Positions 1 through 64,000 of a stretch of DNA of 64,000 nucleotides are shown in pieces (position 1 is the stretch's first letter; every line of letters begins with the position of its first letter). The notes below the pieces were generated by a model. The model worked only from the letters and a program-made list of their open reading frames with translations. It ran no database searches and was not told where the DNA came from. The stretch spans positions 496,001-560,000 of the forward strand of contig NZ_QGNA01000004.1 in the NCBI RefSeq assembly GCF_003173615.1, read 5' to 3'. This DNA is from Falsiroseomonas bella (GTDB lineage: Bacteria; Pseudomonadota; Alphaproteobacteria; Acetobacterales; Acetobacteraceae). A program made the translations under genes and the position numbers.

Positions 1-780
1 CTGCTGGCGCTGCGCTCGGCGGGATTCAACCATGTGGACCTTGCGGCGGCGAAGCGGCTCGGCATCGCGGTGGGGCGCGTGCCGGCCTATTCGCCGGAGG
101 CGGTGGCGGAGCACACAGCGGCGCTGATCCTGACGCTGAACCGCAAGACGCACCGCGCCTGGAACCGCGTGCGCGAGGGCAATTTCGCGCTCGACGGGCT
201 GCTGGGCTTCGACCTGCGCGGCAGGACGGTGGGCATTGTCGGGACGGGGCAGATCGGCGCGGCCTTCGCGCGGATCATGGCGGGCTTCGGCTGCCGGCTG
301 CTGGGCCATGACCCGCAGGAGAATCCGGATTGCCTGGCGGTGGGCATGCGCTACGTGCCGCTCGATGAGTTGCTGCGCGAGGCCGACATCGTCAGCCTGC
401 ATTGCCCGCTGGTGCCGGCGACGCGCCACCTGATCAACGCCCGGAGCCTCGCGCTGATGAAGCCGGGTGCCATGCTGGTGAACACCAGCCGCGGCGCGAT
501 CCTGGATACCGGCGCGGTGATCGGCGCCCTGAAATCGGGGCGCCTCGGCCATCTCGCCCTCGATGTCTACGAGGAAGAGGAAAAGCTCTTCTTCGAGGAT
601 CTTTCGGGCACGGTGATCGAGGACGACGTCTTCGCGCGGCTGCTGACCTTCCCGAACGTGCTGATCACCGGCCATCAGGCCTTCTTCACCGAGGAGGCGA
701 TGCGCGCCATCGCCGAGACGACGATGGCCAATGTCGCGGCCTTCGCGGCGACGGGCACGCCGCGGCATCCGGTGGGCTGA
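1..780 (+). CDS. ldhA: D-lactate dehydrogenase family protein (5' truncated by window)
   Basis: NAD-dependent D-2-hydroxyacid dehydrogenase, most like fermentative D-lactate dehydrogenase (pyruvate to D-lactate). The reading frame is open from base 1, so about 70 N-terminal residues lie outside the window. Seen: the motif [13 protein letters not shown], the Rossmann signature GTGQIG at window codons 81-86, the catalytic Arg in NTSRG (codon 164), the Glu in DVYEEE (codon 191) and the His in [12 protein letters not shown] (codon 225). The last of these is typical of the LdhA branch rather than of phosphoglycerate dehydrogenases. The family is about 330 aa, and the 259 codons here are consistent with a complete C-terminus. 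The LdhA assignment rests on motif resemblance; another 2-hydroxyacid specificity is possible. Confidence 0.87.
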
Positions 781-911
781 GCGCCTCACACGAGGCTTGG
801 CGCAGGATGTCCGGCGCTTGAGAAGCCCTGGACCGATGCGCGATGATCGCCAACTCTGCGGGAAAGGCTCGACGCGGCGCGGACGGCGCCGGCCGGAAGG
901 GAGAAAGCGAC

Positions 912-1427
912 ATGGCGATGGGGCTCGTCTGCCGGGCCGCGGTGAAGCGTGCGCGGCTGGTCGCGGCGGTTGCTCTTGCGGCGGCCCTGTGCATGGCCGA
1001 GGCACGGGCGCAGACCGCGATGCTGCTCGACGCCTCCGATCCCGAGCGCATAGCGCAGCTGATGCAGTCGCGCGGCTTCCAGGCCGAGGTTGCGCGTGAC
1101 GGTCGCGGCGATCCGCTGATCCGCTCGGCCGCCGAGGGCATCGGCTTCGTGATCCAGTTCTTCGGCTGCCGCGAGAACGCGAATTGCCGGTCCATCCAGT
1201 ACGCCGTGTCGTTCCGCATGGGGAAGCCGCCGACGCTGGAGGCGATCAACCAGTTCAACCAGACGCGGACGCTGGGGGAGGCATCGCTGACCGAAGCCGG
1301 CCTGCCGCGGCTGACCTATTTCATGACGCTGGAAGGCGGCGTGAGCGAGGCGAACTTCCTCTACGCCTTCCAGCTCTGGCGCAGCGTGCTCCGCGCCTTC
1401 GTCGAGCATATCGGCTTCCGCGCATGA
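912..1427 (+). CDS. YbjN domain-containing secreted protein
   Basis: Small protein of 171 aa with an N-terminal signal peptide (hydrophobic core ending in AEARAQ) followed by one YbjN-type domain. That fold resembles a type III secretion chaperone, and its biochemical role is unknown. Visible family features are the opening LLDASDPERIAQLMQSRGF, a central GFVIQFFGC strand pair, and the NQFNQTRTLGEASL and LTYFMTLEGGVSE segments. A longer frame opens at 843, but the ATG at 912 is preceded by a good purine-rich ribosome site (GGAAGGGAGAAAG, 897-907) and begins directly with the signal peptide, so it is preferred. Two cysteines (CRENANC) could form a periplasmic disulfide. Confidence 0.8.
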   Translation: MAMGLVCRAAVKRARLVAAVALAAALCMAEARAQTAMLLDASDPERIAQLMQSRGFQAEVARDGRGDPLIRSAAEGIGFVIQFFGCRENANCRSIQYAVSFRMGKPPTLEAINQFNQTRTLGEASLTEAGLPRLTYFMTLEGGVSEANFLYAFQLWRSVLRAFVEHIGFRA

Positions 1428-1428
1428 T

Positions 1429-1462
1429 CGCTGCGCGGGCGCTCAGCCGCGCCCGTGCAGCG
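1429..1462. terminator. Inverted repeat between convergent genes
   Basis: A 14-bp stem (1429-1442 with 1449-1462, one mismatch) and a 6-base loop lie exactly at the junction of the convergent YbjN and acyl-CoA synthetase genes. The loop contains the synthetase stop codon. No T-tract follows on either strand, so a bidirectional terminator or mRNA 3'-end stabiliser is inferred from position only. Confidence 0.5.
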
Positions 1463-3158
1463 CATCCACCTCCGCCGCATGCGTGTCCAGCACCACGCGC
1501 CGCTTCACCTTCATGGTCGGCGTCAGCATGCCGTTCTCCACGGTGAAGGCCGGCACGGTCGTGGTCCTGCGGATGCGCTCGATGGAGGACAGCTTCGCGT
1601 TCACCCGCGCCACCGCCTCGGCGACCCTCTCGGCCATGCCGTCGGCGGGGACGACCAGGGCGACGATCGCCGGCTGGCCTTCGCCGGCGACGACGGCCTG
1701 GGCGATCTCGGGCTCGGCCATCAGCAGGCCCTCGAGCTTGGCGGGGCTGACCATGTCGCCGCCGAGCGTCTTGATGAAGTCGCGCTTGCGGTCGGTGATG
1801 CGGATGCGCCCGTCCACCATCTCGGCCACGTCGCCGGTGTGCAGCCACCCGTCCTGGATCGCCTTGGCGGTCGCCTCGGGCTGATTCCAGTAGCCGTCCA
1901 TCACGAGGTCGCCGCGCACGCAGAGCTCGCCGTCCTCCGCGATGCGCGCCTCCACGCCGGGCAGCGGCGGCCCGACCGTGCTGCGGACATTGTCCCAGGG
2001 AAGGTTCACGCTGATGACGGGGCCGGCCTCGGTCTGGCCGTAGCCCTGGATCACCGGCAGGCCGAGCGCGAGGAAGAAGCCCGAGAGGTCGGGATCGAGC
2101 CTGGCCCCGCCCGAGACAAGCGCCAGCATCCGCCCGCCGAAGCGCTGTCGGACCTTCTCGCGCACCAGCTTCTCCAGCAGCGCATCCTGCAGCCGGTCGA
2201 ACAGGCCGAGCGGCGGGCCGTCCATCTTGCGCAGGCCGAGTGCCACGGCGCGGTGGAAGAGCTTCTCCTTGAAGCCGCCCTCCTTCTCGACGCCGGCGAG
2301 GATGCGGGCGCGCAGCACCTCGAACAGGCGGGGCACGGCGGTGACGATGGCGGGACGGATCTCCTGGAACTCATGCGCCAGGCGGTCGGCGCCGCGGGAA
2401 TAGACGACCTCGACGCCGAGGGAGGGCAGCAGGAAGCCGCCCACGGTGTGCTCGTAGCTGTGCGAGAGCGGCAGGAAGGAGAGGTAGCACTCGCCTTCCA
2501 GCTGCAGGCGGTCGGCGAGCCGCGCGACGCCGTCGCGGTTGGACAGCATGGCCCGGTGGGGCAGCATCACCCCCTTGGGCGCGCCGCCGGTGCCGGAGGT
2601 GTAGATGAGGCAGGCGAGGCGGCCGGCCGGGATCTGCTCGACCTCTGCGCGCAGCATGGCCAGGTCGCCCCGGGCCGCTTCCAGCTCGGCCCAGGCAACC
2701 GGGGCGGGGCCGGCGGGGAGCCTCGCCTCCTCCATCGTGACGAGAAGGTCCAGCCCGCCCGTCGTCGCGGCGGCCTCCGCCACCCGCCGGGCCAGCGCCG
2801 CGGCGGAGACGATCGCCGCTTTTGCACCGGAATCGCGCAGGATATGGGCGTGGTCGGCCGCCGTGTTGGTGGTGTAGGTCGGCACCGTGACCGCGCCGAT
2901 GGCCATGATGGCGGTGTCGGCGATCACGAATTCCGGCCGGTTCTCGCTGACCAGCAGCACCCGGTCGCCCGGCGCGACACCGCGGGCGCGCAGCCCGGCG
3001 GCCACGGCCGCGACCCGGTGGGCGAATTCCGCCCAGCTCACCCGGTGCCAGGCCTTGTCCTTCCAGTGGCGCAGCATCGGCTGGTCCTGCCGGCGCGCGG
3101 CGAGTTCCAGCATCATCTGCGGCAGGCTGTTCCATTGGATCCGCTTGCCCGGCTCCAT
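1443..3158 (-). CDS. AMP-dependent long-chain acyl-CoA synthetase
   Basis: Adenylate-forming ligase of 571 aa that activates a carboxylic acid, probably a long-chain fatty acid, to its CoA thioester. All core motifs are intact: P-loop YTSGTGGAPKG at 186-196, adenine-binding GYGQTEAGP at 372-380, GWLHTGDVAEM at 437-447, the hinge region ITDRKRDFIKT around 454-464, and the adenylation lysine K550 in TPTMKVKR. The VPTYTTNT segment and long middle region resemble the FadD15/eukaryotic ACSL-like branch. The frame remains open far upstream, antisense to pepF, but the ATG at 3158 starts the normal family N-terminus. It is transcribed divergently from pepF. Confidence 0.9.
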   Translation of the reverse strand: MEPGKRIQWNSLPQMMLELAARRQDQPMLRHWKDKAWHRVSWAEFAHRVAAVAAGLRARGVAPGDRVLLVSENRPEFVIADTAIMAIGAVTVPTYTTNTAADHAHILRDSGAKAAIVSAAALARRVAEAAATTGGLDLLVTMEEARLPAGPAPVAWAELEAARGDLAMLRAEVEQIPAGRLACLIYTSGTGGAPKGVMLPHRAMLSNRDGVARLADRLQLEGECYLSFLPLSHSYEHTVGGFLLPSLGVEVVYSRGADRLAHEFQEIRPAIVTAVPRLFEVLRARILAGVEKEGGFKEKLFHRAVALGLRKMDGPPLGLFDRLQDALLEKLVREKVRQRFGGRMLALVSGGARLDPDLSGFFLALGLPVIQGYGQTEAGPVISVNLPWDNVRSTVGPPLPGVEARIAEDGELCVRGDLVMDGYWNQPEATAKAIQDGWLHTGDVAEMVDGRIRITDRKRDFIKTLGGDMVSPAKLEGLLMAEPEIAQAVVAGEGQPAIVALVVPADGMAERVAEAVARVNAKLSSIERIRRTTTVPAFTVENGMLTPTMKVKRRVVLDTHAAEVDALHGRG

Positions 3159-3189
3159 CCCCCGACGAGTCCCCCAATCATCCCGTGAA

Positions 3190-3219
3190 CCGGCCCGACG
3201 GCTTTTCCCGCCGGGCCGG
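3190..3219. promoter_or_regulatory. Inverted repeat in a divergent promoter region
   Basis: The 105-bp gap between the divergent synthetase and oligopeptidase genes holds a 12-bp inverted repeat (3190-3201 with 3208-3219, one mismatch, loop CTTTTC). Directly after it is the only AT-rich hexamer of the gap, TATATC at 3225-3230, which reads as a -10-like box on either strand. No convincing -35 is visible. The repeat could be an operator shared by both genes; this is inference. Confidence 0.3.
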
Positions 3220-3263
3220 CGGTCTATATCCAGGGTGAGAAGCCTCCGGACACAAGAGACGCC

Positions 3264-5111
3264 GTGACGATTCCCGAAGATTCCCGCCTGTTCCCCGCCC
3301 GCGACACGGCCCGGCCGGGCGGTGCCGCGACGGCCGAGGCGCTGCCCTCCTGGGACCTGTCCGACCTCTATGGCGGGCCGGATGACCCGCGGCTCGCCGC
3401 CGATCTCGACGCCGCGGAAGCCGAGGCCAAGGCATTCCAGGCCGCGCATTCCGGCAAGGTGGCCACGCTGCCCGGCGATGCCCTGGCGGACGCCATCGCC
3501 ACGTACGAAAAAATCGAGGAGCGGCTGGGGCGGGCGATGTCCTACGCCCAGCTCGTCTTCTCGGCCGATGCGCAGGACGCGGCGAATGGCCGCTTCTACC
3601 AGACCATGCAGGAGCGGGTGACGACGATCTCCTCGCACCTGCTGTTCCTGACCCTGGAGCTGAACCGGGTGGAGGAGGCGGCGCTGGAAGCGAAGCTCGG
3701 CGCCTCCGCCGCGCTGCGCCACTGGCGGCCCTGGCTGCGCGACCTGCGGGTCTTCCGCCCGCACCAGCTCTCCGACGAGCTCGAGAAGCTGCTGCACGAG
3801 AAGGAGGTGACGGGCCGCTCCGCCTGGAACCGGCTGTTCGACGAGACGATCGCGGGCATGCGGGTGAAGGTGGCGGGCGAGGACCTGACGGTCTCCTCCG
3901 CGCTGAACAAGCTGTCGGACCGCGACCGGGAGGTGCGGGCCGCGGCGGCGAAGGGTGTCTCGGAAGCCTTCGCCGAGAAGGTGCGGCTGTTCAGCCTGGT
4001 CACCAACGTCCTGGCGAAGGACAAGGAGATCATCGACGGCTGGCGCCACTACCCCCGCCCGACCAGCGCGCGCAACCGCGCGAACATGGTCGAGGACGAG
4101 GTGGTGGACGCGCTGGTGACGGCAGTGCGGGAGAGCTACCCGCGGCTGTCGCACCGCTACTACGCGATGAAGGCGAAGTGGCTGGGCCTCGAGAAGCTGA
4201 AGCACTGGGACCGCAACGCGCCGCTGCCCGACCAGGACGATGCGACCATCGCCTGGCCGGAGGCGACGCGGCGCGTGCTGGACAGCTACAGCGCCTTCAG
4301 CCCGGAGCTCGGCGCGCTCGGCAGGCGCTTCTTCGACAAGCCCTGGGTGGATGCGGCGCTGCGCCCGGGCAAGGCCTCGGGCGCCTTCGCGCATCCGACG
4401 GTGCCCTCCGTGCATCCCTATCTGCTGGTGAACTACCACGGCAAGACGCGCGACGTGATGACGCTGGCGCATGAGCTGGGGCATGGCGTGCACCAGATCC
4501 TCGCGGGGCAGCAGGGCTACCTGCTCTCATCCACGCCGCTGACGCTTGCGGAAACGGCGAGCGTCTTCGGCGAGATGCTGACCTTCCGCAACCTGCTGGA
4601 CGCCGAGAAGGACCCGAAGCGCCGCCGCGCGCTGCTGGCCTCCAAGGTGGAGGACATGCTGAACACGGTGGTCCGCCAGATCGCCTTCTATCGCTTCGAG
4701 ACGCTGCTGCATGACGAGCGCAAGAAGGGCGAGATCGCGCATGAGCGCATCGGCGAGTTGTGGATGCAGGTGCAGACCGAGAGCCTCGGCCCGGCCTTCG
4801 ACTTCACGCCGGACTACAACGTCTACTGGGCCTACATCCCGCACTTCGTGCACACGCCCTTCTACGTGTATGCCTATGCGTTCGGGGATTGCCTGGTGAA
4901 CGCGCTGTATGGCGTGTTCCGCGAGGGGCATCCCGGCTTCCAGCAGAAGTATCTCGACATGCTGCGCGCGGGCGGCACGAAGCGGCACAAGGAGCTGCTT
5001 GCGCCCTTCGGCCTTGATGCGTCGGATCCGGCCTTCTGGCGCAAGGGTCTCGACGTGATCAGCGGCTTCATCGACGAGTTGGAGGGCGCGGCGCCAGGCG
5101 CCAAGGCATGA
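3264..5111 (+). CDS. pepF: M3 family oligoendopeptidase F
   Basis: Cytoplasmic zinc metallopeptidase of 615 aa that hydrolyses medium-length oligopeptides. The zinc-binding HELGH lies at 403-407 in LAHELGHGVHQ, with the downstream Glu ligand in LAETASVFGEM. The N-terminal LPSWDLSDLYGG, the middle NKLSDRDREVR and the C-terminal YVYAYAFGDCLVNALY are typical of the PepF branch, and the length matches the family (about 600). The start is GTG at 3264. Its stop overlaps the ATG of the following ABC1 kinase gene by 4 bp, so the two are probably translated together. It probably recycles imported or cellular peptides. Confidence 0.93.
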   Translation: MTIPEDSRLFPARDTARPGGAATAEALPSWDLSDLYGGPDDPRLAADLDAAEAEAKAFQAAHSGKVATLPGDALADAIATYEKIEERLGRAMSYAQLVFSADAQDAANGRFYQTMQERVTTISSHLLFLTLELNRVEEAALEAKLGASAALRHWRPWLRDLRVFRPHQLSDELEKLLHEKEVTGRSAWNRLFDETIAGMRVKVAGEDLTVSSALNKLSDRDREVRAAAAKGVSEAFAEKVRLFSLVTNVLAKDKEIIDGWRHYPRPTSARNRANMVEDEVVDALVTAVRESYPRLSHRYYAMKAKWLGLEKLKHWDRNAPLPDQDDATIAWPEATRRVLDSYSAFSPELGALGRRFFDKPWVDAALRPGKASGAFAHPTVPSVHPYLLVNYHGKTRDVMTLAHELGHGVHQILAGQQGYLLSSTPLTLAETASVFGEMLTFRNLLDAEKDPKRRRALLASKVEDMLNTVVRQIAFYRFETLLHDERKKGEIAHERIGELWMQVQTESLGPAFDFTPDYNVYWAYIPHFVHTPFYVYAYAFGDCLVNALYGVFREGHPGFQQKYLDMLRAGGTKRHKELLAPFGLDASDPAFWRKGLDVISGFIDELEGAAPGAKA

Positions 5112-6475
5112 GCGAGCGCAAGGAGTCCACCCTGTTCGGCGAGGTGCGGCGCATGGTCCGCACCTCCGGCGCCGTCACGGGCGTCGCGGCGCGCGTCGCG
5201 GGCGAGCGCTTCCTCGGCATCAAGTCCGACAAGAACGCGCATGCCGAGGCGCTGAAGCAGGTGCTCGGCGGGCTGAAGGGCCCGCTGATGAAGGTGGCGC
5301 AGTTCCTGGCCACGGTACCGGAAGCGCTGCCCGAGGAATACGCGCAGGAACTCGCGACCCTGCAATCCAACGCGCCGCCGATGGGCTGGAATTTTGTTCG
5401 TCGGCGCATGCAGACCGAGCTCGGGCCGGCGTGGCAATCGAAGTTCAAGACCTTCGGCCAGGAAGCCGCGGCCGCCGCCTCGCTCGGGCAGGTGCATCGC
5501 GCCACGCTGCCCGATGGTCGCGACGTCGCCTGCAAGCTGCAATACCCGGACATGCCGAGCGTGGTGGAAGCCGATCTCCGCCAACTCAAGATCGCGCTTT
5601 CGCTCTATCGCCGCATGGACAGCACGCTCGACAACGAGGAAGCCTACACCGAGCTCGCGACGCGCCTGCGCGAGGAACTCGACTACACGCGCGAGGCCGC
5701 GCATATGCGCCTCTACGGCCTGATGCTGCACAACATCCCCGGCGTCGCCGTGCCGGAGGCGGTGCCGGAGTACACCACGAAGCGCCTGCTCACGATGACC
5801 TGGCTGCAGGGCCGCCCGATCCTGCGCCGGCTGGAGGAGGACCCGCCGGCCGAGGAGCGCGTGGCCTATGCCAAGGCGCTGTTCCGCGCCTGGTACGTGC
5901 CCTTCTACCGCTACGGCGTGATCCATGGCGATCCGCATCTCGGCAACTACCAGGTGCGCGAGGATTCCGACCCCGACGTGCGCTTCGGCGTCAACCTGTT
6001 CGACTTCGGCGTCATCCGCGTCTTCCCGCCGAGCTTCGTCACCGGCGTGATCATGCTGTACGAGGCGGTGCGCGACGACGACATCGAGAAGGCCGCGGAG
6101 GCCTATCGGATCTGGGGCTTCAAGAACCTCAGCAAGGAGACGATGGAGGTCCTGAACGTCTGGGCACGCTTCCTCTACGAGCCGCTGGTGAAGGACGAGG
6201 TGCGCACCATCACCCCGCTCGACGACCCGCAATACGGGCGGCGCATCGCGATGCAGGTGCATGAGGGGCTGAAGCGCACCGGCGGCGTGAAGATCCCGCG
6301 CGAATTCCCGCTGATGGACCGTGCCGCGATCGGCCTCGGCAGCGTGTTCTACCGCCTGCGCGCCGAGGCCAACTGGCACCGGATGTTCATGGAGCTGGTG
6401 CACGATTTTCGGGAAGCCGACATCGCCGCGCGGCAGAAGGCGGCGCTTCAGGCGGCGGGGGTGCCCGAGAGCTGA
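5108..6475 (+). CDS. ABC1/UbiB (AarF/ADCK) family atypical kinase
   Basis: Protein of 455 aa of the ABC1/ADCK/UbiB family. Members have a protein-kinase-like fold, act as ATPases, and are mostly tied to ubiquinone or other isoprenoid lipid metabolism. Visible motifs: the alanine-rich loop AAAASLGQVHRA, the ATP lysine in DVACKLQYP, the catalytic loop VIHGDPHLGN and the DFG equivalent FDFGVIR. The family KxGQ motif appears as KVAQ. There are no clear C-terminal transmembrane helices, unlike E. coli UbiB, so it is more like the soluble alphaproteobacterial paralogues. It overlaps pepF by ATGA, an unexplained pairing. It is convergent with the downstream methyltransferase. Confidence 0.88.
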   Translation: MSERKESTLFGEVRRMVRTSGAVTGVAARVAGERFLGIKSDKNAHAEALKQVLGGLKGPLMKVAQFLATVPEALPEEYAQELATLQSNAPPMGWNFVRRRMQTELGPAWQSKFKTFGQEAAAAASLGQVHRATLPDGRDVACKLQYPDMPSVVEADLRQLKIALSLYRRMDSTLDNEEAYTELATRLREELDYTREAAHMRLYGLMLHNIPGVAVPEAVPEYTTKRLLTMTWLQGRPILRRLEEDPPAEERVAYAKALFRAWYVPFYRYGVIHGDPHLGNYQVREDSDPDVRFGVNLFDFGVIRVFPPSFVTGVIMLYEAVRDDDIEKAAEAYRIWGFKNLSKETMEVLNVWARFLYEPLVKDEVRTITPLDDPQYGRRIAMQVHEGLKRTGGVKIPREFPLMDRAAIGLGSVFYRLRAEANWHRMFMELVHDFREADIAARQKAALQAAGVPES

Positions 6476-6511
6476 CCCGAGCCCGGCCGCGATGCGGTCC
6501 GCCGGCGCCGG

Positions 6512-7351
6512 TCAGCCCGTCTTGACGAACATCGCCGCGACGTCGGTGCGCTCCCCCGCGAGGTAGCGCGCGTGGCGGCGGCTGCCCGGCAGCGTTGCCC
6601 ATTCCGCCGCATAGCTCCGCAGCGGCCCGGGCAGCCTGCCGATGATCGCCGCATGGCGCGGCGCCGCCTGCTCCAGGGCGGCCAGGCAGCGCGGCGTGAT
6701 GTCGGTGAAGCGTCGCAGCGCGAGTCCCGTGGCGCGGCCTTCCAGTTCGAGCCGCTCGCGTGTCCAGGACGGTGCCGTCCAACTCGTGCCCATGGTCATC
6801 GAGACGACGCCGCCCGGCGCCGTCACGCGCGCCGCCTCGGCGAGGAAGGCGCTCCAGCCGACATAGGTGGCGAGCCCGACCGCGAGGACCAAGTCGAATT
6901 GCGCGTCGGGAAAGGGAAGCCGCCCGGCATCGGCCCGGCGCAGATCGGCCGAGAAGCCGGCCCGGTTGAGCAGCCGGCGTGCCTGGCGGAGTCCCTGCCG
7001 GCTCTGGTCCACGCCCGCCAGCGCGGCGCCCGGCAGCGCCGTCGCGGTGACGAGCAAGCCGCCGCCGAGCCCGCAGCCGATATCGAGCACGCGCCGCGGC
7101 GCGGGCGCGGAGGCCCCGGGATGCACGCGCAGAACGAAGTCGTAGAGCGCGACCTGCGGGCCCGACGCCGCCAGTGCCGGCACCTCCGGACCACCCGGCT
7201 CCGGCGGGTGGTAGCCGCCGCTGAAGAAGTGAAGTCGCGCGATGGCGGGGACGCTGTAGATCGCCTCGTAGAGAAGCCGGTCGAGCAGCGTTCGCCCGCG
7301 CGGGCCGAGCCTGCGCCTCGCTGCGCCGAGGGCATCGCCGAGCCGGGACAT
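6512..7351 (-). CDS. Class I SAM-dependent methyltransferase
   Basis: A 279-aa protein with a Methyltransf_11/25-type fold. Motif I is VLDIGCGLGGGLL, the acidic post-motif is AGVDQSRQGLRQARRL, and motif IV is FDLVLAVGLATYVG, where the usual small-molecule methyltransferase H/E position is not obvious. The substrate cannot be read from the sequence. The frame stays open upstream to 7528, but that extension is arginine/serine-rich and unlike the family, so the ATG at 7351 is chosen. The gene stands alone, with a 195-bp gap behind it. Confidence 0.83.
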   Translation of the reverse strand: MSRLGDALGAARRRLGPRGRTLLDRLLYEAIYSVPAIARLHFFSGGYHPPEPGGPEVPALAASGPQVALYDFVLRVHPGASAPAPRRVLDIGCGLGGGLLVTATALPGAALAGVDQSRQGLRQARRLLNRAGFSADLRRADAGRLPFPDAQFDLVLAVGLATYVGWSAFLAEAARVTAPGGVVSMTMGTSWTAPSWTRERLELEGRATGLALRRFTDITPRCLAALEQAAPRHAAIIGRLPGPLRSYAAEWATLPGSRRHARYLAGERTDVAAMFVKTG

Positions 7352-7546
7352 GCGCGCCTCAGCCCCGCGCCGGCCCGCGGCGCGGCGCGCGCACGGCCTG
7401 CCGCCGGAGCGAGGTCCGGCCTGCGCGATACGGCTGGTTCCGCAAGATGACTGCGACTCCCCCGCCGCTCGCGCGGACGCTATCGCAGCGGTTGAGCGAA
7501 GGGAAGGTGCGCCCCGGTGCGGCGACAAGGCGCCCGGGTCGGGTCG
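7352..7546. other. Intergenic gap upstream of the methyltransferase
   Basis: This 195-bp GC-rich gap lies between two minus-strand genes. I see no convincing promoter hexamers, hairpin or small gene in it. It must contain the methyltransferase promoter unless that gene is read through from the DUF3891 gene. Confidence 0.5.
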
Positions 7547-8317
7547 TCAGCCCGGCACGAGGCGCGCCGTGACCCGTTCCACCGGGGCGGCGGCGTAGTC
7601 GCGCCGCATTGCCGCCTCGTCGGTCCAGCGCGTGCCGGGCGCGAAGCGCCGGGCCGTCCAGGACAGCGGCACCTCCGCCGCCGCGAAGGGCCAGGGGGAG
7701 ACGGTCATCACGCCATCGCCCTCCTCCAGCTTCAGCGGGGCCTCGCCGCCGCCGGCCAGCGGCGCCATGCCGGACCAGCCGAGCGTGGCGATGCCGCCGC
7801 AGGCCGCGAGGCTCAGCGTATCCGTCACTGCCACCAGGGCGGCGGCGAGTTCCAGCTCGGCTTCGGTCGCGCCGAGCCGGGCTAGCAGCTCCGCGCGCAG
7901 CGCCCCCTGCTGGCGCTGGTAGGTGTCGGCGGCCGCGGCATCCTCCGGGCTGACCCTGTGGCGATCGCTGTAGGCCGCGTAGATTCGCGTGCCGTGGCGG
8001 CTGACCAGCAGGCCGACCCAGGGGCCCCAGCTTGCGACGGCGCGCTGGACGCCGGCGGCCCACATCGGCGCATGGGTGCGCGCGCCGACCTGGCGGAAGG
8101 CATGCGGACGGCCCGTCGCGGCGTCGAGACTCGGGGAAGCTTCCCAATCCATCCAGGCGACGTCGTGCTGGGCGCAGGCCGTCGCGATCTCCTCGAAGGG
8201 CTCGGGCCGGGCGAAGCCGGGCGCGCCCCAGGCGCGCGCCATCTGGCCGGAAACCAGGGCGTGCATGGGCTGGCTGATCGCCAGGAAGGATCCGTCGGGC
8301 AGGTCCCTGAACAGCAT
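7547..8317 (-). CDS. DUF3891 family protein
   Basis: A 256-aa protein matching the DUF3891 pattern: an N-terminal FLAISQPMHALVSGQMARAWG, then an acidic and aromatic segment (DVAWMDWEASPSLD), a helical middle with VGLLVSRHG, and a C-terminal half ending in a short strand-rich tail. The N-terminal histidine and the later LVSRHG histidine are conserved in this HD-like uncharacterised family; the function is unknown. An upstream start at 8371 is possible, but the ATG at 8317 has a near-perfect ribosome site (AAGGAGG, 6 bases upstream) and starts at the usual family N-terminus. It is divergent from pntAA. Confidence 0.82.
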   Translation of the reverse strand: MLFRDLPDGSFLAISQPMHALVSGQMARAWGAPGFARPEPFEEIATACAQHDVAWMDWEASPSLDAATGRPHAFRQVGARTHAPMWAAGVQRAVASWGPWVGLLVSRHGTRIYAAYSDRHRVSPEDAAAADTYQRQQGALRAELLARLGATEAELELAAALVAVTDTLSLAACGGIATLGWSGMAPLAGGGEAPLKLEEGDGVMTVSPWPFAAAEVPLSWTARRFAPGTRWTDEAAMRRDYAAAPVERVTARLVPG

Positions 8318-8379
8318 CGCCAGCCTCCTTCGCGCGGCAAGAACATGGCGTCCCGTCTGGTCCTCCGCCATCCCTTGCC

Positions 8380-8408
8380 TTGCCAGACCGGCCCCCAGGC
8401 GTCATATC
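8380..8408 (+). promoter_or_regulatory. Candidate sigma-70 promoter of pntAA
   Basis: TTGCCA (8380-8385), a 17-base spacer and CATATC (8403-8408) lie about 37 bases ahead of the pntAA start in the divergent gap. The -35 matches 5 of 6 consensus bases and the -10 only 3 of 6. Confidence 0.35.
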
Positions 8409-8444
8409 GCGCCGGCTTCAGCCTCAACCGGGGGGTCAATTGGA

Positions 8445-9575
8445 ATGCGGGTAGCGGTCCTGCGCGAACGGCGCGCGGCGGAAACGCGGGTGGCCGCGAC
8501 ACCGGAGACGGTGAAGAAACTGATCGGCCTGGGCAACACCGTCGCGGTGGAGACCGGGGCCGGCATGGCCTCCGGCATTCCGGATTCGGCCTATGCCGAG
8601 GCCGGCGCAGAGATCGCGGCGGATCCGGGCGCGGCGCTGGCCGGGGCGGGCATCGTGCTCGCGGTGCGCGCGCCGGAGGCCGCGGAACTGGCGAAGATCC
8701 CGCGCGGCGCGCTGCTGATCGGCACGCTGCAGGCCGATGCGGCCGCGGCGAAGGCCTATGCCGAGGCCGGGATCGACGCCTGCGCGATGGAGTTGCTGCC
8801 GCGCATCACGCGCGCGCAGTCCATGGACGTGCTCTCCTCCCAGGCGAATCTCGCGGGCTATCGCGCCGTGATCGAGGCGGCGGAGACCTTCGACCGCGGC
8901 TTCCCGATGCTGATGACCGCCGCCGGCACCATCCCCGCCGCCAATGTCTTCATCATGGGCGCGGGCGTGGCGGGCCTGCAGGCCATCGCGACGGCGCGCC
9001 GCCTCGGCGGCCGTGTGAGCGCGACGGATGTGCGCCCCGCGGCGAAGGAGGAGATCAAGTCCCTCGGCGCCAGCTTCGTCGGCTACGAGGACGAGGAGAG
9101 CAAGGCGGCCCAGACCGCGGGCGGCTACGCGAAGCAGCTCTCCGCCGAGTTCTACGCCAAGCAGGCCGAGGTGGTGGCCGGCCACATCGCCAAGCAGGAC
9201 ATCGTGGTGACCACCGCGCTGGTGCAGGGCCGCAAGGCGCCGACGCTGGTGACCGAGGCGATGGTCCATTCCATGAAGCCCGGCAGCGTGATCGTGGACA
9301 TCGCCTCCGACGCCGGCGGCAATGTCGCGCTGACCAAGCCGGGCGAGGCCGTCACCACGGCCAACGGCGTGAAGATCCTCGGCTGGTCGAACTGGCCCGG
9401 CCGCATCGCCGGCGCCTCCTCCGCGCTCTATGCGCGCAACCTGCTCACCTTCCTGACCACCTTCTGGGACAAGGAAGGCAAGAAGCCCGCGTTGAAGGAA
9501 GACGATGAGATCGTGAAGGGCGTCGCGCTGACCCGCGCGGGCGCCGTGGTCCACCCCTCGCTGGCTTCCGCCTGA
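8445..9575 (+). CDS. pntAA: NAD(P) transhydrogenase subunit alpha part 1 (NAD-binding)
   Basis: A 376-aa NAD(H)-binding domain I of proton-translocating transhydrogenase, which uses the proton gradient to drive hydride transfer from NADH to NADP+. Seen: the AlaDh/PNT N-terminal signature MRVAVLRERRAAETRVA, the RAQSMDVLSSQANLAGYRAV motif, the dinucleotide fold GAGVAGLQAIATARRLG and the mobile loop SDAGGNVALTKPGE. The frame is open from 7989, but the ATG at 8445 gives the family N-terminus. It is the first gene of the split three-gene form common in alphaproteobacteria; pntAB follows after 13 bp. Confidence 0.95.
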   Translation: MRVAVLRERRAAETRVAATPETVKKLIGLGNTVAVETGAGMASGIPDSAYAEAGAEIAADPGAALAGAGIVLAVRAPEAAELAKIPRGALLIGTLQADAAAAKAYAEAGIDACAMELLPRITRAQSMDVLSSQANLAGYRAVIEAAETFDRGFPMLMTAAGTIPAANVFIMGAGVAGLQAIATARRLGGRVSATDVRPAAKEEIKSLGASFVGYEDEESKAAQTAGGYAKQLSAEFYAKQAEVVAGHIAKQDIVVTTALVQGRKAPTLVTEAMVHSMKPGSVIVDIASDAGGNVALTKPGEAVTTANGVKILGWSNWPGRIAGASSALYARNLLTFLTTFWDKEGKKPALKEDDEIVKGVALTRAGAVVHPSLASA

Positions 9576-9588
9576 GGAGCATACCGGG

Positions 9589-9987
9589 ATGAGCACTCCC
9601 CAGCAGATCGCCAATGAGGCGGCTTCCATCGCCGACCGCGCCGCGATGCTCGCCGAGCAGGCGCGGCAGATGGCCGAGGTCGTCGCGCCGGTCGCCGCCG
9701 CGGCCGAGCCCTTCCTCTACCTGCTGACCATCTTCCTGATGGCCTGCTTCGTCGGATACTACGTCGTGTGGTCGGTGACCCCGGCGCTGCACTCGCCGCT
9801 GATGGGCGTCACCAACGCCATCTCCTCCGTCATCGTGGTGGGCGCCATACTGGCCACGGGCCTGTCCGACAGCGTCGCCGCTAAGGTCTTCGGCTTCCTC
9901 GCCGTGACGCTGGCGGCCGTGAACATCTTCGGCGGCTTCATGGTGACGCGGCGCATGCTCGCGATGTTCAAGAAGAAGGGGGGCTGA
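9589..9987 (+). CDS. pntAB: NAD(P) transhydrogenase subunit alpha part 2 (membrane)
   Basis: A 132-aa membrane subunit forming the first part of transmembrane domain II. A soluble, slightly acidic N-terminal helix (about 40 residues) precedes three or four hydrophobic segments: YLLTIFLMACFVGYYVVW, AISSVIVVGAILATG, and FGFLAVTLAAVNIFGGF followed by the TRRMLAMF tail. The sequence PALHSPLMGVTNAISS is characteristic of PntAB. The N-terminus is slightly longer than in many homologues. It lies between pntAA and pntB with gaps of 13 and 4 bp. Confidence 0.94.
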   Translation: MSTPQQIANEAASIADRAAMLAEQARQMAEVVAPVAAAAEPFLYLLTIFLMACFVGYYVVWSVTPALHSPLMGVTNAISSVIVVGAILATGLSDSVAAKVFGFLAVTLAAVNIFGGFMVTRRMLAMFKKKGG

Positions 9988-9991
9988 GGCG

Positions 9992-11398
9992 ATGGCGACC
10001 ACGCTCTCGACGCTCGCCTACCTGGTCGCGTCGGTTCTCTTCATCCTGGCCCTGCGCGGCCTGAGCCACCCCGAGACCAGCCGGCAGGGCAACCTGTTCG
10101 GCATGATCGGCATGGCGATCGCCATCGTGGCGACGCTGCTCAAGCCCGGCATGGGCTTCGGCGGCATCGCGCTGGTCATCGTCGGGCTCGCCATCGGCGG
10201 CACCATCGGCACGATCGTGGCCCAGCGCATCCAGATGACGGCGCTGCCGCAGCTGGTCGCGGCCTTCCACAGCCTGGTCGGCATGGCCGCCGTGTTCGTC
10301 GCGGCCGCGGCGCTCTACAGCCCGCAGAGCTTCGGCATCGGCGTGCCCGGCAACATCAAGGGCGCGTCCCTGCTCGAGATGTCGCTCGGCCTCGCGATCG
10401 GCGCGATCACCTTCTCGGGCTCCGTGATCGCCTTCCTGAAGCTGGCGGGGCGCATGTCCGGCGCGCCGATCATCTTCAAGGGCCAGCACATGCTGAACGC
10501 CGGCCTCGGCGCTCTGCTGCTGGTGCTGATCATCGCCTTCGTCGCCACGGGCTCTCCGTTCCTGTTCTGGCTGATCGCGATCCTGGCCTTCGCGCTGGGC
10601 TTCCTGCTGATCATCCCGATCGGCGGCGCGGACATGCCGGTGGTCGTGTCCATGCTGAACAGCTACTCGGGCTGGGCGGCGGCGGGCATCGGCTTCACCA
10701 TCGGCAACCTGCTGCTGATCGTGACGGGCGCGCTGGTGGGCGCCTCGGGCGCCATCCTCTCCTACATCATGTGCAAGGGGATGAACCGCTCGATCATCAA
10801 CGTGCTGCTGGGCGGCTTCGGCAGCGACGGCGGTGCGGCCGCGGCCGGTCCGGGCGCGGCCGACCGGGCGCCGGTGAAGGCCGGCTCCCCGGAGGACGCC
10901 GCCTACATCATGAAGAACGCCCAGAAGATCATCGTGGTGCCGGGCTACGGCATGGCGGTGGCGCAGGCGCAGCAGGTGGTGCGGGAGATGGCGGACCTTC
11001 TGAAGAAGGAAGGTGCGGAGATCTCCTACGCCATCCATCCCGTCGCGGGCCGCATGCCCGGCCACATGAACGTGCTGCTGGCCGAGGCGAACGTGCCCTA
11101 TGACGAGGTGCACGAGCTCGAGGAGATCAACGCCGAGTTCGCCGATGCCGACGTGGCCTATGTGATCGGCGCGAACGACGTGACCAACCCGGCGGCGAAG
11201 ACCGACAAGTCCTCGGCGATCTACGGCATGCCGATCCTGGACGTGGAGCGCGCGAAGACGGTGTTCTTCGTGAAGCGCGGCATGGCCAGCGGCTATGCCG
11301 GCGTGGAGAACGAGCTGTTCTTCCGCCCGAACACGATGATGCTGTTCGGCGACGCCAAGAAGGTGACGCAAGAGATCGTGCAGGCGCTGCAGAAGTAG
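9992..11398 (+). CDS. pntB: NAD(P) transhydrogenase subunit beta
   Basis: A 468-aa subunit carrying the rest of the proton channel (about nine hydrophobic helices, residues roughly 1-265) and the NADP(H)-binding domain III. Visible: the channel segment ALPQLVAAFHSLVGMAAV, the loop SYSGWAAAGIGF, and the NADP signature VPGYGMAVAQAQQVVREM with the AGRMPGHMNVLLAEA segment and the terminal GYAGVENELFF motif. The length is normal. The last four codons plus stop (Ala-Leu-Gln-Lys-stop, 11384-11398) sit inside a hairpin whose sequence is copied three more times downstream. Confidence 0.96.
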   Translation: MATTLSTLAYLVASVLFILALRGLSHPETSRQGNLFGMIGMAIAIVATLLKPGMGFGGIALVIVGLAIGGTIGTIVAQRIQMTALPQLVAAFHSLVGMAAVFVAAAALYSPQSFGIGVPGNIKGASLLEMSLGLAIGAITFSGSVIAFLKLAGRMSGAPIIFKGQHMLNAGLGALLLVLIIAFVATGSPFLFWLIAILAFALGFLLIIPIGGADMPVVVSMLNSYSGWAAAGIGFTIGNLLLIVTGALVGASGAILSYIMCKGMNRSIINVLLGGFGSDGGAAAAGPGAADRAPVKAGSPEDAAYIMKNAQKIIVVPGYGMAVAQAQQVVREMADLLKKEGAEISYAIHPVAGRMPGHMNVLLAEANVPYDEVHELEEINAEFADADVAYVIGANDVTNPAAKTDKSSAIYGMPILDVERAKTVFFVKRGMASGYAGVENELFFRPNTMMLFGDAKKVTQEIVQALQK

Positions 11399-11566
11399 CA
11401 GCGCCCGCCTTCTGTGTTTGCCGGCTCCGCCGGCGGGGCGCTGCAGAAGTAGCAGCGCCTGCCTCCTGTGGTTGCCGGCTCCGCCGGCGGGGCGCTGCAG
11501 AAGTAGCAGCGCCTGCCCCCTGTGTTTGCCGGCTCCGCCGGCGGGGCGCTGCAGAAGTAGCAGCGC
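11384..11566. repeat. 54-bp tandem repeat copying the pntB 3' end, with two hairpins per unit
   Basis: Three complete units (from 11384, 11438 and 11492) and a partial fourth (11546-11566) have an exact 54-bp period and differ at only a few positions. Each unit starts with the pntB terminus GCGCTGCAGAAGTAG, which lies in a perfect 7-bp stem (GCGCTGC/GCAGCGC, loop AGAAGTA, stop codon in the loop). A second perfect 5-bp stem follows (GCCGG/CCGGC; 11420-11434, 11474-11488, 11528-11542). Because 54 is a multiple of 3, each copy stays in the pntB frame. The units are contiguous with no spacers. The likely roles are transcription end or 3' mRNA protection of the pnt transcript. Confidence 0.85.
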
Positions 11567-11588
11567 CCGCACCCCTTCCCCCAACAAG

Positions 11589-11615
11589 CCCTCTCCCCCC
11601 TCAGGGGGGAGAGGG
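11589..11615. terminator. Strong C/T-G/A hairpin downstream of pntB
   Basis: A perfect 12-bp inverted repeat (11589-11600 with 11604-11615, loop TCA), flanked by further imperfectly pairing C-rich and GT-rich arms. It lies between the pnt repeats and the convergent BLUF gene. It resembles the short GC-rich palindromes often dispersed between genes in proteobacteria. A bidirectional terminator role is inferred. Confidence 0.55.
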
Positions 11616-11664
11616 TTGGGTGAGGGGGGGCAGCCTCCCTCTGCGCGCCGCCCTCCGCCAGCCC

Positions 11665-12084
11665 CTAGGCCGTCGCGGCTTCCGTGTTCCGGATCGCCGC
11701 CTGCAGCATCGCCAGCAGCTCCGCTGCTCCGCCCGCCTCGCCCAGCGTCTCGGCGCGCACCGGCGCATCCGCCACGAAAGCCATGCTCCAATCCGCGAAG
11801 GCGCGTACCGTCGGGGCGCTGACTTCCAGCACCGTGACGTGGTCGTGCCGCAGGTCGCATTGGATGGTCTCGAAGATCGCCTCCACCGCTTCCGGCGGAC
11901 CTTCCAGCACCTGGGCGAAGCGGCGCGCGGTGTAGAGCAGAGCGCCGGTCACCCCGATGCGCGGGTTGTTGCGGCGCGCCGCCGTCAGGATCGAGGCCAG
12001 CACCGGCCCGATCGGCTCATCCGGATCGGTCACGGTGTGGCTGACATAGATGACCCGCCGCAGCGCTGGCTGCATCCCGCTCAT
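11665..12084 (-). CDS. BLUF domain blue-light photoreceptor
   Basis: A 139-aa stand-alone BLUF protein, which would bind FAD and sense blue light. The flavin hydrogen-bond network is present: Tyr13 in RRVIYVSH, Asn40 in ARRNNPRIGVTG, Gln58 in RFAQVLEGP, and Trp99 and Met101 in ADWSMAF. These match the Y21/N45/Q63/W104/M106 spacing of AppA. DLRHDHVTVL is the usual following segment. A short C-terminal helical tail follows the domain, with no output domain. The start codon overlaps the stop of the GGDEF-EAL gene by ATGA, so the two are probably made together and may act together in light-controlled c-di-GMP turnover (inference). Confidence 0.92.
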   Translation of the reverse strand: MSGMQPALRRVIYVSHTVTDPDEPIGPVLASILTAARRNNPRIGVTGALLYTARRFAQVLEGPPEAVEAIFETIQCDLRHDHVTVLEVSAPTVRAFADWSMAFVADAPVRAETLGEAGGAAELLAMLQAAIRNTEAATA

Positions 12085-13424
12085 GCCGCAATCGCCTCCT
12101 TGTCGCCGGGGCCCTGGCGGTCGGCCGCGATCCGGTTGATCAGCGCCTCCACGCGGGCCGATGGGACGGGCTGGCTGAAGAGGAAGCCTTGCGCGTCGGT
12201 GCAGCCATTCTGCTCGAGCTCGGCGAGCTGGCTGGGCGTCTCGACGCCTTCGGCCGTGGTCCGCAGCCCGAGCGAACTGCCAAGCGCCGCGACCGCGCGC
12301 ACGATGGCGGCACTCTCGGCCTCCGTCGCGATGCCGGTGACGAAGCTGCGGTCGATCTTCACGCGGTCGAGGGGAAAGCTGCGCAGCCGCGACAGCGAGG
12401 AATAGCCGGTCCCGAAATCGTCGAGCGAGATGCGCACGCCCAGGGCGCGCAGCTCCTGGCATGTGGCCGTGGCGGTCGTCACGTCGTGCAACAGGGCCGT
12501 CTCGGTCACTTCCAGCTCGAGTCGCTCCGGCGCGAGGCCTGTCGCGGCCAGCGTGGACTTCACCTGCGCCGCCAGCTCGCGCCGTGCGAGCTGCGCCGCC
12601 GCGACGTTCACGGCGACCACCAGCGACGGGTCGCTCCAGCCCGCGGCCTCCCGGCAGGCGGTGCGAAGCACCCACTCGCCGATCGGCAGGATGAGCCCCG
12701 TCTCCTCGGCCAGAGGCACGAATTCGCCGGGCGCGACCAAGCCGCGCGCGGGGTGACGCCAGCGCAGCAGCGCCTCGAAGCCGGCAAGCCGGCCGGATCC
12801 GAGCTCGACATGAGGCTGGTAGTGCAGCTCGAACTGGCCGAGTGCGATGGCCGCGCGGAGGTCTGATTCCATCTGCCGCCGCGCCTCGGCACGGGCGCGC
12901 AGGGCCGGGCGGAAGCGCCGCTGGTCGCCGCGGCCTTCCGCCTTCGCCTGGTAGAGCGCGAGGTCGGCGCAGCGCAGCAGCGGCTCGGGTTCTGACGCGT
13001 CGAAGGGGAAGAGCGCGATGCCGACGCTCGCGCCGATGACCACGCTGTGCCCGTCCAGCAGGAAGGGCCGGCCGATCAGCTCGACCAAGCGCGCGGCCAG
13101 CGCCTGCGCCGCGACCTCGCCGGCGGGATGCCCCATGAGGATGGCGAATTCGTCGCCGCCGATGCGCCCGGCCAGGTCGCCCCCGCGCACCGCGGTGCGG
13201 ATGCGCCGGCCGACGGCGCGCAGCAGCGCATCGCCCACGGCATGGCCCAGCGTGTCGTTGACCGTCTTGAAGCGGTCGAGGTCGAGGGCGAGCAGCGCGA
13301 AGGGCTGCCCGCCGCCATTCTCGGGCGTGGCCGCGTCCCGCAGCGCCGCAAGCAGCGCGTCGCGTTGCAGCAGGCCGGTGAGGCTGTCGATTGCGCCTTC
13401 GGGCGCGGCAGAGGAGGCGTCCAT
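12081..13424 (-). CDS. Diguanylate cyclase/phosphodiesterase (GGDEF-EAL), no sensor domain
   Basis: A 447-aa cytoplasmic protein made only of a GGDEF domain (about 12-175) and an EAL domain (about 185-435). GGDEF is canonical at 89-93, with an intact inhibitory I-site RGGD at 80-83, five residues before it. The EAL domain has EAL at 217-219 (GFEALLRWRHP), the Asn of VVAVNVAAAQL, EVTETALL and the loop DDFGTGYSS, so both activities look possible. There are no transmembrane, PAS or response-regulator segments. The ATG at 13424 has an AGGAAGG ribosome site; the frame runs on upstream antisense-like to 14963. The BLUF gene follows in the same operon and may supply the missing input. Confidence 0.92.
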   Translation of the reverse strand: MDASSAAPEGAIDSLTGLLQRDALLAALRDAATPENGGGQPFALLALDLDRFKTVNDTLGHAVGDALLRAVGRRIRTAVRGGDLAGRIGGDEFAILMGHPAGEVAAQALAARLVELIGRPFLLDGHSVVIGASVGIALFPFDASEPEPLLRCADLALYQAKAEGRGDQRRFRPALRARAEARRQMESDLRAAIALGQFELHYQPHVELGSGRLAGFEALLRWRHPARGLVAPGEFVPLAEETGLILPIGEWVLRTACREAAGWSDPSLVVAVNVAAAQLARRELAAQVKSTLAATGLAPERLELEVTETALLHDVTTATATCQELRALGVRISLDDFGTGYSSLSRLRSFPLDRVKIDRSFVTGIATEAESAAIVRAVAALGSSLGLRTTAEGVETPSQLAELEQNGCTDAQGFLFSQPVPSARVEALINRIAADRQGPGDKEAIAA

Positions 13425-13463
13425 GACGCCTTCCTGCCATGCGGGTGTGAACGCTTCGCGAAT

Positions 13464-13486
13464 GCCGCGCGCCGGTCGCGCGCGGC
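13464..13486 (-). terminator. Hairpin directly after the dihydroorotase-like gene
   Basis: A perfect 9-bp GC-only stem (13464-13472 with 13478-13486, loop CGGTC) abuts the TAG stop of the minus-strand dihydroorotase-like gene. It separates that gene from the GGDEF-EAL gene. There is no T-tract. Confidence 0.45.
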
Positions 13487-14920
13487 CTACCAGGGGCGCG
13501 CGTCGGGGCGCAGGATGGCCTTGGTGGTGGTGGCGAGGTTGCGCGGCTCGGGCTTCGGCATCGCGGGCCGCTCCATCCGGCCCCAGCCGGGCGCGTCGAG
13601 CACCTTGCCGTCCTGCATCACGATGCGGCCGCGCACGATGGTGGCGACGGCGCGGCCGACGGTCTCCATGCCTTCGAAGGGCGTGAAGCGGCTGCGGATG
13701 CTGTGCAGCTCCGCGCCGCGGATCGTGCCGCGCGCGCCGGCGTCCACCACGGCGACGTCGCCATCCGCGCCCGGCTGGATCACGCCCTTGCGTGGCCAGA
13801 GCCCGAACGCCCGGGCGGGTGCCGCGCTCGCCATGCGCACATACTGCTCCATCGTCATGCGGCCCTCGTGGACGAGGGTCAGCATCAGCCGCATCGAGGT
13901 TTCGACGCCCGGGAAGCCGCAGGCATTGTCCCAGAAGGAGGGGCGCTGCTTCTCCTCCATCGCATGCGGGGCGTGGTCGGTGCCGAGGATGTCGATGGTG
14001 CCGTCGAGCAGCGCCTGCAGGATGGGTTCGCGCTGCCGGCCCTCGCGGATCGGCGGGTTGAGGCGCGCGACGCGGCCCTTGTCGCCAACCAGGTCCTCGG
14101 CGGCGATCAGCACGTATTGCGGGCACGTCTCGACCGTCATCGGCACGCCGCGCGCCTTGGCGTCGCGGATGATGGGGATAGAGCGCATGCAGCTTTCGTG
14201 CACGATGTGGATTCGTGCGCCGGTCCACTCGCTGAGGACGATGGAGCGGTTGAGCGATTCCAGCGCCACGATGTCCGCCCGTGCCGAGAGATGCGCGAAG
14301 GCGTCGTCGCGACCGGCGGCCTTCATGCGGTTCTCGCGCCAGAACAGCATGGGCGAGTTCTCGGCATGGATTGAGCAGCGCAGGCCGAGCTCCGCCAGGA
14401 TCTCGAAGCCTTCCAGCACGGCGCCATCGTTCGGCGCGGGGTTGTTGCCGGTGGTGTTGCCGTAGAACAGCTTGAAGCCGATCACGCCGGCCTTCGCCAG
14501 CGCCGGCAGGTGATCGAGCGAGCGTTCGTCGAGGATGCCGTAGAGGCCGAAATTCACATGCGCCTGGCGCTCGGCGGCCTCGCGCTTCGCGGCGAGCGCC
14601 TCTTCCGTCGCGATGGCTGGCTCGGTGTTCGGCATGTCGAAGACGGTGGTGACACCGCCCGCCGCCGCGGCGCGCGTGCCGGTGGTCCAGTCCTCCTTGT
14701 GGGTCATGCCCGGCTCGCGGATATGCGTGTGCACGTCGATCGCGCCGGGGATCACCAGCTTGCCGCGCGCGTCGAGCGTGTTCTTCGCCTTGGGTGCGAA
14801 GGCCGGGTGGCCGACGAAGGCGATGACGCCGTCCTTGATCGCGACGTCGGCGGGGAAGCGCGCGGTCTCGTTGACGACGGTGCCGCCGGTGATGAGCAGG
14901 TCGGCGAGGGATTCGGTCAT
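13487..14920 (-). CDS. Dihydroorotase/allantoinase-type cyclic amidohydrolase
   Basis: A 477-aa zinc amidohydrolase that hydrolyses a cyclic amide ring. Metal ligands are visible: H64/H66 in DVHTHIREPG, K150 (the carboxylated lysine) in GFKLFYG, H185 in SIHAENSP, H241 in IHIVHES, and D315 in ILGTDHAPH. The GNTTGNN segment after the lysine and the long C-terminus are unlike housekeeping PyrC/PyrX. The protein belongs to the group annotated as dihydroorotase, allantoinase or hydantoinase interchangeably, so the substrate is open. Neighbours (a deaminase-like amidohydrolase, a binding protein and a FAD oxidase) suggest a scavenging role rather than de novo pyrimidine synthesis. Confidence 0.85.
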   Translation of the reverse strand: MTESLADLLITGGTVVNETARFPADVAIKDGVIAFVGHPAFAPKAKNTLDARGKLVIPGAIDVHTHIREPGMTHKEDWTTGTRAAAAGGVTTVFDMPNTEPAIATEEALAAKREAAERQAHVNFGLYGILDERSLDHLPALAKAGVIGFKLFYGNTTGNNPAPNDGAVLEGFEILAELGLRCSIHAENSPMLFWRENRMKAAGRDDAFAHLSARADIVALESLNRSIVLSEWTGARIHIVHESCMRSIPIIRDAKARGVPMTVETCPQYVLIAAEDLVGDKGRVARLNPPIREGRQREPILQALLDGTIDILGTDHAPHAMEEKQRPSFWDNACGFPGVETSMRLMLTLVHEGRMTMEQYVRMASAAPARAFGLWPRKGVIQPGADGDVAVVDAGARGTIRGAELHSIRSRFTPFEGMETVGRAVATIVRGRIVMQDGKVLDAPGWGRMERPAMPKPEPRNLATTTKAILRPDARPW

Positions 14921-14953
14921 GTCGGCGGTTCCGGCAACGGTGGCGGGGCTGCG

Positions 14954-15004
14954 CTGCCCCCACCCCGACCCTCCTCCGCAGGCGGGGGAGGGAGAAAAGG
15001 GCAG
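14954..15004. repeat. Composite palindrome between two minus-strand amidohydrolase genes
   Basis: The inner arms 14969-14979 and 14982-14992 pair over 11 bp with one mismatch. The outer arms CTGCCC (14954-14959) and GGGCAG (14999-15004) pair perfectly. The rest is C-rich or G-rich like the hairpin at 11589-11615. It lies in the 94-bp gap upstream of the dihydroorotase-like start and may end or attenuate transcription from the upstream genes. Confidence 0.5.
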
Positions 15005-15014
15005 GGGGAGGGGG

Positions 15015-16505
15015 CTACTCGGCCTTCAGCAGCCGCTTCGAGCGCGTCCAGCCCTTGGCCAGCGCGCGGCAGTGGCAGGCGATGTGCGGCGCGACCGCCT
15101 CGCACCAGGCGCGCACCTCGGCATTCGCGCCGCGCAGGCGGTCGGCGGCTTCCTGCGCCTCGGCCGCCAGCTTCGCCTCGTCGAGGCCGAGCACCTTGCG
15201 GTCGCGCAGCTTCCACTGGCCGGCGACCATCACATCCACCACGGCGCTGCCATCCTCGGTCCAGACGAGCTGGTTCGCAGCATCGTTGAAGGGCGCCCAA
15301 TTCACGTGTCGCAGGTCAAGCAGCACGAGGTCGGCGGCCTTGCCGGCGGCGATCACGCCGCCCTCGTCATGGCCGACGATGTGCGAGGAGCCGATGGTGG
15401 CGAGCCTCACCGTCTCCGCCGTGCCGAGCCAGTCGTCATCCTCCGCATCCTCCCAGAGGCGGGAGGCGAAGGCGGCAAGCCGCATCGCCTCGAACATGTT
15501 CTGGTTGTCGGAGGAGGAGGAGCCGTCAGTGCCGATGCCGACCGTGACGCCCGCGCGGATCGCCGCGCGCACCGGCGCGATGCCGGAGGCGAGGCGCATG
15601 TTGGCGCCCGGATTGTGCGACATGCTGGCGCCGCGCTTCGCGAGCAGATCGAGATCGGACTGCGTGAGCCACACGCCATGGGCCACGCTGAACCAGCGCC
15701 CGACCAGCCCGAGCCGGTCCATGTGCTCGAGCAGCGTCGCGCCGCCGTACCGCGCCTCGCCGGCGGCGGCCTGGTAGCGCGATTCGGCGACATGGGTCTG
15801 CATCGGCAGACCGTATTCGGCCGCGAGCGCGCGGCACCCCTTCAGGAATTCGTCGGTGCCGTGCAGCGGGATGGTCGGCGCGCAGCCGAGGCGGATGTTG
15901 CGCCGCCCATGCGACCAGGACTGCGCGGCGGTGCCGATGGCGGCGAGGATGTCGGCGGGCGCGGCCATGCGCATCCCGCCGGCACGGGCGCGGTGTTCCT
16001 CGGGCAGCGCCTCGATCAGGCCGGGCGTCGCCTGGAAGAAGGTGAGGTCGGCGACCATGGGCGCGAGCACGGCGCGCAGCCCGACGGCGGCATAGGCATC
16101 AACCATCGCCTCCAGCCCCTCGACGGTGGGGCAGGGGAATTCGGCCGGCATGTCGAAGGCCGCGGTGCAGCCCTTCTTCAGCATCTCCACCGCGGTCAGC
16201 GCGGTGGAGAGATACTTGTCGCGCAGGCCGCGCCCGCCGCCGACCCAGGGGGCATGCGCCAGCAGCAAGGCGAGGTCCCACTTGTCGCCGCTGCCCTTCG
16301 CGAGGCCGCCATGGCCATGCGTGTGGCCGTTGACGAGCCCAGGGATCACCAGGCGGTTGCGCGCGTCATTCGGCGCCGCGTCCGGCACGGCGGTGCCGGG
16401 CGGAAGGATGGCCGCGATGCGGCCATCCTCGATCAGCACCTCCTGGAACGGCGCGGAAAGCGCGTCGGGGGACAGCACCCGCGCGCCGGTCAGGAGGAGC
16501 TTCAT
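15015..16505 (-). CDS. TrzN/AtzA-like metal-dependent amidohydrolase (deaminase)
   Basis: A 496-aa member of the chlorohydrolase/deaminase branch of the amidohydrolase superfamily, which includes guanine and 8-oxoguanine deaminases, S-adenosylhomocysteine deaminase and triazine hydrolases. Seen: H61/H63 in VNGHTHGHGG, the His of QTHVAES, the His of SVAHGVWL, the conserved MSHNPGANMRLASGIAP and the metal Asp of GIGTDGSSSSDN. The C-terminus extends past the beta-sandwich into a basic helical tail (RALAKGWTRSKRLLKAE). The start overlaps the upstream binding-protein stop as TGATG. The substrate is probably an N-heterocycle, but nothing in the sequence fixes it. Confidence 0.87.
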   Translation of the reverse strand: MKLLLTGARVLSPDALSAPFQEVLIEDGRIAAILPPGTAVPDAAPNDARNRLVIPGLVNGHTHGHGGLAKGSGDKWDLALLLAHAPWVGGGRGLRDKYLSTALTAVEMLKKGCTAAFDMPAEFPCPTVEGLEAMVDAYAAVGLRAVLAPMVADLTFFQATPGLIEALPEEHRARAGGMRMAAPADILAAIGTAAQSWSHGRRNIRLGCAPTIPLHGTDEFLKGCRALAAEYGLPMQTHVAESRYQAAAGEARYGGATLLEHMDRLGLVGRWFSVAHGVWLTQSDLDLLAKRGASMSHNPGANMRLASGIAPVRAAIRAGVTVGIGTDGSSSSDNQNMFEAMRLAAFASRLWEDAEDDDWLGTAETVRLATIGSSHIVGHDEGGVIAAGKAADLVLLDLRHVNWAPFNDAANQLVWTEDGSAVVDVMVAGQWKLRDRKVLGLDEAKLAAEAQEAADRLRGANAEVRAWCEAVAPHIACHCRALAKGWTRSKRLLKAE

Positions 16506-17524
16506 CAGACCATGCGCTCCGACCGCGGCGGCAGGTAGCGATCGGTGAAGAAGTCCTCGGCGCGCGGCGGGTTGGCCACGCCCAGCGCCTCGGCGTTCAC
16601 CTGGATCAGCGTGCGCACCCGCGCCATGTCCACATGGCCGAGGCCGTTGGCGCGGCTGTTCGGCGTCAGCATGGAGCGGTCGCGCGTCATCGCGAAGCGG
16701 CGGGCCTCCAGCGCCTCGTCGAAGAGCGGCTCGCGGCGCTTGAGCGATGCCATGCCGCCGGGGATGTCGTTCAGCAGCAGCTTGAGACCCTCGATCGAGG
16801 CCTTCACGAAGCGCGTCGCCGTATCCTGGTTGCGCTCCAGCCATTCGGCGCGGGCGAAGACACCGGAGCCGTAGATGTCGAGGCCATGCTCGGCATAGGG
16901 CCAGCCGAGGATGTCGCCTTCCGGCACGCCCAGGCCGACCAGGTTGAAATGCACGGTGAACAGGAAGCCGGTGACGGCATCCACCTGGCGCGTGCGCAGC
17001 ATGGTGTCGCGCAGGTTCGCCGCCATGGAGGTCCAGCGCACGGAGGCCGGATCGATGCCGGCGACGCGGGCGAAGGCGGGGAAGAGCATGCGGCTGCCCT
17101 CGCCTTCCGGCGCACCCAGGTTCTTGCCGGCGACGTCCTGCGGCTTCTCGATGCCGCGGCCCTTCAGCGTCACCAGCGCCGCGGCGGTGCGGTCGAAAAC
17201 CGGGTAGATCATGACCAGGCGGTTCTGCGGGTTCTCGGCGTTGAACTTCACCGCGCCCGCGAAATCCGCGAAGCCGATATCGTAGGCGCCGGAGCCCACC
17301 TTCACCAGCGCATCGCCCGAGCCGAAGCCGCGGTCCATGCGTACGCTGAGGCCGAGATTGCGGTAGACGCCGCGGTCGTCCGCCAGCGACCACATGGCGT
17401 GGTTGCCCTGCAGCGCCCAGTCCAGGCTGAAGCGCAGCGCGGTCTGCGCCCGGGCGGTGCGGATCTGCGGCAGCGCCAGCGCGGCGGCGCCGGCGGCGAG
17501 CAGGGTGCGGCGACGGAAGGTCAT
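16505..17524 (-). CDS. ABC transporter substrate-binding protein, NMT1/SsuA type (orphan)
   Basis: A 339-aa periplasmic binding protein of the NMT1/THI5, TauA and SsuA fold, used for sulfonates, thiamine precursors, riboflavin and similar molecules. The signal peptide MTFRRRTLLAAGAAALALPQ contains a twin-arginine-like RRRTLL and ends in ARAQ. The mature start LRFSLDWALQGNHAMW is characteristic, and SGAYDIGFADFAGAVK forms the ligand-binding hinge. The ribosome site GGGAG sits 8 bases ahead of the ATG. No ABC permease or ATPase of the SsuBC type lies next to it. It is coupled (TGATG) to the downstream deaminase-like gene, suggesting a shared ligand. Confidence 0.86.
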   Translation of the reverse strand: MTFRRRTLLAAGAAALALPQIRTARAQTALRFSLDWALQGNHAMWSLADDRGVYRNLGLSVRMDRGFGSGDALVKVGSGAYDIGFADFAGAVKFNAENPQNRLVMIYPVFDRTAAALVTLKGRGIEKPQDVAGKNLGAPEGEGSRMLFPAFARVAGIDPASVRWTSMAANLRDTMLRTRQVDAVTGFLFTVHFNLVGLGVPEGDILGWPYAEHGLDIYGSGVFARAEWLERNQDTATRFVKASIEGLKLLLNDIPGGMASLKRREPLFDEALEARRFAMTRDRSMLTPNSRANGLGHVDMARVRTLIQVNAEALGVANPPRAEDFFTDRYLPPRSERMV

Positions 17525-17643
17525 GAGGTCTCCCTTTTTTTCTGGTCGAGGCGGCCGGCGGCGGGAAGCGGGTGCGGCGGACGACGGCCCTGCGCTTTCT
17601 CAGCCATGATCTCGGCGTCGCGGTCAAGCCATCCGATGCGGGG

Positions 17644-18960
17644 CTAGACCGACCAGCCGTCGCGCCGGTCCTTCAGGCGGTACCAGCCGGTGACGAGCTG
17701 CATGAACCAGGGCGTGCCGGTGTAGCCGGGGATGGTGGGCATGGGCAGCCGCGCGAAGGCGCTGATCCGGTTGTCCCCGCCCAGCATCATGCGCGCGGCG
17801 ACGGTGCCGAGATGCGTCATGGTCGTCACGCCGCTGCCGTTGCAGCCGAGCGCGAAATGCACGCCGTCCTGCACGCCGACATGGGGCAGCATGTCGAAGG
17901 CGAAGGCGACGTTGCCCTTCCAGCCATGGGTGATGCGCACGCCTTCCAACTGCGGGAACAGGTTGACGAGCTGGCGGTGCAGCCAGCGGGCGCCGATGCG
18001 CGGATCGGTGTCGGACAGCGTCGCGCGCCCGCCGAACAGGATGCGGGTGCCGTCGGGCGAGGGGCGGAAATAGTAGAGGATCTTCTTCGTGTCGCCATAG
18101 ACGCGGCCCTGCGGCAGCAGCGCCCGGACCCGATCCGCCCCGAGTTCCTCCGTCGCGATCATGTAGCTCGCCACCGGGATCACGCGGCGGCGGTGCCAGG
18201 GCGTGGCGCGGCCGGTGTAGCCGTTGGTCGCCACCATCACATGCCGCGCCCGCACCGCGCCTGCGGCGGTGGCGAGGACGAAACCGGCGCCATCGCGCGC
18301 GATGCCCTGCACCGCGACGCCGCCGGCCAGCATGGCGCCCGCGCGCTGCGCGGCCTTGGCGAGACCCTGGACGTAGCGCGCCGGATGCAGCCCGCCGGCG
18401 CGCGCGATGCGCAATCCGCCATGGTAGCGCGTGGTGCCGAGCTCCTCCGCCAGCCTGGCGCGCGGCAGCAGCTCCGCGCCGCCCGGATCGGCAGCGTTGA
18501 GCAGCGCGGCACGCTTCGCGAGCGTCGCCATCGCCGCTTCCGTATGCGCGCCGACGAAGCGGCCGCAGCGGCGCCAGGCGCAGTCGATGCCTTCGCGCGC
18601 GATCAGCGCATCCAGCGCGTCGAAGCTGGCCTCGGCTTCCTCCACCATCTCCGCCAGCAGCTTCGGATCGAGGCCCTTCGCCACGTCCGACTTGGCGCGG
18701 CCGAGACTGCCGGCGCCGGAGAGCGCGCCGCCATTGCGGGAGGACGCGCCCCAGCCGATCGCTTCCCGGTCCATCACCAGCGCGGGCACGCCAGCGCGGC
18801 CGAGCTCCAGCGCGCAGGCGAGGCCGGCGATGCCGCCGCCGATGATCGCGACCTCCGCCGCATCGGGCAGGGAAGGCGGTGCGGGGGTTGGCGGCGGCGC
18901 GTCCTCCCACCACCAGGGCGTGGTCGCGAATCCGGGGGCGAAGACGGCGTCGTCGGTCAT
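17644..18960 (-). CDS. PuuB/DAO-family FAD-dependent oxidoreductase
   Basis: A 438-aa flavoprotein of the D-amino-acid-oxidase superfamily, closest by eye to gamma-glutamylputrescine oxidase-like enzymes, which oxidise the C-N bond of amines or amino acids. Seen: an N-terminal tryptophan triplet W16-W18 in TPWWWEDAPP, the FAD fold AIIGGGIAGLACALELG, the GWGASSRNGG signature (the usual covalent-FAD or FAD-contact region), and the C-terminal LGCNGSGVTTMTHLG. The ATG at 18960 follows a short out-of-family extension. Its start overlaps the EamA gene stop by ATGA. A second protein of the same design is encoded at 49195-50517. Confidence 0.85.
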   Translation of the reverse strand: MTDDAVFAPGFATTPWWWEDAPPPTPAPPSLPDAAEVAIIGGGIAGLACALELGRAGVPALVMDREAIGWGASSRNGGALSGAGSLGRAKSDVAKGLDPKLLAEMVEEAEASFDALDALIAREGIDCAWRRCGRFVGAHTEAAMATLAKRAALLNAADPGGAELLPRARLAEELGTTRYHGGLRIARAGGLHPARYVQGLAKAAQRAGAMLAGGVAVQGIARDGAGFVLATAAGAVRARHVMVATNGYTGRATPWHRRRVIPVASYMIATEELGADRVRALLPQGRVYGDTKKILYYFRPSPDGTRILFGGRATLSDTDPRIGARWLHRQLVNLFPQLEGVRITHGWKGNVAFAFDMLPHVGVQDGVHFALGCNGSGVTTMTHLGTVAARMMLGGDNRISAFARLPMPTIPGYTGTPWFMQLVTGWYRLKDRRDGWSV

Positions 18961-19835
18961 CGTCCGGCGCTCCTTGCCAGGTAGAGCGTGGCGCCCACCA
19001 TGATCAGCGTTCCCCACAACAGGGTCCAGCCCGGCTGCTCCGCGAAGATGACGAAGCCGAGTGCGGCGCTGGCCGGGATCTGGGCGTATTCGATCGGCGC
19101 CAGCAGCCCGACCGGGGCGCGCCGCGCCGCCCAGGAGGCGCAGAAATCGCCGAGGATGGCGAGCACCGAGCCGGCGAGCAGCCAGGCCAGCGCCGTCCCG
19201 CTGGGCGTGACCCAGACGAAGGCCGAGATCGGCCCCCAGACCACGACGCTGGCGATGGCGTACCAGGCGACGACGCGGGAAGGTGGCTCGGTGGCGGAGA
19301 GCTGCTTGATCGCGATCAGCACCAGCGCGCCGGTGATGCCGCCACCCACCGCGGCGAGGGTTCCGGCCGAGAGCTCGCCCTGCGGCCCGGCGATGATCAG
19401 CACGCCGGTGAAGCCGATCGCGGCCGCGATGGCGCGATCCCAGCCGATGCGCTCGCCAAGGATCAGGAAGGCCAGCGGCAGCGCCCAGAGCGGACGCGCA
19501 TGCATCAGCGCCACCGCATCGGCCAGCGGCAGCCAGAGGATCGCCAGCATGTGCAGGAAGAACCCGGTGAGGCCCGCGCCGATGCGAAACAGATGCGCGC
19601 CCGGCCTCCGCGTGGCGAGGTCGCCGAAGCCCTTGCGCAGCATCCAGGGCAGGATGACGAGGCAGGTGAACAGGCCGCGGGCGAAGGGCAGCACGGGCAC
19701 CGGCAGGCCTTCGAGCATGGCAGCGCGGAAGCAGGCGCCCATCGCCGCGAAGAGAAGGCAGCAGACCAGCATCAGACCCATGCCGGCCAGCGCGTGCCTC
19801 GTGTCACGGCTGGTCGGCAGGGGGGCGCGATTCAT
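18957..19835 (-). CDS. EamA/DMT family transporter
   Basis: A 292-aa inner-membrane protein with ten hydrophobic helices in two EamA repeats, typical of drug/metabolite exporters of the RhaT/YdcZ superfamily. Visible: the first helix GMGLMLVCCLLFAAMGACF, the loop FARGLFTCLVILPWML, the second-repeat AVGGGITGALVLIAIKQL, and the end of the last helix LLWGTLIMVGATLYLARS. The substrate is unknown. It is translationally coupled to the downstream FAD oxidoreductase (ATGA overlap), so it may move the substrate or product of that enzyme. Confidence 0.86.
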   Translation of the reverse strand: MNRAPLPTSRDTRHALAGMGLMLVCCLLFAAMGACFRAAMLEGLPVPVLPFARGLFTCLVILPWMLRKGFGDLATRRPGAHLFRIGAGLTGFFLHMLAILWLPLADAVALMHARPLWALPLAFLILGERIGWDRAIAAAIGFTGVLIIAGPQGELSAGTLAAVGGGITGALVLIAIKQLSATEPPSRVVAWYAIASVVVWGPISAFVWVTPSGTALAWLLAGSVLAILGDFCASWAARRAPVGLLAPIEYAQIPASAALGFVIFAEQPGWTLLWGTLIMVGATLYLARSAGR

Positions 19836-19846
19836 GCCGTCAGTCT

Positions 19847-19861
19847 GGCCGGTTGCCGGCC
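19847..19861 (-). terminator. Small hairpin after the 66-aa gene
   Basis: A perfect 6-bp stem GGCCGG/CCGGCC with loop TTG lies in the 51-bp gap between the small coiled-coil gene and the EamA gene, both on the minus strand. It is a weak terminator or attenuator candidate. Confidence 0.25.
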
Positions 19862-19886
19862 GCCGCGTAATCCTCCCCGGCGCAGG

Positions 19887-20087
19887 TCAGCGCCGCGGCG
19901 GCGGCGCGGTGGCGAGTTCAGCTTCCAGCTCCCGGATGCGGGCCTGCAGCGTCGCGCGGAGCGAGGGCGCGGCGCTCGGCTTCAGGTTCGCAAGCGTCTC
20001 CTTCAGCTCCGCCACCAGCTTGCGCTTTTCCTGCGGCGTCCGGCGGATCGGGCGATTGTCGGAGAACTGGCCCTCATGCGAGCGCAT
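19887..20087 (-). CDS. Small hypothetical coiled-coil protein
   Basis: A 66-aa soluble protein, rich in Glu, Lys, Arg and Leu. Residues about 15-60 have regular hydrophobic spacing (KRKLVAELKETLANL, LRATLQARIRELEAEL), suggesting a two-helix coiled coil with an Ala/Pro turn. There is no signal peptide or cysteine, and I do not recognise a family. The ATG at 20087 has a GGGAG ribosome site 9 bases upstream. It is the first gene of the minus-strand group and is divergent from iorA. Coding status rests on the ribosome site and the ordered composition. Confidence 0.6.
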   Translation of the reverse strand: MRSHEGQFSDNRPIRRTPQEKRKLVAELKETLANLKPSAAPSLRATLQARIRELEAELATAPPPRR

Positions 20088-20205
20088 CGTCTTTGTCTCC
20101 CGGTTCTGGCGTATCGTATTCGGTTAGGCGGCCCGCGACGCATCGTCAACGCGGTTCGGGCCGGCGCCCGGCGATGACGCGGCCGTGCCGGCCCCTGCGG
20201 ACCGT

Positions 20206-20234
20206 TTGACACCCCCTGATCCTTGTCCGATATG
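20206..20234 (+). promoter_or_regulatory. Sigma-70-type promoter of the iorA to hydroxylase operon
   Basis: A perfect TTGACA (20206-20211), a 17-base spacer and GATATG (20229-20234, 3 of 6). This is the best promoter match I found in the window. The predicted transcription start, near 20240, lies downstream of two alternative iorA start codons (TTG 20223, ATG 20232) and so supports the ATG at 20286. Confidence 0.6.
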
Positions 20235-20285
20235 CGCGGTAAGGAATGGGTGCCGGGCTTTCCCATGCCGGCCGGGAGGTCACCG

Positions 20286-22451
20286 ATGGAGGTCTCGTTC
20301 CGGGAAGAGATCGCCTCGCTGCGCCTGGGCGCGGGCGAGACGTTCCGCGGCGAGGGCATCCTCGCGGTGACCAAGGCGCTGCTGCAATCCGGCGTCTCCT
20401 ATGTCGGCGGCTACCAGGGCGCGCCGGTCTCCCACCTCATGGATGTGCTGCTGCAGTCGGAGGACCTGCTGCAGGAGCTTGGCGTGCACCTGCAGACCTG
20501 CACGGGGGAGGCCGCGGCGGCGGCGATGCTCGGCGCCTCCGTCGCCTATCCGATGCGCGGCGCCGTCACCTGGAAGGCGATCGTCGGCACGAATGTCGCC
20601 GCCGATGCGTTGAGCAACCTGGCCTCGCCGGGCGTGATCGGCGGCGCGCTGATCGTGGTGGGGGAGGATTACGGCGAAGGGGCGAGCGTCGCGCAGGAGC
20701 GCAGCCACGCCTTCGCGCTGAAATCCTCCCTGCTGCTGCTCGATCCGCGGCCGGACCTGCCGACCATCGTGCGCATGGTGGAGCAGGGCTTCGCGCTGTC
20801 GGAAGCCTCGAACACGCCGGCGATGCTGGAGCTGCGCATCCGCGCCTGCCATGTCTTCGGGAGCTTCGTGGCGAAGGACAATCGCCGCGCGCCGATCAGT
20901 TTCCGCAACCCGGCGATGCCGGCGCGATTCGACTATGGTCGGCTTGCGCATCCGCCGGTGACTTTCCCGCAGGAGGCGGACAAGGTCGCCCGGCGCCTGC
21001 CGGCCGCGCGGCACTACATCCTGGAGCATGGGCTGAACGAGCTGCTGGGGCCGCCGGATGGCGAACTCGGCATCATCGTGCAGGGCGGGCTGTTCAACGC
21101 GCTGAACGCCGAGCTTGCGGCGCTGGGCCTTTCGGATGCCTTCGGCCGCCTGCGCATCCCGACGCTGGTGCTGAACGTCACGCATCCGCTGGTGCCGGAG
21201 CAGATCGCCGGCTTTTGCGCGGGCAAGCGCGGCGTGCTGGTCGTGGAGGAAGGCGCGCCGGACTATATCGAGCAGGCCATCGCGCAGATCCTGCGCAAGG
21301 CCGATCTCCACACGCCGCTGCACGGCAAGGATTTTCTGCCGCTGGCAGGAGAATACGCGCCGCCGGTGATCGCGGCGGGGCTCGCGCAGTTCCTCGACCG
21401 ATATGGCCAGCGCTTCGTGGCGATCCCCTCGCTCGCGCCGGCGGCGGCGGAGGCGGCGAAGCGCGCGGTCGGCGCGGTCATCCCGCCGCGCGCGCCCACC
21501 TTCTGCACCGGCTGCCCGGAGCGGCCGGTGTTCAGCGCGATGAAGCTGCTGCGGCAGGAAACGGGCCCGGTGCATGTCGCCGCCGATATCGGCTGCCACG
21601 CCTTTGCAACCTTCGCGCCCTTCCACCAGGGCAACACGATCCTGGGCTACGGAATGTCGCTGGCGAGCGCGGCCGCCGTCGCCGGGACCAACCAGCGCCG
21701 GCCGATCGCGGTGATGGGCGATGGCGGCTTCTGGCACAACGGGCTCAACACCGGCGTCGCCGGCGCGGTGTTCAATCGCGACGACGCGGTGCTGGTGGTG
21801 ATGGACAACGGCTATTCCAGCGCCACCGGCCTGCAGGACATTCCGTCCAGCCGCGAGGCGGACCATGAGGGCCGCGGCAAGGCCGTGCCGATCGAGCGCG
21901 CGATCAAGGGCGTGGGTGCCACCTGGGTGCGCACGGTCCACACCTATGACGTGCGCGGCGTGCTGCGGACGCTGAAGGACGCGCTGAGCGATCCGGTGAA
22001 GGGTCTGAAGGTGATCGTCGCGCGCGGCGAATGCATGCTGGCGAGGCAGAAGCGGCTGCGGCCCGCGCAGGCGAAGGCGATCGCGGCGGGGGAGCGCGTG
22101 GTACAGTCCCGCTTCGGCGTGGATGCGGAGGTATGTACAGGCGACCATGCCTGCATTCGGCTGAATGGCTGTCCCTCGCTGACGCTGAAGCCCTCCGGCG
22201 ACCCGCTGAAGGACGACCCGGTCGCGCATGTGAACAACGACTGCGTCGGCTGCGGCCTGTGCGGCGAGGTGGCGCATGCGGCGCAGCTTTGTCCTTCGTT
22301 CTACCGGCTGGACGTGATCCGCAATCCGGGCCGGTTGGATGTGTGGCGGCTGCGGATTGGCAACTGGTTCCTGCGGCTGTTCGGCGGCACGCCGATCACC
22401 GAGGCGCCGAAGCTGCGTCCACCGGCGGCCGTGCCGGTGCCGGCGGAATGA
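20286..22451 (+). CDS. iorA: Indolepyruvate ferredoxin oxidoreductase alpha subunit (aerobic type)
   Basis: A 721-aa thiamine-diphosphate enzyme subunit for oxidative decarboxylation of aryl-pyruvates to aryl-acetyl-CoA. The N-terminal pyrimidine-binding half contains GYQGAPVSHLMDVL. TPP binding is shown by GDGG at 478 onward, with VMDNGYSSATG downstream; the CTGCPERP motif lies before it. The C-terminal ferredoxin-like part has atypical cysteine spacing, with a CTGDHACIRLNGCP stretch and a C-x2-C-x2-C-x9-CP cluster. The chosen ATG follows a GGGAGG ribosome site (20274-20279) and lies about 45 bases after the predicted transcription start. The stop overlaps iorB by ATGA. Confidence 0.9.
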   Translation: MEVSFREEIASLRLGAGETFRGEGILAVTKALLQSGVSYVGGYQGAPVSHLMDVLLQSEDLLQELGVHLQTCTGEAAAAAMLGASVAYPMRGAVTWKAIVGTNVAADALSNLASPGVIGGALIVVGEDYGEGASVAQERSHAFALKSSLLLLDPRPDLPTIVRMVEQGFALSEASNTPAMLELRIRACHVFGSFVAKDNRRAPISFRNPAMPARFDYGRLAHPPVTFPQEADKVARRLPAARHYILEHGLNELLGPPDGELGIIVQGGLFNALNAELAALGLSDAFGRLRIPTLVLNVTHPLVPEQIAGFCAGKRGVLVVEEGAPDYIEQAIAQILRKADLHTPLHGKDFLPLAGEYAPPVIAAGLAQFLDRYGQRFVAIPSLAPAAAEAAKRAVGAVIPPRAPTFCTGCPERPVFSAMKLLRQETGPVHVAADIGCHAFATFAPFHQGNTILGYGMSLASAAAVAGTNQRRPIAVMGDGGFWHNGLNTGVAGAVFNRDDAVLVVMDNGYSSATGLQDIPSSREADHEGRGKAVPIERAIKGVGATWVRTVHTYDVRGVLRTLKDALSDPVKGLKVIVARGECMLARQKRLRPAQAKAIAAGERVVQSRFGVDAEVCTGDHACIRLNGCPSLTLKPSGDPLKDDPVAHVNNDCVGCGLCGEVAHAAQLCPSFYRLDVIRNPGRLDVWRLRIGNWFLRLFGGTPITEAPKLRPPAAVPVPAE

Positions 22452-23929
22452 GCACGCCCCGTGAACCCACCCGCATCCTGATCGCCGCGCTGGGCGGGGA
22501 GGGCGGTGGCGTGCTGGTGGACTGGATCACCCGCGCCGCCATCGAGGCCGGGCTGCATGCCACCCGCACCTCCATCCCCGGCGTCGCGCAACGCACCGGT
22601 GCCACGACCTACTATGTGGAGGTGATGCCGGCGCAGCCGGGCGATCCGCCGCCGGTGCTCGGGTTGAACGCCGCACCGGGGCGCGTCGACGTGTTCCTCG
22701 GCACCGAGTTGCTGGAAGCCGCGCGCCGGGCGGAGGGCGGCTTCCTGACCCGGGACCGCACGCTCGCGCTGGTCGCGCATCGCCGCGCCTACACCGTGAC
22801 GGAGAAATCCGAGGGCGGCGACGGCCGCATGGACGAGGCGCGGCTGGCGCAGGCGGTGAGGGAGACGGCGCGCGAGGCCGTGATCGCCGACTACGACGCG
22901 CTGGCGCGGCAGACGGGCGCGGCGCTGAACGCCGTGATGCTCGGCGTGCTGGCCGCGCGCGGTGCCGTGCCGATCCCGCCCGACGCCTTTCGCGCCGCGA
23001 TCCGCGCCGGCAGGGCGGCGGAGAGCAACCTGCGTGGTTTCGAGGCCGGCTTCGCGGGCGCGTCGACACCGGCGGCCGACGCCGCGCCGGCGCCCGGCGC
23101 CGGCCCGGGCGACCTGCCGGGGGAAGCGCGCGCGCTGGCCGCGGAAGGCGTAAAGCGCCTGACGGATTTCCAGGACGCGGCGCTGGCCGAGCAATACCGC
23201 GCCACGCTGCGCCGCTTCGCCGCGCTGCCCGGCGCGGATGGCGCGCTCGTCGCCGCGCTGGCGAAGCAGCTGGCGTTGCGCATGTCGTCGGAGGATGTGA
23301 TCCGCGTGGCGCAGCTCAAGCTGCGCGACGCGCGTCGCCCGCGGCTTGTCGCCGAGGCCAAGGCAAGGCCTGGCGACATCGTGCACGTCGTCGAGTTCAT
23401 GAAGCCCGGCCCGGCGGAAGTGCTCTCGCTGCTGCCGCCCGGCATCGCCCGGCCCGCGCTGCGCTTCGTGGAGCGGCGCGGCTGGATGGGGAAAAGCATC
23501 GCGCTGAATGTCTCGCCGACGCGCCCGCTCGGCTTCCTGCGGTTGCGCCTGCTCGCGGGCTTGCGCGGCTGGCGGAAGCGCACGCTGAAGCATGCGGAGG
23601 AGACGGCCTGGATCGCGGCATGGCTCGTGCTGGTGGAGCGCGCGCTGCCGCTCGGCACGCGGCTGGCGCGCGAAGTGGTGGACAGCGCGCGGCTGGTGAA
23701 GGGCTATGCCGCGACGGATGCGCGCACCCGCGCGAACTGGCGCCGCATCATGGAGGAGGTGCTGCGGCCGGCGCTGGACGGCAGGCTGCCGCCGGACCTC
23801 GCCGCGGATGCGCTGCTGCAGGCGCGGCTGGCGGCGCAGAAGGATCCCGAGGGCGACGCGCTGGACCGGACCCTCGCCGCCATCGCCGCGCGCATCGCCT
23901 CGCCCTCGCCGCGTCTTGCCGCCGACTAG
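22448..23929 (+). CDS. iorB: Indolepyruvate oxidoreductase beta subunit, long form
   Basis: A 493-aa partner of IorA. Residues 1 to about 200 form the pyruvate:ferredoxin oxidoreductase gamma-type domain (ILIAALGGEGGGVLVDWITRAA, SIPGVAQRTGATTYYVE). The C-terminal part, from about 220 on, is a long mostly helical extension (the region called DUF6537 in such proteins) that is absent from the roughly 200-aa archaeal IorB. Such long IorB proteins accompany the IorA type in aerobic proteobacteria. The start overlaps the iorA stop (ATGA). Its electron acceptor is not encoded nearby. Confidence 0.88.
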   Translation: MSTPREPTRILIAALGGEGGGVLVDWITRAAIEAGLHATRTSIPGVAQRTGATTYYVEVMPAQPGDPPPVLGLNAAPGRVDVFLGTELLEAARRAEGGFLTRDRTLALVAHRRAYTVTEKSEGGDGRMDEARLAQAVRETAREAVIADYDALARQTGAALNAVMLGVLAARGAVPIPPDAFRAAIRAGRAAESNLRGFEAGFAGASTPAADAAPAPGAGPGDLPGEARALAAEGVKRLTDFQDAALAEQYRATLRRFAALPGADGALVAALAKQLALRMSSEDVIRVAQLKLRDARRPRLVAEAKARPGDIVHVVEFMKPGPAEVLSLLPPGIARPALRFVERRGWMGKSIALNVSPTRPLGFLRLRLLAGLRGWRKRTLKHAEETAWIAAWLVLVERALPLGTRLAREVVDSARLVKGYAATDARTRANWRRIMEEVLRPALDGRLPPDLAADALLQARLAAQKDPEGDALDRTLAAIAARIASPSPRLAAD

Positions 23930-23957
23930 AACAACACGAAAAGGGAGGACCAAGGAC

Positions 23958-24932
23958 ATGATCCGCTTCACCCGCCGCACCGCGCTGGCGCTGCCCGCCC
24001 TGCTGGCCGCGCCGGCGGCGCGCGCGCAGGCCGACTGGCCGACGCGGCCCATCCGCATCGTGGCGCCCTTCCCGCCCGGTGGCCTGGCCGATGTGATGGC
24101 GCGCCCGCTGGCGGCGCGGATGCAGGCGGCCTGGGGGCAGCCGGCGGTGGTGGAGAACCGGCCCGGCTCCGGCGGCAACATCGGCGCCGACGTGGTCGCG
24201 AAGGCGGCGCCGGATGGCTACACCTTTCTTGTCGGCTCGATCGGGCCGATCGCGGCGAACGAGTTCCTCTTCGCCTCGCTGCCCTACAACCCGCGCACCG
24301 CCTTCGCGCCGATCGCGGTGCTGGCCACGACGCCGAAGGTGATCTGCGTCGGCGCGGGCAAGCCGTGGAAGAGCCTGGCAGAGCTGACTGCGGGGGCGAA
24401 GGCCGAACCGGGCCGGATCACCGCGGGGTCCGCGGGCAACGGCTCCTCCCTGCACCTGGCGCTCGAGCTGTTCAACGAGGCCGTGGGCACGCGCATCACC
24501 CATGTGCCGTATCGCGGCGCCGGGCCGGCGGTAAATGACCTGATCGGCGGGCAGATCGACTGCATCTTCGACAACGTCCCGAACATCCTCGGCCAGATCC
24601 GGGGCGAGCGGGTCCGCCCCCTGGCGACGCTCACCGCGCAGCGCCTGCCGCAACTGCCCGATGTGCCGACCATCGCCGAGGCGGGCGGCCCGCCGCTGGT
24701 CTTTGGCGCCTGGTTCTGCCTGGTGGCGCCGGCCGGCACGCCGGCGCCGGTCATCACCCGCGTCTCGGAGCAGGTGGACCTGATGATGCGGGACCTGGAG
24801 GTGGGCGGACGCCTGGCGGCCCAGGGCGCGGTGACCGGCGGCGGCGGGCCGCAGCCCCTGGCCGAGCTGATCGCCACCACGCGGACGCAGCTGGAGCCGG
24901 TGATCCGGCGCAACAACATCCGGGCCGAGTAG
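23958..24932 (+). CDS. Bug family (tripartite tricarboxylate) substrate-binding protein
   Basis: A 324-aa periplasmic binding protein of the Bug/TctC family, which binds carboxylates and nicotinate-like ligands. The signal peptide MIRFTRRTALALPALLAAPA ends in ARAQ and carries a twin-arginine-like TRRTALA. Hallmarks are WPTRPIRIVAPFPPGG, VVENRPGSGGNIGADVVAKAAPDGYT, HVPYRGAGPAVNDLIGGQID and VPTIAEAGGP. The ribosome site AAGGGAGG is 9 bases upstream. No TctA/TctB membrane partners are present, as is usual for expanded Bug sets. It lies between iorB and the Liv importer in one operon, so it may deliver a related ligand. Confidence 0.92.
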   Translation: MIRFTRRTALALPALLAAPAARAQADWPTRPIRIVAPFPPGGLADVMARPLAARMQAAWGQPAVVENRPGSGGNIGADVVAKAAPDGYTFLVGSIGPIAANEFLFASLPYNPRTAFAPIAVLATTPKVICVGAGKPWKSLAELTAGAKAEPGRITAGSAGNGSSLHLALELFNEAVGTRITHVPYRGAGPAVNDLIGGQIDCIFDNVPNILGQIRGERVRPLATLTAQRLPQLPDVPTIAEAGGPPLVFGAWFCLVAPAGTPAPVITRVSEQVDLMMRDLEVGGRLAAQGAVTGGGGPQPLAELIATTRTQLEPVIRRNNIRAE

Positions 24933-24973
24933 CGCTGCCGACTCGTCCGGACAACGTCTTGCCCTCCGGCGCG

Positions 24974-24996
24974 GCCCGGCGCAGATAGCGCCGGGC
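24974..24996 (+). terminator. Intra-operon hairpin between the Bug and LivK-like genes
   Basis: A perfect 9-bp stem GCCCGGCGC/GCGCCGGGC with loop AGATA lies in the only sizeable gap (98 bp) of the 14-gene operon. It may partly terminate transcription or protect the upstream mRNA 3' end. No T-tract follows. Confidence 0.4.
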
Positions 24997-25030
24997 GGGC
25001 TCCGGCCTGCAAACAGGGAGAAACACACCC

Positions 25031-26245
25031 ATGACCGCCTTCTCGCCTTCCCGCCGCACCGTGCTGCTGGGCGCGGCGGCCGCGCTGGCCGCCCCCCGGA
25101 TCGCCGGCGCGCAGCCCGCCGCCGTGAAGCTGGGCATCCTGCAGCCCGTCACCGGCGCGCTGGCGCAGGACGGCGAATACGGCCGCCTGGGCGCCGAACT
25201 CGCGATCAACGAGATCAACAGCACCGGCGGCATCCGCGCGCTTGGCGGCGCGCGGATCGAGATGGTGTTCGGCGATGCGCGCTCGAACCCGGAAGGCGGC
25301 ACGGCCGAGGTGGAGCGGATGAACTCCGAGGGTGTGGTGGCGGTGGTTGGCGGCTTCGCCAGCCCGATCTGCCTCGCCGCGTCGCAGGCCGCATCCCGCT
25401 ATGACCTGCCCTACGTCGTGGATGTCGGCGTGGCGGACACCATCGTCACGCGCGGGCTGCGCAACACCTTCCGTTTCGGGCCGGGCTTCGGGAAGGTGAC
25501 CTCGGGCGCGCTCGACAACCTGGTGAAGATCAACGAGGCCGCCGGCAAGCCGGCACGCACCGTGGTGGTGGTGCATGAGGACGGGCTGTTCGGCTCCGGC
25601 ATGGCGCGGCTGATGCAGAACGAGCTGCCGAAGCGCGGCTTCGAGGTGCTGGAGACGATCAGCCACCCGACGCCGGCGCGCGACATGTCCAATGTGGCGC
25701 TGCGCATCCGCGCGCTGAACCCGGACCTGATCATCCCGTCCAGCTACTATGCGGAGTTCGTGCTGCTGTCGCAGACGCTGCAGCAGCGCCGGATCCGGCC
25801 GAAGGGGATCTATTGCGTGCTGAACGGCGCGGCCTCCAACTTCCGCTTCGTGCGGGAATTCCCGCAGGCCGCCAACCTGGTGATGGACGTCAACCACTGG
25901 GCCGATCCGCGCAAGCCGAAGACCGCCGAGCTGCGCCGCGCGGTGGAGGCGCAGAACCGCTTCTGGCTCTACAACACGCCGCTGAACTACTCGGCCGTGA
26001 TGCTGGTGGCGGATGCGCTGGAGCGCGCCGGCCGCGCCGACCGCGCCGCCGTGATCGATGCGCTGGGCAAGACCGACGGCAGCTTCACCCGCCACATCAT
26101 GCCCTATGGGCCGACGCGCTTCGAGAACGGCCAGAACCAGGCGGCCCAGGCGGTGAACACCCAGGTGATCAACAACGACATCAAGGTGATCTTCCCCGAA
26201 GAGTTCGCGGATGCGCGCCCGGTGTTCCCCTGGCCTGCCAACTGA
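25031..26245 (+). CDS. Liv-type ABC transporter substrate-binding protein
   Basis: A 404-aa type I periplasmic binding protein for branched-chain amino acid-like or amide ligands. The signal peptide has a clear twin-arginine-like SRRTVLLG and ends near AGAQ. The mature start VKLGILQPVTGALAQDGEYG is the Peripla_BP_6 opening. VVAVVGGFASPICLAASQAA and TVVVVHEDGLFGSG form the two lobes. The ribosome site CAGGGAG is about 10 bases upstream. It is followed directly by livH, livM, livG and livF and so is the ligand-binding part of that importer. Confidence 0.92.
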   Translation: MTAFSPSRRTVLLGAAAALAAPRIAGAQPAAVKLGILQPVTGALAQDGEYGRLGAELAINEINSTGGIRALGGARIEMVFGDARSNPEGGTAEVERMNSEGVVAVVGGFASPICLAASQAASRYDLPYVVDVGVADTIVTRGLRNTFRFGPGFGKVTSGALDNLVKINEAAGKPARTVVVVHEDGLFGSGMARLMQNELPKRGFEVLETISHPTPARDMSNVALRIRALNPDLIIPSSYYAEFVLLSQTLQQRRIRPKGIYCVLNGAASNFRFVREFPQAANLVMDVNHWADPRKPKTAELRRAVEAQNRFWLYNTPLNYSAVMLVADALERAGRADRAAVIDALGKTDGSFTRHIMPYGPTRFENGQNQAAQAVNTQVINNDIKVIFPEEFADARPVFPWPAN

Positions 26246-26251
26246 TCCGCA

Positions 26252-27130
26252 TTGCGTTCCTACCCGCCTGAGATCATCGGGGAGGCCGTGCTCAACGGCC
26301 TCCTCACCGGGGCCATATACGGGCTGGTGGCGCTGGGGCTGACGCTGGTCTACGGCGTACTCCACATCATCAACTTCGCCCATGGCGCGCTGCTGACGCT
26401 GGCGATGTACGCCGCCTTCGTCGCGTGGAAGGTCTTCGGCCTCGATCCCTATGTCGCGATCCTGCCGCTCGTGCCGTTGTTCTTCGCGCTGGGCTACGGG
26501 GTGCAGCGGCTGGTGATCATGCCGGCGAGCAAGGGCGAGGATTCCAACATCCTGCTCGTCACGCTCGGCCTCTCGATCGTCATCGAGAACGTGATGCTGG
26601 CGATCTTCCGCTCCGACACACTTTCCGTGCAGGTGCCCTACGCGATGGAGGTTGTGGAGCTCGGGCCGATGCTGCTCGGCTTCCCGCGGGTGGTGGGCTT
26701 CGGCGTGGCCTTCCTGGTCGCTGCGGTGCTGTTCGTCATCCTCACCATGACGGACACCGGCCGCGCCATCCGCGCGGTGGCGAAGGAACGCACGGGCGCG
26801 GCGCTGGTCGGCATCGACGTGAAGCACATCTACGCCGTCACCTTCGGCATCGGCACGGCGTGCCTGGCGGTCGCCGCCTGCCTGCTGCTGCCCTTCTTCT
26901 ACGTGAACCCGCGGGTCGGCAACGCCTTCGTGCTGGTGGCCTTCACCATCGTCGTGCTGGGGGGCATGGGCAGCGTGCCGGGCGCGCTGCTGGGCGGCCT
27001 GTTCATCGGCGTGATGGAGAGCCTCTCGGGCCTCTATTTCGGCGAAAGCCTCGGCCAGATCGGCATCTTCCTGATCTTCATCCTGGTGCTGCTGTTCCGC
27101 CCGACGGGCTTGTTCGGGGCAAAGGCGTGA
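26252..27130 (+). CDS. livH: Branched-chain amino acid-type ABC permease LivH
   Basis: A 292-aa inner-membrane permease with about eight hydrophobic helices. Diagnostic segments: NGLLTGAIYGLVALGLTLVY at the N-terminus, INFAHGALLTLAMYA, and the LGGMGSVPGALLGGLFIGV segment near the C-terminus. The best start is TTG at 26252, six bases after the binding-protein stop; an internal GTG at 26288 would still retain all helices. The stop overlaps the livM GTG start. Confidence 0.92.
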   Translation: MRSYPPEIIGEAVLNGLLTGAIYGLVALGLTLVYGVLHIINFAHGALLTLAMYAAFVAWKVFGLDPYVAILPLVPLFFALGYGVQRLVIMPASKGEDSNILLVTLGLSIVIENVMLAIFRSDTLSVQVPYAMEVVELGPMLLGFPRVVGFGVAFLVAAVLFVILTMTDTGRAIRAVAKERTGAALVGIDVKHIYAVTFGIGTACLAVAACLLLPFFYVNPRVGNAFVLVAFTIVVLGGMGSVPGALLGGLFIGVMESLSGLYFGESLGQIGIFLIFILVLLFRPTGLFGAKA

Positions 27131-28077
27131 CGGCGAAGGACCTTCTTCCGATCGCGCTCTTCGCCGCCGTGGCGGCGTTGCTGCCGCTGTTCGTCACGCA
27201 GAACACCTGGCTGAACTTCGCGGTCTTCACGCTGATCATCTGCCTGGCCGCGCAGGGCTGGAACATCCTGGGCGGCTATGGCGGGCAGTACAGCTTCGGC
27301 CATGCCGCCTTCTTCGGCACCGCCGCCTATGCCACCGCCATCCTGCAGATGCGCTACGGGATGAACGCCTATCCGGCCTTCGCCGTCGGTGTGGCGGCGG
27401 CGAGCGCGGTGGGCGCGGTGATCGGCTTCCTCTCCTTCCGGTCGGGCCTGCGCGGCAGCTACTTCGCCCTGGTGACGCTCGCTTTCGCCGAGGTGTTCCG
27501 GGTGCTGGCCAATGCCAGCGAAGTCACCGGCGGCGCCGCGGGCATCCTGATCAAGCTCGATGTCCGGCCCGCGAATTTCCAGTTCGACTCACGGGCGAGC
27601 TTCTACTGGATCGCGCTGGGGCTGGTGACGGCGGCGCTGGTGGTGACGCGCGCGCTCGAACGCTCCCGCCTCGGCGCGCAGCTCGTCGCGGTGCGGGAGA
27701 ATGAGAATGCGGCGCTTGCGCTCGGCGTGGACGCGCTGCGCGTGAAGCTTTCGGCCATCGCGCTCTCGGCGGCGATCACCGGCGCGGCGGGCGCGCTCTA
27801 TGCGCAGTATTTCCTCTATCTCGACGCGAACATTGCCTATGGCACCTGGATCAGCGTGGAAGCGCTGCTGGCGCCGATCATCGGCGGCGCGGGCACGGTG
27901 TTCGGGCCTGTGCTGGGCGGCGTGGTGCTGCACGGACTGTCGGAATTCACAAAGACGCTGGTCGGCCGCATCCCGGGCCTCGACCTCGTCATCTTCGGCG
28001 TGCTGCTGATCCTGGTTGTGCGCTTCCCGCCGCGCGAAATTCCCGGGCTGATCCGCATGTGGCGGGCGCGGCGATGA
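27127..28077 (+). CDS. livM: Branched-chain amino acid-type ABC permease LivM
   Basis: A 316-aa second permease of the Liv importer. Seen: WNILGGYGGQYSFGHAAFFG (the family signature region), LRGSYFALVTLAFAEVFR, the cytoplasmic VRENENAALALGVDALRVK coupling loop that contacts the ATPase, and IIGGAGTVFGPVLGGVVL. The GTG at 27127 overlaps the livH stop (GTGA). The frame is open upstream inside livH, but those residues are not LivM-like. The stop overlaps livG. Confidence 0.92.
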   Translation: MTAKDLLPIALFAAVAALLPLFVTQNTWLNFAVFTLIICLAAQGWNILGGYGGQYSFGHAAFFGTAAYATAILQMRYGMNAYPAFAVGVAAASAVGAVIGFLSFRSGLRGSYFALVTLAFAEVFRVLANASEVTGGAAGILIKLDVRPANFQFDSRASFYWIALGLVTAALVVTRALERSRLGAQLVAVRENENAALALGVDALRVKLSAIALSAAITGAAGALYAQYFLYLDANIAYGTWISVEALLAPIIGGAGTVFGPVLGGVVLHGLSEFTKTLVGRIPGLDLVIFGVLLILVVRFPPREIPGLIRMWRARR

Positions 28078-28829
28078 TCGAGCCCGATCCGGCCTTCCTC
28101 TCCGTGCATTCCGTCTCGAAGCGATTCGGCGGCCTGCTGGCCGTCAGCGAGGCGAGCTTCACGGTGAAGGAAGGCAGCATCACCGGGCTGATCGGGCCGA
28201 ACGGCGCGGGCAAGACGACACTCTTCGCCATCGTCTCCGGCTTCGAGAAGCCGACCAGCGGCCGCGTCCTGTGGCGCGGCGAGGAGATCACGGGCCGCCC
28301 GCCGCATCGCCTGGCGCAGGACGGCATCGCGCGCACCTTCCAGATCGTGCAGCCCTTCGCGGGGCTGTCGGTGCGGGAGAACATCGCGGTCGGCGCCTTC
28401 CTGCGGCATCGCCGGCGCGCCGATGCACTCGCCGTGGCTGAGCAGGTCGCGGAGCGCGTCGGCCTTTCGGCGGAGCTCGACAAGCCCGCTGCGGCGCTGA
28501 CGGTCGCAGGGCGCAAGCGCGTGGAGCTGGCGAAGGCGTTGGCGACGCAGCCGAAGCTGCTGCTGCTGGACGAGGTGCTGGCGGGGCTCAACCCGTCGGA
28601 GGTGCGCGACATCGTGCCCGTGGTGCGCGCCATCCGCGACGGCGGCATCACGGTGTTCATGATCGAGCATGTGATGCAGGCGGTGATGAACCTGTGCGAG
28701 GCCGTGCATGTGCTGGCGCAGGGCCGCATCATCGCAGGCGGCACGCCGGCGGAGGTGGTGCGCGACCCCGCCGTGATCGAGGCGTATCTGGGGCATGGCG
28801 CCGCAACCCGGCTGGCATCCCATGCTTGA
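28074..28829 (+). CDS. livG: Branched-chain amino acid-type ABC ATPase LivG
   Basis: A 251-aa ATP-binding subunit. Walker A is GPNGAGKTTLF, the Q-loop region contains ARTFQIVQPFAGLSVREN, and Walker B is LLLLDEVLAGLNPSE. The signature region reads AGRKRVELAKAL, the degenerate LivG form. The ATG at 28074 overlaps the livM stop (ATGA); a GTG at 28059 is an inferior alternative. The C-terminus overlaps livF by 8 bp. Confidence 0.92.
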   Translation: MIEPDPAFLSVHSVSKRFGGLLAVSEASFTVKEGSITGLIGPNGAGKTTLFAIVSGFEKPTSGRVLWRGEEITGRPPHRLAQDGIARTFQIVQPFAGLSVRENIAVGAFLRHRRRADALAVAEQVAERVGLSAELDKPAAALTVAGRKRVELAKALATQPKLLLLDEVLAGLNPSEVRDIVPVVRAIRDGGITVFMIEHVMQAVMNLCEAVHVLAQGRIIAGGTPAEVVRDPAVIEAYLGHGAATRLASHA

Positions 28830-29523
28830 GGTGAAGGACCTGGTCGCCGGCTACGGCCTGACGCGCGTTCTGGAAGGCGTCTCGCTGGAGGTGCGCGCGG
28901 GCGAGATCGTGGCTGTGCTCGGATCGAACGGCGCGGGCAAGACGACGCTGAACATGGTGCTGAGCGGGCTGGTGAAGCCGCGCGGCGGCAGCGTCGCCTT
29001 CCAGGGCGCGGACATCACGGGGCGCGCGCCGGCCGAGATCATGGCGCGCGGCCTGATCCAGGTGCCGGAAGGGCGCAAGATCTTTCCCAACCTGAGCGTG
29101 CGGGAGAATCTGGAGCTGGGTTCGTATCGCCGCGCGAAGGCGAATCGCGCGGCCAACCTCGACCGCGTCTTCACCACCTTTCCGCGGCTGAAGGAACGTG
29201 TCGGCCAGGCTGCCGGCACGCTCTCGGGCGGGGAGCAGCAGATGCTGGCGATCGGCCGGGGCATGATGGCGGAGCCGAAGCTGCTGATCCTGGATGAACC
29301 CTCGCTCGGCCTGTCGCCGCTTCTGGTCGAGGAGATGTTCGCGCTGATCCGCAGGCTGCACGGCGAGGGTCTCGCGATCATGCTGGTGGAGCAGAATGTC
29401 GCGCAGTCGCTGGAGATTGCCGACCGCGCGTATGTGCTGGAACATGGCGCCTTCGCGCTGTCGGGTCCCGCCGCGCAGGTGCGCGAGGATCCGGAGTTGA
29501 AGCGCGCCTATCTGGGACTGTGA
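28822..29523 (+). CDS. livF: Branched-chain amino acid-type ABC ATPase LivF
   Basis: A 233-aa second ATP-binding subunit with Walker A GSNGAGKTTLN, signature LSGGEQQMLAIGRGM and Walker B LLILDEPSLGLSP, plus the LivF-typical GLIQVPEGRKIFPNLSV. The ATG at 28822 gives the normal MLEVKDLVAGYG opening. An ATG at 28795 would add nine residues and overlap livG by 35 bp. It completes the SBP-H-M-G-F set, after which the catabolic enzymes begin. Confidence 0.92.
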   Translation: MLEVKDLVAGYGLTRVLEGVSLEVRAGEIVAVLGSNGAGKTTLNMVLSGLVKPRGGSVAFQGADITGRAPAEIMARGLIQVPEGRKIFPNLSVRENLELGSYRRAKANRAANLDRVFTTFPRLKERVGQAAGTLSGGEQQMLAIGRGMMAEPKLLILDEPSLGLSPLLVEEMFALIRRLHGEGLAIMLVEQNVAQSLEIADRAYVLEHGAFALSGPAAQVREDPELKRAYLGL

Positions 29524-29536
29524 AGGGAAGCGCCCC

Positions 29537-30928
29537 ATGGCGATCGTGACGAAGGGCGTGGAGCCGGCCTCGGTGCTGATGGCGGCCGCCTCGCCCGCCT
29601 GGCTCGAGCAGTGGTGCGGCTTCGCGGCGACGCTGCGCTTCGGCGACCTGCCGGCGGAGGTCGTGCAGCGCACGCGCCTCGCACTGCTGGATTCCATCGG
29701 CGCCATCGCCGCCGGTTCGCAGGAAGCGGAGGTGCAGGCGCTGGCCTCGCGCATGACGGCGCGAGAGGGCACGGGCGATGCGCCGGTGATCGGGCTGCCG
29801 GTGGCTGCGCGGCCGGGGACGGCGGCTTTCCTGAACGGCACCGCGGGCACCATGCTCGAGCTGGACGAGGGCAACCAGTATTGCCGCGGCCATCCCGCCA
29901 TCCATGTCGTGCCCGCGCTGCTTGCTGCGCCGCGCGGCGATGGCGCTGCGCTGCTGACGGCGCTGGCCGTCGGCTACGAGTTCGGCAGCCGCGTGGGTAT
30001 CGCGAGCAAGCTCAACGTCGCGATGCATCCGCATGGCACCTGGGGCACGTTGGGCGCGGCGATGGGTGTGGCGAAGCTGCATGGCGCGACGGCGCAGGAA
30101 TTTCGCGGCGTCATCAACATGGCGGCGTCGCTGGGGCTGGCGACGTCACGAAAGACGATGCTGGAAGGCGGCACGGTCCGGAACACCTATGCCGGCGTCG
30201 CCAACATGCTCGGCCTGACCGTGTGGGACCTGGTGCGCAGCGGCTTCGAGGGCGAGCGCGACGGCGTCGCCACCGTCTTCGGCCATGTCAGCGCCAGCGA
30301 CTTTCGACCGGAGGAGATGGTGGCGGGGCTCGGGACGCGGTGGGAGGTCGCGCGCAACTACTTCAAGCGCCACGCCGCCTGCCGCTACACCCACGGCGCC
30401 CTCGATGCGCTGGCAAAGATCACGGCGGAAACCGGCACGCTGCAGCCGGACCAGGTGAAGGCCATCGGCGTGGACACCTATGTCTGGGCCGCGCAGCTCG
30501 ATTCGCCGCTGGCGCCGAACATGCTCGCCGCAAAATTCTCCATTCCCTTCGCGCTGGCGACCACCATCGTCCACGGCGCCGCGACCGTGCCGGCCTTCCG
30601 CGGCCCCGCGCGCGAGAACCCCGCGGTGCAGGCGCTGGCGCGGCGCGTGACGGTCAACGAGGATCCCGCGATGACCGCGCAGCTTCCCGGCCTGCGCCCC
30701 GCGCGCGTGCGGATCACGCTGGCCGACGGCAGCGTGCATGAGGCCGCGGTCACCACGAACCGCGGCGACACCGAGGATCCCTACACCGAGGCCGAGGTGC
30801 GCCAGAAATTCCGCGACCTCGCCGATCCGGTCTACGGCGCCGCGCGCGCACAGGCGATCGAGGAGGCGGTGATGGCGCTGGCGCCGCACGGCGAGGCGGC
30901 GGCGCTGACGGAGCTGCTGGCACGATGA
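29537..30928 (+). CDS. MmgE/PrpD family protein
   Basis: A 463-aa cytoplasmic enzyme of the MmgE/PrpD superfamily (2-methylcitrate dehydratase, cis-aconitate decarboxylase and many uncharacterised paralogues). Typical segments: RLALLDSIGAIAAGS, NGTAGTMLELDEGNQ, HPAIHVVPALLAA, SKLNVAMHPHGTWGTLGAA and YFKRHAACRYTHGALDAL. Such paralogues often sit beside Bug or Liv transporters and hydantoinase genes, and usually their substrates are unknown. The stop overlaps hyuB by ATGA. A dehydratase, decarboxylase or isomerase step on the pathway acid is inferred. Confidence 0.9.
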   Translation: MAIVTKGVEPASVLMAAASPAWLEQWCGFAATLRFGDLPAEVVQRTRLALLDSIGAIAAGSQEAEVQALASRMTAREGTGDAPVIGLPVAARPGTAAFLNGTAGTMLELDEGNQYCRGHPAIHVVPALLAAPRGDGAALLTALAVGYEFGSRVGIASKLNVAMHPHGTWGTLGAAMGVAKLHGATAQEFRGVINMAASLGLATSRKTMLEGGTVRNTYAGVANMLGLTVWDLVRSGFEGERDGVATVFGHVSASDFRPEEMVAGLGTRWEVARNYFKRHAACRYTHGALDALAKITAETGTLQPDQVKAIGVDTYVWAAQLDSPLAPNMLAAKFSIPFALATTIVHGAATVPAFRGPARENPAVQALARRVTVNEDPAMTAQLPGLRPARVRITLADGSVHEAAVTTNRGDTEDPYTEAEVRQKFRDLADPVYGAARAQAIEEAVMALAPHGEAAALTELLAR

Positions 30929-32604
30929 CGTCTCTCGACCCCGTCACCCTCGCGGTCCTGAAGGGCCGGCTGGAGCAGATCGCGGACGAGATGGACGCGA
31001 CGCTCTATCGCAGCGCCTTCAACCCGATCATCGCGGAAGCGCGCGACGCCTGCCACGGCCTGTATCACGCCGAGACGGGCGCGACGCTGGTGCAGGGCAC
31101 GAAGGGCCTGCCGATTTTCGTCGGCGCCATGTCCTTCGCCGTGCAGGCGGTGATCCGCCGAGTGCAGAACGGCACGCCGCTGGAGCCCGGCGACACCTTC
31201 ATCTTCAACGACCCGTACGAGGGCGGCACGCATCTCAACGATTTCCGGCTGGTGCGGCCGATCTTTCGCGACGGGCAGGTCTTCTGCTGGATCGCGAGCG
31301 TAGGCCACTGGCTCGACATCGGCGGCAACGTGCCCGGCGGCTACAATCCGCGCGCGACGGAAAGCCACCAGGAAGGCGTGCGCATCCCACCGGTGAAGCT
31401 GATCCGCGCCGGCGCGATGCAGCAGGACATCCTGGACATCCTGAACGCCAACAGCCGCGTGCCGAATTCCAATTGGGGCGACCTGAACGGGCAGCTCAAC
31501 GCGCTCGATCTCGGCGAGCGTCGCCTGGTCCAGCTCATCGATGAGCATGGCGAGGCGAAGCTGCAGTCGGCCTTCGCCGCGCTTGCCGACCGCGCGGCGG
31601 CGCTGATGGAAGCCGAGATCCGCACCCTGCCCGAGGGCCGCTACAGCTTCGAGGATTACCTCGACAATGACGGCGTGGTGGATGAGCGCCTGACCATCGC
31701 GCTCGACATGACGATCCGCGACGGGCGCATGATGCTGGATTTCTCGCGCAGCAGCGCCGCCTGCCTCGGCCCGATCAACATCAGCCGCGCGACGAGCGTC
31801 GCGGCCTGCTATGTCGCGCTGAAGCATGCCTTCCCGGATGTGCCCGCCAATGCCGGCGTGCTGCGGCCGATCGAGTTCGTGATCCCGGACGACACCGTGC
31901 TCGGCGCCGGCCCGCCGCGGCCGATGGCCGGCTACACGGAGACCATCCTGCGGCTGATCGGCGTGATCTTCGGCGCGCTGGGGAAGGCGAAACCGGAGCG
32001 CGCGACGGCGGCACCCTTCGGCACGATCAACGCGCTTTCGCTGTCGGGCCAGCGCAGGGACGGCACGCGCTGGGTGATGTTTTCCTTCTTCGGCGGCGGC
32101 TTCGGCGGCAACCCGGAGACGGATGGTTTGCATCACGCCAACAACCCGATCTCGACCGCGACGATTCCGCCGGCGGAGATCCTGGAGGCGGCCTATCCCG
32201 TGATGTTCACGCAATGGGCGCTGCGGCCTGACTCGGGTGGCGTCGGCCAGCATCGTGGCGGCGTCGGCGCGGTGTATGAGATCGAGGCGCTGTCGCCCGG
32301 CACGACGGAGGTTGCGCTGCTTGGCGAACGCGGGCGCTACGCCCCCTTCGGCGTCACCGGCGGCGGAGAGGGCGCGCTGACGCGCTTCGCCTGGCAGACG
32401 GAGAGCGGGTGGGACACGCCGCCCATGGCGAGCAAGGTGGTCGGCGTGAAGATCCAGGCCGGGCAGCGCGTGCGGCTGGAAAGCCCGGGCGGCGGCGGCT
32501 GGGGGGATCCATCGAAGCGCCCGAAGGCGGCGATCGCGCGCGACATCCGCCTGGGCTTCGTCTCGCCGGAAGCGGCCGCGCGCGACTACGGATACCGCGA
32601 ATGA
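30925..32604 (+). CDS. hyuB: Hydantoinase B/oxoprolinase subunit
   Basis: A 559-aa HyuB-type subunit of an ATP-dependent cyclic-amide hydrolase (5-oxoprolinase, N-methylhydantoinase, caprolactamase) or of the related acetone and acetophenone carboxylases. Seen: PVTLAVLKGRLEQIADEMDATLYRSAFNPIIAE at the start (quoted in part: RLEQIADEMDATLYRSAF), FNDPYEGGTHLNDF, HWLDIGGNVPGGY, TRWVMFSFFGGGFGGNPE and LESPGGGGWGDP at the end. The length is normal. It is translationally coupled both upstream (PrpD) and downstream (hyuA), which is the partner subunit. Confidence 0.92.
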   Translation: MTSLDPVTLAVLKGRLEQIADEMDATLYRSAFNPIIAEARDACHGLYHAETGATLVQGTKGLPIFVGAMSFAVQAVIRRVQNGTPLEPGDTFIFNDPYEGGTHLNDFRLVRPIFRDGQVFCWIASVGHWLDIGGNVPGGYNPRATESHQEGVRIPPVKLIRAGAMQQDILDILNANSRVPNSNWGDLNGQLNALDLGERRLVQLIDEHGEAKLQSAFAALADRAAALMEAEIRTLPEGRYSFEDYLDNDGVVDERLTIALDMTIRDGRMMLDFSRSSAACLGPINISRATSVAACYVALKHAFPDVPANAGVLRPIEFVIPDDTVLGAGPPRPMAGYTETILRLIGVIFGALGKAKPERATAAPFGTINALSLSGQRRDGTRWVMFSFFGGGFGGNPETDGLHHANNPISTATIPPAEILEAAYPVMFTQWALRPDSGGVGQHRGGVGAVYEIEALSPGTTEVALLGERGRYAPFGVTGGGEGALTRFAWQTESGWDTPPMASKVVGVKIQAGQRVRLESPGGGGWGDPSKRPKAAIARDIRLGFVSPEAAARDYGYRE

Positions 32605-34655
32605 CCAGCAAACCGATTGTCGGCGTGGATGTCGGCGGCACCTTCACCGACCTGTTCCTGTTCGATCCCGCGCAGAACGCGTTCCGCACCGCCAAGGTGC
32701 CGTCCAACCGCGGCGACGAGGCGGTGGGGTTCATGAACGGGCTGCGCGCGCTCGGCGGCCCCGCGGGGTTCGAGGCGATCGTGCATGGCACGACCGTCGG
32801 GACCAACGCGCTGCTGGAGCGCAAGGGCGCGAAGCTCGGCGTGATCACCACGGCGGGCTTCCGCGACGTGCTGGAGATGCGCCGGCGCGACCGCCCGAAC
32901 ACCTGGGGCCTGTGGGGCGAGTTCCATCCGGTTGCCGAGCGCGACATGCGCATCGAAGTGCCGGAGCGCACGCTTGCCAACGGCACGATCCACACCAGGG
33001 TGGACATCGCCGCGGTGCAGGATGCGGCACATGAGCTGCTCTCGGCCGGCGCCGAAGCATGCGCCATCGTCTTCATCAACAGCTACGCCAACCCGGCGAA
33101 CGAGCGCGCGGCGGCGGCGGCGGTGCGGGCGATCTGGCCCAACCCGCATGTCAGCGTCAGCAGTGAGATCCTGCCCGAGATCCGCGAGTTCGAACGCGCC
33201 TCCACCACCGCGCTCAACGCCTATCTGCAGCCGGTCGTGGCGAACTACCTGGGCAAACTGGAAGGCGCGCTGAACCAGGCGGGCTTCGGCGGCCGCTTCC
33301 ATATCGTGCAGTCGAATGGCGGCATCATGTCCACCGCCACCGCGCGCGGCATTCCCGCGCGCACGGCGCTGTCGGGGCCTGCCGCCGGCGTGATCGCGGC
33401 GGCGGCCATCGCGCGCGCCGCGGGCTTCGAGAACGCCATCACCTGCGACCTCGGCGGCACCAGCTTCGATGTCTCGCTCGTCACCGGCGGGCGCATGGAA
33501 CTTGCGGCGCAGGCGACGATCGATTTCGGCCTGGTGATCCGCTCGCCGATGATCGAGATCACCACCATCGGCGCGGGTGGTGGCTCGATCGCGCATGTGG
33601 ATCGCGGCGGCCTGCTGCAGGTGGGGCCGGAGAGCGCGGGCAGCCGGCCCGGCCCGGTCTGCTACGGGCAGGGCAACACGCGGCCGACGTTGACGGATGC
33701 GAATGTCGTGCTGGGTCGTATCAATGCGGACCGACCCATTGGCGGCGCGCTGTCGCGGCTGGATGTGGAGGGCGCGAAGGCTGCCATCGCGCAGCATGTC
33801 GGCCAGCCGCTCGGCCTGGATGCGATGGCGGCGGCCGAGGCCATCGTGCGCGTCGCCAATGCGAAGATGGCGGGCGCGATCCGGCTCGTTTCCATCGAGC
33901 GCGGGCATGATCCGCAGAAGTTCGTGGCGCTTCCTTTCGGCGGCGGCGGTGCGCTGCATGTCGGCGCCCTGATCAAGGAGGTGGGGCTGAAGGCCGCGCT
34001 CGTGCCGCGCTTCCCCGGCGTCACCAGCGCCATCGGTTGCGTCATCGCCGATGTGCGGCATGACCAGGTGCGCACGCTGAATCTTTCGCTCGATGGTCTC
34101 GACTCTGCCGCGCTGGACGCGCGGATGGTTGAGGAAGCGAACAGCGCGCGGAGCGTGGTCGAGGCAGCCGGCCTGCCGGTGGCGCGCACGGACATCCGCT
34201 TCGAGCTCGACATGCATTATGCCGGCCAGACGCACACGGTCGGCGTGCCGCTGCCCGTGCATGTCATCGGCGGCACCACGGGCGTCAGCGAGGCGATCAT
34301 CCGCAGCGCCTTCGAGGCGGCCTATCAGCAGGCCTTCTCCCGCCTGCTGCCGGGGCTGCCGATCCGCATCGTCACGCTGCGCACCGCGGCCATCGGCATC
34401 CGGCCCGATTTCGACCTGGCGGCACTGGCGCCCGCTGCGGATGCCACGCTGGATGCTGCGGCGCGCGGCGCAAGGCAGGTGTGGTTCGACGGGGCGTGGC
34501 ACGCCGCCACGGTCTGGTCGCGGCTGGACCTGCCGGTCGGTGCGCTGGTGCATGGCCCGGCGATCCTGGAGCAGCCCGATGCGACGGTGGTGGTCGATCC
34601 CGACCTCGTCGCGCGGGTGGACCGCTTCGGCAACCTGATCATCGAGCGGGAATGA
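32601..34655 (+). CDS. hyuA: Hydantoinase A/oxoprolinase subunit
   Basis: A 684-aa HyuA-type subunit with an actin/ASKHA-like ATPase fold. Phosphate-binding segments are VGVDVGGTFTDLF at 7-19, HGTTVGTNALLERKGAKLGV, CDLGGTSFDVSLV and GAGGGSIAHVD. The C-terminal HyuA domain follows from about 510. With HyuB it would use ATP to open a cyclic amide, or to carboxylate a ketone. The absence of a small third subunit gene argues mildly for the oxoprolinase/hydantoinase side. The ATG overlaps the hyuB stop (ATGA). Confidence 0.92.
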   Translation: MTSKPIVGVDVGGTFTDLFLFDPAQNAFRTAKVPSNRGDEAVGFMNGLRALGGPAGFEAIVHGTTVGTNALLERKGAKLGVITTAGFRDVLEMRRRDRPNTWGLWGEFHPVAERDMRIEVPERTLANGTIHTRVDIAAVQDAAHELLSAGAEACAIVFINSYANPANERAAAAAVRAIWPNPHVSVSSEILPEIREFERASTTALNAYLQPVVANYLGKLEGALNQAGFGGRFHIVQSNGGIMSTATARGIPARTALSGPAAGVIAAAAIARAAGFENAITCDLGGTSFDVSLVTGGRMELAAQATIDFGLVIRSPMIEITTIGAGGGSIAHVDRGGLLQVGPESAGSRPGPVCYGQGNTRPTLTDANVVLGRINADRPIGGALSRLDVEGAKAAIAQHVGQPLGLDAMAAAEAIVRVANAKMAGAIRLVSIERGHDPQKFVALPFGGGGALHVGALIKEVGLKAALVPRFPGVTSAIGCVIADVRHDQVRTLNLSLDGLDSAALDARMVEEANSARSVVEAAGLPVARTDIRFELDMHYAGQTHTVGVPLPVHVIGGTTGVSEAIIRSAFEAAYQQAFSRLLPGLPIRIVTLRTAAIGIRPDFDLAALAPAADATLDAAARGARQVWFDGAWHAATVWSRLDLPVGALVHGPAILEQPDATVVVDPDLVARVDRFGNLIIERE

Positions 34656-34656
34656 C

Positions 34657-35259
34657 ATGGAACAGGTGCCGATCTCGCAGACCGCGCTGCTGCTCTGCGA
34701 CCTGCAGAACGACTTCATCCATCCGGACGGCGCCTATGGCCGTGCGGGGCAGTCGGCGGCGTCCATCGCGGCGCTGCCGGCGCGGCTGAAGCCGCTGGCG
34801 GATGCGATGCGCGCGAAGGGCGGCTGGATCGCCTCCACCCATTTCACGCTGTTCACCGGCAAGGGCGGCGAGCCTTTCATCGACCCGCATCTGCGCACGC
34901 TGCGCCCCTTCCTGAAGAAGGGCGACTTCGTGATGGGAAGCTGGGGTCACCAGGTGGTGGAGGAACTCGCACCCTCCGACCTGCCCGTGGAAAAGGTGGG
35001 CTACGACGCCTTCTATGCCACGCGCCTGGAATGGATCCTGCGCAAGGTCGGCATCCGCAAGCTGCAGGTTGCCGGCATCGTGACGAATGGCGGCGTATCC
35101 TCCACCGTGCGCGGCGCGCATGTGCGCGAATTCCAGGTGACGGTGCTGGAGGATGGCTGCGCGGCCTTCACGCAGGAATTGCACGACACGGCCATCGCGG
35201 CGCTGCGGCCGGTGGCGGAGATCAGCACGGTCGCCGCGGAACTGGCGAAGCTGCGATGA
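34657..35259 (+). CDS. Isochorismatase-fold hydrolase lacking the cysteine nucleophile
   Basis: A 200-aa protein of the isochorismatase/cysteine-hydrolase superfamily. Asp15 in LLLCDLQNDF and Lys113 in EKVGYDAF, two members of the usual catalytic triad, are present. The third position, normally Cys in a T-N-x-C-V context, is Gly146 in IVTNGGVSST. Amidases such as RutB or nicotinamidase need that Cys, whereas isochorismatases (EntB, PhzD) carry Gly there and act on vinyl ethers with Asp and Lys. It lies one base after hyuA and overlaps the next gene (ATGA). Its position invites an N-carbamoyl amidase call, which the sequence does not support. Confidence 0.85.
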   Translation: MEQVPISQTALLLCDLQNDFIHPDGAYGRAGQSAASIAALPARLKPLADAMRAKGGWIASTHFTLFTGKGGEPFIDPHLRTLRPFLKKGDFVMGSWGHQVVEELAPSDLPVEKVGYDAFYATRLEWILRKVGIRKLQVAGIVTNGGVSSTVRGAHVREFQVTVLEDGCAAFTQELHDTAIAALRPVAEISTVAAELAKLR

Positions 35260-36662
35260 AGGCGGAGGTCGTCACCGAAACCGATCCGCGTTTCCAGACG
35301 GAGGTGCCCGTCGCCATCATCGGGGCGGGTGCCGCCGGGCTGGTGGCGGCGCTGTCCTGCAAGGCGGCCGGGGTCGAGCCGCTGGTGATCGAGCGCGATC
35401 CGGTGCCGCGCGGCTCCACCAGCCTCTCTGCCGGGCTGATCCCGGCGGCCGGCACGCGCTTCCAGCGCGAGCGCGGCATTGCCGACGACGTGGAAACCTT
35501 CGCGGCCGACATCCAGAAGAAGGCGCATGGCCAGGCCGATCCGGCGCTGGCCGCGCTGGTGGCGCGCAATGTCGCGCCGGCGATCGAATGGCTGGCGGAT
35601 GCGCATGCGCTGCCCTTCAGCGTGGTGCATGACTTCGACTATCCCGGCCACACGCATCGCCGCATGCATGGGCTTCCGAGCCGCAGCGGCGCGGAACTCG
35701 TGGACCGGCTGCGCCAGGCGGCGGAAGAGGCGGAGATCCCGCTGCTGACCGAAGCGCGCGTCACCACGCTGATCCGCGACGCGTCCGGCGCGATCCGCGG
35801 CCTCGTCGCGGAGCGCCCCGATGGCAGCGCGGAGCGGGTCGGCGCGCGCGCCGTGGTGCTCGCCTGCTGCGGCTATGCGGGGAACAAGGCGCTCGTCCGC
35901 AAGTACATCCCGGACCTCGCGGAGGCGATCTATTTCGGCCATCCCGGCAATGAGGGCGAAGCGGTGCTGTGGGGCGAACAGCTCGGCGCCGATCTGCGCG
36001 ACATGACGGGGCATCAGGGCCACGGCTCGGTCGCGCATCCGCAGGGCATCCTGGTGTCCTGGGCCGTCATCATGGAAGGTGGCTTCCAGGTGAATCTCTT
36101 GGGCAAGCGCTTCTGGAACGAGAGTAGCGGCTATTCGGAAGCCGCAGTCGCGGTGCTGAAGCAGCCGGACGGCATTGCGTGGGATATCTTTGACCTGCGC
36201 ATCGCCGGCATCGCGCGGCAATTCGAGGATTTCCGGAACGCCGAGGAGCAGGGGGCGGTGCTGACCGCCGACAGCATCGAGGCGCTGGCCGCGAAGGCGA
36301 AGCTGCCCGCGGATGCGCTGCGCGCCAGCTTCGACGAAGTGGAATCGCACAAGCGTGCCAGCACGCCCGACGTCTTCGGGCGCGACTGGTCGCGTGGCGC
36401 GGCGCTCGCTGCGCCCTTCTGCGCAGTGCGCGTGACGGGCACGCTGTTCCACAGCCAGGGCGGGCTGGCCATCGACGATGCCGCGCGCGTGCGGCTTGCC
36501 GGCGGCGCAACCATCCCGAATCTCTTTGCCGCGGGTGGCGCAGCCTGCGGCGTCAGCGGGCCGGAGGCGTCGGGCTACCTGTCCGGCAACGGGCTTCTCA
36601 CGGCGGTGGCGCTGGGGCGCATCGCGGGGCTGAACGCGGCGTCGGTCGCGCAGGCGGAGTAG
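35256..36662 (+). CDS. FAD_binding_2 family flavoprotein (fumarate reductase/ketosteroid dehydrogenase-like)
   Basis: A 468-aa cytoplasmic flavoprotein. The FAD fold is VAIIGAGAAGLVAALSCKAAG near residue 20 (GAGAAG), followed by the second Glu of IERDP. The capping-domain region contains HTHRRMHGLPSRSGAELVDR, and the C-terminus has the FAD-closing GGLAIDDAARV and AAGGAACGVSGPEASGYLSG. This is the architecture of succinate/fumarate and 3-ketosteroid dehydrogenases; the physiological substrate is unknown. It is coupled to the isochorismatase-fold gene (ATGA) and ends four bases before the hydroxylase gene. Confidence 0.88.
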   Translation: MKAEVVTETDPRFQTEVPVAIIGAGAAGLVAALSCKAAGVEPLVIERDPVPRGSTSLSAGLIPAAGTRFQRERGIADDVETFAADIQKKAHGQADPALAALVARNVAPAIEWLADAHALPFSVVHDFDYPGHTHRRMHGLPSRSGAELVDRLRQAAEEAEIPLLTEARVTTLIRDASGAIRGLVAERPDGSAERVGARAVVLACCGYAGNKALVRKYIPDLAEAIYFGHPGNEGEAVLWGEQLGADLRDMTGHQGHGSVAHPQGILVSWAVIMEGGFQVNLLGKRFWNESSGYSEAAVAVLKQPDGIAWDIFDLRIAGIARQFEDFRNAEEQGAVLTADSIEALAAKAKLPADALRASFDEVESHKRASTPDVFGRDWSRGAALAAPFCAVRVTGTLFHSQGGLAIDDAARVRLAGGATIPNLFAAGGAACGVSGPEASGYLSGNGLLTAVALGRIAGLNAASVAQAE

Positions 36663-36666
36663 GACC

Positions 36667-38988
36667 ATGGACGACAAGTTCGGCATCGGGCAGCCCGTGC
36701 GGCGGAAGGAGGATGTGCGCTTCCTCACCGGCAAGGGCCGCTACACCGATGACATAGACATGCCGGGCCAGGCGCACCTGGCGATCCTGCGCTCGCCGCA
36801 CGCGCATGCGCGCATCGTCTCCATGGACACCACCGCCGCGAAGGCGGCGCCCGGCGTCATTGCCGTGCTCACCGGGCACGATGCGGATGCGGATGGCATC
36901 GGCCTGTTCCCGGTGCAGATCGAGGTGCCGGCGCGCGCCGGCACGCCGCCGCTCTACTGCCCGCCGCGGCGCATCCTGCAGACCGACGCCGTGCGCTTCG
37001 TCGGCGATCCCGTGGTCGCCGTCGTCGCCGAAACCCGAAGCCAGGCCGAGGACGCACTCGAACTGGTCGAGATCGAATACGAGATGCTGCCGGCCGCGAC
37101 CGACACCGGCAGCGCGCTCGATCCCGCGACGCCGGTGATCTGGCCGGAGCGCGGTTCCAACCTCTGTGTCGAATGGTCGAATGGCCGCGAGGAGCAAGCG
37201 GACGCCGCCTTCGCTGCCGCGGCGCATGTCGCGAAGGTCCGCCTGGTGCAGAACCGCGTGGTCGGCAACCCGATGGAGCCGCGCGTCGCCATCGGCGTCT
37301 GGAACGCCGAGAAGGAACGCTACGAACTCACCAGCCCCACCCAGGGCATGTTCCGCGTGCGCGACCCGATGGCACGCGACATCCTGAAGGTGCCGGCGGA
37401 CAAGCTGCGCGTGATGTCGCCCGACACCGGCGGCGGCTTCGGCCTGCGCAGCAAGTGTTTCCCTGAGTCCGCCATGGTGCTGTGGGCGGCGAAGAAGCTG
37501 GGCCGGCCGGTGAAGTGGCGCTCGGGCCGCTCGGAAACCTTCGTCTGCGATCCGCATGGCCGCGACCATGTCACGGAAGCGGAGATGCCCTTCGACGCCA
37601 ACGGCAAGGCGCTCGGCCTGCGTGTGCGCACCACGGCGGCGATGGGCGCCTATCTCTGCGATTTCGGCCCGCGCATCCCGACCATCGCCGGCGCGCGCAT
37701 CGCCGGCACGGTGTACGACCTGCAGGCGGTCAACATGCGGGTGAAGTGCGTGTTCACCAACACCGTGCCGACCGACGCCTATCGCGGCGCCGGGCGGCCG
37801 GAGATCGCCTATACCATCGAGCGCCTGCTCGATCTTGGCGCGGCGCATTTCGGCGTGACGAAGGACGAGATCCGCCGCCGGAACTACATCCGGCCGGACC
37901 AGATCCCCTACACCAACTGCGTCGGCAACGTGCTCGACAGCGGCGATTTCGGCGGCACGCAGCAGAAGGCGCTCGACCTCGCCGACTGGGCCGGCTTCGC
38001 GCGGCGCCGCGCCGAATCGCGCTCGCGGGGCAAGCTGCGCGGCATTGGCATCGGCTATTTCGTGGAGGCCTCGGGCGGCGCGCCGACTGAATGGGCGCGC
38101 GTGGCGATGACGGAGGACGGCAAGGCGCGGCTGCATGTCGGCACCTTCAGCCATGGCCAGGGGCACGAGACCGCCTTCGCGCAGATCGTCCATTCCCGCC
38201 TCGGCATCCCCTTCGAGGATGTGGTGCTGGTGCAGGGCGACACCGACGTGATCGAGACGGGCGGCGGCACGGGCGGAAGCCGGTCCTCCCAGATGGGGGG
38301 CGTCGCGACGCTGCGCGCCTCCAACGCCGTGCTCGACAAGGCGAAGCGCATCGCGGCCCACATGCTGGAAGCGTCGGTCGCGGATGTGGAGTTGGACGGC
38401 GCCCGCTTCCGCGTGGCTGGCACCGACCTTGCCGTGACGTGGCCGCAGGTGATCGCCCTCGCCAACGATCGGAAAAGACTGCCGGAGGGCGAGACGCCCG
38501 GCCTCGACGAGAAGGTGCTCTACAAGCGCGACACGGAGTGCAACTTCCCCAATGGCTGCCACGTGGCCGAGGTGGAGATCGATCCCGAGACGGGCGTGCT
38601 GGAGGTGGTGCGCTACGCCGCCGTGGACGATGTGGGGAATGTGATCAACCCGATGCTGGTCCACGGCCAGTCGCATGGCGGCATCGCGCAGGGCCTCGGG
38701 CAGGCGGTGCTGGAGGAAGCGCGCTACGACGCCGAGAGCGGGCAGTTCGTGAGCGCGACCTTCATGGACTACGCCATGCCGCGCGCGTCCGACCTGCCGG
38801 ACCTCGCCATTGACTTCAACGTAGTGCCGACGCCGGTGAACGAGCTCGGCGTGAAGGGCGCGGGGGAGGGCGGGGCCTGCGGCGCGCCTCCGGCCATCGT
38901 CAGCGCGGCCTGTGATGCGCTGGGTGTCGCGCATCTCGACATGCCCCTGACGCCGGAGAAGATCTGGCGCACGCTGCGGGCGGCCTGA
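36667..38988 (+). CDS. Xanthine dehydrogenase-family molybdopterin-binding subunit (lone large subunit)
   Basis: A 773-aa molybdenum hydroxylase large subunit, which hydroxylates N-heterocycles or aldehydes with water-derived oxygen. Seen: an N-terminal GQPVRRKEDVRFLTGKGRY, the a/b hammerhead domain, PDTGGGFGLRSK, the active-site loop AYRGAGR at 371-377 (form II; CO dehydrogenase form I would read AYRCSFR) and the catalytic base Glu734 in GVKGAGEGG. The normal partners, a 2Fe-2S subunit and an FAD subunit, are not encoded in this window. It is the last gene of the operon, followed by a perfect hairpin beginning within its last codons. Confidence 0.92.
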   Translation: MDDKFGIGQPVRRKEDVRFLTGKGRYTDDIDMPGQAHLAILRSPHAHARIVSMDTTAAKAAPGVIAVLTGHDADADGIGLFPVQIEVPARAGTPPLYCPPRRILQTDAVRFVGDPVVAVVAETRSQAEDALELVEIEYEMLPAATDTGSALDPATPVIWPERGSNLCVEWSNGREEQADAAFAAAAHVAKVRLVQNRVVGNPMEPRVAIGVWNAEKERYELTSPTQGMFRVRDPMARDILKVPADKLRVMSPDTGGGFGLRSKCFPESAMVLWAAKKLGRPVKWRSGRSETFVCDPHGRDHVTEAEMPFDANGKALGLRVRTTAAMGAYLCDFGPRIPTIAGARIAGTVYDLQAVNMRVKCVFTNTVPTDAYRGAGRPEIAYTIERLLDLGAAHFGVTKDEIRRRNYIRPDQIPYTNCVGNVLDSGDFGGTQQKALDLADWAGFARRRAESRSRGKLRGIGIGYFVEASGGAPTEWARVAMTEDGKARLHVGTFSHGQGHETAFAQIVHSRLGIPFEDVVLVQGDTDVIETGGGTGGSRSSQMGGVATLRASNAVLDKAKRIAAHMLEASVADVELDGARFRVAGTDLAVTWPQVIALANDRKRLPEGETPGLDEKVLYKRDTECNFPNGCHVAEVEIDPETGVLEVVRYAAVDDVGNVINPMLVHGQSHGGIAQGLGQAVLEEARYDAESGQFVSATFMDYAMPRASDLPDLAIDFNVVPTPVNELGVKGAGEGGACGAPPAIVSAACDALGVAHLDMPLTPEKIWRTLRAA

Positions 38989-39008
38989 CGCCGCCGGGCG
39001 GCGTCAGG
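38984..39008 (+). terminator. Operon-end hairpin overlapping the hydroxylase stop
   Basis: A perfect 11-bp stem CCTGACGCCGC/GCGGCGTCAGG with a 3-base loop includes the TGA stop at 38986-38988. It is the likely 3' end of the iorA-to-hydroxylase transcript. Confidence 0.6.
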
Positions 39009-39035
39009 CGCGCTGGCTGAAATGGCCGACCGGTC

Positions 39036-39054
39036 CGGCCCGCAAGGCGGGCCG
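39036..39054. terminator. Second hairpin in the convergent gap
   Basis: A perfect 8-bp stem CGGCCCGC/GCGGGCCG with loop AAG, and a smaller 5-bp stem (39063-39076) beyond it. Together with the hairpin at 38984 they fill the 117-bp convergent gap, and probably serve the fasciclin gene on the minus strand as well. Confidence 0.45.
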
Positions 39055-39105
39055 AACGGCCGCCGCGGCCTGTGCCGCGCCGGCGATTGAGGCGCCAGGA
39101 ACTAA

Positions 39106-39693
39106 TCAGGCCCCCGGCGAAGCCGGCAGGATCGGGGCCGAGGTGACGTGGAAGACGCCGTCGCTGGCCAGGATGTCGCCGCGCGTGATCGCGATCACCG
39201 GGCGGCCGGGCACCGGCGGCACGCCATCGCGCACGATCGTCGCGGTGCGCGGCCCGGTCTGGTTCACCTGCAGACGGCCGCGGTCCCAGGTGACCACACG
39301 GCCCTGGCGCGCCTGGATGTCGCCCAGGCGCAGCAGGCCGAAGGCGGCGTTGGCGTTGACCAGCGTCGCCAGGCGGGCGCGTTGCGCGTCGTTCGGCGAG
39401 GAGGGCGGGCTGTCCAGCAGGGCCCGCAGGTCGGCCGGCAGGCCGTTGAGCGCGTCGTTGGTCGGCACGAACAGGGTCGCGGCGCCGTTCTGCCGGCCGA
39501 TGCGCGAGGCGAGCCCGCTGGCGGTCAGCGCGTTGACGAAGCGGCTATGCTCCGGCTTGTCGCGTAGCAGGGTCAGCAGGTCGATGCTGCCATTCTCCGG
39601 CAGCGGGCCACGTGCGGCCTGGCAGCCTGCAAGGAGCAGGAGGCCGCCCGCGCCCAGGGCGAACCGACGCGTCATCGGATGAGGCGAATCCAC
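39106..39693 (-). CDS. Fasciclin domain lipoprotein
   Basis: A 195-aa secreted protein with a lipoprotein signal (MTRRFALGAGGLLLLAGC, lipobox LLAG-Cys) and one FAS1 (fasciclin/beta-Ig-H3) domain. The domain shows SIDLLTLLRDKPEHSRFVNAL (quoted part: LLRDKPEHSRFVNAL), TLFVPTNDALNGLPADL as the H1-like motif, and VNANAAFGLLRLGDIQ. FAS1 domains mediate adhesion or protein contacts at the cell surface. The GTG at 39693 has a GGAAGGA ribosome site; the internal ATG at 39675 has none but would leave the signal intact. A twin-arginine pair precedes the hydrophobic core. Confidence 0.85.
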   Translation of the reverse strand: MDSPHPMTRRFALGAGGLLLLAGCQAARGPLPENGSIDLLTLLRDKPEHSRFVNALTASGLASRIGRQNGAATLFVPTNDALNGLPADLRALLDSPPSSPNDAQRARLATLVNANAAFGLLRLGDIQARQGRVVTWDRGRLQVNQTGPRTATIVRDGVPPVPGRPVIAITRGDILASDGVFHVTSAPILPASPGA

Positions 39694-39815
39694 GGGCAGG
39701 TCCTTCCGGTCAGGCGCCGGCGGGCTTGTGTTGCGTGCCGGCGGAATGGCGCAGGTGGTAGCGGGCGCGCGGCACGGCGTCCAGGGCTCGCCAGCCGCCG
39801 CTCGGCCGGCGGGGC

Positions 39816-40217
39816 TCAGGCTAGGTCGAGCACCACGACAACGCGGTTCCGCCCGCCCTCCCGTGCATAGGACAGGCTGCGCGAAAGCCGTCGGGACAGG
39901 TGCACGCCCAAGCCCCCGATCCGCCGCGACTCGAGCGGCAGGTCGGTGTCCGGGACCGGCAGGGACAGCGGGTCGAAGGGCCGACCGTCATCCTCGACCA
40001 CCAGCCGGACCGCATCGCCCTGCCGTGCGATGGCGACCGAGAGCGCGGCCGCTCCATCGGCGCCCTGCGCTCCATGCGACGCGACGTTCACCGCAAGCTC
40101 CTCGACCACAAGGGCAAGCCGATAGGCGGCCTCGGGAGCGAGGCCGGCCGTAGCCGACCACGACTCCACGGCGTCGAGCAGCGGCGCCAGCGCGTCCTTG
40201 CGCGGGACGACGCTCAT
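39816..40217 (-). CDS. RsbW-like HATPase (anti-sigma factor-type ATP-binding protein)
   Basis: A 133-aa single-domain GHKL ATPase like the serine kinases/anti-sigma factors RsbW and SpoIIAB. The N-box is VVEELAVNVASHG with Asn44, the G1 box is VEDDGRPFDP at about 74-83, and the G2 box is IGGLGVHLSRRL at 100-111. A GTG at 40256 would add 13 residues, but the ATG at 40217 begins at the domain edge. No cognate sigma factor, STAS antagonist or PP2C phosphatase is adjacent, so its partner lies elsewhere. It is divergent from rraA. Confidence 0.85.
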   Translation of the reverse strand: MSVVPRKDALAPLLDAVESWSATAGLAPEAAYRLALVVEELAVNVASHGAQGADGAAALSVAIARQGDAVRLVVEDDGRPFDPLSLPVPDTDLPLESRRIGGLGVHLSRRLSRSLSYAREGGRNRVVVVLDLA

Positions 40218-40311
40218 CCTCAGCGGGTCCGACGGCACGGCGGTTCCATCCTGCACCAGTTGGGAACGATACCGGAGGCGGGCGCGCCTGTCGCCTCCCG
40301 GTTGCGGTCGT

Positions 40312-40340
40312 TTGACGGGCGGGACCCGCCGGCCGATGCT
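40312..40340 (+). promoter_or_regulatory. Candidate promoter of the RraA-family gene with an operator-like spacer
   Basis: TTGACG (40312-40317), a 17-base spacer and GATGCT (40335-40340). The spacer contains the perfect inverted repeat GGCGGG-A-CCCGCC (40318-40330), a position where a bound regulator would block RNA polymerase. Confidence 0.4.
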
Positions 40341-40369
40341 GCCGCCGCGACAAAGGGGGAAGCGCCGCC

Positions 40370-41077
40370 ATGGCCGAGCATCCGTTCACGCGCGAGGATC
40401 TGGAGCTGCTGCGCCAGTGGGACACGCCGACGATCTGCAACGCGCTGGAATTCGTGGCGCCGCAGCGCCGCGGGTACGGCTTCACCGTGCGTCCCATGGT
40501 CTGCGCCGATCCGAAGCTGCCGCCGATCTGTGGTCTGGCGCGCACCGGCACGATCCGCGCCGCCGCCCCCTCCGGCCGGCCGAAGGAGCAGGACAAGGCG
40601 GTGCGCATCGGCTGGTACGAATATGTCGCCCGCGCCTCCCTGCCGACGGTGGTGGTGCTGCAGGACCTGGACGACACGCCGGGCGTCGGCGCCTTCTGGG
40701 GCGAGGTGCATTCGGCGGTCCACAAGGCGCTGGGTGCGCAGGGCGGCGTGACCAACGGCTCGATCCGCGACCTCGACATGCTGGCGCCGGGCTTCCAACT
40801 GATCGCCGGCGTGGTGAACCCGAGCCACGCCTATGTCCACATGGTCGCCTATGGGCAGGAGGTCAGCGTCCACGGGATGCATGTGGCGCATGAGGACGTG
40901 ATCCACGCGGACCGGCACGGCGCGGTGGTGATCCCGCATGACTGCGTGCGGAAGCTGCCGGCCGCGATCGAGCTCGGCGCGCGGAAGGAGAAGGTGATCC
41001 TCGACGTCTGCCGCGACCCGGACTTTTCGGTGGCGAAGCTGCGCGAGGCCATCGGGCGGATGGACGAGATCCATTGA
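40370..41077 (+). CDS. RraA family protein (4-hydroxy-4-methyl-2-oxoglutarate aldolase-like)
   Basis: A 235-aa RraA-fold protein. Family members are either regulators of RNase E or divalent-metal aldolases/decarboxylases such as HMG/CHA aldolase. The active-site signature NGSIRDLD places Arg133 and Asp134 where the aldolases have their catalytic and metal-binding pair, so an enzyme is favoured over a pure RNase E inhibitor. The substrate would be a 2-oxo-4-hydroxy acid or a similar small acid. A GGGGGA ribosome site precedes the ATG. The stop overlaps the TTG start of the next gene (TTGA), giving a three-gene operon with a small secreted protein and a thioesterase. Confidence 0.86.
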   Translation: MAEHPFTREDLELLRQWDTPTICNALEFVAPQRRGYGFTVRPMVCADPKLPPICGLARTGTIRAAAPSGRPKEQDKAVRIGWYEYVARASLPTVVVLQDLDDTPGVGAFWGEVHSAVHKALGAQGGVTNGSIRDLDMLAPGFQLIAGVVNPSHAYVHMVAYGQEVSVHGMHVAHEDVIHADRHGAVVIPHDCVRKLPAAIELGARKEKVILDVCRDPDFSVAKLREAIGRMDEIH

Positions 41078-41487
41078 GGCAGGCCGCGGCGGCCTTGCTG
41101 CTCGCGACGCTGCCGGCCGGGGGACCGCTTGCGCAGGGTTCGGTGGCGCAAGGACCGCCCTGGACGGAGCGACTGGTGGAACTGGCGCCGGCGATGCGCG
41201 CCTGCCTGGAAGGCCAGCCGCCGGAGGCGATGGTTGTGCTCGCCTGGCCCATGAACCGCGGCCTCGCCATGTCGCGCCTGCTGCTGCCGGGTGGCGCGCG
41301 GCAGGATTGCGTGGCGGATCTCGGCACCGGCCGCGTCGAGCGGCGCGATCCGGTCGCGCCTGATCAGCGCATGCCGGGCGAGGGGATCCAGTCCTTCATG
41401 CTGGACCGGCGCTGCGTGGATGCGCGCCGGATCGAGGATTCTGCGGGAAAGGTGCTGGGATGGCTGGCCTACCCGGCCTGCGGATGA
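41074..41487 (+). CDS. Small secreted hypothetical protein
   Basis: A 137-aa protein with a short signal peptide (AAAALLLATLPAGGPLAQG). I recognise no family. The mature part has four cysteines (in MRACLEG, RQDCVAD, RRCVDAR and the terminal YPACG), enough for two disulfides in the periplasm, and ends with GKVLGWLAYPACG. The TTG start at 41074 overlaps the RraA stop (TTGA), and the stop overlaps the ATG of the thioesterase gene, so it is embedded in a coupled operon. That coupling is the main argument for it being real. Confidence 0.68.
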   Translation: MRQAAAALLLATLPAGGPLAQGSVAQGPPWTERLVELAPAMRACLEGQPPEAMVVLAWPMNRGLAMSRLLLPGGARQDCVADLGTGRVERRDPVAPDQRMPGEGIQSFMLDRRCVDARRIEDSAGKVLGWLAYPACG

Positions 41488-41948
41488 GCGGGATGCGGCG
41501 CGAGAGCTTCGTCCGCGTGAAGCCCGAATGGGTGGACCACTACGGCCACATGAATCTCGCCTACTACCTGGTGGCCTTCGACCTCGCGACGGATGCGGTG
41601 TGGCCCGCGCTGAACCTCGGCGAGGGGTTCCGGGCGCGCGGCCTCGGCACCTTCGCGGTGGAATCCTGGCAGGCCTATCGGCGCGAGGTGCTGCTGGACA
41701 TGCCGCTGGCGGCGGAGAGCGAGGTGCTGGCCTTTGACGCGAAGCGCCTGCTCGTCGCGCACCGCCTCTACCACGCCGAGGAAGGCTGGCTCTCCGCGGA
41801 GAACGAGGTTCTCTTTCTTTGCGTGGACCTCGGCACGCGCCGCGTCGCGTCCTGGCCGGCGGACGTCCTGGCGCGCTTCGCCGCGGCGAAGGTGGAGAGG
41901 GCGCCGCAGCGGCTGGCGCTGAAGCGCGGCGCGCTCAACGCTCCTTGA
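41484..41948 (+). CDS. Hotdog-fold thioesterase family protein
   Basis: A 154-aa protein of the 4HBT/YbgC-like thioesterase family, which cleaves acyl-CoA thioesters. The catalytic region is VDHYGHMNLAYYLVAFDLA, with the Asp, His and Met-Asn of the D-x2-GHxN motif, followed by the strand VESWQAYRREVLLDMPL and the C-terminal RVASWPADVLARF. The ATG at 41484 overlaps the upstream stop (ATGA); a start at 41460 is possible but less likely. Its last 14 bp overlap the 3' end of the opposite-strand ABC permease gene. Confidence 0.82.
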   Translation: MSGMRRESFVRVKPEWVDHYGHMNLAYYLVAFDLATDAVWPALNLGEGFRARGLGTFAVESWQAYRREVLLDMPLAAESEVLAFDAKRLLVAHRLYHAEEGWLSAENEVLFLCVDLGTRRVASWPADVLARFAAAKVERAPQRLALKRGALNAP

Positions 41949-42912
41949 CGTAAGGCACGCCGGCCGCGCGCGGTGCCGTGGCGCGGCCGACGAAGCCGGC
42001 GAGCAGGATCACCGTCAGCACATAGGGCAGCGCCTGGATCGCCTGCACCGGGAAGGGCACGCCGAGCCCTGGCACCGGCACGCCCTGCAGCCGGATCGCC
42101 ACCGCATCCAGCAGGCCGAATCCGAGGCAGGTCCACAGCACCGGCCAGGGCTTCCAATTCGCGACGATCAGCGCGGCGAGCGCGATGAAGCCGCGGCCCG
42201 CCGTCATCTCCGGCGAGAACTGCGCCCCCTGCGCGGTGGAGATCGCGGCGCCGGCGATGCCGCACAGCACGCCCGCGATCAGCACGCCGGCATAGCGCAG
42301 CCGCGCGACGGAGACGCCGGCCGCGTCCACCGCACCCGGATTCTCGCCACAGGCGCGCAGCCTGAGGCCGAAGCGCGTGCGCCACAGCACGAAGGCCGCG
42401 AGCGGCACGAGCGCGAAGGCGACATAGACCGGCATCGCATGGCCGCCGACCACGCCCACGAGCAGCCGCCCGAGCAGCGGGACCTCCGCGATCCACTCCG
42501 CGCCCGGCAGCGGGATGGGCGCGAAGCGCGCCGCGCCGGTCAGCGGCGGCGTCTGCCCGCCCTGGCGGAACCAGGCGAGCGCCAGCGTCGCCGAAAGCCC
42601 CGCCGCCAGCACGTTGATCGCCATGCCGGAGACCACCTGGCTGCCGCGCAGCGTGACGCAGGCGAAGGCGTGGATCAGCGCGAGCGCGGAGGAGGCGAGG
42701 ATCGCGGCACCCAGCCCCGCCCAGGCGCTGCCCGTGACGGCGGCGGTTGCCGCGGCGGCGAAGGCGGCGAAGAGCATCTTGCCCTCCAGCCCCACATCCA
42801 CGACGCCCGAGCGTTCAGCGAAAAGCCCGGCGAGCGCGGCCAGGATCAGCGGCGCGGCGACTCGCAGCGTCGCGGCGAGGATCGGGACGACGAGGTCGAG
42901 CGTGGCCTCCAT
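41935..42912 (-). CDS. ABC permease of BMP/nucleoside type (YufQ-like)
   Basis: A 325-aa inner-membrane permease of the BPD_transp_2 family, like NupQ/YufQ and the purine-nucleoside permeases. Seen: LFAERSGVVDVGLEGKMLFA at the start (the family hallmark GxxNxGxEGxM region), RGSQVVSGMAINVLAAGLSA, LRACGENPGAVDAAGVSVAR and GRGFIALAALIVANWKP. Last gene of a four-gene importer (binding protein, ATPase and two permeases) on the minus strand. It is separated by 10 bp from its partner permease. Confidence 0.9.
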   Translation of the reverse strand: MEATLDLVVPILAATLRVAAPLILAALAGLFAERSGVVDVGLEGKMLFAAFAAAATAAVTGSAWAGLGAAILASSALALIHAFACVTLRGSQVVSGMAINVLAAGLSATLALAWFRQGGQTPPLTGAARFAPIPLPGAEWIAEVPLLGRLLVGVVGGHAMPVYVAFALVPLAAFVLWRTRFGLRLRACGENPGAVDAAGVSVARLRYAGVLIAGVLCGIAGAAISTAQGAQFSPEMTAGRGFIALAALIVANWKPWPVLWTCLGFGLLDAVAIRLQGVPVPGLGVPFPVQAIQALPYVLTVILLAGFVGRATAPRAAGVPYVKER

Positions 42913-42922
42913 CGGCTCAGGC

Positions 42923-43984
42923 CTACGCGCCGAGCAGGCGCGACAGCGGCGCGCGGAACAGCGCCCCGAGCGCGCCGGTGAAGAGGATCACGAGGCCCTG
43001 CACCACCATCACCGTCTCGCGCGGCAGGTCCGGCATCTCGAAGGCCAATTCCGCACCGCCCTGCGCCAGCGCGCCGAACAGCAGCGCGGCGAGCAGGACG
43101 CCGACCGGATGGTTGCGCCCCATCAGCGCCACCGCGATGCCGGTGAAGCCGGCGCCACCGGTAAAGTTCAGGATCAGCTTGTCCTGCGAACCGAGCAGCT
43201 CGTTCACCGCGATGCCGGCGGCGAGTGCGCCGGAGATCGCCATGGCGGCGATGATGCGCCGGCCCTGGTCGATGCCCGCATAGGCGGCGGCGTCCGGGTT
43301 GGAGCCGACCACGCGCAGCCCGTAGCCCCAGGGCGTGCGCCAGACGAGCACCCAGACCGCGAGCGCGGCGAGCAGCGCGAGCGGCAGCGCGAGGTTCACC
43401 GGCGACCGGCCTGGGAAGCCGAAATCGGAGAGCGGCGGCAGGCCGACGGCGAAGCGCCGCGTCTCCGGCGCCATCTGACCGGGCTCGATCAGCACGTTCA
43501 CCAGCAGATAGACGAGCAGCGAGGCGGCGATGAAGTTGAACATGATCGTCGTGATGACGACGTGGCTGCCGCGCCGTGCCTGCAGCCAGCCCGGGATCGC
43601 GCCATAGGCCGCGCCGGCCAGCGCGCCCGCCGCGACGGCAAGGATCACGACCAGCGCGGCCGGCAGCGTCGAGTCCAGGCCGAGCATCACCAGCGCCAGG
43701 CCGAGCCCGCCGATCGCCGCCTGCCCCTCCACGCCGATGTTGAATAACCCGCATTTGAAGGCGATGGCGACGGCCAGCCCCGCGAAGGCCATGTCGGTCG
43801 CGTAGAACAGCGTGTAGCCGACGGAATCCCAGGATCCGAAGCTGCCGATCGCCAGCGCCTGCAGCGCCGCCGCGGGCGACTCCCCCGCCGCCAGCACCAC
43901 CAGCGCCGAGACGCCGAGCGCGAGCAGCAGGTTCAGCGCCGGCAGCAGCGCGAGATCGGCCCAGCGCGGCAACTCCCGGTTCAT
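42923..43984 (-). CDS. ABC permease of BMP/nucleoside type (YufP-like)
   Basis: A 353-aa permease of the same importer, like NupP/YufP. Hallmarks: IAFKCGLFNIGVEGQAAIGG, SHVVITTIMFNFIAASLLVYL, LRVVGSNPDAAAYAGIDQGR and GGAGFTGIAVALMGRNHPVG. There are roughly ten hydrophobic segments. The start overlaps the ATPase gene stop by 4 bp (ATGA), indicating coupled translation. Confidence 0.9.
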   Translation of the reverse strand: MNRELPRWADLALLPALNLLLALGVSALVVLAAGESPAAALQALAIGSFGSWDSVGYTLFYATDMAFAGLAVAIAFKCGLFNIGVEGQAAIGGLGLALVMLGLDSTLPAALVVILAVAAGALAGAAYGAIPGWLQARRGSHVVITTIMFNFIAASLLVYLLVNVLIEPGQMAPETRRFAVGLPPLSDFGFPGRSPVNLALPLALLAALAVWVLVWRTPWGYGLRVVGSNPDAAAYAGIDQGRRIIAAMAISGALAAGIAVNELLGSQDKLILNFTGGAGFTGIAVALMGRNHPVGVLLAALLFGALAQGGAELAFEMPDLPRETVMVVQGLVILFTGALGALFRAPLSRLLGA

Positions 43985-45525
43985 GCCGCAGCACCCGCCA
44001 TCAGCAGCCCGAGCCGGCGCTCATCCGCCGCGCCGCCGGGCAGCTCGCCGACGATGCGGCCGTCGAAAATCACCAGGATGCGGTCGGAGAGGGCGAGGAT
44101 CTCGTCGAGCTCGACCGAGACCAGCAGCACCGCCTTGCCCGCGCGCCGCCAGCCGCGCAGGCGTTCGTGGATCGCCTCGATCCCGCCGATGTCCACGCCG
44201 CGGGTCGGCTGGCCGACCAGCAGCACATCCGGCTCGCGCTCCATCTCGCGCGCCAGGATCAGCTTCTGCTGGTTGCCGCCGGAAAACAGCGAGGACCGCA
44301 GCCGGGGCAGGGCAGGGCGGACGTCGTTCTCGCGCATCAGCCGCGCCGCATGCGCCTCCACCTTGCGGCCGGAGACCAGGCCGAGGAAGCGGCGCCAGGC
44401 GGGATCGCCATGGTAGCCGAGGATGGCGGATTCACACGCTTCGAATTCGGGGATGAGGCCATGGCGCAACCGGTCCTCCGGCACATGCGCGAGGCCGAGG
44501 CGCCGCAGCGCAGCGGCGTCGAGGCCTGTGATGGGTTCGCCGCGCAGCCGGACCGTGCCGGACTCCGGGGCGCGCATGCCGGAGACCGCCTCGAGCAGTT
44601 CGGTCTGACCGTTGCCGGCGACGCCCGCGATGCCGAGGATCTCGCCCGCATGCAGCGCGAGGGAAACGCCGCGCACGCGCTCCACGCCGGCATTGTCGCG
44701 CACGCGCAGATCCTCGACCGCCAGGATCTCGGGGCCGGGCGCGCTGGGCGCGGGGCGCTGCGCGGCGGCGGGGCGGCGGCCGATCATCAGCTCGCCGAGT
44801 TCGGCGGCGGAGGTCTCGGATGTCTCGCGATGGGCCACCATCTTCCCGCCGCGCATGACGGAGACGCGGTCGGTCACGGCCATCACCTCGCGCAGCTTGT
44901 GGGTGATGAGGATGATCGCCTTGCCCTCGTCGCGCAGCGCGCGCAGCACGCGGAACAGGTCGTCCGCTTCCTGCGGCGTCAGCACGCCGGTGGGCTCGTC
45001 GAGGATCAGCACCTCGGCGCCGCGATAGAGCGCCTTCAGGATCTCCACGCGCTGGCGCGCACCGACGGGCAGGTCCTCCACCCGGGCGTCGGGATCCACG
45101 GCAAGGCCGTATTCCTCGGCCAGGCGCTTCAGCGCGGCGCGCGCCTCCGCCTCGCCGTGCTTGAGCAGCGCGCCGCCCTCGGCGCCGAGCATGACGTTCT
45201 CGACAACGCGGAAGGGCTCGACCAGCATGAAGTGCTGGTGGACCATCTCGATGCCGAGGCGCGCGGCATCGGCACTGTCATCGATGCTCACCTTGCGGCC
45301 ATCCACGAGGATCTCCCCGGAATCGGCCGGGTAGAAGCCGTGCAGGATGGCCATGAGCGTGGACTTGCCGGCGCCGTTCTCGCCGATCACGCCATGGATC
45401 GAGCCGCGGTGGACAACCAGGTCCACGGCGTCGTTCGCCAGCACATGGCCGAAGCGTTTCGTGATGCCGCGGCACTCGATGGCCGGAGGTGCTGCAGACG
45501 TCACCCTTCCACGCCCTGCGTCCAC
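43981..45525 (-). CDS. Double-domain ABC ATPase of BMP/nucleoside type (YufO-like)
   Basis: A 514-aa protein with two fused nucleotide-binding domains, as in RbsA/NupO. The first Walker A is GENGAGKSTLM, the signature region is LPVGARQRVEILKAL and Walker B is VLILDEPTGVLTP. The second half has a degenerate Walker A GVAGNGQTELLEAVSG, the signature LFSGGNQQKLILAREME and VLLVGQPTRGVDIGG. Two GTG starts are possible, 45525 and 45504, and neither has a clear ribosome site; the longer is given. It is separated from the binding-protein gene by a 111-bp gap holding two hairpins. Confidence 0.9.
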   Translation of the reverse strand: MDAGRGRVTSAAPPAIECRGITKRFGHVLANDAVDLVVHRGSIHGVIGENGAGKSTLMAILHGFYPADSGEILVDGRKVSIDDSADAARLGIEMVHQHFMLVEPFRVVENVMLGAEGGALLKHGEAEARAALKRLAEEYGLAVDPDARVEDLPVGARQRVEILKALYRGAEVLILDEPTGVLTPQEADDLFRVLRALRDEGKAIILITHKLREVMAVTDRVSVMRGGKMVAHRETSETSAAELGELMIGRRPAAAQRPAPSAPGPEILAVEDLRVRDNAGVERVRGVSLALHAGEILGIAGVAGNGQTELLEAVSGMRAPESGTVRLRGEPITGLDAAALRRLGLAHVPEDRLRHGLIPEFEACESAILGYHGDPAWRRFLGLVSGRKVEAHAARLMRENDVRPALPRLRSSLFSGGNQQKLILAREMEREPDVLLVGQPTRGVDIGGIEAIHERLRGWRRAGKAVLLVSVELDEILALSDRILVIFDGRIVGELPGGAADERRLGLLMAGAAA

Positions 45526-45540
45526 GTCCGCCCCCCGGAG

Positions 45541-45567
45541 GCCTGCCGCGGGATTCCCGCGGCAGGC
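45541..45567 (-). terminator. Perfect 12-bp hairpin between the binding protein and ATPase genes
   Basis: GCCTGCCGCGGG pairs with CCCGCGGCAGGC across a 3-base loop. There is no T-tract. This location is typical of stem-loops that stabilise a highly expressed binding-protein mRNA and limit read-through into the membrane components. Confidence 0.5.
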
Positions 45568-45604
45568 TGCGCCGGAACTTGCAAGATCAGAACCAATCCG
45601 GGGC

Positions 45605-45635
45605 CCCCGCGACGCTGCGAAGCGGCTTCGCGGGG
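45605..45635 (-). terminator. Hairpin adjoining the BMP gene stop
   Basis: CCCCGCGA (45605-45612) pairs perfectly with TCGCGGGG (45628-45635) around a 15-base loop. It begins one base beyond the TAA stop of the binding-protein gene. Confidence 0.4.
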
Positions 45636-45636
45636 A

Positions 45637-46635
45637 TTACTGCACCGGGCAGCTATTGTTCGTCATGAAGTCGTGGACCGTCACGCGGCCCGCGACGATC
45701 TCGGCGCGCGCCTGGTCGATGCGGCTGCGCATCTCGGCGGTGACCAGCGCGGCGTTGTTCTCGTCGAAGGCCACGCCGACGCCGTCCTCGGAAAGGCCGA
45801 GCACCGTGCGGCCGGTGCGGAACTGGCCCGCGCGCGCCTGTTCGAAGGCGAGACGCGTCGCCACGTCCACGCGCTTCAGCATGGAGGTCAGCACGCGGCC
45901 CGGATGCAGGTGGTTCTGGTTGGAGTCCACGCCGATGCCGAGCCGGCCCGCATCGGCCGCCGCCTGCAGTACGCCCGTGCCGGTGCCGCCCGCGGCGTGG
46001 AAGATCACGTCCGCGCCGCGCTCGATCTGGCTGCGCGCCAGCTCGCCGCCGCGCACCGGATCGCGCCAGGCAGCAGGGGTGGAGCCGGTCATGTTCTGGA
46101 AGACCTGGATCTGCGGGTTCACCGCGCGCGCGCCCTGCACATAGCCGCAGGCGAACTTGCGGATCAGCGGGATGTCCATGCCGCCGACGAAGCCGATGCG
46201 GCCCGAGCGCGATGCCATCGCCGCCATCATGCCGGCCAGGTAGCTGCCCTGCTCCTCGCGGAACAGCACGGACTGCACGTTGGGCAGCTCCACGACGCTG
46301 TCCATGATGACGAAATTGATGTTGGGGAACTCGGCGGCGACGGTCTGCAGCGCGCTGCGCTGCGCAAAACCGACCGCGACGATCGGGCTGTGGCCGCGGC
46401 GGGCGAAGTTGCGCAGCGCCTGCTCGCGCTGCGGCTCGGCCGTCACTTCGAACTCGGCGACGGCGACGCCGGTGGCGCGCTGGAATTCCTGGCCGCCGCG
46501 GTGCACCGCCTCGTTGAAGGAGCGGTCGTTGCGGCCGCCCATGTCGAAGACGATGGCCGGGCGGATTTCCTGCGCGGCGGCGACGCCGCCGGACAGCAGG
46601 ACGGCGCCGAGCGCCTTCAGGACGAGCCTACGCAT
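45637..46635 (-). CDS. BMP family substrate-binding protein
   Basis: A 332-aa periplasmic binding protein of the BMP/PnrA-like family, which binds nucleosides or similar ligands. A Sec signal (MRRLVLKALGAVLLSGGVAA) ends in AAAQ. Then come the opening IRPAIVFDMGGRNDRSFNEA, in which the RNDRSFN segment is the family hallmark, the NINFVIMDSVVELPNVQSV region, and GRIGFVGGMDIPLIRKFACG. No lipobox cysteine is visible at the cleavage point, unlike many BMP lipoproteins. It heads the four-gene importer, with its own candidate promoter. Confidence 0.9.
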   Translation of the reverse strand: MRRLVLKALGAVLLSGGVAAAQEIRPAIVFDMGGRNDRSFNEAVHRGGQEFQRATGVAVAEFEVTAEPQREQALRNFARRGHSPIVAVGFAQRSALQTVAAEFPNINFVIMDSVVELPNVQSVLFREEQGSYLAGMMAAMASRSGRIGFVGGMDIPLIRKFACGYVQGARAVNPQIQVFQNMTGSTPAAWRDPVRGGELARSQIERGADVIFHAAGGTGTGVLQAAADAGRLGIGVDSNQNHLHPGRVLTSMLKRVDVATRLAFEQARAGQFRTGRTVLGLSEDGVGVAFDENNAALVTAEMRSRIDQARAEIVAGRVTVHDFMTNNSCPVQ

Positions 46636-46670
46636 CGGGACGGGCCTCGCGCGGGGTTACGGATCGGTCA

Positions 46671-46698
46671 CGTCTAGCCGAAGCGTTGCCGCCGTCAA
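46671..46698 (-). promoter_or_regulatory. Candidate promoter of the BMP importer operon
   Basis: On the minus strand, TTGACG (46693-46698), a 16-base spacer and TAGACG (46671-46676), about 35 bases ahead of the BMP start. The -35 matches 5 of 6 bases and the -10 3 of 6. Confidence 0.4.
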
Positions 46699-46712
46699 CG
46701 GCTTGTTGCGCG

Positions 46713-47588
46713 TCACGCGCGGTTCACCACCCAGATTCCGGCCCCGATCAGGCCGAGGGAGAGCAGGAGCGGCCAGGTGATCGCCTCGCCCAGCACCAGC
46801 GCGCCGGCGACGGCGGCGAAGACGGGGGTGAGGAACAGGAAGGGGGCAAGCGCCGAGGCCTTGTGGCGGGCCACCAGCCAGAACCATGCGGCGTAGGAGA
46901 TGAAGGCGACACCTACGGCCTGGAACAGCAGCGCGCCCCAGACCAGCGCATCCGGTGCGAAGACGCCGCGCTCGCGCAGGGCGAAGCCGAGCGGCAGCAG
47001 CAGCGCCGAGGCGGCAAGCTGATACAGCAGCGTGCGCTCCGGCGCGATGCGCGTCAGCCGCGTCGCCTTGATCGCGACGATGGTCGCGCCCCAGAAGATG
47101 CCGGCCAGCAGGGAAAGCAGGTCGCCCAGCAGGCTGGCATCCACCGGCGCGCCCAGCCGGTCCGCGAAGGCGGTGACGAGGCCGGCGAAGGCGAGAGTGA
47201 GGCCCGCAACCTTGCGCGCGGTGAGCTTGTCGCCCGGCACGAACAGATGCGCGCCGACCACCGCCCAGAAGGGCGCCATGTAGAGCAGCACCGTGCTGCG
47301 CGCCGCGGTGGTCAGTGCCAGCGCCTCGTACAGCGCCCAGAACTCGGCGGCGAAGAGCAGGCCGGAGAGCGCGCCGGGACCGAGGCTGCCGTCGCGCAGA
47401 AACACCGCGACCCCGCGCCAGCGGCACCAGAGCAGCAGCAGCGGTACGGCGATCACCGAGCGCAGTCCCGCCTGCACCAGGGGCGAGATGCCCTCCAGCC
47501 CGAGCTTCACCGCGATCTGCGCGATGCCCCAGGTGGCGCAGAGCGCGACCAGCAGCGCCGCGCCGGAGGCGGGAAGGGCGCCGCTCAG
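46713..47588 (-). CDS. EamA/DMT family transporter with a non-canonical start
   Basis: An EamA exporter of about 291 aa. The first ATG/GTG/TTG in the frame is the GTG at 47510, but that would remove the first transmembrane helix. Upstream of it the frame reads ASGAALLVALCATWGIAQIA, which is exactly an EamA first helix (xxWGxxxVxxK). No standard start occurs between there and a stop at 47724-47726. The CTG at 47588 overlaps the upstream amidohydrolase stop as CTGA and gives the normal ten-helix length, so it is proposed as the start. Conserved parts include LALTTAARSTVLLYMAPFW and the second-repeat LLAGIFWGATIVAIK. The substrate is unknown. Confidence 0.75.
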   Translation of the reverse strand: MSGALPASGAALLVALCATWGIAQIAVKLGLEGISPLVQAGLRSVIAVPLLLLWCRWRGVAVFLRDGSLGPGALSGLLFAAEFWALYEALALTTAARSTVLLYMAPFWAVVGAHLFVPGDKLTARKVAGLTLAFAGLVTAFADRLGAPVDASLLGDLLSLLAGIFWGATIVAIKATRLTRIAPERTLLYQLAASALLLPLGFALRERGVFAPDALVWGALLFQAVGVAFISYAAWFWLVARHKASALAPFLFLTPVFAAVAGALVLGEAITWPLLLSLGLIGAGIWVVNRA

Positions 47589-49198
47589 GCGCGGTGGCGG
47601 ATCACGCCGCCGACGACCGTCGCCGCCACCTGCGTGCCGGCGATCGCGACCGTGTCGCCATCCAGCACGTCGCGATCCAGCACGATGAGGTCGGCGAGCT
47701 TGCCGATATCGAGCGAGCCCTTCTCATGCTCCTCGCGCTGCGCCCAGGCGCCGAGCCAAGTGTAGGCATGCACCGCTTCGCGCGCGGTGATCGCCTCCCG
47801 CGCATCGAGATCGGCGCCGGTCGTGGTGCGGCGGTTCACCATCGCGGCGATGGCGGTCCAGGGCGAAACACGGCAGACCGCAAAATCCGAGTGGCCGGGC
47901 GCCGGCACGCCGGCATCGATCAGGCTGCGATGCGGCCACATCCAGCGCATCGCCTCCTGACCGCGGTTGGCGGCATAGGCCTCGCCGAGCTCGTCCATGA
48001 AGCCGGTGGCCGAGCTGTCCACGAAGCCGCCGCGCTTCAGCCGCTGCAGGATGGGCGGCGTCACGTAGCAGCAATGCTCCACGCGCATCCGGTGGTCGCC
48101 GACGGGATGGGCGGCGAGCGCGGCCTCCATCACGTCGAGCGCGAAGTCGATGCCGCGGTCGCCCACGCCCTCGATCATCACCTGCAGCCCGGCCTTGTGC
48201 GCGGCGGTGGCGCGTTCGGTCAGGTCGTCCTTCTCGTAGAGGAGCATGCCGGTGTTCGGCACCGGCTCGCCGGGGATGGGCGCGCCGACATAGGGCTCCC
48301 AATAGGCGGCGGTGCGGCCGGAGGTGGAGCAGTCCGGGCACCACTCCACGCCGATCAGCCGCAGCCACTCGTCGCCGAAGCCGGAGCGGATGCCGGCGCC
48401 GATCAGGTGCGGGATGAGCGGTTCGTCGCGGCCGCTCGCGATGATGCCCATGCGCATGCGCCAGCGCCCGTCGCGGCGCATGTCCTGGTAGGCGCGGATC
48501 GCCTTGCTGGGCGTGAGGGAATTCGCGACGGAGGTGATGCCCGCGGCCAGGCACTGGTCCTGCACCATCTCCATCCCGTCCGCGATGTCGGCCTCGGAAT
48601 CCTGGCCGTGGATCGCGTTGAGGAAGATGTGCGCCGCCGTCTCCCGCACCAGGCCGGTGAGCTTGCCGTCGAGCTTGTCGAAACGGCCGAAGGCGGGGTC
48701 GGGCGTGGTCTCGTCGATGCCGCAGGCGGCGAAGGCGGCGCGGTTGGCGAGGCCGAGATGCCCGTCCGTGCGCAGGATGAACAGCGGCCGGCCGTTGCTG
48801 GCGGCGTCCAGCTCATCGAGCGTCGGGTAGCCGCCGGATTGCCGTTCGTTGAGGCGGTAGAAGGCGGCCCAGCGGCCGGGCGGCAGCTCCGCGCAGCGGC
48901 GACGGATCGTCTCGAGCAGTTCCGTGCGCGTGCGCACGCGGTCGGGCGAGACCAGCGTCCAGGTGCGCAGGCGGATGGCATAGGCATCGGGGTGCGCGTG
49001 GCTGTCCACGATGCCCGGCAGCACACGCCGTCCTTCGGCATGCAGCACGGTGGTGCCCGGGCCGATGTGCTGGCGGATCGCGTGGTCGTCGCCGAGTGCC
49101 ACGATGCGCCCGTTCACCGCGGCGAGCGCCGTGCACTCGCTGCCGGCCGCATCCATCGTCGCGATGCGGCCCCCGAGCAGGACGAAATCGGCGTTCAT
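47585..49198 (-). CDS. YtcJ-type amidohydrolase with altered metal ligands
   Basis: A 537-aa member of the amidohydrolase_3/YtcJ family. The first metal pair H67/H69 (VDSHAHPDAY), H375 in RVEHCCYV and D438 in GHSDFAV are present. Where the paralogue at 58050 has the carboxylated Lys (VKVFADGS) this protein has Glu285 (VEWCPDCS), and where it has the His of IHAIGD this has Glu343 (IEGVGD). Glu in place of the Lys is known in some amidohydrolase subtypes; the second change is less usual. The start overlaps the FAD oxidoreductase stop (ATGA). The reaction is unknown. Confidence 0.85.
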   Translation of the reverse strand: MNADFVLLGGRIATMDAAGSECTALAAVNGRIVALGDDHAIRQHIGPGTTVLHAEGRRVLPGIVDSHAHPDAYAIRLRTWTLVSPDRVRTRTELLETIRRRCAELPPGRWAAFYRLNERQSGGYPTLDELDAASNGRPLFILRTDGHLGLANRAAFAACGIDETTPDPAFGRFDKLDGKLTGLVRETAAHIFLNAIHGQDSEADIADGMEMVQDQCLAAGITSVANSLTPSKAIRAYQDMRRDGRWRMRMGIIASGRDEPLIPHLIGAGIRSGFGDEWLRLIGVEWCPDCSTSGRTAAYWEPYVGAPIPGEPVPNTGMLLYEKDDLTERATAAHKAGLQVMIEGVGDRGIDFALDVMEAALAAHPVGDHRMRVEHCCYVTPPILQRLKRGGFVDSSATGFMDELGEAYAANRGQEAMRWMWPHRSLIDAGVPAPGHSDFAVCRVSPWTAIAAMVNRRTTTGADLDAREAITAREAVHAYTWLGAWAQREEHEKGSLDIGKLADLIVLDRDVLDGDTVAIAGTQVAATVVGGVIRHRA

Positions 49199-50517
49199 GC
49201 GGCCATCCGATCGAGCTTGTCGCGAAGCTGGTAATAGGTGCCCACCAACGGCAGGAACCAGGGGTTGCCCGTGTAGGTCGGGCGCGTGGGGAAGGGCAGG
49301 CCGTCCAGGGCGAAGCGTTCATTCGCGGCGCCGGCGATCTTCAGCGCAACGTTGTGACCGAGCCAGGTTGCCATCGCCACGCCGCTTCCCTGGCAGCCGG
49401 CGGCGTAGTGGATGCCGTCCTGCACGCCGATATGCGGCAGCCCGTCGAAGGTGAAGGCGACGAAGCCGGTCCAGGCATGGGTGATCCGGCTGTCGCGCAA
49501 CTCGGGGAAGCATTCCACCATCGTCGCATGCAACACCGGCGCGGATTGCTCGGCTGTCGCCTTGCGGAAGCTCGCGCGGCCACCCCAGAGCACGCGCTTT
49601 CCGTCCGGCGACGGCCGGAAATAGTTCAGCACGCGCTTGCTGTCGCTGATCATGCGACGCCCTGGGAACAGGCGATTCATCGTGTCGGCTGGCAGTTCCT
49701 CCGTCGCGATGATGTAGGAGTTGAGCGGCACCAGCCGGCGTGCCAGCCAGGGGCTCGCCGTGCCGCGCTTGTCGAGCGAGTAGCCGTTGGTGGCGACCAG
49801 CACCGCATCGGCGCGGAGCTCGCCCCTGTCGGTGACGATGCGGAAGCCACCGCCCTCCTGCAGAATGCGCTGCACGCGCACGCCATCCACCAGCATCGCG
49901 CCGGCGCGTGCGGCCGCGGCGGCGAGGCCGCGCGCATATTTGCCGGGATGCAGGCTGCCGGTCGCCGCCGCGGCCATGCCGCCGTGATAATGGTCGCTGC
50001 CGAGGAAGTCGCGCTGGCGCGCCTTCGGGATCATCTCCGCCGGCAGGCCGGTGACCTCGGCGATCCAGTCCACCTTCCTCGCCATCGCGTCGTAATGCGC
50101 GGGCGTCCAGGCGCCAACATAGCGGCCGCAGCGGACATAGTCGCAGTTTATGCCCTCGCGCGCGATCGTCTCCTCGATGAAGGGCAGGCTGGCGGCGCAG
50201 GTTAGCGCGATGCGCTGCGCCTCCTCCTTGCCGTGGACCTTCTCGAGGTCGCCGCTTGCCACCTTCAGCCCGCCCGAGACCATGCCGCCATTGCGCGAGG
50301 AGGCGCCCCAGCCGATGCGCTCCGCGTCGAGCACGACCGGCCTGTGGCCCAGGCGGCACAGCGTGAGTGCGGCGGAAAGCCCCGCATAGCCGCCGCCAAT
50401 GATCGCGACCTGCGCCTGGTCGGGCAGCGTCGTGTCGCGTTGCGAAGGTTCCGCCGCCTCCCACCACCAGGGGAAGACGCGGAAGCCCTCGGCGAAGGGC
50501 GGTTGCGGATGGGTCAT
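49195..50517 (-). CDS. PuuB/DAO-family FAD-dependent oxidoreductase (second copy)
   Basis: A 440-aa flavoprotein of the same design as the one at 17644-18960: N-terminal triplet W17-W19 in FPWWWEAAEP, FAD fold AIIGGGYAGLSAALTL, GWGASSRNGG, and the C-terminal GCQGSGVAMATWLGH. Resemblance to gamma-glutamylputrescine oxidase suggests oxidation of an amine or secondary amino acid with H2O2 release, or electron transfer. The ATG at 50517 is used; a GTG at 50544 would add nine residues. It is coupled to the YtcJ amidohydrolase (ATGA) and divergent from a polyamine-type importer. Confidence 0.86.
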   Translation of the reverse strand: MTHPQPPFAEGFRVFPWWWEAAEPSQRDTTLPDQAQVAIIGGGYAGLSAALTLCRLGHRPVVLDAERIGWGASSRNGGMVSGGLKVASGDLEKVHGKEEAQRIALTCAASLPFIEETIAREGINCDYVRCGRYVGAWTPAHYDAMARKVDWIAEVTGLPAEMIPKARQRDFLGSDHYHGGMAAAATGSLHPGKYARGLAAAAARAGAMLVDGVRVQRILQEGGGFRIVTDRGELRADAVLVATNGYSLDKRGTASPWLARRLVPLNSYIIATEELPADTMNRLFPGRRMISDSKRVLNYFRPSPDGKRVLWGGRASFRKATAEQSAPVLHATMVECFPELRDSRITHAWTGFVAFTFDGLPHIGVQDGIHYAAGCQGSGVAMATWLGHNVALKIAGAANERFALDGLPFPTRPTYTGNPWFLPLVGTYYQLRDKLDRMAA

Positions 50518-50631
50518 TGCCGGCGCGCGCGTCTCGGGTTTCACTCTCGGCCAGGAGGTTCCCGCCGACAGCCGTCGCGATCAAGGGGACCCGTCGGGGA
50601 TGGGTGCGCAAGCCGGAGAAGGAGACGGGCC

Positions 50632-51741
50632 ATGCAGAGCTTCCAGCAGGATTGCGTCGAGCTGGCGCTCGAGAAGTATCGCCGCGGGGAAGTCAGCCGC
50701 CGCACCCTGCTGGCGGGGCTCGCGGCGCTCGGCGTGGGCAGCGGCCTCGCCTCGCGCGAGGCGGCCGCGCAGGAGCGGCAACTGGTCATGGTGAACTGGG
50801 GCGGCATCGCGAACCAAGCCTTCGGCCGCTTCTACGGCGATCCCTTCGCGTCAGCCAATCCGGGCGTGCGTGTGGTGCAGGACAGCACCGGGCCGTCCGC
50901 GGGGCGCATCCGCTCGATGGTGGAGAGCGGGCGCGTCACCTGGGATCTCTGCGACAGCTCCGCGACCAGTTCCTACCTGCTCGGCGGGATGAACCTGCTG
51001 ACGCCGATCAACTACGACATCGTCAAGCGCGACGACGTGATCGGCCCGACCTTCGCGCTGGAACATGGCGCGGCGCCGTATTCCTTCAGCAATGTGCTGG
51101 TCTATGACACCCACAAATTCCCGAATGGCGGGCCGCAGAGCTGGGCGGATTTCTGGGATCTGCGGCGCTTTCCCGGCACGCGCCTGCTGCGCCGCGATGC
51201 CGCGGGCGCGCTGGATGCCGCACAGATGGCGCTGGGCAAGGATCCGCGGAACCTCTACCCGCTCGATATCCGCGCGAGCCTCGCCAAGGTGCGGGAGATC
51301 CGGCGCAACTGCGTGTTCTGGACCTCGGGTTCGGAATCCGAGCAGTTCATCCGCACGGGCGAAGCCGTGATGGGCCAGATCTGGCACACCCGCGCGAAGG
51401 TGCTGGAGCAGGAAAGCAACGGCCGGTTCAAGCATGTGTGGAACCAGGGTATCCTGCAGCCCGGCATCTTCGTGATGCCGCGCGGCAATCCGGGCGGCGA
51501 ACTGGCGCAGCGGCTGCTCGCCTCGATGCTTGGCAACCCGGAGGCGCAGGTCGGGCTGCTGCAGTTCCTCGGCAACGGGCCGACCAATCCGCGCGCCGCG
51601 GCGCTGGTGCCGGCGGAGTTCCGTCGCTTCAACCCCACCGATCCCGAGAACGCGCGCGTGCAGGTGGCGCAGGATGGGCGCTGGTGGGGGCAGAACTACG
51701 CGCAGGCCAATGCCGACTACATCGACATGGTGACCGGCTGA
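50632..51741 (+). CDS. Spermidine/putrescine-type ABC substrate-binding protein
   Basis: A 369-aa periplasmic binding protein of the PotD/AfuA-like SBP_bac_8 class. An unusually long n-region precedes a twin-arginine signal (EVSRRTLLAGLAALGVGSGL) ending near AAAQ. The mature start is LVMVNWGGIANQAFGRFYGD, followed by NLLTPINYDIVKRDDV and FSNVLVYDTHKFPNGGP. The ribosome site AAGGAGA is 9 bases upstream. The frame is open upstream but non-homologous. It heads an importer cluster whose ATPase and permeases begin 1.8 kb downstream after two metabolic genes. Confidence 0.9.
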   Translation: MQSFQQDCVELALEKYRRGEVSRRTLLAGLAALGVGSGLASREAAAQERQLVMVNWGGIANQAFGRFYGDPFASANPGVRVVQDSTGPSAGRIRSMVESGRVTWDLCDSSATSSYLLGGMNLLTPINYDIVKRDDVIGPTFALEHGAAPYSFSNVLVYDTHKFPNGGPQSWADFWDLRRFPGTRLLRRDAAGALDAAQMALGKDPRNLYPLDIRASLAKVREIRRNCVFWTSGSESEQFIRTGEAVMGQIWHTRAKVLEQESNGRFKHVWNQGILQPGIFVMPRGNPGGELAQRLLASMLGNPEAQVGLLQFLGNGPTNPRAAALVPAEFRRFNPTDPENARVQVAQDGRWWGQNYAQANADYIDMVTG

Positions 51742-51779
51742 GGGCACAAGGCGCGACGGAGCAGCAAGCCGGGGGCAGC

Positions 51780-52727
51780 GTGGCGCGACCCATCCTGTTG
51801 GTGAAGTCCGGCGGCGAGGCCGCGTTCCCGGAATGGCAGCGCCATTTCGCCGCCGCGGGCGCGCCGGTGGAGGTGCGCTGGTGGGACGACGCCACGGTGG
51901 ACCCGGCTGCCGTCCGCTACGTGCTGGTATGGGATCCGGAGCCTGGGCGGCTCGCGAGACTGCCGAAGCTGGAGGTGATCTTCGGCAGTGGCGCGGGCGT
52001 GGACTTCATAACCGCCGATCCCGACCTGCCGAAGCACATCCCGCTGGTGCGCATGGCGACGCCCGGCGCGGCGCAACGGATGGGCGAGTATGTGACCTGG
52101 GCAGTGCTGTCGCTGCTGCAGGATGCGCGCCGCATGACGCTCGCCCAGGCCTTGCCGTGCTGGGATTATTTCGAGCGCGACGCCACCGCGCGGGAGACAA
52201 CGGTGGGTATCATGGGCCTCGGGCACATGGGCGCGGCCGCGGCGCGCATGCTGCAGGGCATCGGCTTCCCGGTGATCGGCTGGTCGCGGACGCGCAAGGA
52301 CCTGCCGGGCGTCGAAAGCTTTGCCGGCGCGGTGGAGATGGGCGCCTTCCTTGCGCGCGCGGACATCCTCGTCTGCCTTCTGCCCGCCACGCCGGAGACG
52401 CGCGGCATCCTCGCTAGGCCGTTGCTCGACCGCATGAAGCCAGGCGCCGCCCTGGTGAATGCCGGCCGCGGCAGCCACCAGCGGATCGAGGACATACTGG
52501 CCGCGCTGGACTCCCGAAAACTTGCGGCCGCCGTGCTCGACGTGTTCGAGCAGGAGCCGCTGCCCGCGGATCATCCGGCCTGGACTCATCCGCGCCTCAC
52601 CATCACGCCGCATGTCGGCAGCCTGCCGCCGCGCAGCGAGCGCGCCGCGCATGTCGCCCGCATGATCGCCCTGCATGAGCGCGGCGAGACGCTGCCCAAT
52701 CTCTACGACCACGAACGGGGCTATTGA
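51780..52727 (+). CDS. 2-hydroxyacid dehydrogenase, GhrA-like
   Basis: A 315-aa NAD(P)-dependent D-isomer hydroxyacid dehydrogenase like glyoxylate/hydroxypyruvate reductase A. The sequence begins PILLVKSGGEAAFPEWQ. The Rossmann signature is GIMGLGHMGAAAARML, the catalytic Arg is in NAGRGSHQ, the Glu in DVFEQEPLPADHP and the His in ITPHVGSLPP. Here the order is Arg, Glu, His, as in the family. The GTG at 51780 is chosen because the residues before it are not family-like. The stop overlaps the aldolase start (TGATG). Confidence 0.88.
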   Translation: MARPILLVKSGGEAAFPEWQRHFAAAGAPVEVRWWDDATVDPAAVRYVLVWDPEPGRLARLPKLEVIFGSGAGVDFITADPDLPKHIPLVRMATPGAAQRMGEYVTWAVLSLLQDARRMTLAQALPCWDYFERDATARETTVGIMGLGHMGAAAARMLQGIGFPVIGWSRTRKDLPGVESFAGAVEMGAFLARADILVCLLPATPETRGILARPLLDRMKPGAALVNAGRGSHQRIEDILAALDSRKLAAAVLDVFEQEPLPADHPAWTHPRLTITPHVGSLPPRSERAAHVARMIALHERGETLPNLYDHERGY

Positions 52728-53496
52728 TGCCGCTTCCCCCGCCGCCTGTCCGACCCGACCCGAACCGTGTGCCGACCGAGCGCGAGTTGCGAGAGGATCT
52801 CGCCGCCGCCTATCGCCTGGTCGCGCTGTTCGGCATGACGGACCTGGTCTTCACCCATCTCTCGGCGCGCATCCCGGGCGAGGGCCACCGCTTTCTGGTG
52901 AACCCGTACGGCCTGCTGTTCGAGGAGATCACCGCAAGCAGCCTCGTCGTCGTGGATGCCGAGGGCGAGCCGAAGCAGGAGACCTCCTGGCCGGTGAATC
53001 CGGCGGGCTTCGTGATCCACTCCGCCGTTCATATGGGCCGCGAGGACGCGCAATGCGTCATGCACACCCACACCCTGGCCGGGATGACCATCGCCGCGCA
53101 GCAGGCCGGGCTGGTGCCGCTGAACCAGATGATGATGGAGTTCGAGGGGCGCGTCGCCTATCACGGCTACGAGGGCATCGCGGCGGATGACAACCTCTCC
53201 GAACGCGAGCGGCTCGTGCGGGACCTCGGCGACAAGCCCTGCCTGATCCTGCGTCACCACGGCCTGCTGACGGTCGGGCGCAGCGTGGCGGAGGCCTTCT
53301 ACTGGATGTACTACCTGGAACAGGCCTGCCGCATCCAGCTCGCGGCGCAATCCTCCGGCGCGAAGCTCGCGCTGCCGCCGGCTGAGGTTGTGGAGCGCAC
53401 GCGCGCGCAGTTCAGCACCGGTCCCGGCAAGGGCTGGCTGCCCTGGCAGGCGTTGCGGCGCAAGCTGGACCGCGAGCAGCCCGGCTATCGCGACTG

Positions 53497-53497
<1 letters not shown>
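52727..53497 (+). CDS. Class II aldolase/adducin family protein
   Basis: A 256-aa zinc-dependent aldolase-fold protein (FucA/AraD family). Metal ligands lie in CVMHTHTLAG (paired His) and LRHHGLLTVG (third His); the N-terminal FTHLSARIPG and LVNPYGLLFEEI motifs bind substrate phosphate or hydroxyls in FucA-like enzymes. The substrate is unknown and some relatives are decarboxylases or dehydratases. One-base overlaps (TGATG) join it to the upstream dehydrogenase and the downstream ATPase, so the aldolase is embedded within a transporter operon. Confidence 0.87.
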
Positions 53498-54596
<1,099 letters not shown>

Positions 54597-54597
<1 letters not shown>

Positions 54598-55442
54598 TGG
54601 CCGCGGCGGCGCAGCGGCAGACCGGCTGGTGGCTGCTGATCCTGCCCGCCTTCCTGCTGATGACGGCCTTCTACGTCGCGCCCATCCTGCAGGTGCTGGC
54701 GATCTCCTTCACCGAGCCGCAACCCGGCCTGCAGAACTACGAGCGCCTCTTCACCAGCGAGAGCGTGCAGCGCGTGATCGGCACGACGCTGCGCATCTGC
54801 CTGATCACCACCGCGCTGGCGCTGCTGCTGGGCTATGCGCTGGCCTACCGCATCGCGCTGGCGGAGGAGCGGGTGCGGCGGTGGTGGATCCTGGCCGTGC
54901 TGGTGCCGCTCTGGATCAGCGTGCTGGTGCGCGCCTTCGCCTGGGTGACGCTGCTGCGCCGCCAAGGGCTGGTGAACCAGGCGCTGCTCGAGACCGGCGT
55001 GATCGCGGAGCCGCTGCAGCTTGTCTGGAACGAGTTCGGCATCGTCGTCGGCATGGTGCACTACATGGTGCCCTATGCCGTGCTGCCGATGCTTGCCAGC
55101 ATGCGGGAGATCGACCCGCGGCTGCTGGCCGCCGCGCGCGGTCTCGGCGCGTCGCGCTTCACCGTCTTCGCCCGCGTCTTCCTGCCGCTGTCGGCGCCGG
55201 GGCTGATCGCTGCGGGCGTGCTGGTCTTCATCTTCTCGCTCGGCTTCTACATCACCCCGGCGATCCTCGGCGGCGGCAAGACGCTGATGGTCGCGGAATG
55301 GATCGGGCTGCAGATCCTGGACCTGATCCGCTGGGGCCTGGGCACCATGATGGCGACGGTGCTGGTGGTGGCGATCCTGACCACGCTCGCCATCTTCTCC
55401 CGCGCCGTGGACCTGCGCCGGCTGTTCGGGAGCGGCGCCTGA
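54597..55442 (+). CDS. Spermidine/putrescine-type ABC permease (PotB-like)
   Basis: A 281-aa permease with six hydrophobic helices and the EAA loop LLAAARGLGASRFTVFARVFLP (core ARGLGASRFTVFARVFLP) that docks to the ATPase. The segment VPLWISVLVRAFAWVTLLRR is the PotB-type region after helix 3. It is coupled by one-base overlaps on both sides. Confidence 0.92.
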
Positions 55443-56233
55443 TGGAAGGCGCGCATCGGCCCGGCGGCGCGGCGAAGGGGCTGGCCTGGCTGGTCGCGCT
55501 CTACTTGGTGCTGCCGATCGGCATCATCCTGCCGGTCTCGCTGACCGACCAGCGCTTCCTGTCCCTGCCGCAGGAGGGGCTTTCGCTGCGGCACTACGCC
55601 ACGGTGCTGACCTCGACGGAATGGCTCGGCTCGATCGCGCAGAGCTTCTGGATCGCGGTGGGCTCCACGATCCTCGCCGTGGTCGCCGGGACGCTCTGCG
55701 CGATCGGCTGCTGGCGGATCTCGCGGCGAGCGACGGACCTGGTCCGTGCGTTGATGCTGCTGCCGATCATCATCCCTTCGATCGTCTATGCGATCGGGCT
55801 CTATCGCTACTTCGCCGGGCTCGGGCTGCTGGACCGGTTCCTCGGCGTGGTGATCGCGCATGGCGTCACCGGCATCCCCTATGTGATCATCACCGTCTCC
55901 ACCGCGCTCGCCGCCTTCGATCCGCGGCTGGAGCAGGCGGCGCGGGGGATGGGGGCGAGCCTCTGGCAGACCCTGCGCTGGGTGATCCTGCCGCGCATCG
56001 CGCCCGGCATCGCTTCCGGCGCGATCTTCGCCTTCATCCATTCCTGGGACGAGCTGGTCATCGTGCTGTTCATCGCCAGTCGAGACGTCTTCACCCTGCC
56101 GCGCCGCATCTGGGACGGGATCAACGAGAACCTGGATCCCGCCATGGCGGCCGTCGCGGTGCTGCTGATCGTCTTCACGGTGCTGCTGCTGCTGCTGGAC
56201 ATGGCGCTGCGGCGCCGGCGCGATGCGCCATGA
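55442..56233 (+). CDS. Spermidine/putrescine-type ABC permease (PotC-like)
   Basis: A 263-aa second permease. It has six helices, the segment MLLPIIIPSIVYAIGLYRYF, the EAA loop ARGMGASLWQTLRWVILPRI, and FAFIHSWDELVIVLFIASRD, the PotC-type C-terminal part. The ATG at 55442 overlaps the previous stop (TGATG). The last 59 bp are overlapped by the 3' end of an acetyltransferase gene on the other strand. Confidence 0.92.
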   Translation: MEGAHRPGGAAKGLAWLVALYLVLPIGIILPVSLTDQRFLSLPQEGLSLRHYATVLTSTEWLGSIAQSFWIAVGSTILAVVAGTLCAIGCWRISRRATDLVRALMLLPIIIPSIVYAIGLYRYFAGLGLLDRFLGVVIAHGVTGIPYVIITVSTALAAFDPRLEQAARGMGASLWQTLRWVILPRIAPGIASGAIFAFIHSWDELVIVLFIASRDVFTLPRRIWDGINENLDPAMAAVAVLLIVFTVLLLLLDMALRRRRDAP

Positions 56234-56768
56234 CCGCGCGGTGCGCCGGCATGGGGCGCACCATGCGCACCACCGGGAAGGCCATGCGCCCGCCGAGGGC
56301 CAGCACGTGATCGGACACGGCGCAATAGCCCAGCGCGTCGTAGAGCGGCACGCCGGAGAGCGTGGCCATCAGCTCCGCCACCTCCGCGCCTTCCGCGGCC
56401 AGGCGCTGTTCCACCGCGGCCATCAGGCGGCGCGCGATGCCGCGGCGCGTCACCTCCGGCGCCACATAGACGCTGCGCACGGTCCCGCAGCGGCCGGGCA
56501 GGGGCAGCAGCGTCTCCCGCATCAGCCGCGCGTAGTTCGGCTTGCGCAGCGTCCAGCCGGCGCTGCCGGCGATCCGTCCCTCGAGCTCCGCCACCAGATA
56601 GGTGCCGTCGCCGATCAAGCGGGGGTCCATCGTGCCCATCTCGGCCAGCGCGGCCTCCAGCACCTCGCGGTCGTAGAAGGCGGCGCCGAGCAGGCGAAGG
56701 CTGCGCTGCTGCATCGCCAGCAGCGGCTCCAGGTCGTCCGGGGTTGCGGGGCGTATAAGGGCGGTCAT
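56175..56768 (-). CDS. GNAT family N-acetyltransferase
   Basis: A 197-aa protein with an acetyltransferase_1 domain in residues 1 to about 165. The opening is IRPATPDDLEPLLAMQQRSL, the acetyl-CoA motif A is VRSVYVAPEVTRRGIARRLM and motif B is LMATLSGVPLYDALGY. The target is unknown. The last roughly 25 residues (Ala/Arg/Pro-rich) are read from the antisense of the potC-like 3' end and look like accidental extension. The ATG at 56768 has a GGAG ribosome site 9-10 bases upstream. It is divergent from the amidinotransferase-like gene. Confidence 0.83.
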   Translation of the reverse strand: MTALIRPATPDDLEPLLAMQQRSLRLLGAAFYDREVLEAALAEMGTMDPRLIGDGTYLVAELEGRIAGSAGWTLRKPNYARLMRETLLPLPGRCGTVRSVYVAPEVTRRGIARRLMAAVEQRLAAEGAEVAELMATLSGVPLYDALGYCAVSDHVLALGGRMAFPVVRMVRPMPAHRAVMAHRAGAAAPCPAAAAAP

Positions 56769-56795
56769 CGGGGCATCTCCGTCCCCGCCTTCGTA

Positions 56796-56834
56796 GCGGC
56801 CGCGGATTGCGGCGTTATGTCGCGGTGCGGCCGC
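56796..56834. promoter_or_regulatory. Pair of identical GCGGCCGC palindromes in a divergent promoter region
   Basis: GCGGCCGC occurs at 56796-56803 and again at 56827-56834. The centres are 31 bp apart, about three helical turns, within the 113-bp gap between the divergent acetyltransferase and amidinotransferase-like genes. The spacing suits a dimeric regulator binding one face of the helix. In DNA this GC-rich, chance occurrence is quite possible. Confidence 0.25.
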
Positions 56835-56881
56835 GATGGTGTCATTCATGTCGTCCGTGACGCAGTTGAGGAGGACCGGCC

Positions 56882-57892
56882 ATGTCGCGCGCGATGAGCG
56901 AGTTCGACCACCGCTACAACATGCTGATCGAGCGCTTCGCCTCGGTGCCGGAGCCGCCCTTCGAGGACGCCGCGGAGACGGCGCGGGTCTGGGGCCGCGC
57001 CTGGGGCTGCGATTCCGACATCGGCCGGCTGCGCGCGGTGCTGATGCATCGCCCCGGCGAGGAGATGCATGTCGTCGAGAAGCTGCCGCTGATCCCCGAG
57101 CTCGGCGCCTACGGCGCCCCGGAGAGCGGCGCCTACTGGCGCGGCGAGGTCCGCCCGACGCTGGCCGAGCAGCAGGCGCAGCACGATGCGCTGGCGAACG
57201 CGCTACGCGAGGAGGGGGTGGAGGTCGTCTACCTGAAGCGCTGCGCGCCGGGGCGGCACAAATCCATCTACACGCGCGACAGCTCCTTCGCGGTGAAGGG
57301 CGGCGCGATCGTGACGCGCATGGGCCCGAAGATCCGCCGCGGCGAGGAAGCGCCTGTAACCGAGACGTTGGCCTCCATCGGCATGCCGATCCTGCGCACC
57401 ATCCACGGCACCGGGCTGATGGAAGGCGGCAGCTTCGCCTGGATCCGGCCGGATCTCGCCGTCGTCGGCGTCTCCTCCCGCGTGAACGAGGAAGGGGCAC
57501 GGCAGGTGGAGGAGGTGCTGCGCGTACAGGGCGCGCGGCTGATCCGCGTGCAAATCCCGGGCTACCGCCTTCATATCGACGGCGCCTTCGTGATGATCCA
57601 CCACGACACGGCCATCGTGAATCCCTCGACGCTGCCCTTCGTCTTCATGGAGGAACTGAAGCGCGAAGGCATCCGCATGATCCCGGTGAACCATGAGGAC
57701 CCGTCCTGGGCGATCAACTGCCTGGCCGTCGCGCCCGGCCGCGTGCTGATGAGCGACAAGGTCTCGCCCCGCACGCAGGAGGCGCTGGACCGCGCCGGCG
57801 TCAGCGTGAAGCTGGTGCCCTATGACAAGGTGGGCCTCGGCGGCGGCGGGATCCATTGCTCCACCTGCCCGCTGCTGCGCGACCCGCTGTGA
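56882..57892 (+). CDS. Amidinotransferase/dimethylargininase-like hydrolase
   Basis: A 336-aa protein of the guanidine-modifying superfamily (arginine deiminase, DDAH, glycine amidinotransferase), which attacks a guanidino carbon with a cysteine. Seen: the N-terminal substrate region GRLRAVLMHRPGEEM, the acidic residue of GTGLMEGGSFAW, the catalytic His of GYRLHIDGAFV, and the nucleophile Cys326 in GGGGIHCSTCPLLRDPL at the C-terminus. DDAH- or deiminase-type hydrolysis is more likely than transfer, but this is not decidable here. The ribosome site GAGGAGG precedes the ATG. It sits beside a polyamine-type importer, so it may process a guanidino compound. Confidence 0.87.
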   Translation: MSRAMSEFDHRYNMLIERFASVPEPPFEDAAETARVWGRAWGCDSDIGRLRAVLMHRPGEEMHVVEKLPLIPELGAYGAPESGAYWRGEVRPTLAEQQAQHDALANALREEGVEVVYLKRCAPGRHKSIYTRDSSFAVKGGAIVTRMGPKIRRGEEAPVTETLASIGMPILRTIHGTGLMEGGSFAWIRPDLAVVGVSSRVNEEGARQVEEVLRVQGARLIRVQIPGYRLHIDGAFVMIHHDTAIVNPSTLPFVFMEELKREGIRMIPVNHEDPSWAINCLAVAPGRVLMSDKVSPRTQEALDRAGVSVKLVPYDKVGLGGGGIHCSTCPLLRDPL

Positions 57893-57908
57893 CGCCAGCC
57901 GCGGCGGC

Positions 57909-57923
57909 GGGCAGGGGCTGCCC
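57909..57923 (+). terminator. Small hairpin after the amidinotransferase-like gene
   Basis: A perfect 6-bp stem GGGCAG/CTGCCC with loop GGG, 17 bases after the stop codon. It is a weak terminator candidate. Confidence 0.3.
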
Positions 57924-57974
57924 AGGCTTGCGGCAGGCTTCGTTGAGGAAGCGCGACGCACGCCATCTGCCGGG

Positions 57975-58003
57975 TTGACGCTGTGGGCCCCGGGCGGGAC
58001 AGT
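57975..58003 (+). promoter_or_regulatory. Candidate promoter of the YtcJ-Dpp operon
   Basis: TTGACG (57975-57980), a 17-base spacer and GACAGT (57998-58003) lie in the 157-bp gap ahead of the amidohydrolase gene, giving a leader of about 40 bases. The -35 is good and the -10 poor. The -10 is overlapped by the short palindrome CGGGAC-A-GTCCCG. Confidence 0.4.
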
Positions 58004-58049
58004 CCCGTTGTGGAGAACTTGAAACCATAAAGGCAGAAGCCCGGGACGC

Positions 58050-59675
58050 ATGACGCAGGATGTGATCTTGACGGGCGGCCGCGTGTTCCGCGGCCTGGCC
58101 GGCGGCTTTGCCGAAGCCCTGGCGGTGCGCGACGGCCGCATCCTTGCCGTCGGCAGCGCGGCGGAGATGGCGGCGGCCGCGCCCGATGCACGCGTGGTCT
58201 CGCTGGAGGGCAGGGCGGTGATCCCCGCCTTCAACGAAGCGCACATGCACCTGCTGCCCTACGGGCTCGCACTCGGCCAGGTGAACCTGCGCGCCGAGGA
58301 GGTGCGGAGCCTGGACGAAGCGCTGCGCCGGATCCGCGCGGCGGCCGAAGCCGCGCCGAAGGGCGCCTGGATCCTCGGCCGCGGCTATGACCATGGCGAG
58401 CTGGATGTCGGCCGGCATCCGACGGCGGCCGAGCTGGATGCGGCGGCGCCTGACAATCCCGTGTTCATCGTGCGCACCTGCGGGCATATGGGCGTGGCGA
58501 ACAGCGCGGCGATGCAACTCGCCGGCGTCGGCCACAACACGCCCGATCCCGAAGGCGGCGTGATCGAGCGCAAGGGCGGCGCGCTGACCGGACTGTTCCA
58601 GGAACGGGCAATGCGCCTGGTGCGCGACGTCATCCCGGCGCCGGCAATCGGCCTGCTGGTGGATGCGATCGAGCGCGCCGGGAACCACCTCGCCAGCCTC
58701 GGCTTCGCCAGTGCCACCGACATGAATGTCGGCATGATCGCCGACATGGCGGAGATCGAGGCCTATCGGGAGGCGCAGCGCAGCGGTCGCCTGCGCCAGC
58801 GCATGTGGCAGGTGCTGGCGGGCAATCCCGAGGGCATCGCGCAGCTGGCCTGGGAGCAGGGGCTGCGCCCGATGCAGGGCGACGACATGCTGCGCTGGGG
58901 CGCGGTGAAGGTCTTCGCCGATGGCAGCGCGGGCGGGCTGACCGCCGCCTTCTTCGAGCCCTATCTGGCCAGTGCCGGCGGTGGCACCGGCGTCTTCACC
59001 TTCCCGGACGAGAAGATCCACGCGTTGCTGAAGCTCTATCACGAGCAGGGCTGGCAGCTCGACATTCACGCCATCGGCGATGCCGCGATCGAGCAGGTGC
59101 TGCTGGGGATGGAGGCGGCGGACACGCCCGCACATCCCTTCGCCGGCCGCCGCCACCGGATCGAGCATTGTGGCTTCGTCACGCGCGACCAAAGAAGGCG
59201 GATGAAAGCTCGGGAAATCCTGCCGGTGCCGCAGCCGGTGTTCATGTACGAGTTCGGCGACCTCTACATCCGTAACCTCGGCCACGGGCGCAGCGACCAC
59301 GCCTATCCGATGCGCACCTGGTTCGAGGAAGGGCATCACCCGGCGGCGAGCTCGGACTGCCCGGTCTCGACCGTGGATCCCTTCGTCAACCTCTTCACCA
59401 TGATCACGCGCAAGACCAACCGCGGCACGGTGATGGGGCCGGAGGAGGCGCTCACGGTCGAGCAGGCGATCCACTGCCAGACCTGGTGCGGCGCCTACAC
59501 GCAATTCGCCGAGGATCGCCGCGGCACGCTGGAGCCGGGGATGCAGGCCGACATCGCGGTGCTGTCGCGCGACATTTTTGCGACGACGCCCGAGGACATC
59601 CTGCGCGACACGCGCTGCGACCTGACGCTGCGGGGCGGCGAGGCGATCTTCGACCGCCACGGGGCGCTCGCCTGA
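58050..59675 (+). CDS. YtcJ-type amidohydrolase
   Basis: A 541-aa amidohydrolase_3/YtcJ family enzyme with a complete ligand set: H65/H67 in FNEAHMHLLPYG, carboxylated K287 in VKVFADGS, H340 in IHAIGDAA, H373 in IEHCGFV and D436 in ASSDCPVS. It has no signal peptide and is therefore cytoplasmic. These enzymes hydrolyse exocyclic amide, carbamate or N-acyl bonds. It overlaps the Dpp-type permease by one base (TGATG), so it probably acts on what the following peptide-type importer brings in. Confidence 0.88.
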   Translation: MTQDVILTGGRVFRGLAGGFAEALAVRDGRILAVGSAAEMAAAAPDARVVSLEGRAVIPAFNEAHMHLLPYGLALGQVNLRAEEVRSLDEALRRIRAAAEAAPKGAWILGRGYDHGELDVGRHPTAAELDAAAPDNPVFIVRTCGHMGVANSAAMQLAGVGHNTPDPEGGVIERKGGALTGLFQERAMRLVRDVIPAPAIGLLVDAIERAGNHLASLGFASATDMNVGMIADMAEIEAYREAQRSGRLRQRMWQVLAGNPEGIAQLAWEQGLRPMQGDDMLRWGAVKVFADGSAGGLTAAFFEPYLASAGGGTGVFTFPDEKIHALLKLYHEQGWQLDIHAIGDAAIEQVLLGMEAADTPAHPFAGRRHRIEHCGFVTRDQRRRMKAREILPVPQPVFMYEFGDLYIRNLGHGRSDHAYPMRTWFEEGHHPAASSDCPVSTVDPFVNLFTMITRKTNRGTVMGPEEALTVEQAIHCQTWCGAYTQFAEDRRGTLEPGMQADIAVLSRDIFATTPEDILRDTRCDLTLRGGEAIFDRHGALA

Positions 59676-60616
59676 TGCTGCGCCACGCCGTCCAGCGCCT
59701 GGCGATGGCGGTGCCGGTGATGTTCGGCGTGCTGCTGGTCGGATTCCTGCTGATGCAGGTGGTGCCGACGGATCCCGCTACGGTGCGCGCCGGCCCGACC
59801 GCCACGCCGGATGTCATCGCGGCGATCCGTGCCGATCTGGGCCTGGACCGACCGCTCTACGAGCAGTTCGGCCTCTATCTCTGGCGGCTGCTGCAGGGTG
59901 ATCTCGGCGTCTCCATCATCAACAACGTCCCGGTCACGCAGGAGCTTGGCGCGACCATCGGCCCGACGCTGGAGCTGATGGTGGCGAGCCTGTTCTGGTC
60001 CATTCCGCTCGGCATCGCGCTCGGCACCATCGCGGCCTATTGGCGCGGCTCGCTGCTGGACCGGGCGATCACCGCCCTCACGGTCGCGGGCGGCTCCATT
60101 CCGGTGTTCTTCCTGGGCCTCGTGCTGATCTGGTACGTCGGCTTCAAGTGGCAGCTGCTGCCCTTCACCGGGCGGACCGGCCCGCTCTGGACCTGGGAAG
60201 GGGTACAGGGGATCATCCTGCCCGCGCTGACGCTCGGCGGCGTCTTCGTCGGCCCGGTGGCGCGCATGACGCGGACCGCGGTGCTGGACGTGCTGGGCGC
60301 CGACCATGTGCGCACCGCGCGCGCGAAGGGACTGACGGAGCGGCGCGTGGTGACGCGGCACGGGCTGCGCAACGCGCTGATCCCGGTGGTCACGCTGATC
60401 GGCCTGCAGATCGGCTTCCTGCTCGGCGGCGCGGTGGTGACGGAGACGGTGTTCTCCTGGCCCGGCGTGGGGCGTCTCGCCGTGGGCGCGATCCTCTCCT
60501 CCGACTTCCCGATGGCGCAGGGCACGATCATCGTGCTGTCCATGGGCTTCATCGTGATCAACCTCTGCGTGGACCTGCTCTACGCCGCGCTCGATCCGCG
60601 GATCCGCCACGCATGA
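59675..60616 (+). CDS. Dpp/Opp-type ABC permease (DppB-like)
   Basis: A 313-aa permease with six helices. Diagnostic: the N-terminal AVPVMFGVLLVGFLLMQVVP, then DLGLDRPLYEQFGLYLWRLL, GDLGVSIINN, and the EAA-type loop HVRTARAKGLTERRVVTRHG with VVTETVFSWPGVGRL. It is coupled to the upstream amidohydrolase and the downstream DppC-like gene (ATGA). No OppD/OppF-type ATPase genes lie in this window; they may follow beyond 64 kb or be shared. Confidence 0.91.
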   Translation: MLRHAVQRLAMAVPVMFGVLLVGFLLMQVVPTDPATVRAGPTATPDVIAAIRADLGLDRPLYEQFGLYLWRLLQGDLGVSIINNVPVTQELGATIGPTLELMVASLFWSIPLGIALGTIAAYWRGSLLDRAITALTVAGGSIPVFFLGLVLIWYVGFKWQLLPFTGRTGPLWTWEGVQGIILPALTLGGVFVGPVARMTRTAVLDVLGADHVRTARAKGLTERRVVTRHGLRNALIPVVTLIGLQIGFLLGGAVVTETVFSWPGVGRLAVGAILSSDFPMAQGTIIVLSMGFIVINLCVDLLYAALDPRIRHA

Positions 60617-61479
60617 GCGCAACGGCTGGCGAGATCGCGATTCCGAAGCGGCCGGGCGTGCTGGCGCTGATCCTGCGCGATCCGGCGGCCGCCGTCGCAG
60701 CGGCCTTCGCGCTGGCCATCGTGCTGGCCGCGGTCTTCGCGCCCTGGCTGGCGCCGACCGATCCCTTCGACAACGATCTCGCCAAGGCGATGCAGCCGCC
60801 AGGCAGCGAAGGCTTGCCGCTCGGCGCCGACACGCAGGGCCGCGACATGATCACGCGGCTGCTGTTCGGGCTGCGCGTGACGCTGCTGATGGGCGTGGCC
60901 GCGGTGGCCGCCGGCGGCAGCGTGGGCGCGCTGCTCGGCTTCGCTGCCGCATTCTACAAGAAGATCGACGGCTTCATCATGCGGCTGATGGACGTGCTGC
61001 TCTCCTTCCCGGCGATCCTGTTCGGGCTGGCGATCGCGGCGATCTTCGGCCCCGGCCTGTTCTCCGTGGTGCTGGCGCTGTCCATCGCGACGGTGCCGCT
61101 GATGGCGCGCATCGTGCGCGGCGCGGCGCTGGTGGTGATGCAGCAGGACTACATCGAGGCGGCGCGAGCCCAGGGCATGTCCGATGCGCGGCTGATCCGG
61201 CGGCACCTGGCGCCCAACTGCCTCTCGCCGATCTTTGTCTTCGCCACGCTGCGCTTCGGCCAGGTGATCCTGCTCGGCTCGGCGCTGTCCTTCCTCGGCC
61301 TCGGCGCGCAGCCGCCCACGGCAGAGCTCGGCGCGATGGCGAGCGAGGGGCGCAACTTCCTGTTCTTCGCGCCGCATATCGCGGTGATCCCCTCGCTGGT
61401 GATCTTCGCGGTGGTGCTGGCCTTCAACGTGCTGGGCGACGCGCTGCGCGACGCGCTCGATCCGCGGCTTCGCGTGTAG
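60613..61479 (+). CDS. Dpp/Opp-type ABC permease (DppC-like)
   Basis: A 288-aa permease with the OppC_N region (LAPTDPFDNDLAKAMQPPGS), LGADTQGRDMITRLLFGLRV, the docking loop QDYIEAARAQGMSDARLIRR and the C-terminal LGDALRDALDPRLRV. The ATG at 60613 overlaps the DppB-like stop (ATGA). Confidence 0.91.
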   Translation: MSATAGEIAIPKRPGVLALILRDPAAAVAAAFALAIVLAAVFAPWLAPTDPFDNDLAKAMQPPGSEGLPLGADTQGRDMITRLLFGLRVTLLMGVAAVAAGGSVGALLGFAAAFYKKIDGFIMRLMDVLLSFPAILFGLAIAAIFGPGLFSVVLALSIATVPLMARIVRGAALVVMQQDYIEAARAQGMSDARLIRRHLAPNCLSPIFVFATLRFGQVILLGSALSFLGLGAQPPTAELGAMASEGRNFLFFAPHIAVIPSLVIFAVVLAFNVLGDALRDALDPRLRV

Positions 61480-61506
61480 AACCAGAAGAAGGGAGACTGG
61501 AGAGCG

Positions 61507-63099
61507 ATGAGGAAGATCCTGGGCACGGCCCTGCTCGCCGCAGCGGTGGCGATGCCGGTGGCCGATGCGCTGGCGCAGGCCGCGCCGCGCAACACGCTGG
61601 TGGTGATGCGCGAGATCGATGCGGAAAGCTACGATCCGCACCGCTCCACCGCGCGCGGCGCGGGCGAGGTGGTCTACATGATGAGCGACACGCTGGTGTC
61701 GCTGGACTGGGACATGCGCACTGTCCGCCCTGGCTTGGCCGAGCGGTGGGAGGTCAGCCCGGACGGCAAGACCTACACCTTCCATCTCCGCCGCGACGTG
61801 ACCTTCTGCGACGGCCGGCCGATGACCGCCGACGACGTGGTCTACTCGATCCAGCGCTGGGTGGATCCGGCCACCCGCAGCCCGGTGCGCTGGCGCGCAG
61901 GCCCGATCAAGGAAATCCGCGCGCGCGACGCGCATACGGTGGAATACGAGCTGACCGAGCCGTTCGGCGAACTGCTCTACCAGCTGACGCTGTTCTTCGC
62001 CTCGGTGATCGACAAGAACACGGTGGAGCGCCTCGGTCAGAATTTCGGCGTGCAGGGCTTCAACGGGACCGGCCCCTATTGCTGGGCAAGCTGGACGCCG
62101 CGGCAGGAACTGGTGCTGACGCGCCACCCCACCTACAGCTGGGGCCCGCCGATCTACCAGAACCCGCGCCCGCAGGTGGAGCGCGTGATCTGGCGCGTGA
62201 TCCCGGAGGCGAACACGCGCCTTGCCGCGATCCAGACCGGGCAGGCGGACGTGACGCAGTACATCCCGGAGATCGCGGTGAACCAGCTGCGCGCCGTGCC
62301 GACGGTGCGCATGTCGCAGCAGCCCAACTACTTCTGGGACCACTTCATGGGCTTCAAGGTGGACAAGCCCGTGGTGAACGATCCGGCCGTGCGGCGCGCC
62401 ATCAACCTCGCGGTCAACCGGAACGCCATCGTGCAGGCCACCTGGTTCGGCCAGGCGCAGCCGGCAGATGCGTATCTCAACCCGAACGTCACCGGCTTCG
62501 ACCCAGAGGCCGGGCGGATGGTGCCGCAGTACAACCCGGATGAGGCGCGCCGGGTGCTCGATGCCGCGGGCTGGACGCCGGGCGCGGACGGCATCCGCGT
62601 GAAGAACGGGGAGCGCGCGAGCTTCCTGGTCTATGGGCTGCAGACCGCCGTGGCGCGACGCTACCTGGAAGCCATCCAGGCCGATCTGCGGCGCGTGGGC
62701 ATCGACATGCGCGTGCAACTCTGGGACGCCACGGTGGGCTGGGGCCGGCTGGCGACGCAGGAATTCGACGCCTTCGTGATGTCCTACCCCTATATCAGCG
62801 CGACGGACGGTTTCGCGCTGTATTTCGACAGCCGAAACCGGCCGACACCGAACCGGATGAACTGGAACGACCCGGAGACCGACGCGCTGCTGCAGCGCGC
62901 GAAGACCGCGCTGAGCGAGGCGGACCGGCTCGCCGCGATCCAGGCGGCGCAACGCCGCATCGCCTCCAACTACGTGTGGCTGCCGATCGCGCGCGAAGGC
63001 CTTTGGGTCGCCGCGGCGCAGCGCGTGGAAGGCGCGCGGGCGCACGGCATCTATGGCGTCGGGCTCTACAAGGGCCTCGACATCCGGCTGACGCGCTGA
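61507..63099 (+). CDS. Dpp/Opp-type substrate-binding protein
   Basis: A 530-aa periplasmic SBP_bac_5 family binding protein for peptides or similar ligands. A Sec signal (MRKILGTALLAAAVAMPVAD) ends in ALAQA. Hallmarks: VVYMMSDTLVSLDWDMRTVR, GLAERWEVSPDGKTYTFHLR (the family signature region), FCDGRPMTADDVVYSIQRW and FNGTGPYCWASW. Ligand class cannot be told further. A purine-rich ribosome site (AAGAAGGGAGA) lies in the 27-bp gap after the permease gene. Confidence 0.92.
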   Translation: MRKILGTALLAAAVAMPVADALAQAAPRNTLVVMREIDAESYDPHRSTARGAGEVVYMMSDTLVSLDWDMRTVRPGLAERWEVSPDGKTYTFHLRRDVTFCDGRPMTADDVVYSIQRWVDPATRSPVRWRAGPIKEIRARDAHTVEYELTEPFGELLYQLTLFFASVIDKNTVERLGQNFGVQGFNGTGPYCWASWTPRQELVLTRHPTYSWGPPIYQNPRPQVERVIWRVIPEANTRLAAIQTGQADVTQYIPEIAVNQLRAVPTVRMSQQPNYFWDHFMGFKVDKPVVNDPAVRRAINLAVNRNAIVQATWFGQAQPADAYLNPNVTGFDPEAGRMVPQYNPDEARRVLDAAGWTPGADGIRVKNGERASFLVYGLQTAVARRYLEAIQADLRRVGIDMRVQLWDATVGWGRLATQEFDAFVMSYPYISATDGFALYFDSRNRPTPNRMNWNDPETDALLQRAKTALSEADRLAAIQAAQRRIASNYVWLPIAREGLWVAAAQRVEGARAHGIYGVGLYKGLDIRLTR

Positions 63100-63108
63100 A
63101 CCGAGCCA

Positions 63109-63133
63109 GGGCCGGCGCGTTGCGCGCCGGCCC
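63109..63133 (+). terminator. Hairpin between the binding protein and the last amidohydrolase
   Basis: A perfect 11-bp stem GGGCCGGCGCG/CGCGCCGGCCC with loop TTG lies in the 57-bp gap. There is no T-tract, so it may attenuate rather than end transcription, as after other binding-protein genes here. Confidence 0.5.
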
Positions 63134-63156
63134 GCATCCGATCCGAGGACAGGGCC

Positions 63157-64000
63157 ATGACCACCGTCATCCGCAACGCGGAACTCGTTGTCGCCTGGGA
63201 CGCCGGCACGCAGTCCCACATCTACCTGCCCGACGCAGATGTTGCCTATGAGGGCGGCGCGCTCACCTTCGTCGGCCGCGGCTACAAGGGCCCGGCCGAG
63301 GAGGAGATCAGCGGGCGCGGGCTGATGGTCATGCCCGGCCTCGTCAACATCCACTCCCACCCGTCGAGCGAACCGCTGAACAAGGGGCTGATCGACGAGA
63401 TCGGCAGCCCGGGCCTCTACAACTCCTCGCTCTACGAGTTCATGCCGATCTTCCGCGCCGATGCGGAAGCGGTGCCGCATTGCGTGCGCGTTGCGCTGTC
63501 CGAACTGCTGCTGTCGGGCGTGACGACCGTCGCCGACCTTTCCATGGCGCATCCCGGCTGGCTCGACCTGCTGGCGGAAAGCGGCCTGCGCGTCTGCATC
63601 GCGCCGATGTTCAAGTCGGCGCGCTGGTACACGAAGAACGGCCATGTCGTGCAATACGAATGGGACGAAGCCGCCGGCGAGAAGGCGATGGCCGAGGCTC
63701 TGCAACTGATCGAGCGCGCCGAGCAGCATGAATGCGGCCGCCTCTTCGGCATGGTCGTGCCGGCGCAGATCGACACCTGCACCGACACGCTGCTGAAGGA
63801 ATCCTTCCAGGAGGCCGGCAGGCGCGGCGTCTCCTGGCAGATCCACGCGGCGCAGTCGGTGGTGGAGTTCCATGAGATCACCCGCCGGCACGGCATGACG
63901 CCGATCGGCTGGCTGGATTCGATGGGCCTTCTCTCGGATCGCTCCATCATCGGACACGGCATCTTCCTCGATGACCACCCGAGCACGAAGTGGTGGACCG
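63157..64000 (+). CDS. Amidohydrolase family protein (3' truncated by window)
   Basis: The frame is open from the ATG at 63157 to the window end (281 codons). It is an amidohydrolase superfamily protein of the deaminase/chlorohydrolase branch: an N-terminal strand-rich part, the metal pair in MPGLVNIHSHPSSEPLNKGL, the segment SGVTTVADLSMAHP, and the third His in WQIHAAQS. The remaining ligands would lie beyond the window. It is the fourth gene after the DppB-like permease and the fifth amidohydrolase of the region. A GAGGAC-type ribosome site precedes the start. The substrate is unknown. Confidence 0.85.
   Translation, partial: MTTVIRNAELVVAWDAGTQSHIYLPDADVAYEGGALTFVGRGYKGPAEEEISGRGLMVMPGLVNIHSHPSSEPLNKGLIDEIGSPGLYNSSLYEFMPIFRADAEAVPHCVRVALSELLLSGVTTVADLSMAHPGWLDLLAESGLRVCIAPMFKSARWYTKNGHVVQYEWDEAAGEKAMAEALQLIERAEQHECGRLFGMVVPAQIDTCTDTLLKESFQEAGRRGVSWQIHAAQSVVEFHEITRRHGMTPIGWLDSMGLLSDRSIIGHGIFLDDHPSTKWWT

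Follow-up and report, generated by a model that had tools for sequence, protein, structure and literature searches.

A conserved set of alphaproteobacterial genes, apparently undescribed, probably serves the import and ATP-dependent opening of a ring-shaped nitrogen compound as food. It lies in a 64,000-nucleotide stretch of the Falsiroseomonas bella genome (the window), within a run of 14 genes that the original prediction had called a single uptake and ring-opening operon. From gene content and motifs, we lean towards reading this cluster as a conserved alphaproteobacterial operon that acts on a small cyclic amide (a lactam, imide or ureide) and has been remodelled specifically in Falsiroseomonas. 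The features of the run are listed below.

20205–20240, + strand: P1, promoter-like element before IorA (TTTGACA ... ATATGCGC), conserved in IorA carriers
20286–22451, + strand: IorA-like 2-oxoacid:ferredoxin oxidoreductase alpha subunit, 721 aa (TIGR03336, 253 bits)
22448–23929, + strand: IorB-like subunit with DUF6537 (NF006179, 437 bits; PF20169, PF01558)
23958–24932, + strand: Bug/TctC-type periplasmic binding protein (PF03401)
24943–24990, + strand: P2, internal promoter/operator-like element before LivJ (CGTCCGGACA, CTTGCC, GCAGATA), conserved in the genus
25031–26245, + strand: LivJ-type substrate-binding protein (PF13458)
26252–27130, + strand: LivH permease, TTG start (ORF; orthologues annotated branched-chain amino acid ABC permease)
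27127–28077, + strand: LivM permease, GTG start (ORF; colinear orthologues)
28074–28829, + strand: LivG ATPase (ORF; colinear orthologues)
28822–29523, + strand: LivF ATPase (ORF; colinear orthologues)
29537–30928, + strand: MmgE/PrpD-family protein (PF03972, PF19305)
30925–32604, + strand: HyuB, hydantoinase B/oxoprolinase subunit (PF02538, 567.7 bits; metal-ligand positions)
32601–34655, + strand: HyuA, ATP-binding hydantoinase/oxoprolinase subunit (PF05378, PF01968, PF19278)
34657–35259, + strand: Iso, isochorismatase-fold protein with Gly replacing the catalytic Cys (PF00857)
35256–36662, + strand: FlavoP, FAD enzyme of the flavocytochrome c/ketosteroid dehydrogenase superfamily (PF00890)
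36667–38988, + strand: MoL, molybdopterin-binding large subunit of a Mo-hydroxylase (PF02738, PF20256, PF01315; AYRGAGR at 371)
38983–39009, no strand: perfect inverted repeat over the MoL stop codon (13-bp arms, 1-nt centre, no T-tract)

The ORF list and the domain and profile matches confirm 14 same-strand genes, from 20286 to 38988, in the families first named. Overlaps of 1–8 bp had been described for most junctions, which is roughly right: 7 of the 13 overlap, by 4 or 8 bp, and the remaining 6 are gaps of 1, 4, 6, 13, 28 and 98 bp. The single 14-gene unit is rejected, since IorA is present in 3 and missing from 12 of the 15 genus genomes, MoL is missing from all 68 loci compared outside the genus (in the stretches examined), and a conserved element precedes LivJ. 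Separate occurrence of the gene blocks in relatives, by which the prediction was to be judged, is seen in part, with IorAB confined to a minority of the genus and MoL found only in the genus among these loci.

Two promoters are likely for the cluster, because a conserved promoter/operator-like element (P2) lies between Bug and LivJ in addition to P1. The prediction had named one good promoter; a consensus scan called none, yet TTTGACA...ATATGC is kept in both other IorA carriers, and the P1 element is common to all three while most of the surrounding flank has diverged. At P2, GTCCGGACA is found in 11 of 14 aligned genus sequences, IorAB-less loci among them, and is not found in G014, although this genome has IorAB. 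The longer P2 pattern occurs as a single copy genome-wide and thereby names no further regulon members. A stricter first palindrome pattern missed most genus loci carrying the P2 element; with a looser scan, GTCCGGAC turned up upstream of GntR or LivJ in 4 of the 58 loci scanned outside the genus and in 7 of 12 within it, counts that have no chance control and in which start-codon choice makes the scan miss genus loci too. An operator shared between the stretches upstream of GntR and LivJ is neither shown nor excluded by these sequences.

The perfect hairpin proposed at the end of the run is perfect as an inverted repeat; it is not a canonical intrinsic terminator, since the final stop codon lies within it and no T-tract follows, and a terminator scan made no call there. 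The same form was not found at that place in 14 genus relatives. Across the window there are six distinct perfect-arm sites of at least 11 bp (12 listings including nested ones), against 0–5 listings in ten Markov controls.

Within the genus, 13 of 14 relatives have the whole 11-gene block, LivJ through MoL, in colinear order, and in the fourteenth it is cut by a contig edge. The block genes are intact, at 75–97% identity to those of the window (the exception is a 76-residue HyuB end piece in G002, at 71%), a degree of conservation that points to selection on the block. Outside the genus, we compared 68 PrpD-anchored loci from Azospirillum, Methylobacterium, Microvirga, Bosea and others, of which 54 carry a core of 11 genes: five Liv genes, PrpD, a methylisocitrate-lyase-like gene, HyuB, HyuA, Iso and FlavoP. 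Outside loci with this core mostly also have GntR and LeuCD. Liv, PrpD, HyuBA, Iso and FlavoP are conserved over many alphaproteobacterial genera. The lyase-like gene is present in 65 of the 68 outside loci versus none of 12 Falsiroseomonas loci, whereas MoL is present in 11 of those 12; LeuC and GntR are found in none of the 12. Judged by the presence and absence of IorAB and MoL, aryl-pyruvate chemistry and Mo hydroxylation probably lie outside the older pathway.

A wider sample came from 41 further places, which gave 20 neighbourhoods of FlavoP homologues. The lyase (at least 57% identity) is found in 12 of these, HyuA with HyuB in 9, Iso in 10 and a LeuC-type gene in 9. In the other 8, the stretch examined contains no lyase of that identity. 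Two of the 20 (L135 and L150) contain the lyase with neither HyuAB nor Iso, and in Tistrella, lyase and PrpD persist beside a flavoprotein while HyuAB-Iso is missing. Ring opening by HyuAB is thus not obligatory. A comparable Haloferax cluster has an amidohydrolase as cyclic-amide opener of another fold. In L088, L135 and L144, the openers, again of another fold, are polysaccharide-deacetylase (PuuE-like) genes that adjoin a Cys-type isochorismatase-fold gene, the name in L144 resting on sequence likeness. Two Asp/Glu/hydantoin-racemase genes are present in Neorhizobium.

The predicted ring opener is HyuAB. In PMC8453981, the Hyd branch is recognised by the ATP motifs DxGGT and GxxPGP in HyuA and by D/H/D/H metal ligands in HyuB. 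Window HyuA has DVGGT at 10, DLGGT at 283 and GSRPGP at 347, HyuB has D41, H103, D106 and H128 at the metal-ligand positions, and both sets thus agree with that branch. Only alpha and beta subunits are encoded, with no gene for the gamma (third carboxylase) subunit, again as in the Hyd branch. HyuB precedes HyuA, whereas hydA, if alpha is taken as the ATP-binding subunit, comes before hydB in PMC5214803. The best solved relatives are 7hk5, an N-methylhydantoinase, and 6yra, labelled 5-oxoprolinase/hydantoinase, which we take to be caprolactamase. HMM scores favour caprolactamase as well, yet remain below the cut-off of 1000. HyuAB might instead be an ATP-dependent ketone carboxylase, the rest of the operon processing the carboxylated product, as the family includes acetone and acetophenone carboxylases; given two subunits only, Asp290 in HyuA where one acetophenone carboxylase subunit has Lys281, and the direction of the HMM scores, this is most unlikely. 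Import and ATP-dependent ring opening, as originally proposed, are thus upheld as a prediction by the hydrolase-type HyuA/HyuB motifs, the missing third subunit and the conserved Liv/PrpD/HyuBA/Iso/FlavoP set.

All 55 Iso sequences of the cluster carry TNGG, with Gly replacing the catalytic Cys, and in a wider set the Cys is missing in all nine HyuAB-linked copies. When Iso is aligned to RutB and, by BLASTP, to E. coli EntB, the nucleophilic Cys of RutB is not present and a Gly stands there as in EntB. The gene context is catabolic, and the nearest solved relatives include the ureide amidases RutB and biuret hydrolase. As the catalytic Cys is missing, a role as N-carbamoyl amidase is disfavoured. 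A hydantoin- or creatinine-type pathway, with a hydantoin as the ring opened by HyuAB and Iso acting as a decarbamoylating enzyme like N-carbamoylsarcosine amidase, would suit these relatives, the N-methylhydantoinase nearest to HyuA and the Neorhizobium racemase genes. An imide or hydantoin substrate would, however, lead one to expect a Cys-dependent amidase, and the lyase, PrpD and LeuCD would be left without a role, which makes this pathway very improbable.

In FlavoP, Y293, Y441, H256 and H399 are invariant in 76 of 76 sequences, and all 76 have Tyr at the positions of the catalytic fumarate-reductase Arg402 and of the Arg in NRLGGN. This second arginine has a role in fumarate reductase. 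The fold matches 3-ketosteroid dehydrogenase (KSTD), a comparison by fold only; 1jrz, titled as an Arg402Tyr mutant, matched too. Roles for Tyr318 and Tyr487 of KSTD are given in PMC5348764, and in FlavoP it is Tyr293 and Tyr441 that occupy the fumarate-reductase Arg positions. A fumarate-reductase or tricarballylate-dehydrogenase type is disfavoured, as two tyrosines replace the arginines.

The predicted later steps have candidate genes in the outside loci. The nearest solved relatives of the window PrpD are IRG1-type cis-aconitate decarboxylases and IDS epimerase (71–90 bits). Three outside lyases score 291.8, 296.0 and 289.7 bits against the PrpB model, below its cut-off of 354.4, and by inspection no PrpC was recognised among recurrent neighbours. 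The hacA and LeuD/DmdB cut-offs are exceeded by one outside LeuC'/LeuD' pair. A search of the window genome gave no orthologue of the lyase: the best genus matches are 42–48% identical to the Azospirillum lyase, set against at least 54% among the operon lyases themselves, and the lyase tree took only some of the genome's seven lyase-like genes. Unless a paralogue serves, the window pathway would therefore have no cleaving step. The window genome has two LeuC copies; by inspection, one adjoins a LeuB-like gene. A small tree built with every fourth operon-type sequence places the second copy (C9:12659) outside the operon-type clade. Beyond what the original prediction could show, the window operon is without the lyase, LeuCD hydratase and GntR of most outside loci. 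That the window copy has been re-purposed or has partly decayed, only opening or modifying the compound and diverting its product, would account for the absence of lyase, LeuC and GntR from the genus loci, a GntR orthologue being found elsewhere in 1 of 12 genomes (G009), in surroundings without operon homologues. Against this stand the 11 remaining genes, which are intact across the genus, and we regard it as unlikely.

IorAB is the basis for the aromatic substrate first proposed, yet its A subunit falls well short of the cut-off of the indolepyruvate model (253 versus 650.9 bits); IorB passes its own (437 versus 348). An aromatic or N-heteroaromatic acid might be processed successively by IorAB, MoL and HyuAB; one example is indolepyruvate, which would be converted to indoleacetate and hydroxylated by MoL at C2 before the oxindole lactam is opened with ATP. 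A Mo-hydroxylase together with HyuAB recalls anaerobic indoleacetate catabolism, and FlavoP-type genes have IorAB close by in the window, in L073 and in G041. The scheme is nevertheless distinctly unlikely: its IorA is rare in the genus, MoL is in none of the 68 outside loci, and neither a CoA ligase nor a mutase is among the 14 genes. HyuAB genes found elsewhere beside IorAB and tryptophan-degradation-like genes are only 34/29–30% identical to the window's, a comparison that did not include the anaerobic iaa proteins themselves. The operon has no gene for an FAD or Fe-S subunit to accompany MoL, while the genome encodes eight candidate 2Fe-2S subunits. An aerobic CO dehydrogenase was rejected for MoL (579.7/950 and 524.2/991 bits, partners missing); in the search for CoxM/CoxS, Fer2_2 was not matched on contig C9.

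Under the cyclic-amide reading that we prefer, the Liv transporter would import the compound, and FlavoP, working through two tyrosines in the manner of ketosteroid dehydrogenases, would make or remove a C=C adjacent to a carbonyl. HyuA would phosphorylate the amide carbonyl with ATP and HyuB hydrolyse the C–N bond, opening the ring. The Cys-less Iso, in no cysteine-amidase role, may then protonate and hydrolyse an enol- or enamine-type product, leaving an unsaturated carboxylic acid that PrpD may hydrate, dehydrate or isomerise. Most relatives would finish with a hydratase of the LeuCD or DmdAB/HacAB type and an enzyme of the methylisocitrate-lyase type, a hydroxy-diacid being cleaved to a 2-oxo acid plus a carboxylate. 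The operon of the window lineage has no genes for these last steps; its MoL may hydroxylate a ring beforehand, and IorAB, where present, comes first, behind a promoter-like element of its own.

A more specific version, unlikely though worth stating, is that HyuAB and Cys-less Iso lead through enamine or enol hydrolysis to substituted maleates, which would enter a methylcitrate-like hydratase and lyase in a widespread and so far undescribed pathway. If so, the substrates could be N-heterocycles yielding substituted maleic acids, for example tetrapyrrole-derived maleimides such as hematinic acid, and the fold would offer two chemistries at one pathway position, a Gly type with HyuAB and a Cys type with PuuE-like openers. 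Our searches found no paper tying hydantoinase to isochorismatase and methylisocitrate lyase, none joining hydantoinase, PEP mutase and isopropylmalate, and nothing for an oxoprolinase, PrpD and isochorismatase operon or for indole-3-acetic acid degradation via oxindole and hydantoinase. Titles and abstract openings on hematinic acid and maleimide degradation named no bacterial gene cluster. PMC11630574, PMC12633357 and PMC8220720 were drawn on in part, and "hydantoinase" did not occur in the available text of two auxin papers. A core conserved in many soil- and plant-associated alphaproteobacteria suggests a common environmental N-ring compound whose breakdown is unassigned as far as searched. 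Because lyase and MoL are complementary from genus to genus and HyuAB is strictly paired with a Cys-less Iso, what began as a question of annotation comes down to a handful of short enzyme assays and growth tests.

Among known systems, the Hyd branch (CapAB, N-methylhydantoinase) shares the two subunits, ATP motifs and four metal-ligand positions, and the window differs in its HyuB-HyuA order, constant Cys-less Iso neighbour and other operon partners. The outside relatives resemble the 2-methylcitrate cycle in the logic of dehydratase, hydratase and ICL-family lyase, although their lyase scores below the PrpB cut-off, no PrpC is recognised, and the window operon is without lyase and hydratase. 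Nicotinate fermentation in Eubacterium barkeri uses DmdAB, dimethylmalate lyase, an enamidase and a B12 mutase. Some relatives share with it a LeuD/DmdB-family hydratase and an ICL-family lyase at the end, whereas the ring opener here is HyuAB, and enamidase and B12 mutase are not recognised among recurrent neighbours. The anaerobic indoleacetate pathway of Aromatoleum likewise combines a Mo-hydroxylase with a HyuAB-type lactamase, a likeness limited to the window lineage since outside loci have no MoL; no CoA ligase or mutase occurs among the 14 genes, and none was recognised among recurrent neighbours. Iso shares its fold with EntB and RutB/BiuH and has Gly at the Cys position as in EntB, but it is closer in sequence to the amidases and stands in a catabolic context. 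FlavoP shares the fold of KSTD and flavocytochrome c fumarate reductase; in contrast to the latter, it is unlikely to bind a fumarate-like diacid through the two arginines, which are replaced by tyrosines, the residues with which KSTD works.

Fourteen co-directional genes occupy 20286-38988 of the window, which bears out the original prediction of 14 same-strand genes: IorA, IorB, the periplasmic binding protein Bug, LivJ/H/M/G/F, PrpD, HyuB, HyuA, an isochorismatase-fold protein (Iso), an FAD flavoprotein (FlavoP) and a molybdopterin-binding Mo-hydroxylase large subunit (MoL). Pfam families were assigned to 10 of the 10 proteins scanned and NCBIfam matches were found for eight of these, with none for Bug or PrpD; the two Liv permeases and two Liv ATPases were named via colinear annotated orthologues. 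Genes overlap at 7 of the 13 junctions, and the widest gap (98 bp) separates Bug from LivJ. The predicted closing hairpin is indeed an inverted repeat with perfect arms, but it spans the stop codon and lacks a T-tract. Two more perfect inverted repeats, with 13-bp arms, lie at 11589-11615 and 45541-45567.

The cluster is a mosaic. The 11-gene block from LivJ to MoL is whole and colinear in 13 of 14 genus loci, the fourteenth contig starting within HyuB, and MoL orthologues (77-94% identity) are present in all 14 genus mates searched. IorA is found in 3 of the 15 genus genomes; it lies directly upstream of the block in the relative G007 and at the matching EamA-side boundary, where the contig is broken, in G014. 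Because the block adjoins an EamA-type gene in the four IorAB-less relatives examined, as it does in the window, IorAB-Bug looks like an insertion beside it, loss from the other genus members being a possible alternative. A promoter-like element precedes LivJ:

24943-24990: promoter-like element before LivJ, with parts CGTCCGGACA, CTTGCC and GCAGATA

This element is common to the window and to genus loci without IorAB. Its GTCCGGACA is kept in 11 of 14 aligned sequences, being absent from the IorA carrier G014 and from G009 and G010, and a genome-wide search found its longer pattern in a single copy in the window genome. A separate element upstream of IorA is conserved in all three IorA carriers. 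While a sigma-70 scan called neither element, we infer from sequence that both may act as promoters.

Genome contigs were searched with a PrpD alignment, and the best 80 of 287 encoded relatives were kept, which biases the sample to close PrpD. Twelve loci (L020-L031) are genus relatives and 68 lie outside the genus; genus counts here and among the 14 mates are not independent, because 11 of the 12 contigs are, judging by length, shared between the two sets. Gene presence was scored at fixed identity thresholds within at most 10 kb each side of PrpD, and some misses are contig ends. The full core (five Liv genes, PrpD, a methylisocitrate-lyase-like gene, HyuB, HyuA, Iso and FlavoP) occurs in 54 of the 68 outside loci, with individual counts of 65 for the lyase, 63 for HyuB, 62 for HyuA, 60 for FlavoP, 59 for Iso, 57 each for the hydratase genes LeuC and LeuD, and 54 for a GntR regulator; MoL was found in none and IorA in one within these limits. 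In the 12 genus loci, lyase, LeuC and GntR are each absent, and MoL is present in 11, the stretch of L030 ending short of it. A search for a relocated lyase in genus genomes found none: the best matches to the Azospirillum lyase reach 42-48% identity, against 54-99% among the 54 operon lyases. An annotated Roseomonas haemaphysalidis plasmid copy keeps the gene order unchanged, and a Neorhizobium one adds further genes to it.

The window genes on either side are as follows:

13487-19835, minus strand, divergent: allantoinase/dihydroorotase-like amidohydrolase, weakly SsuA-like binding protein, DAO-type FAD oxidase and EamA exporter
within 40370-59675: RraA-like protein (PF03737) and two B6-type ABC permeases (below cut-off)
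within 40370-59675: two further amidohydrolases (weak matches)
within 40370-59675: second oxidase, its start resembling the oxidase at 17644

The binding-protein and EamA clusters each recur in 8 of the 80 loci and the oxidase cluster in 4, mostly in genus relatives. The genes in 40370-59675 may handle nitrogen compounds.

At the chosen threshold, 37 of the 385 genomes of the class, that of the window among them, encode a FlavoP homologue. In 20 neighbourhoods picked from the 41 further places listed, the lyase is present at 57% identity or more in 12, with none at that level in the stretches fetched for the other 8; HyuA and HyuB occur in 9, Iso in 10, a LeuC-type gene in 9 and PrpD (at least 50% identity) in 3. 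Eight of the nine LeuC proteins are just 33-38% like the operon type, and the one such LeuC/LeuD pair scanned exceeded the cut-offs of the HacA and LeuD/DmdB families. Other assortments exist. A Cys-type isochorismatase-fold protein adjoins polysaccharide-deacetylase-type genes in L135, L144 and the Verticiella PrpD locus L088; these match PF01522 in L088 and L135, the L144 gene was named from sequence likeness, and the L135 gene further hits the allantoinase PuuE model at a score under the cut-off. By inspection, the gene at L143 10534-11448 looks polysaccharide-deacetylase/PuuE-like; it comes directly after FlavoP within a HyuAB-type cluster. In Tistrella, PrpD and the lyase accompany a flavoprotein, and HyuAB and Iso are both missing. 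On haloarchaeal plasmids, Liv genes go together with a PrpD of 40-43% identity, the Haloferax cluster also holding isochorismatase-fold and amidohydrolase genes. On Haloferax and Natrinema plasmids (L119, L120), Liv genes, PrpD and an LLM flavin oxidoreductase cluster, one with isochorismatase-fold and amidohydrolase genes and the other with LeuCD, lyase and HMG-CoA-lyase-like genes.

MoL carries the motifs AYRGAGR and GAGEGG and scores below the curated cut-off of each of the 13 families listed. Its contig has no Fer2_2 match, eight lying elsewhere in the window genome, and homologues in three other genera are separate from the operon. One homologue (L111, contig C54 of G029) has PrpF-like and LeuCD-like genes within a few kb, by sequence inspection. 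IorAB lies upstream of two Bug genes, PrpD and FlavoP at locus L073, and IorA and FlavoP are divergent near-neighbours in genome G041; ten other IorAB neighbourhoods contain no PrpD and a sole FlavoP-like match at 25%. The IorAB-FlavoP link is suggestive only. At L125 and L127, IorAB adjoins a HyuAB 34/29-30% like that of the window, with apparent tryptophan dioxygenase and kynureninase genes nearby, possibly an indole route in other families.

Of the original interpretation, an importer with putative ATP-dependent ring opening survives, while the case for one aromatic pathway is weak. The gene combination was not found described in the literature searched, which left out most subscription journals. 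Iso has Gly146 aligned with the catalytic Cys of RutB, and EntB likewise has Gly there. All 29 aligned sequences keep Asp15 and Lys113, and the predicted structure (mean pLDDT 75.2, moderate) matches RutB, biuret hydrolase and relatives in fold. The motif TNGG occurs in 55/55 Iso members of the recurrent-neighbour cluster, in 9/9 HyuAB-linked copies among the 20 FlavoP neighbourhoods, and also in L134, where the contig stops next to Iso.

The FlavoP model (pLDDT 87.5) is nearest to urocanate and fumarate reductases, then to ketosteroid and cyclohexanone dehydrogenases. Tyr293 falls at position 402 of flavocytochrome c3, the residue altered in the Arg402Tyr mutant 1jrz, and Tyr441 takes the place of the Arg in NRLGGN; both, with His256 and His399, are invariant in 76/76 sequences. 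Since KSTD works via Tyr318 and Tyr487, which serve proton abstraction and enolisation according to an excerpt of PMC5348764, FlavoP would by analogy catalyse carbonyl-activated C-C desaturation or reduction. By the criteria in an excerpt of PMC8453981, HyuA carries DVGGT, DLGGT followed by Asp290, and GSRPGP, and HyuB has all four metal-ligand positions. Hydrolases, as portions of PMC5214803 describe them, have two subunits in the gene order hydAB; the window likewise encodes two subunits, but in the order BA.
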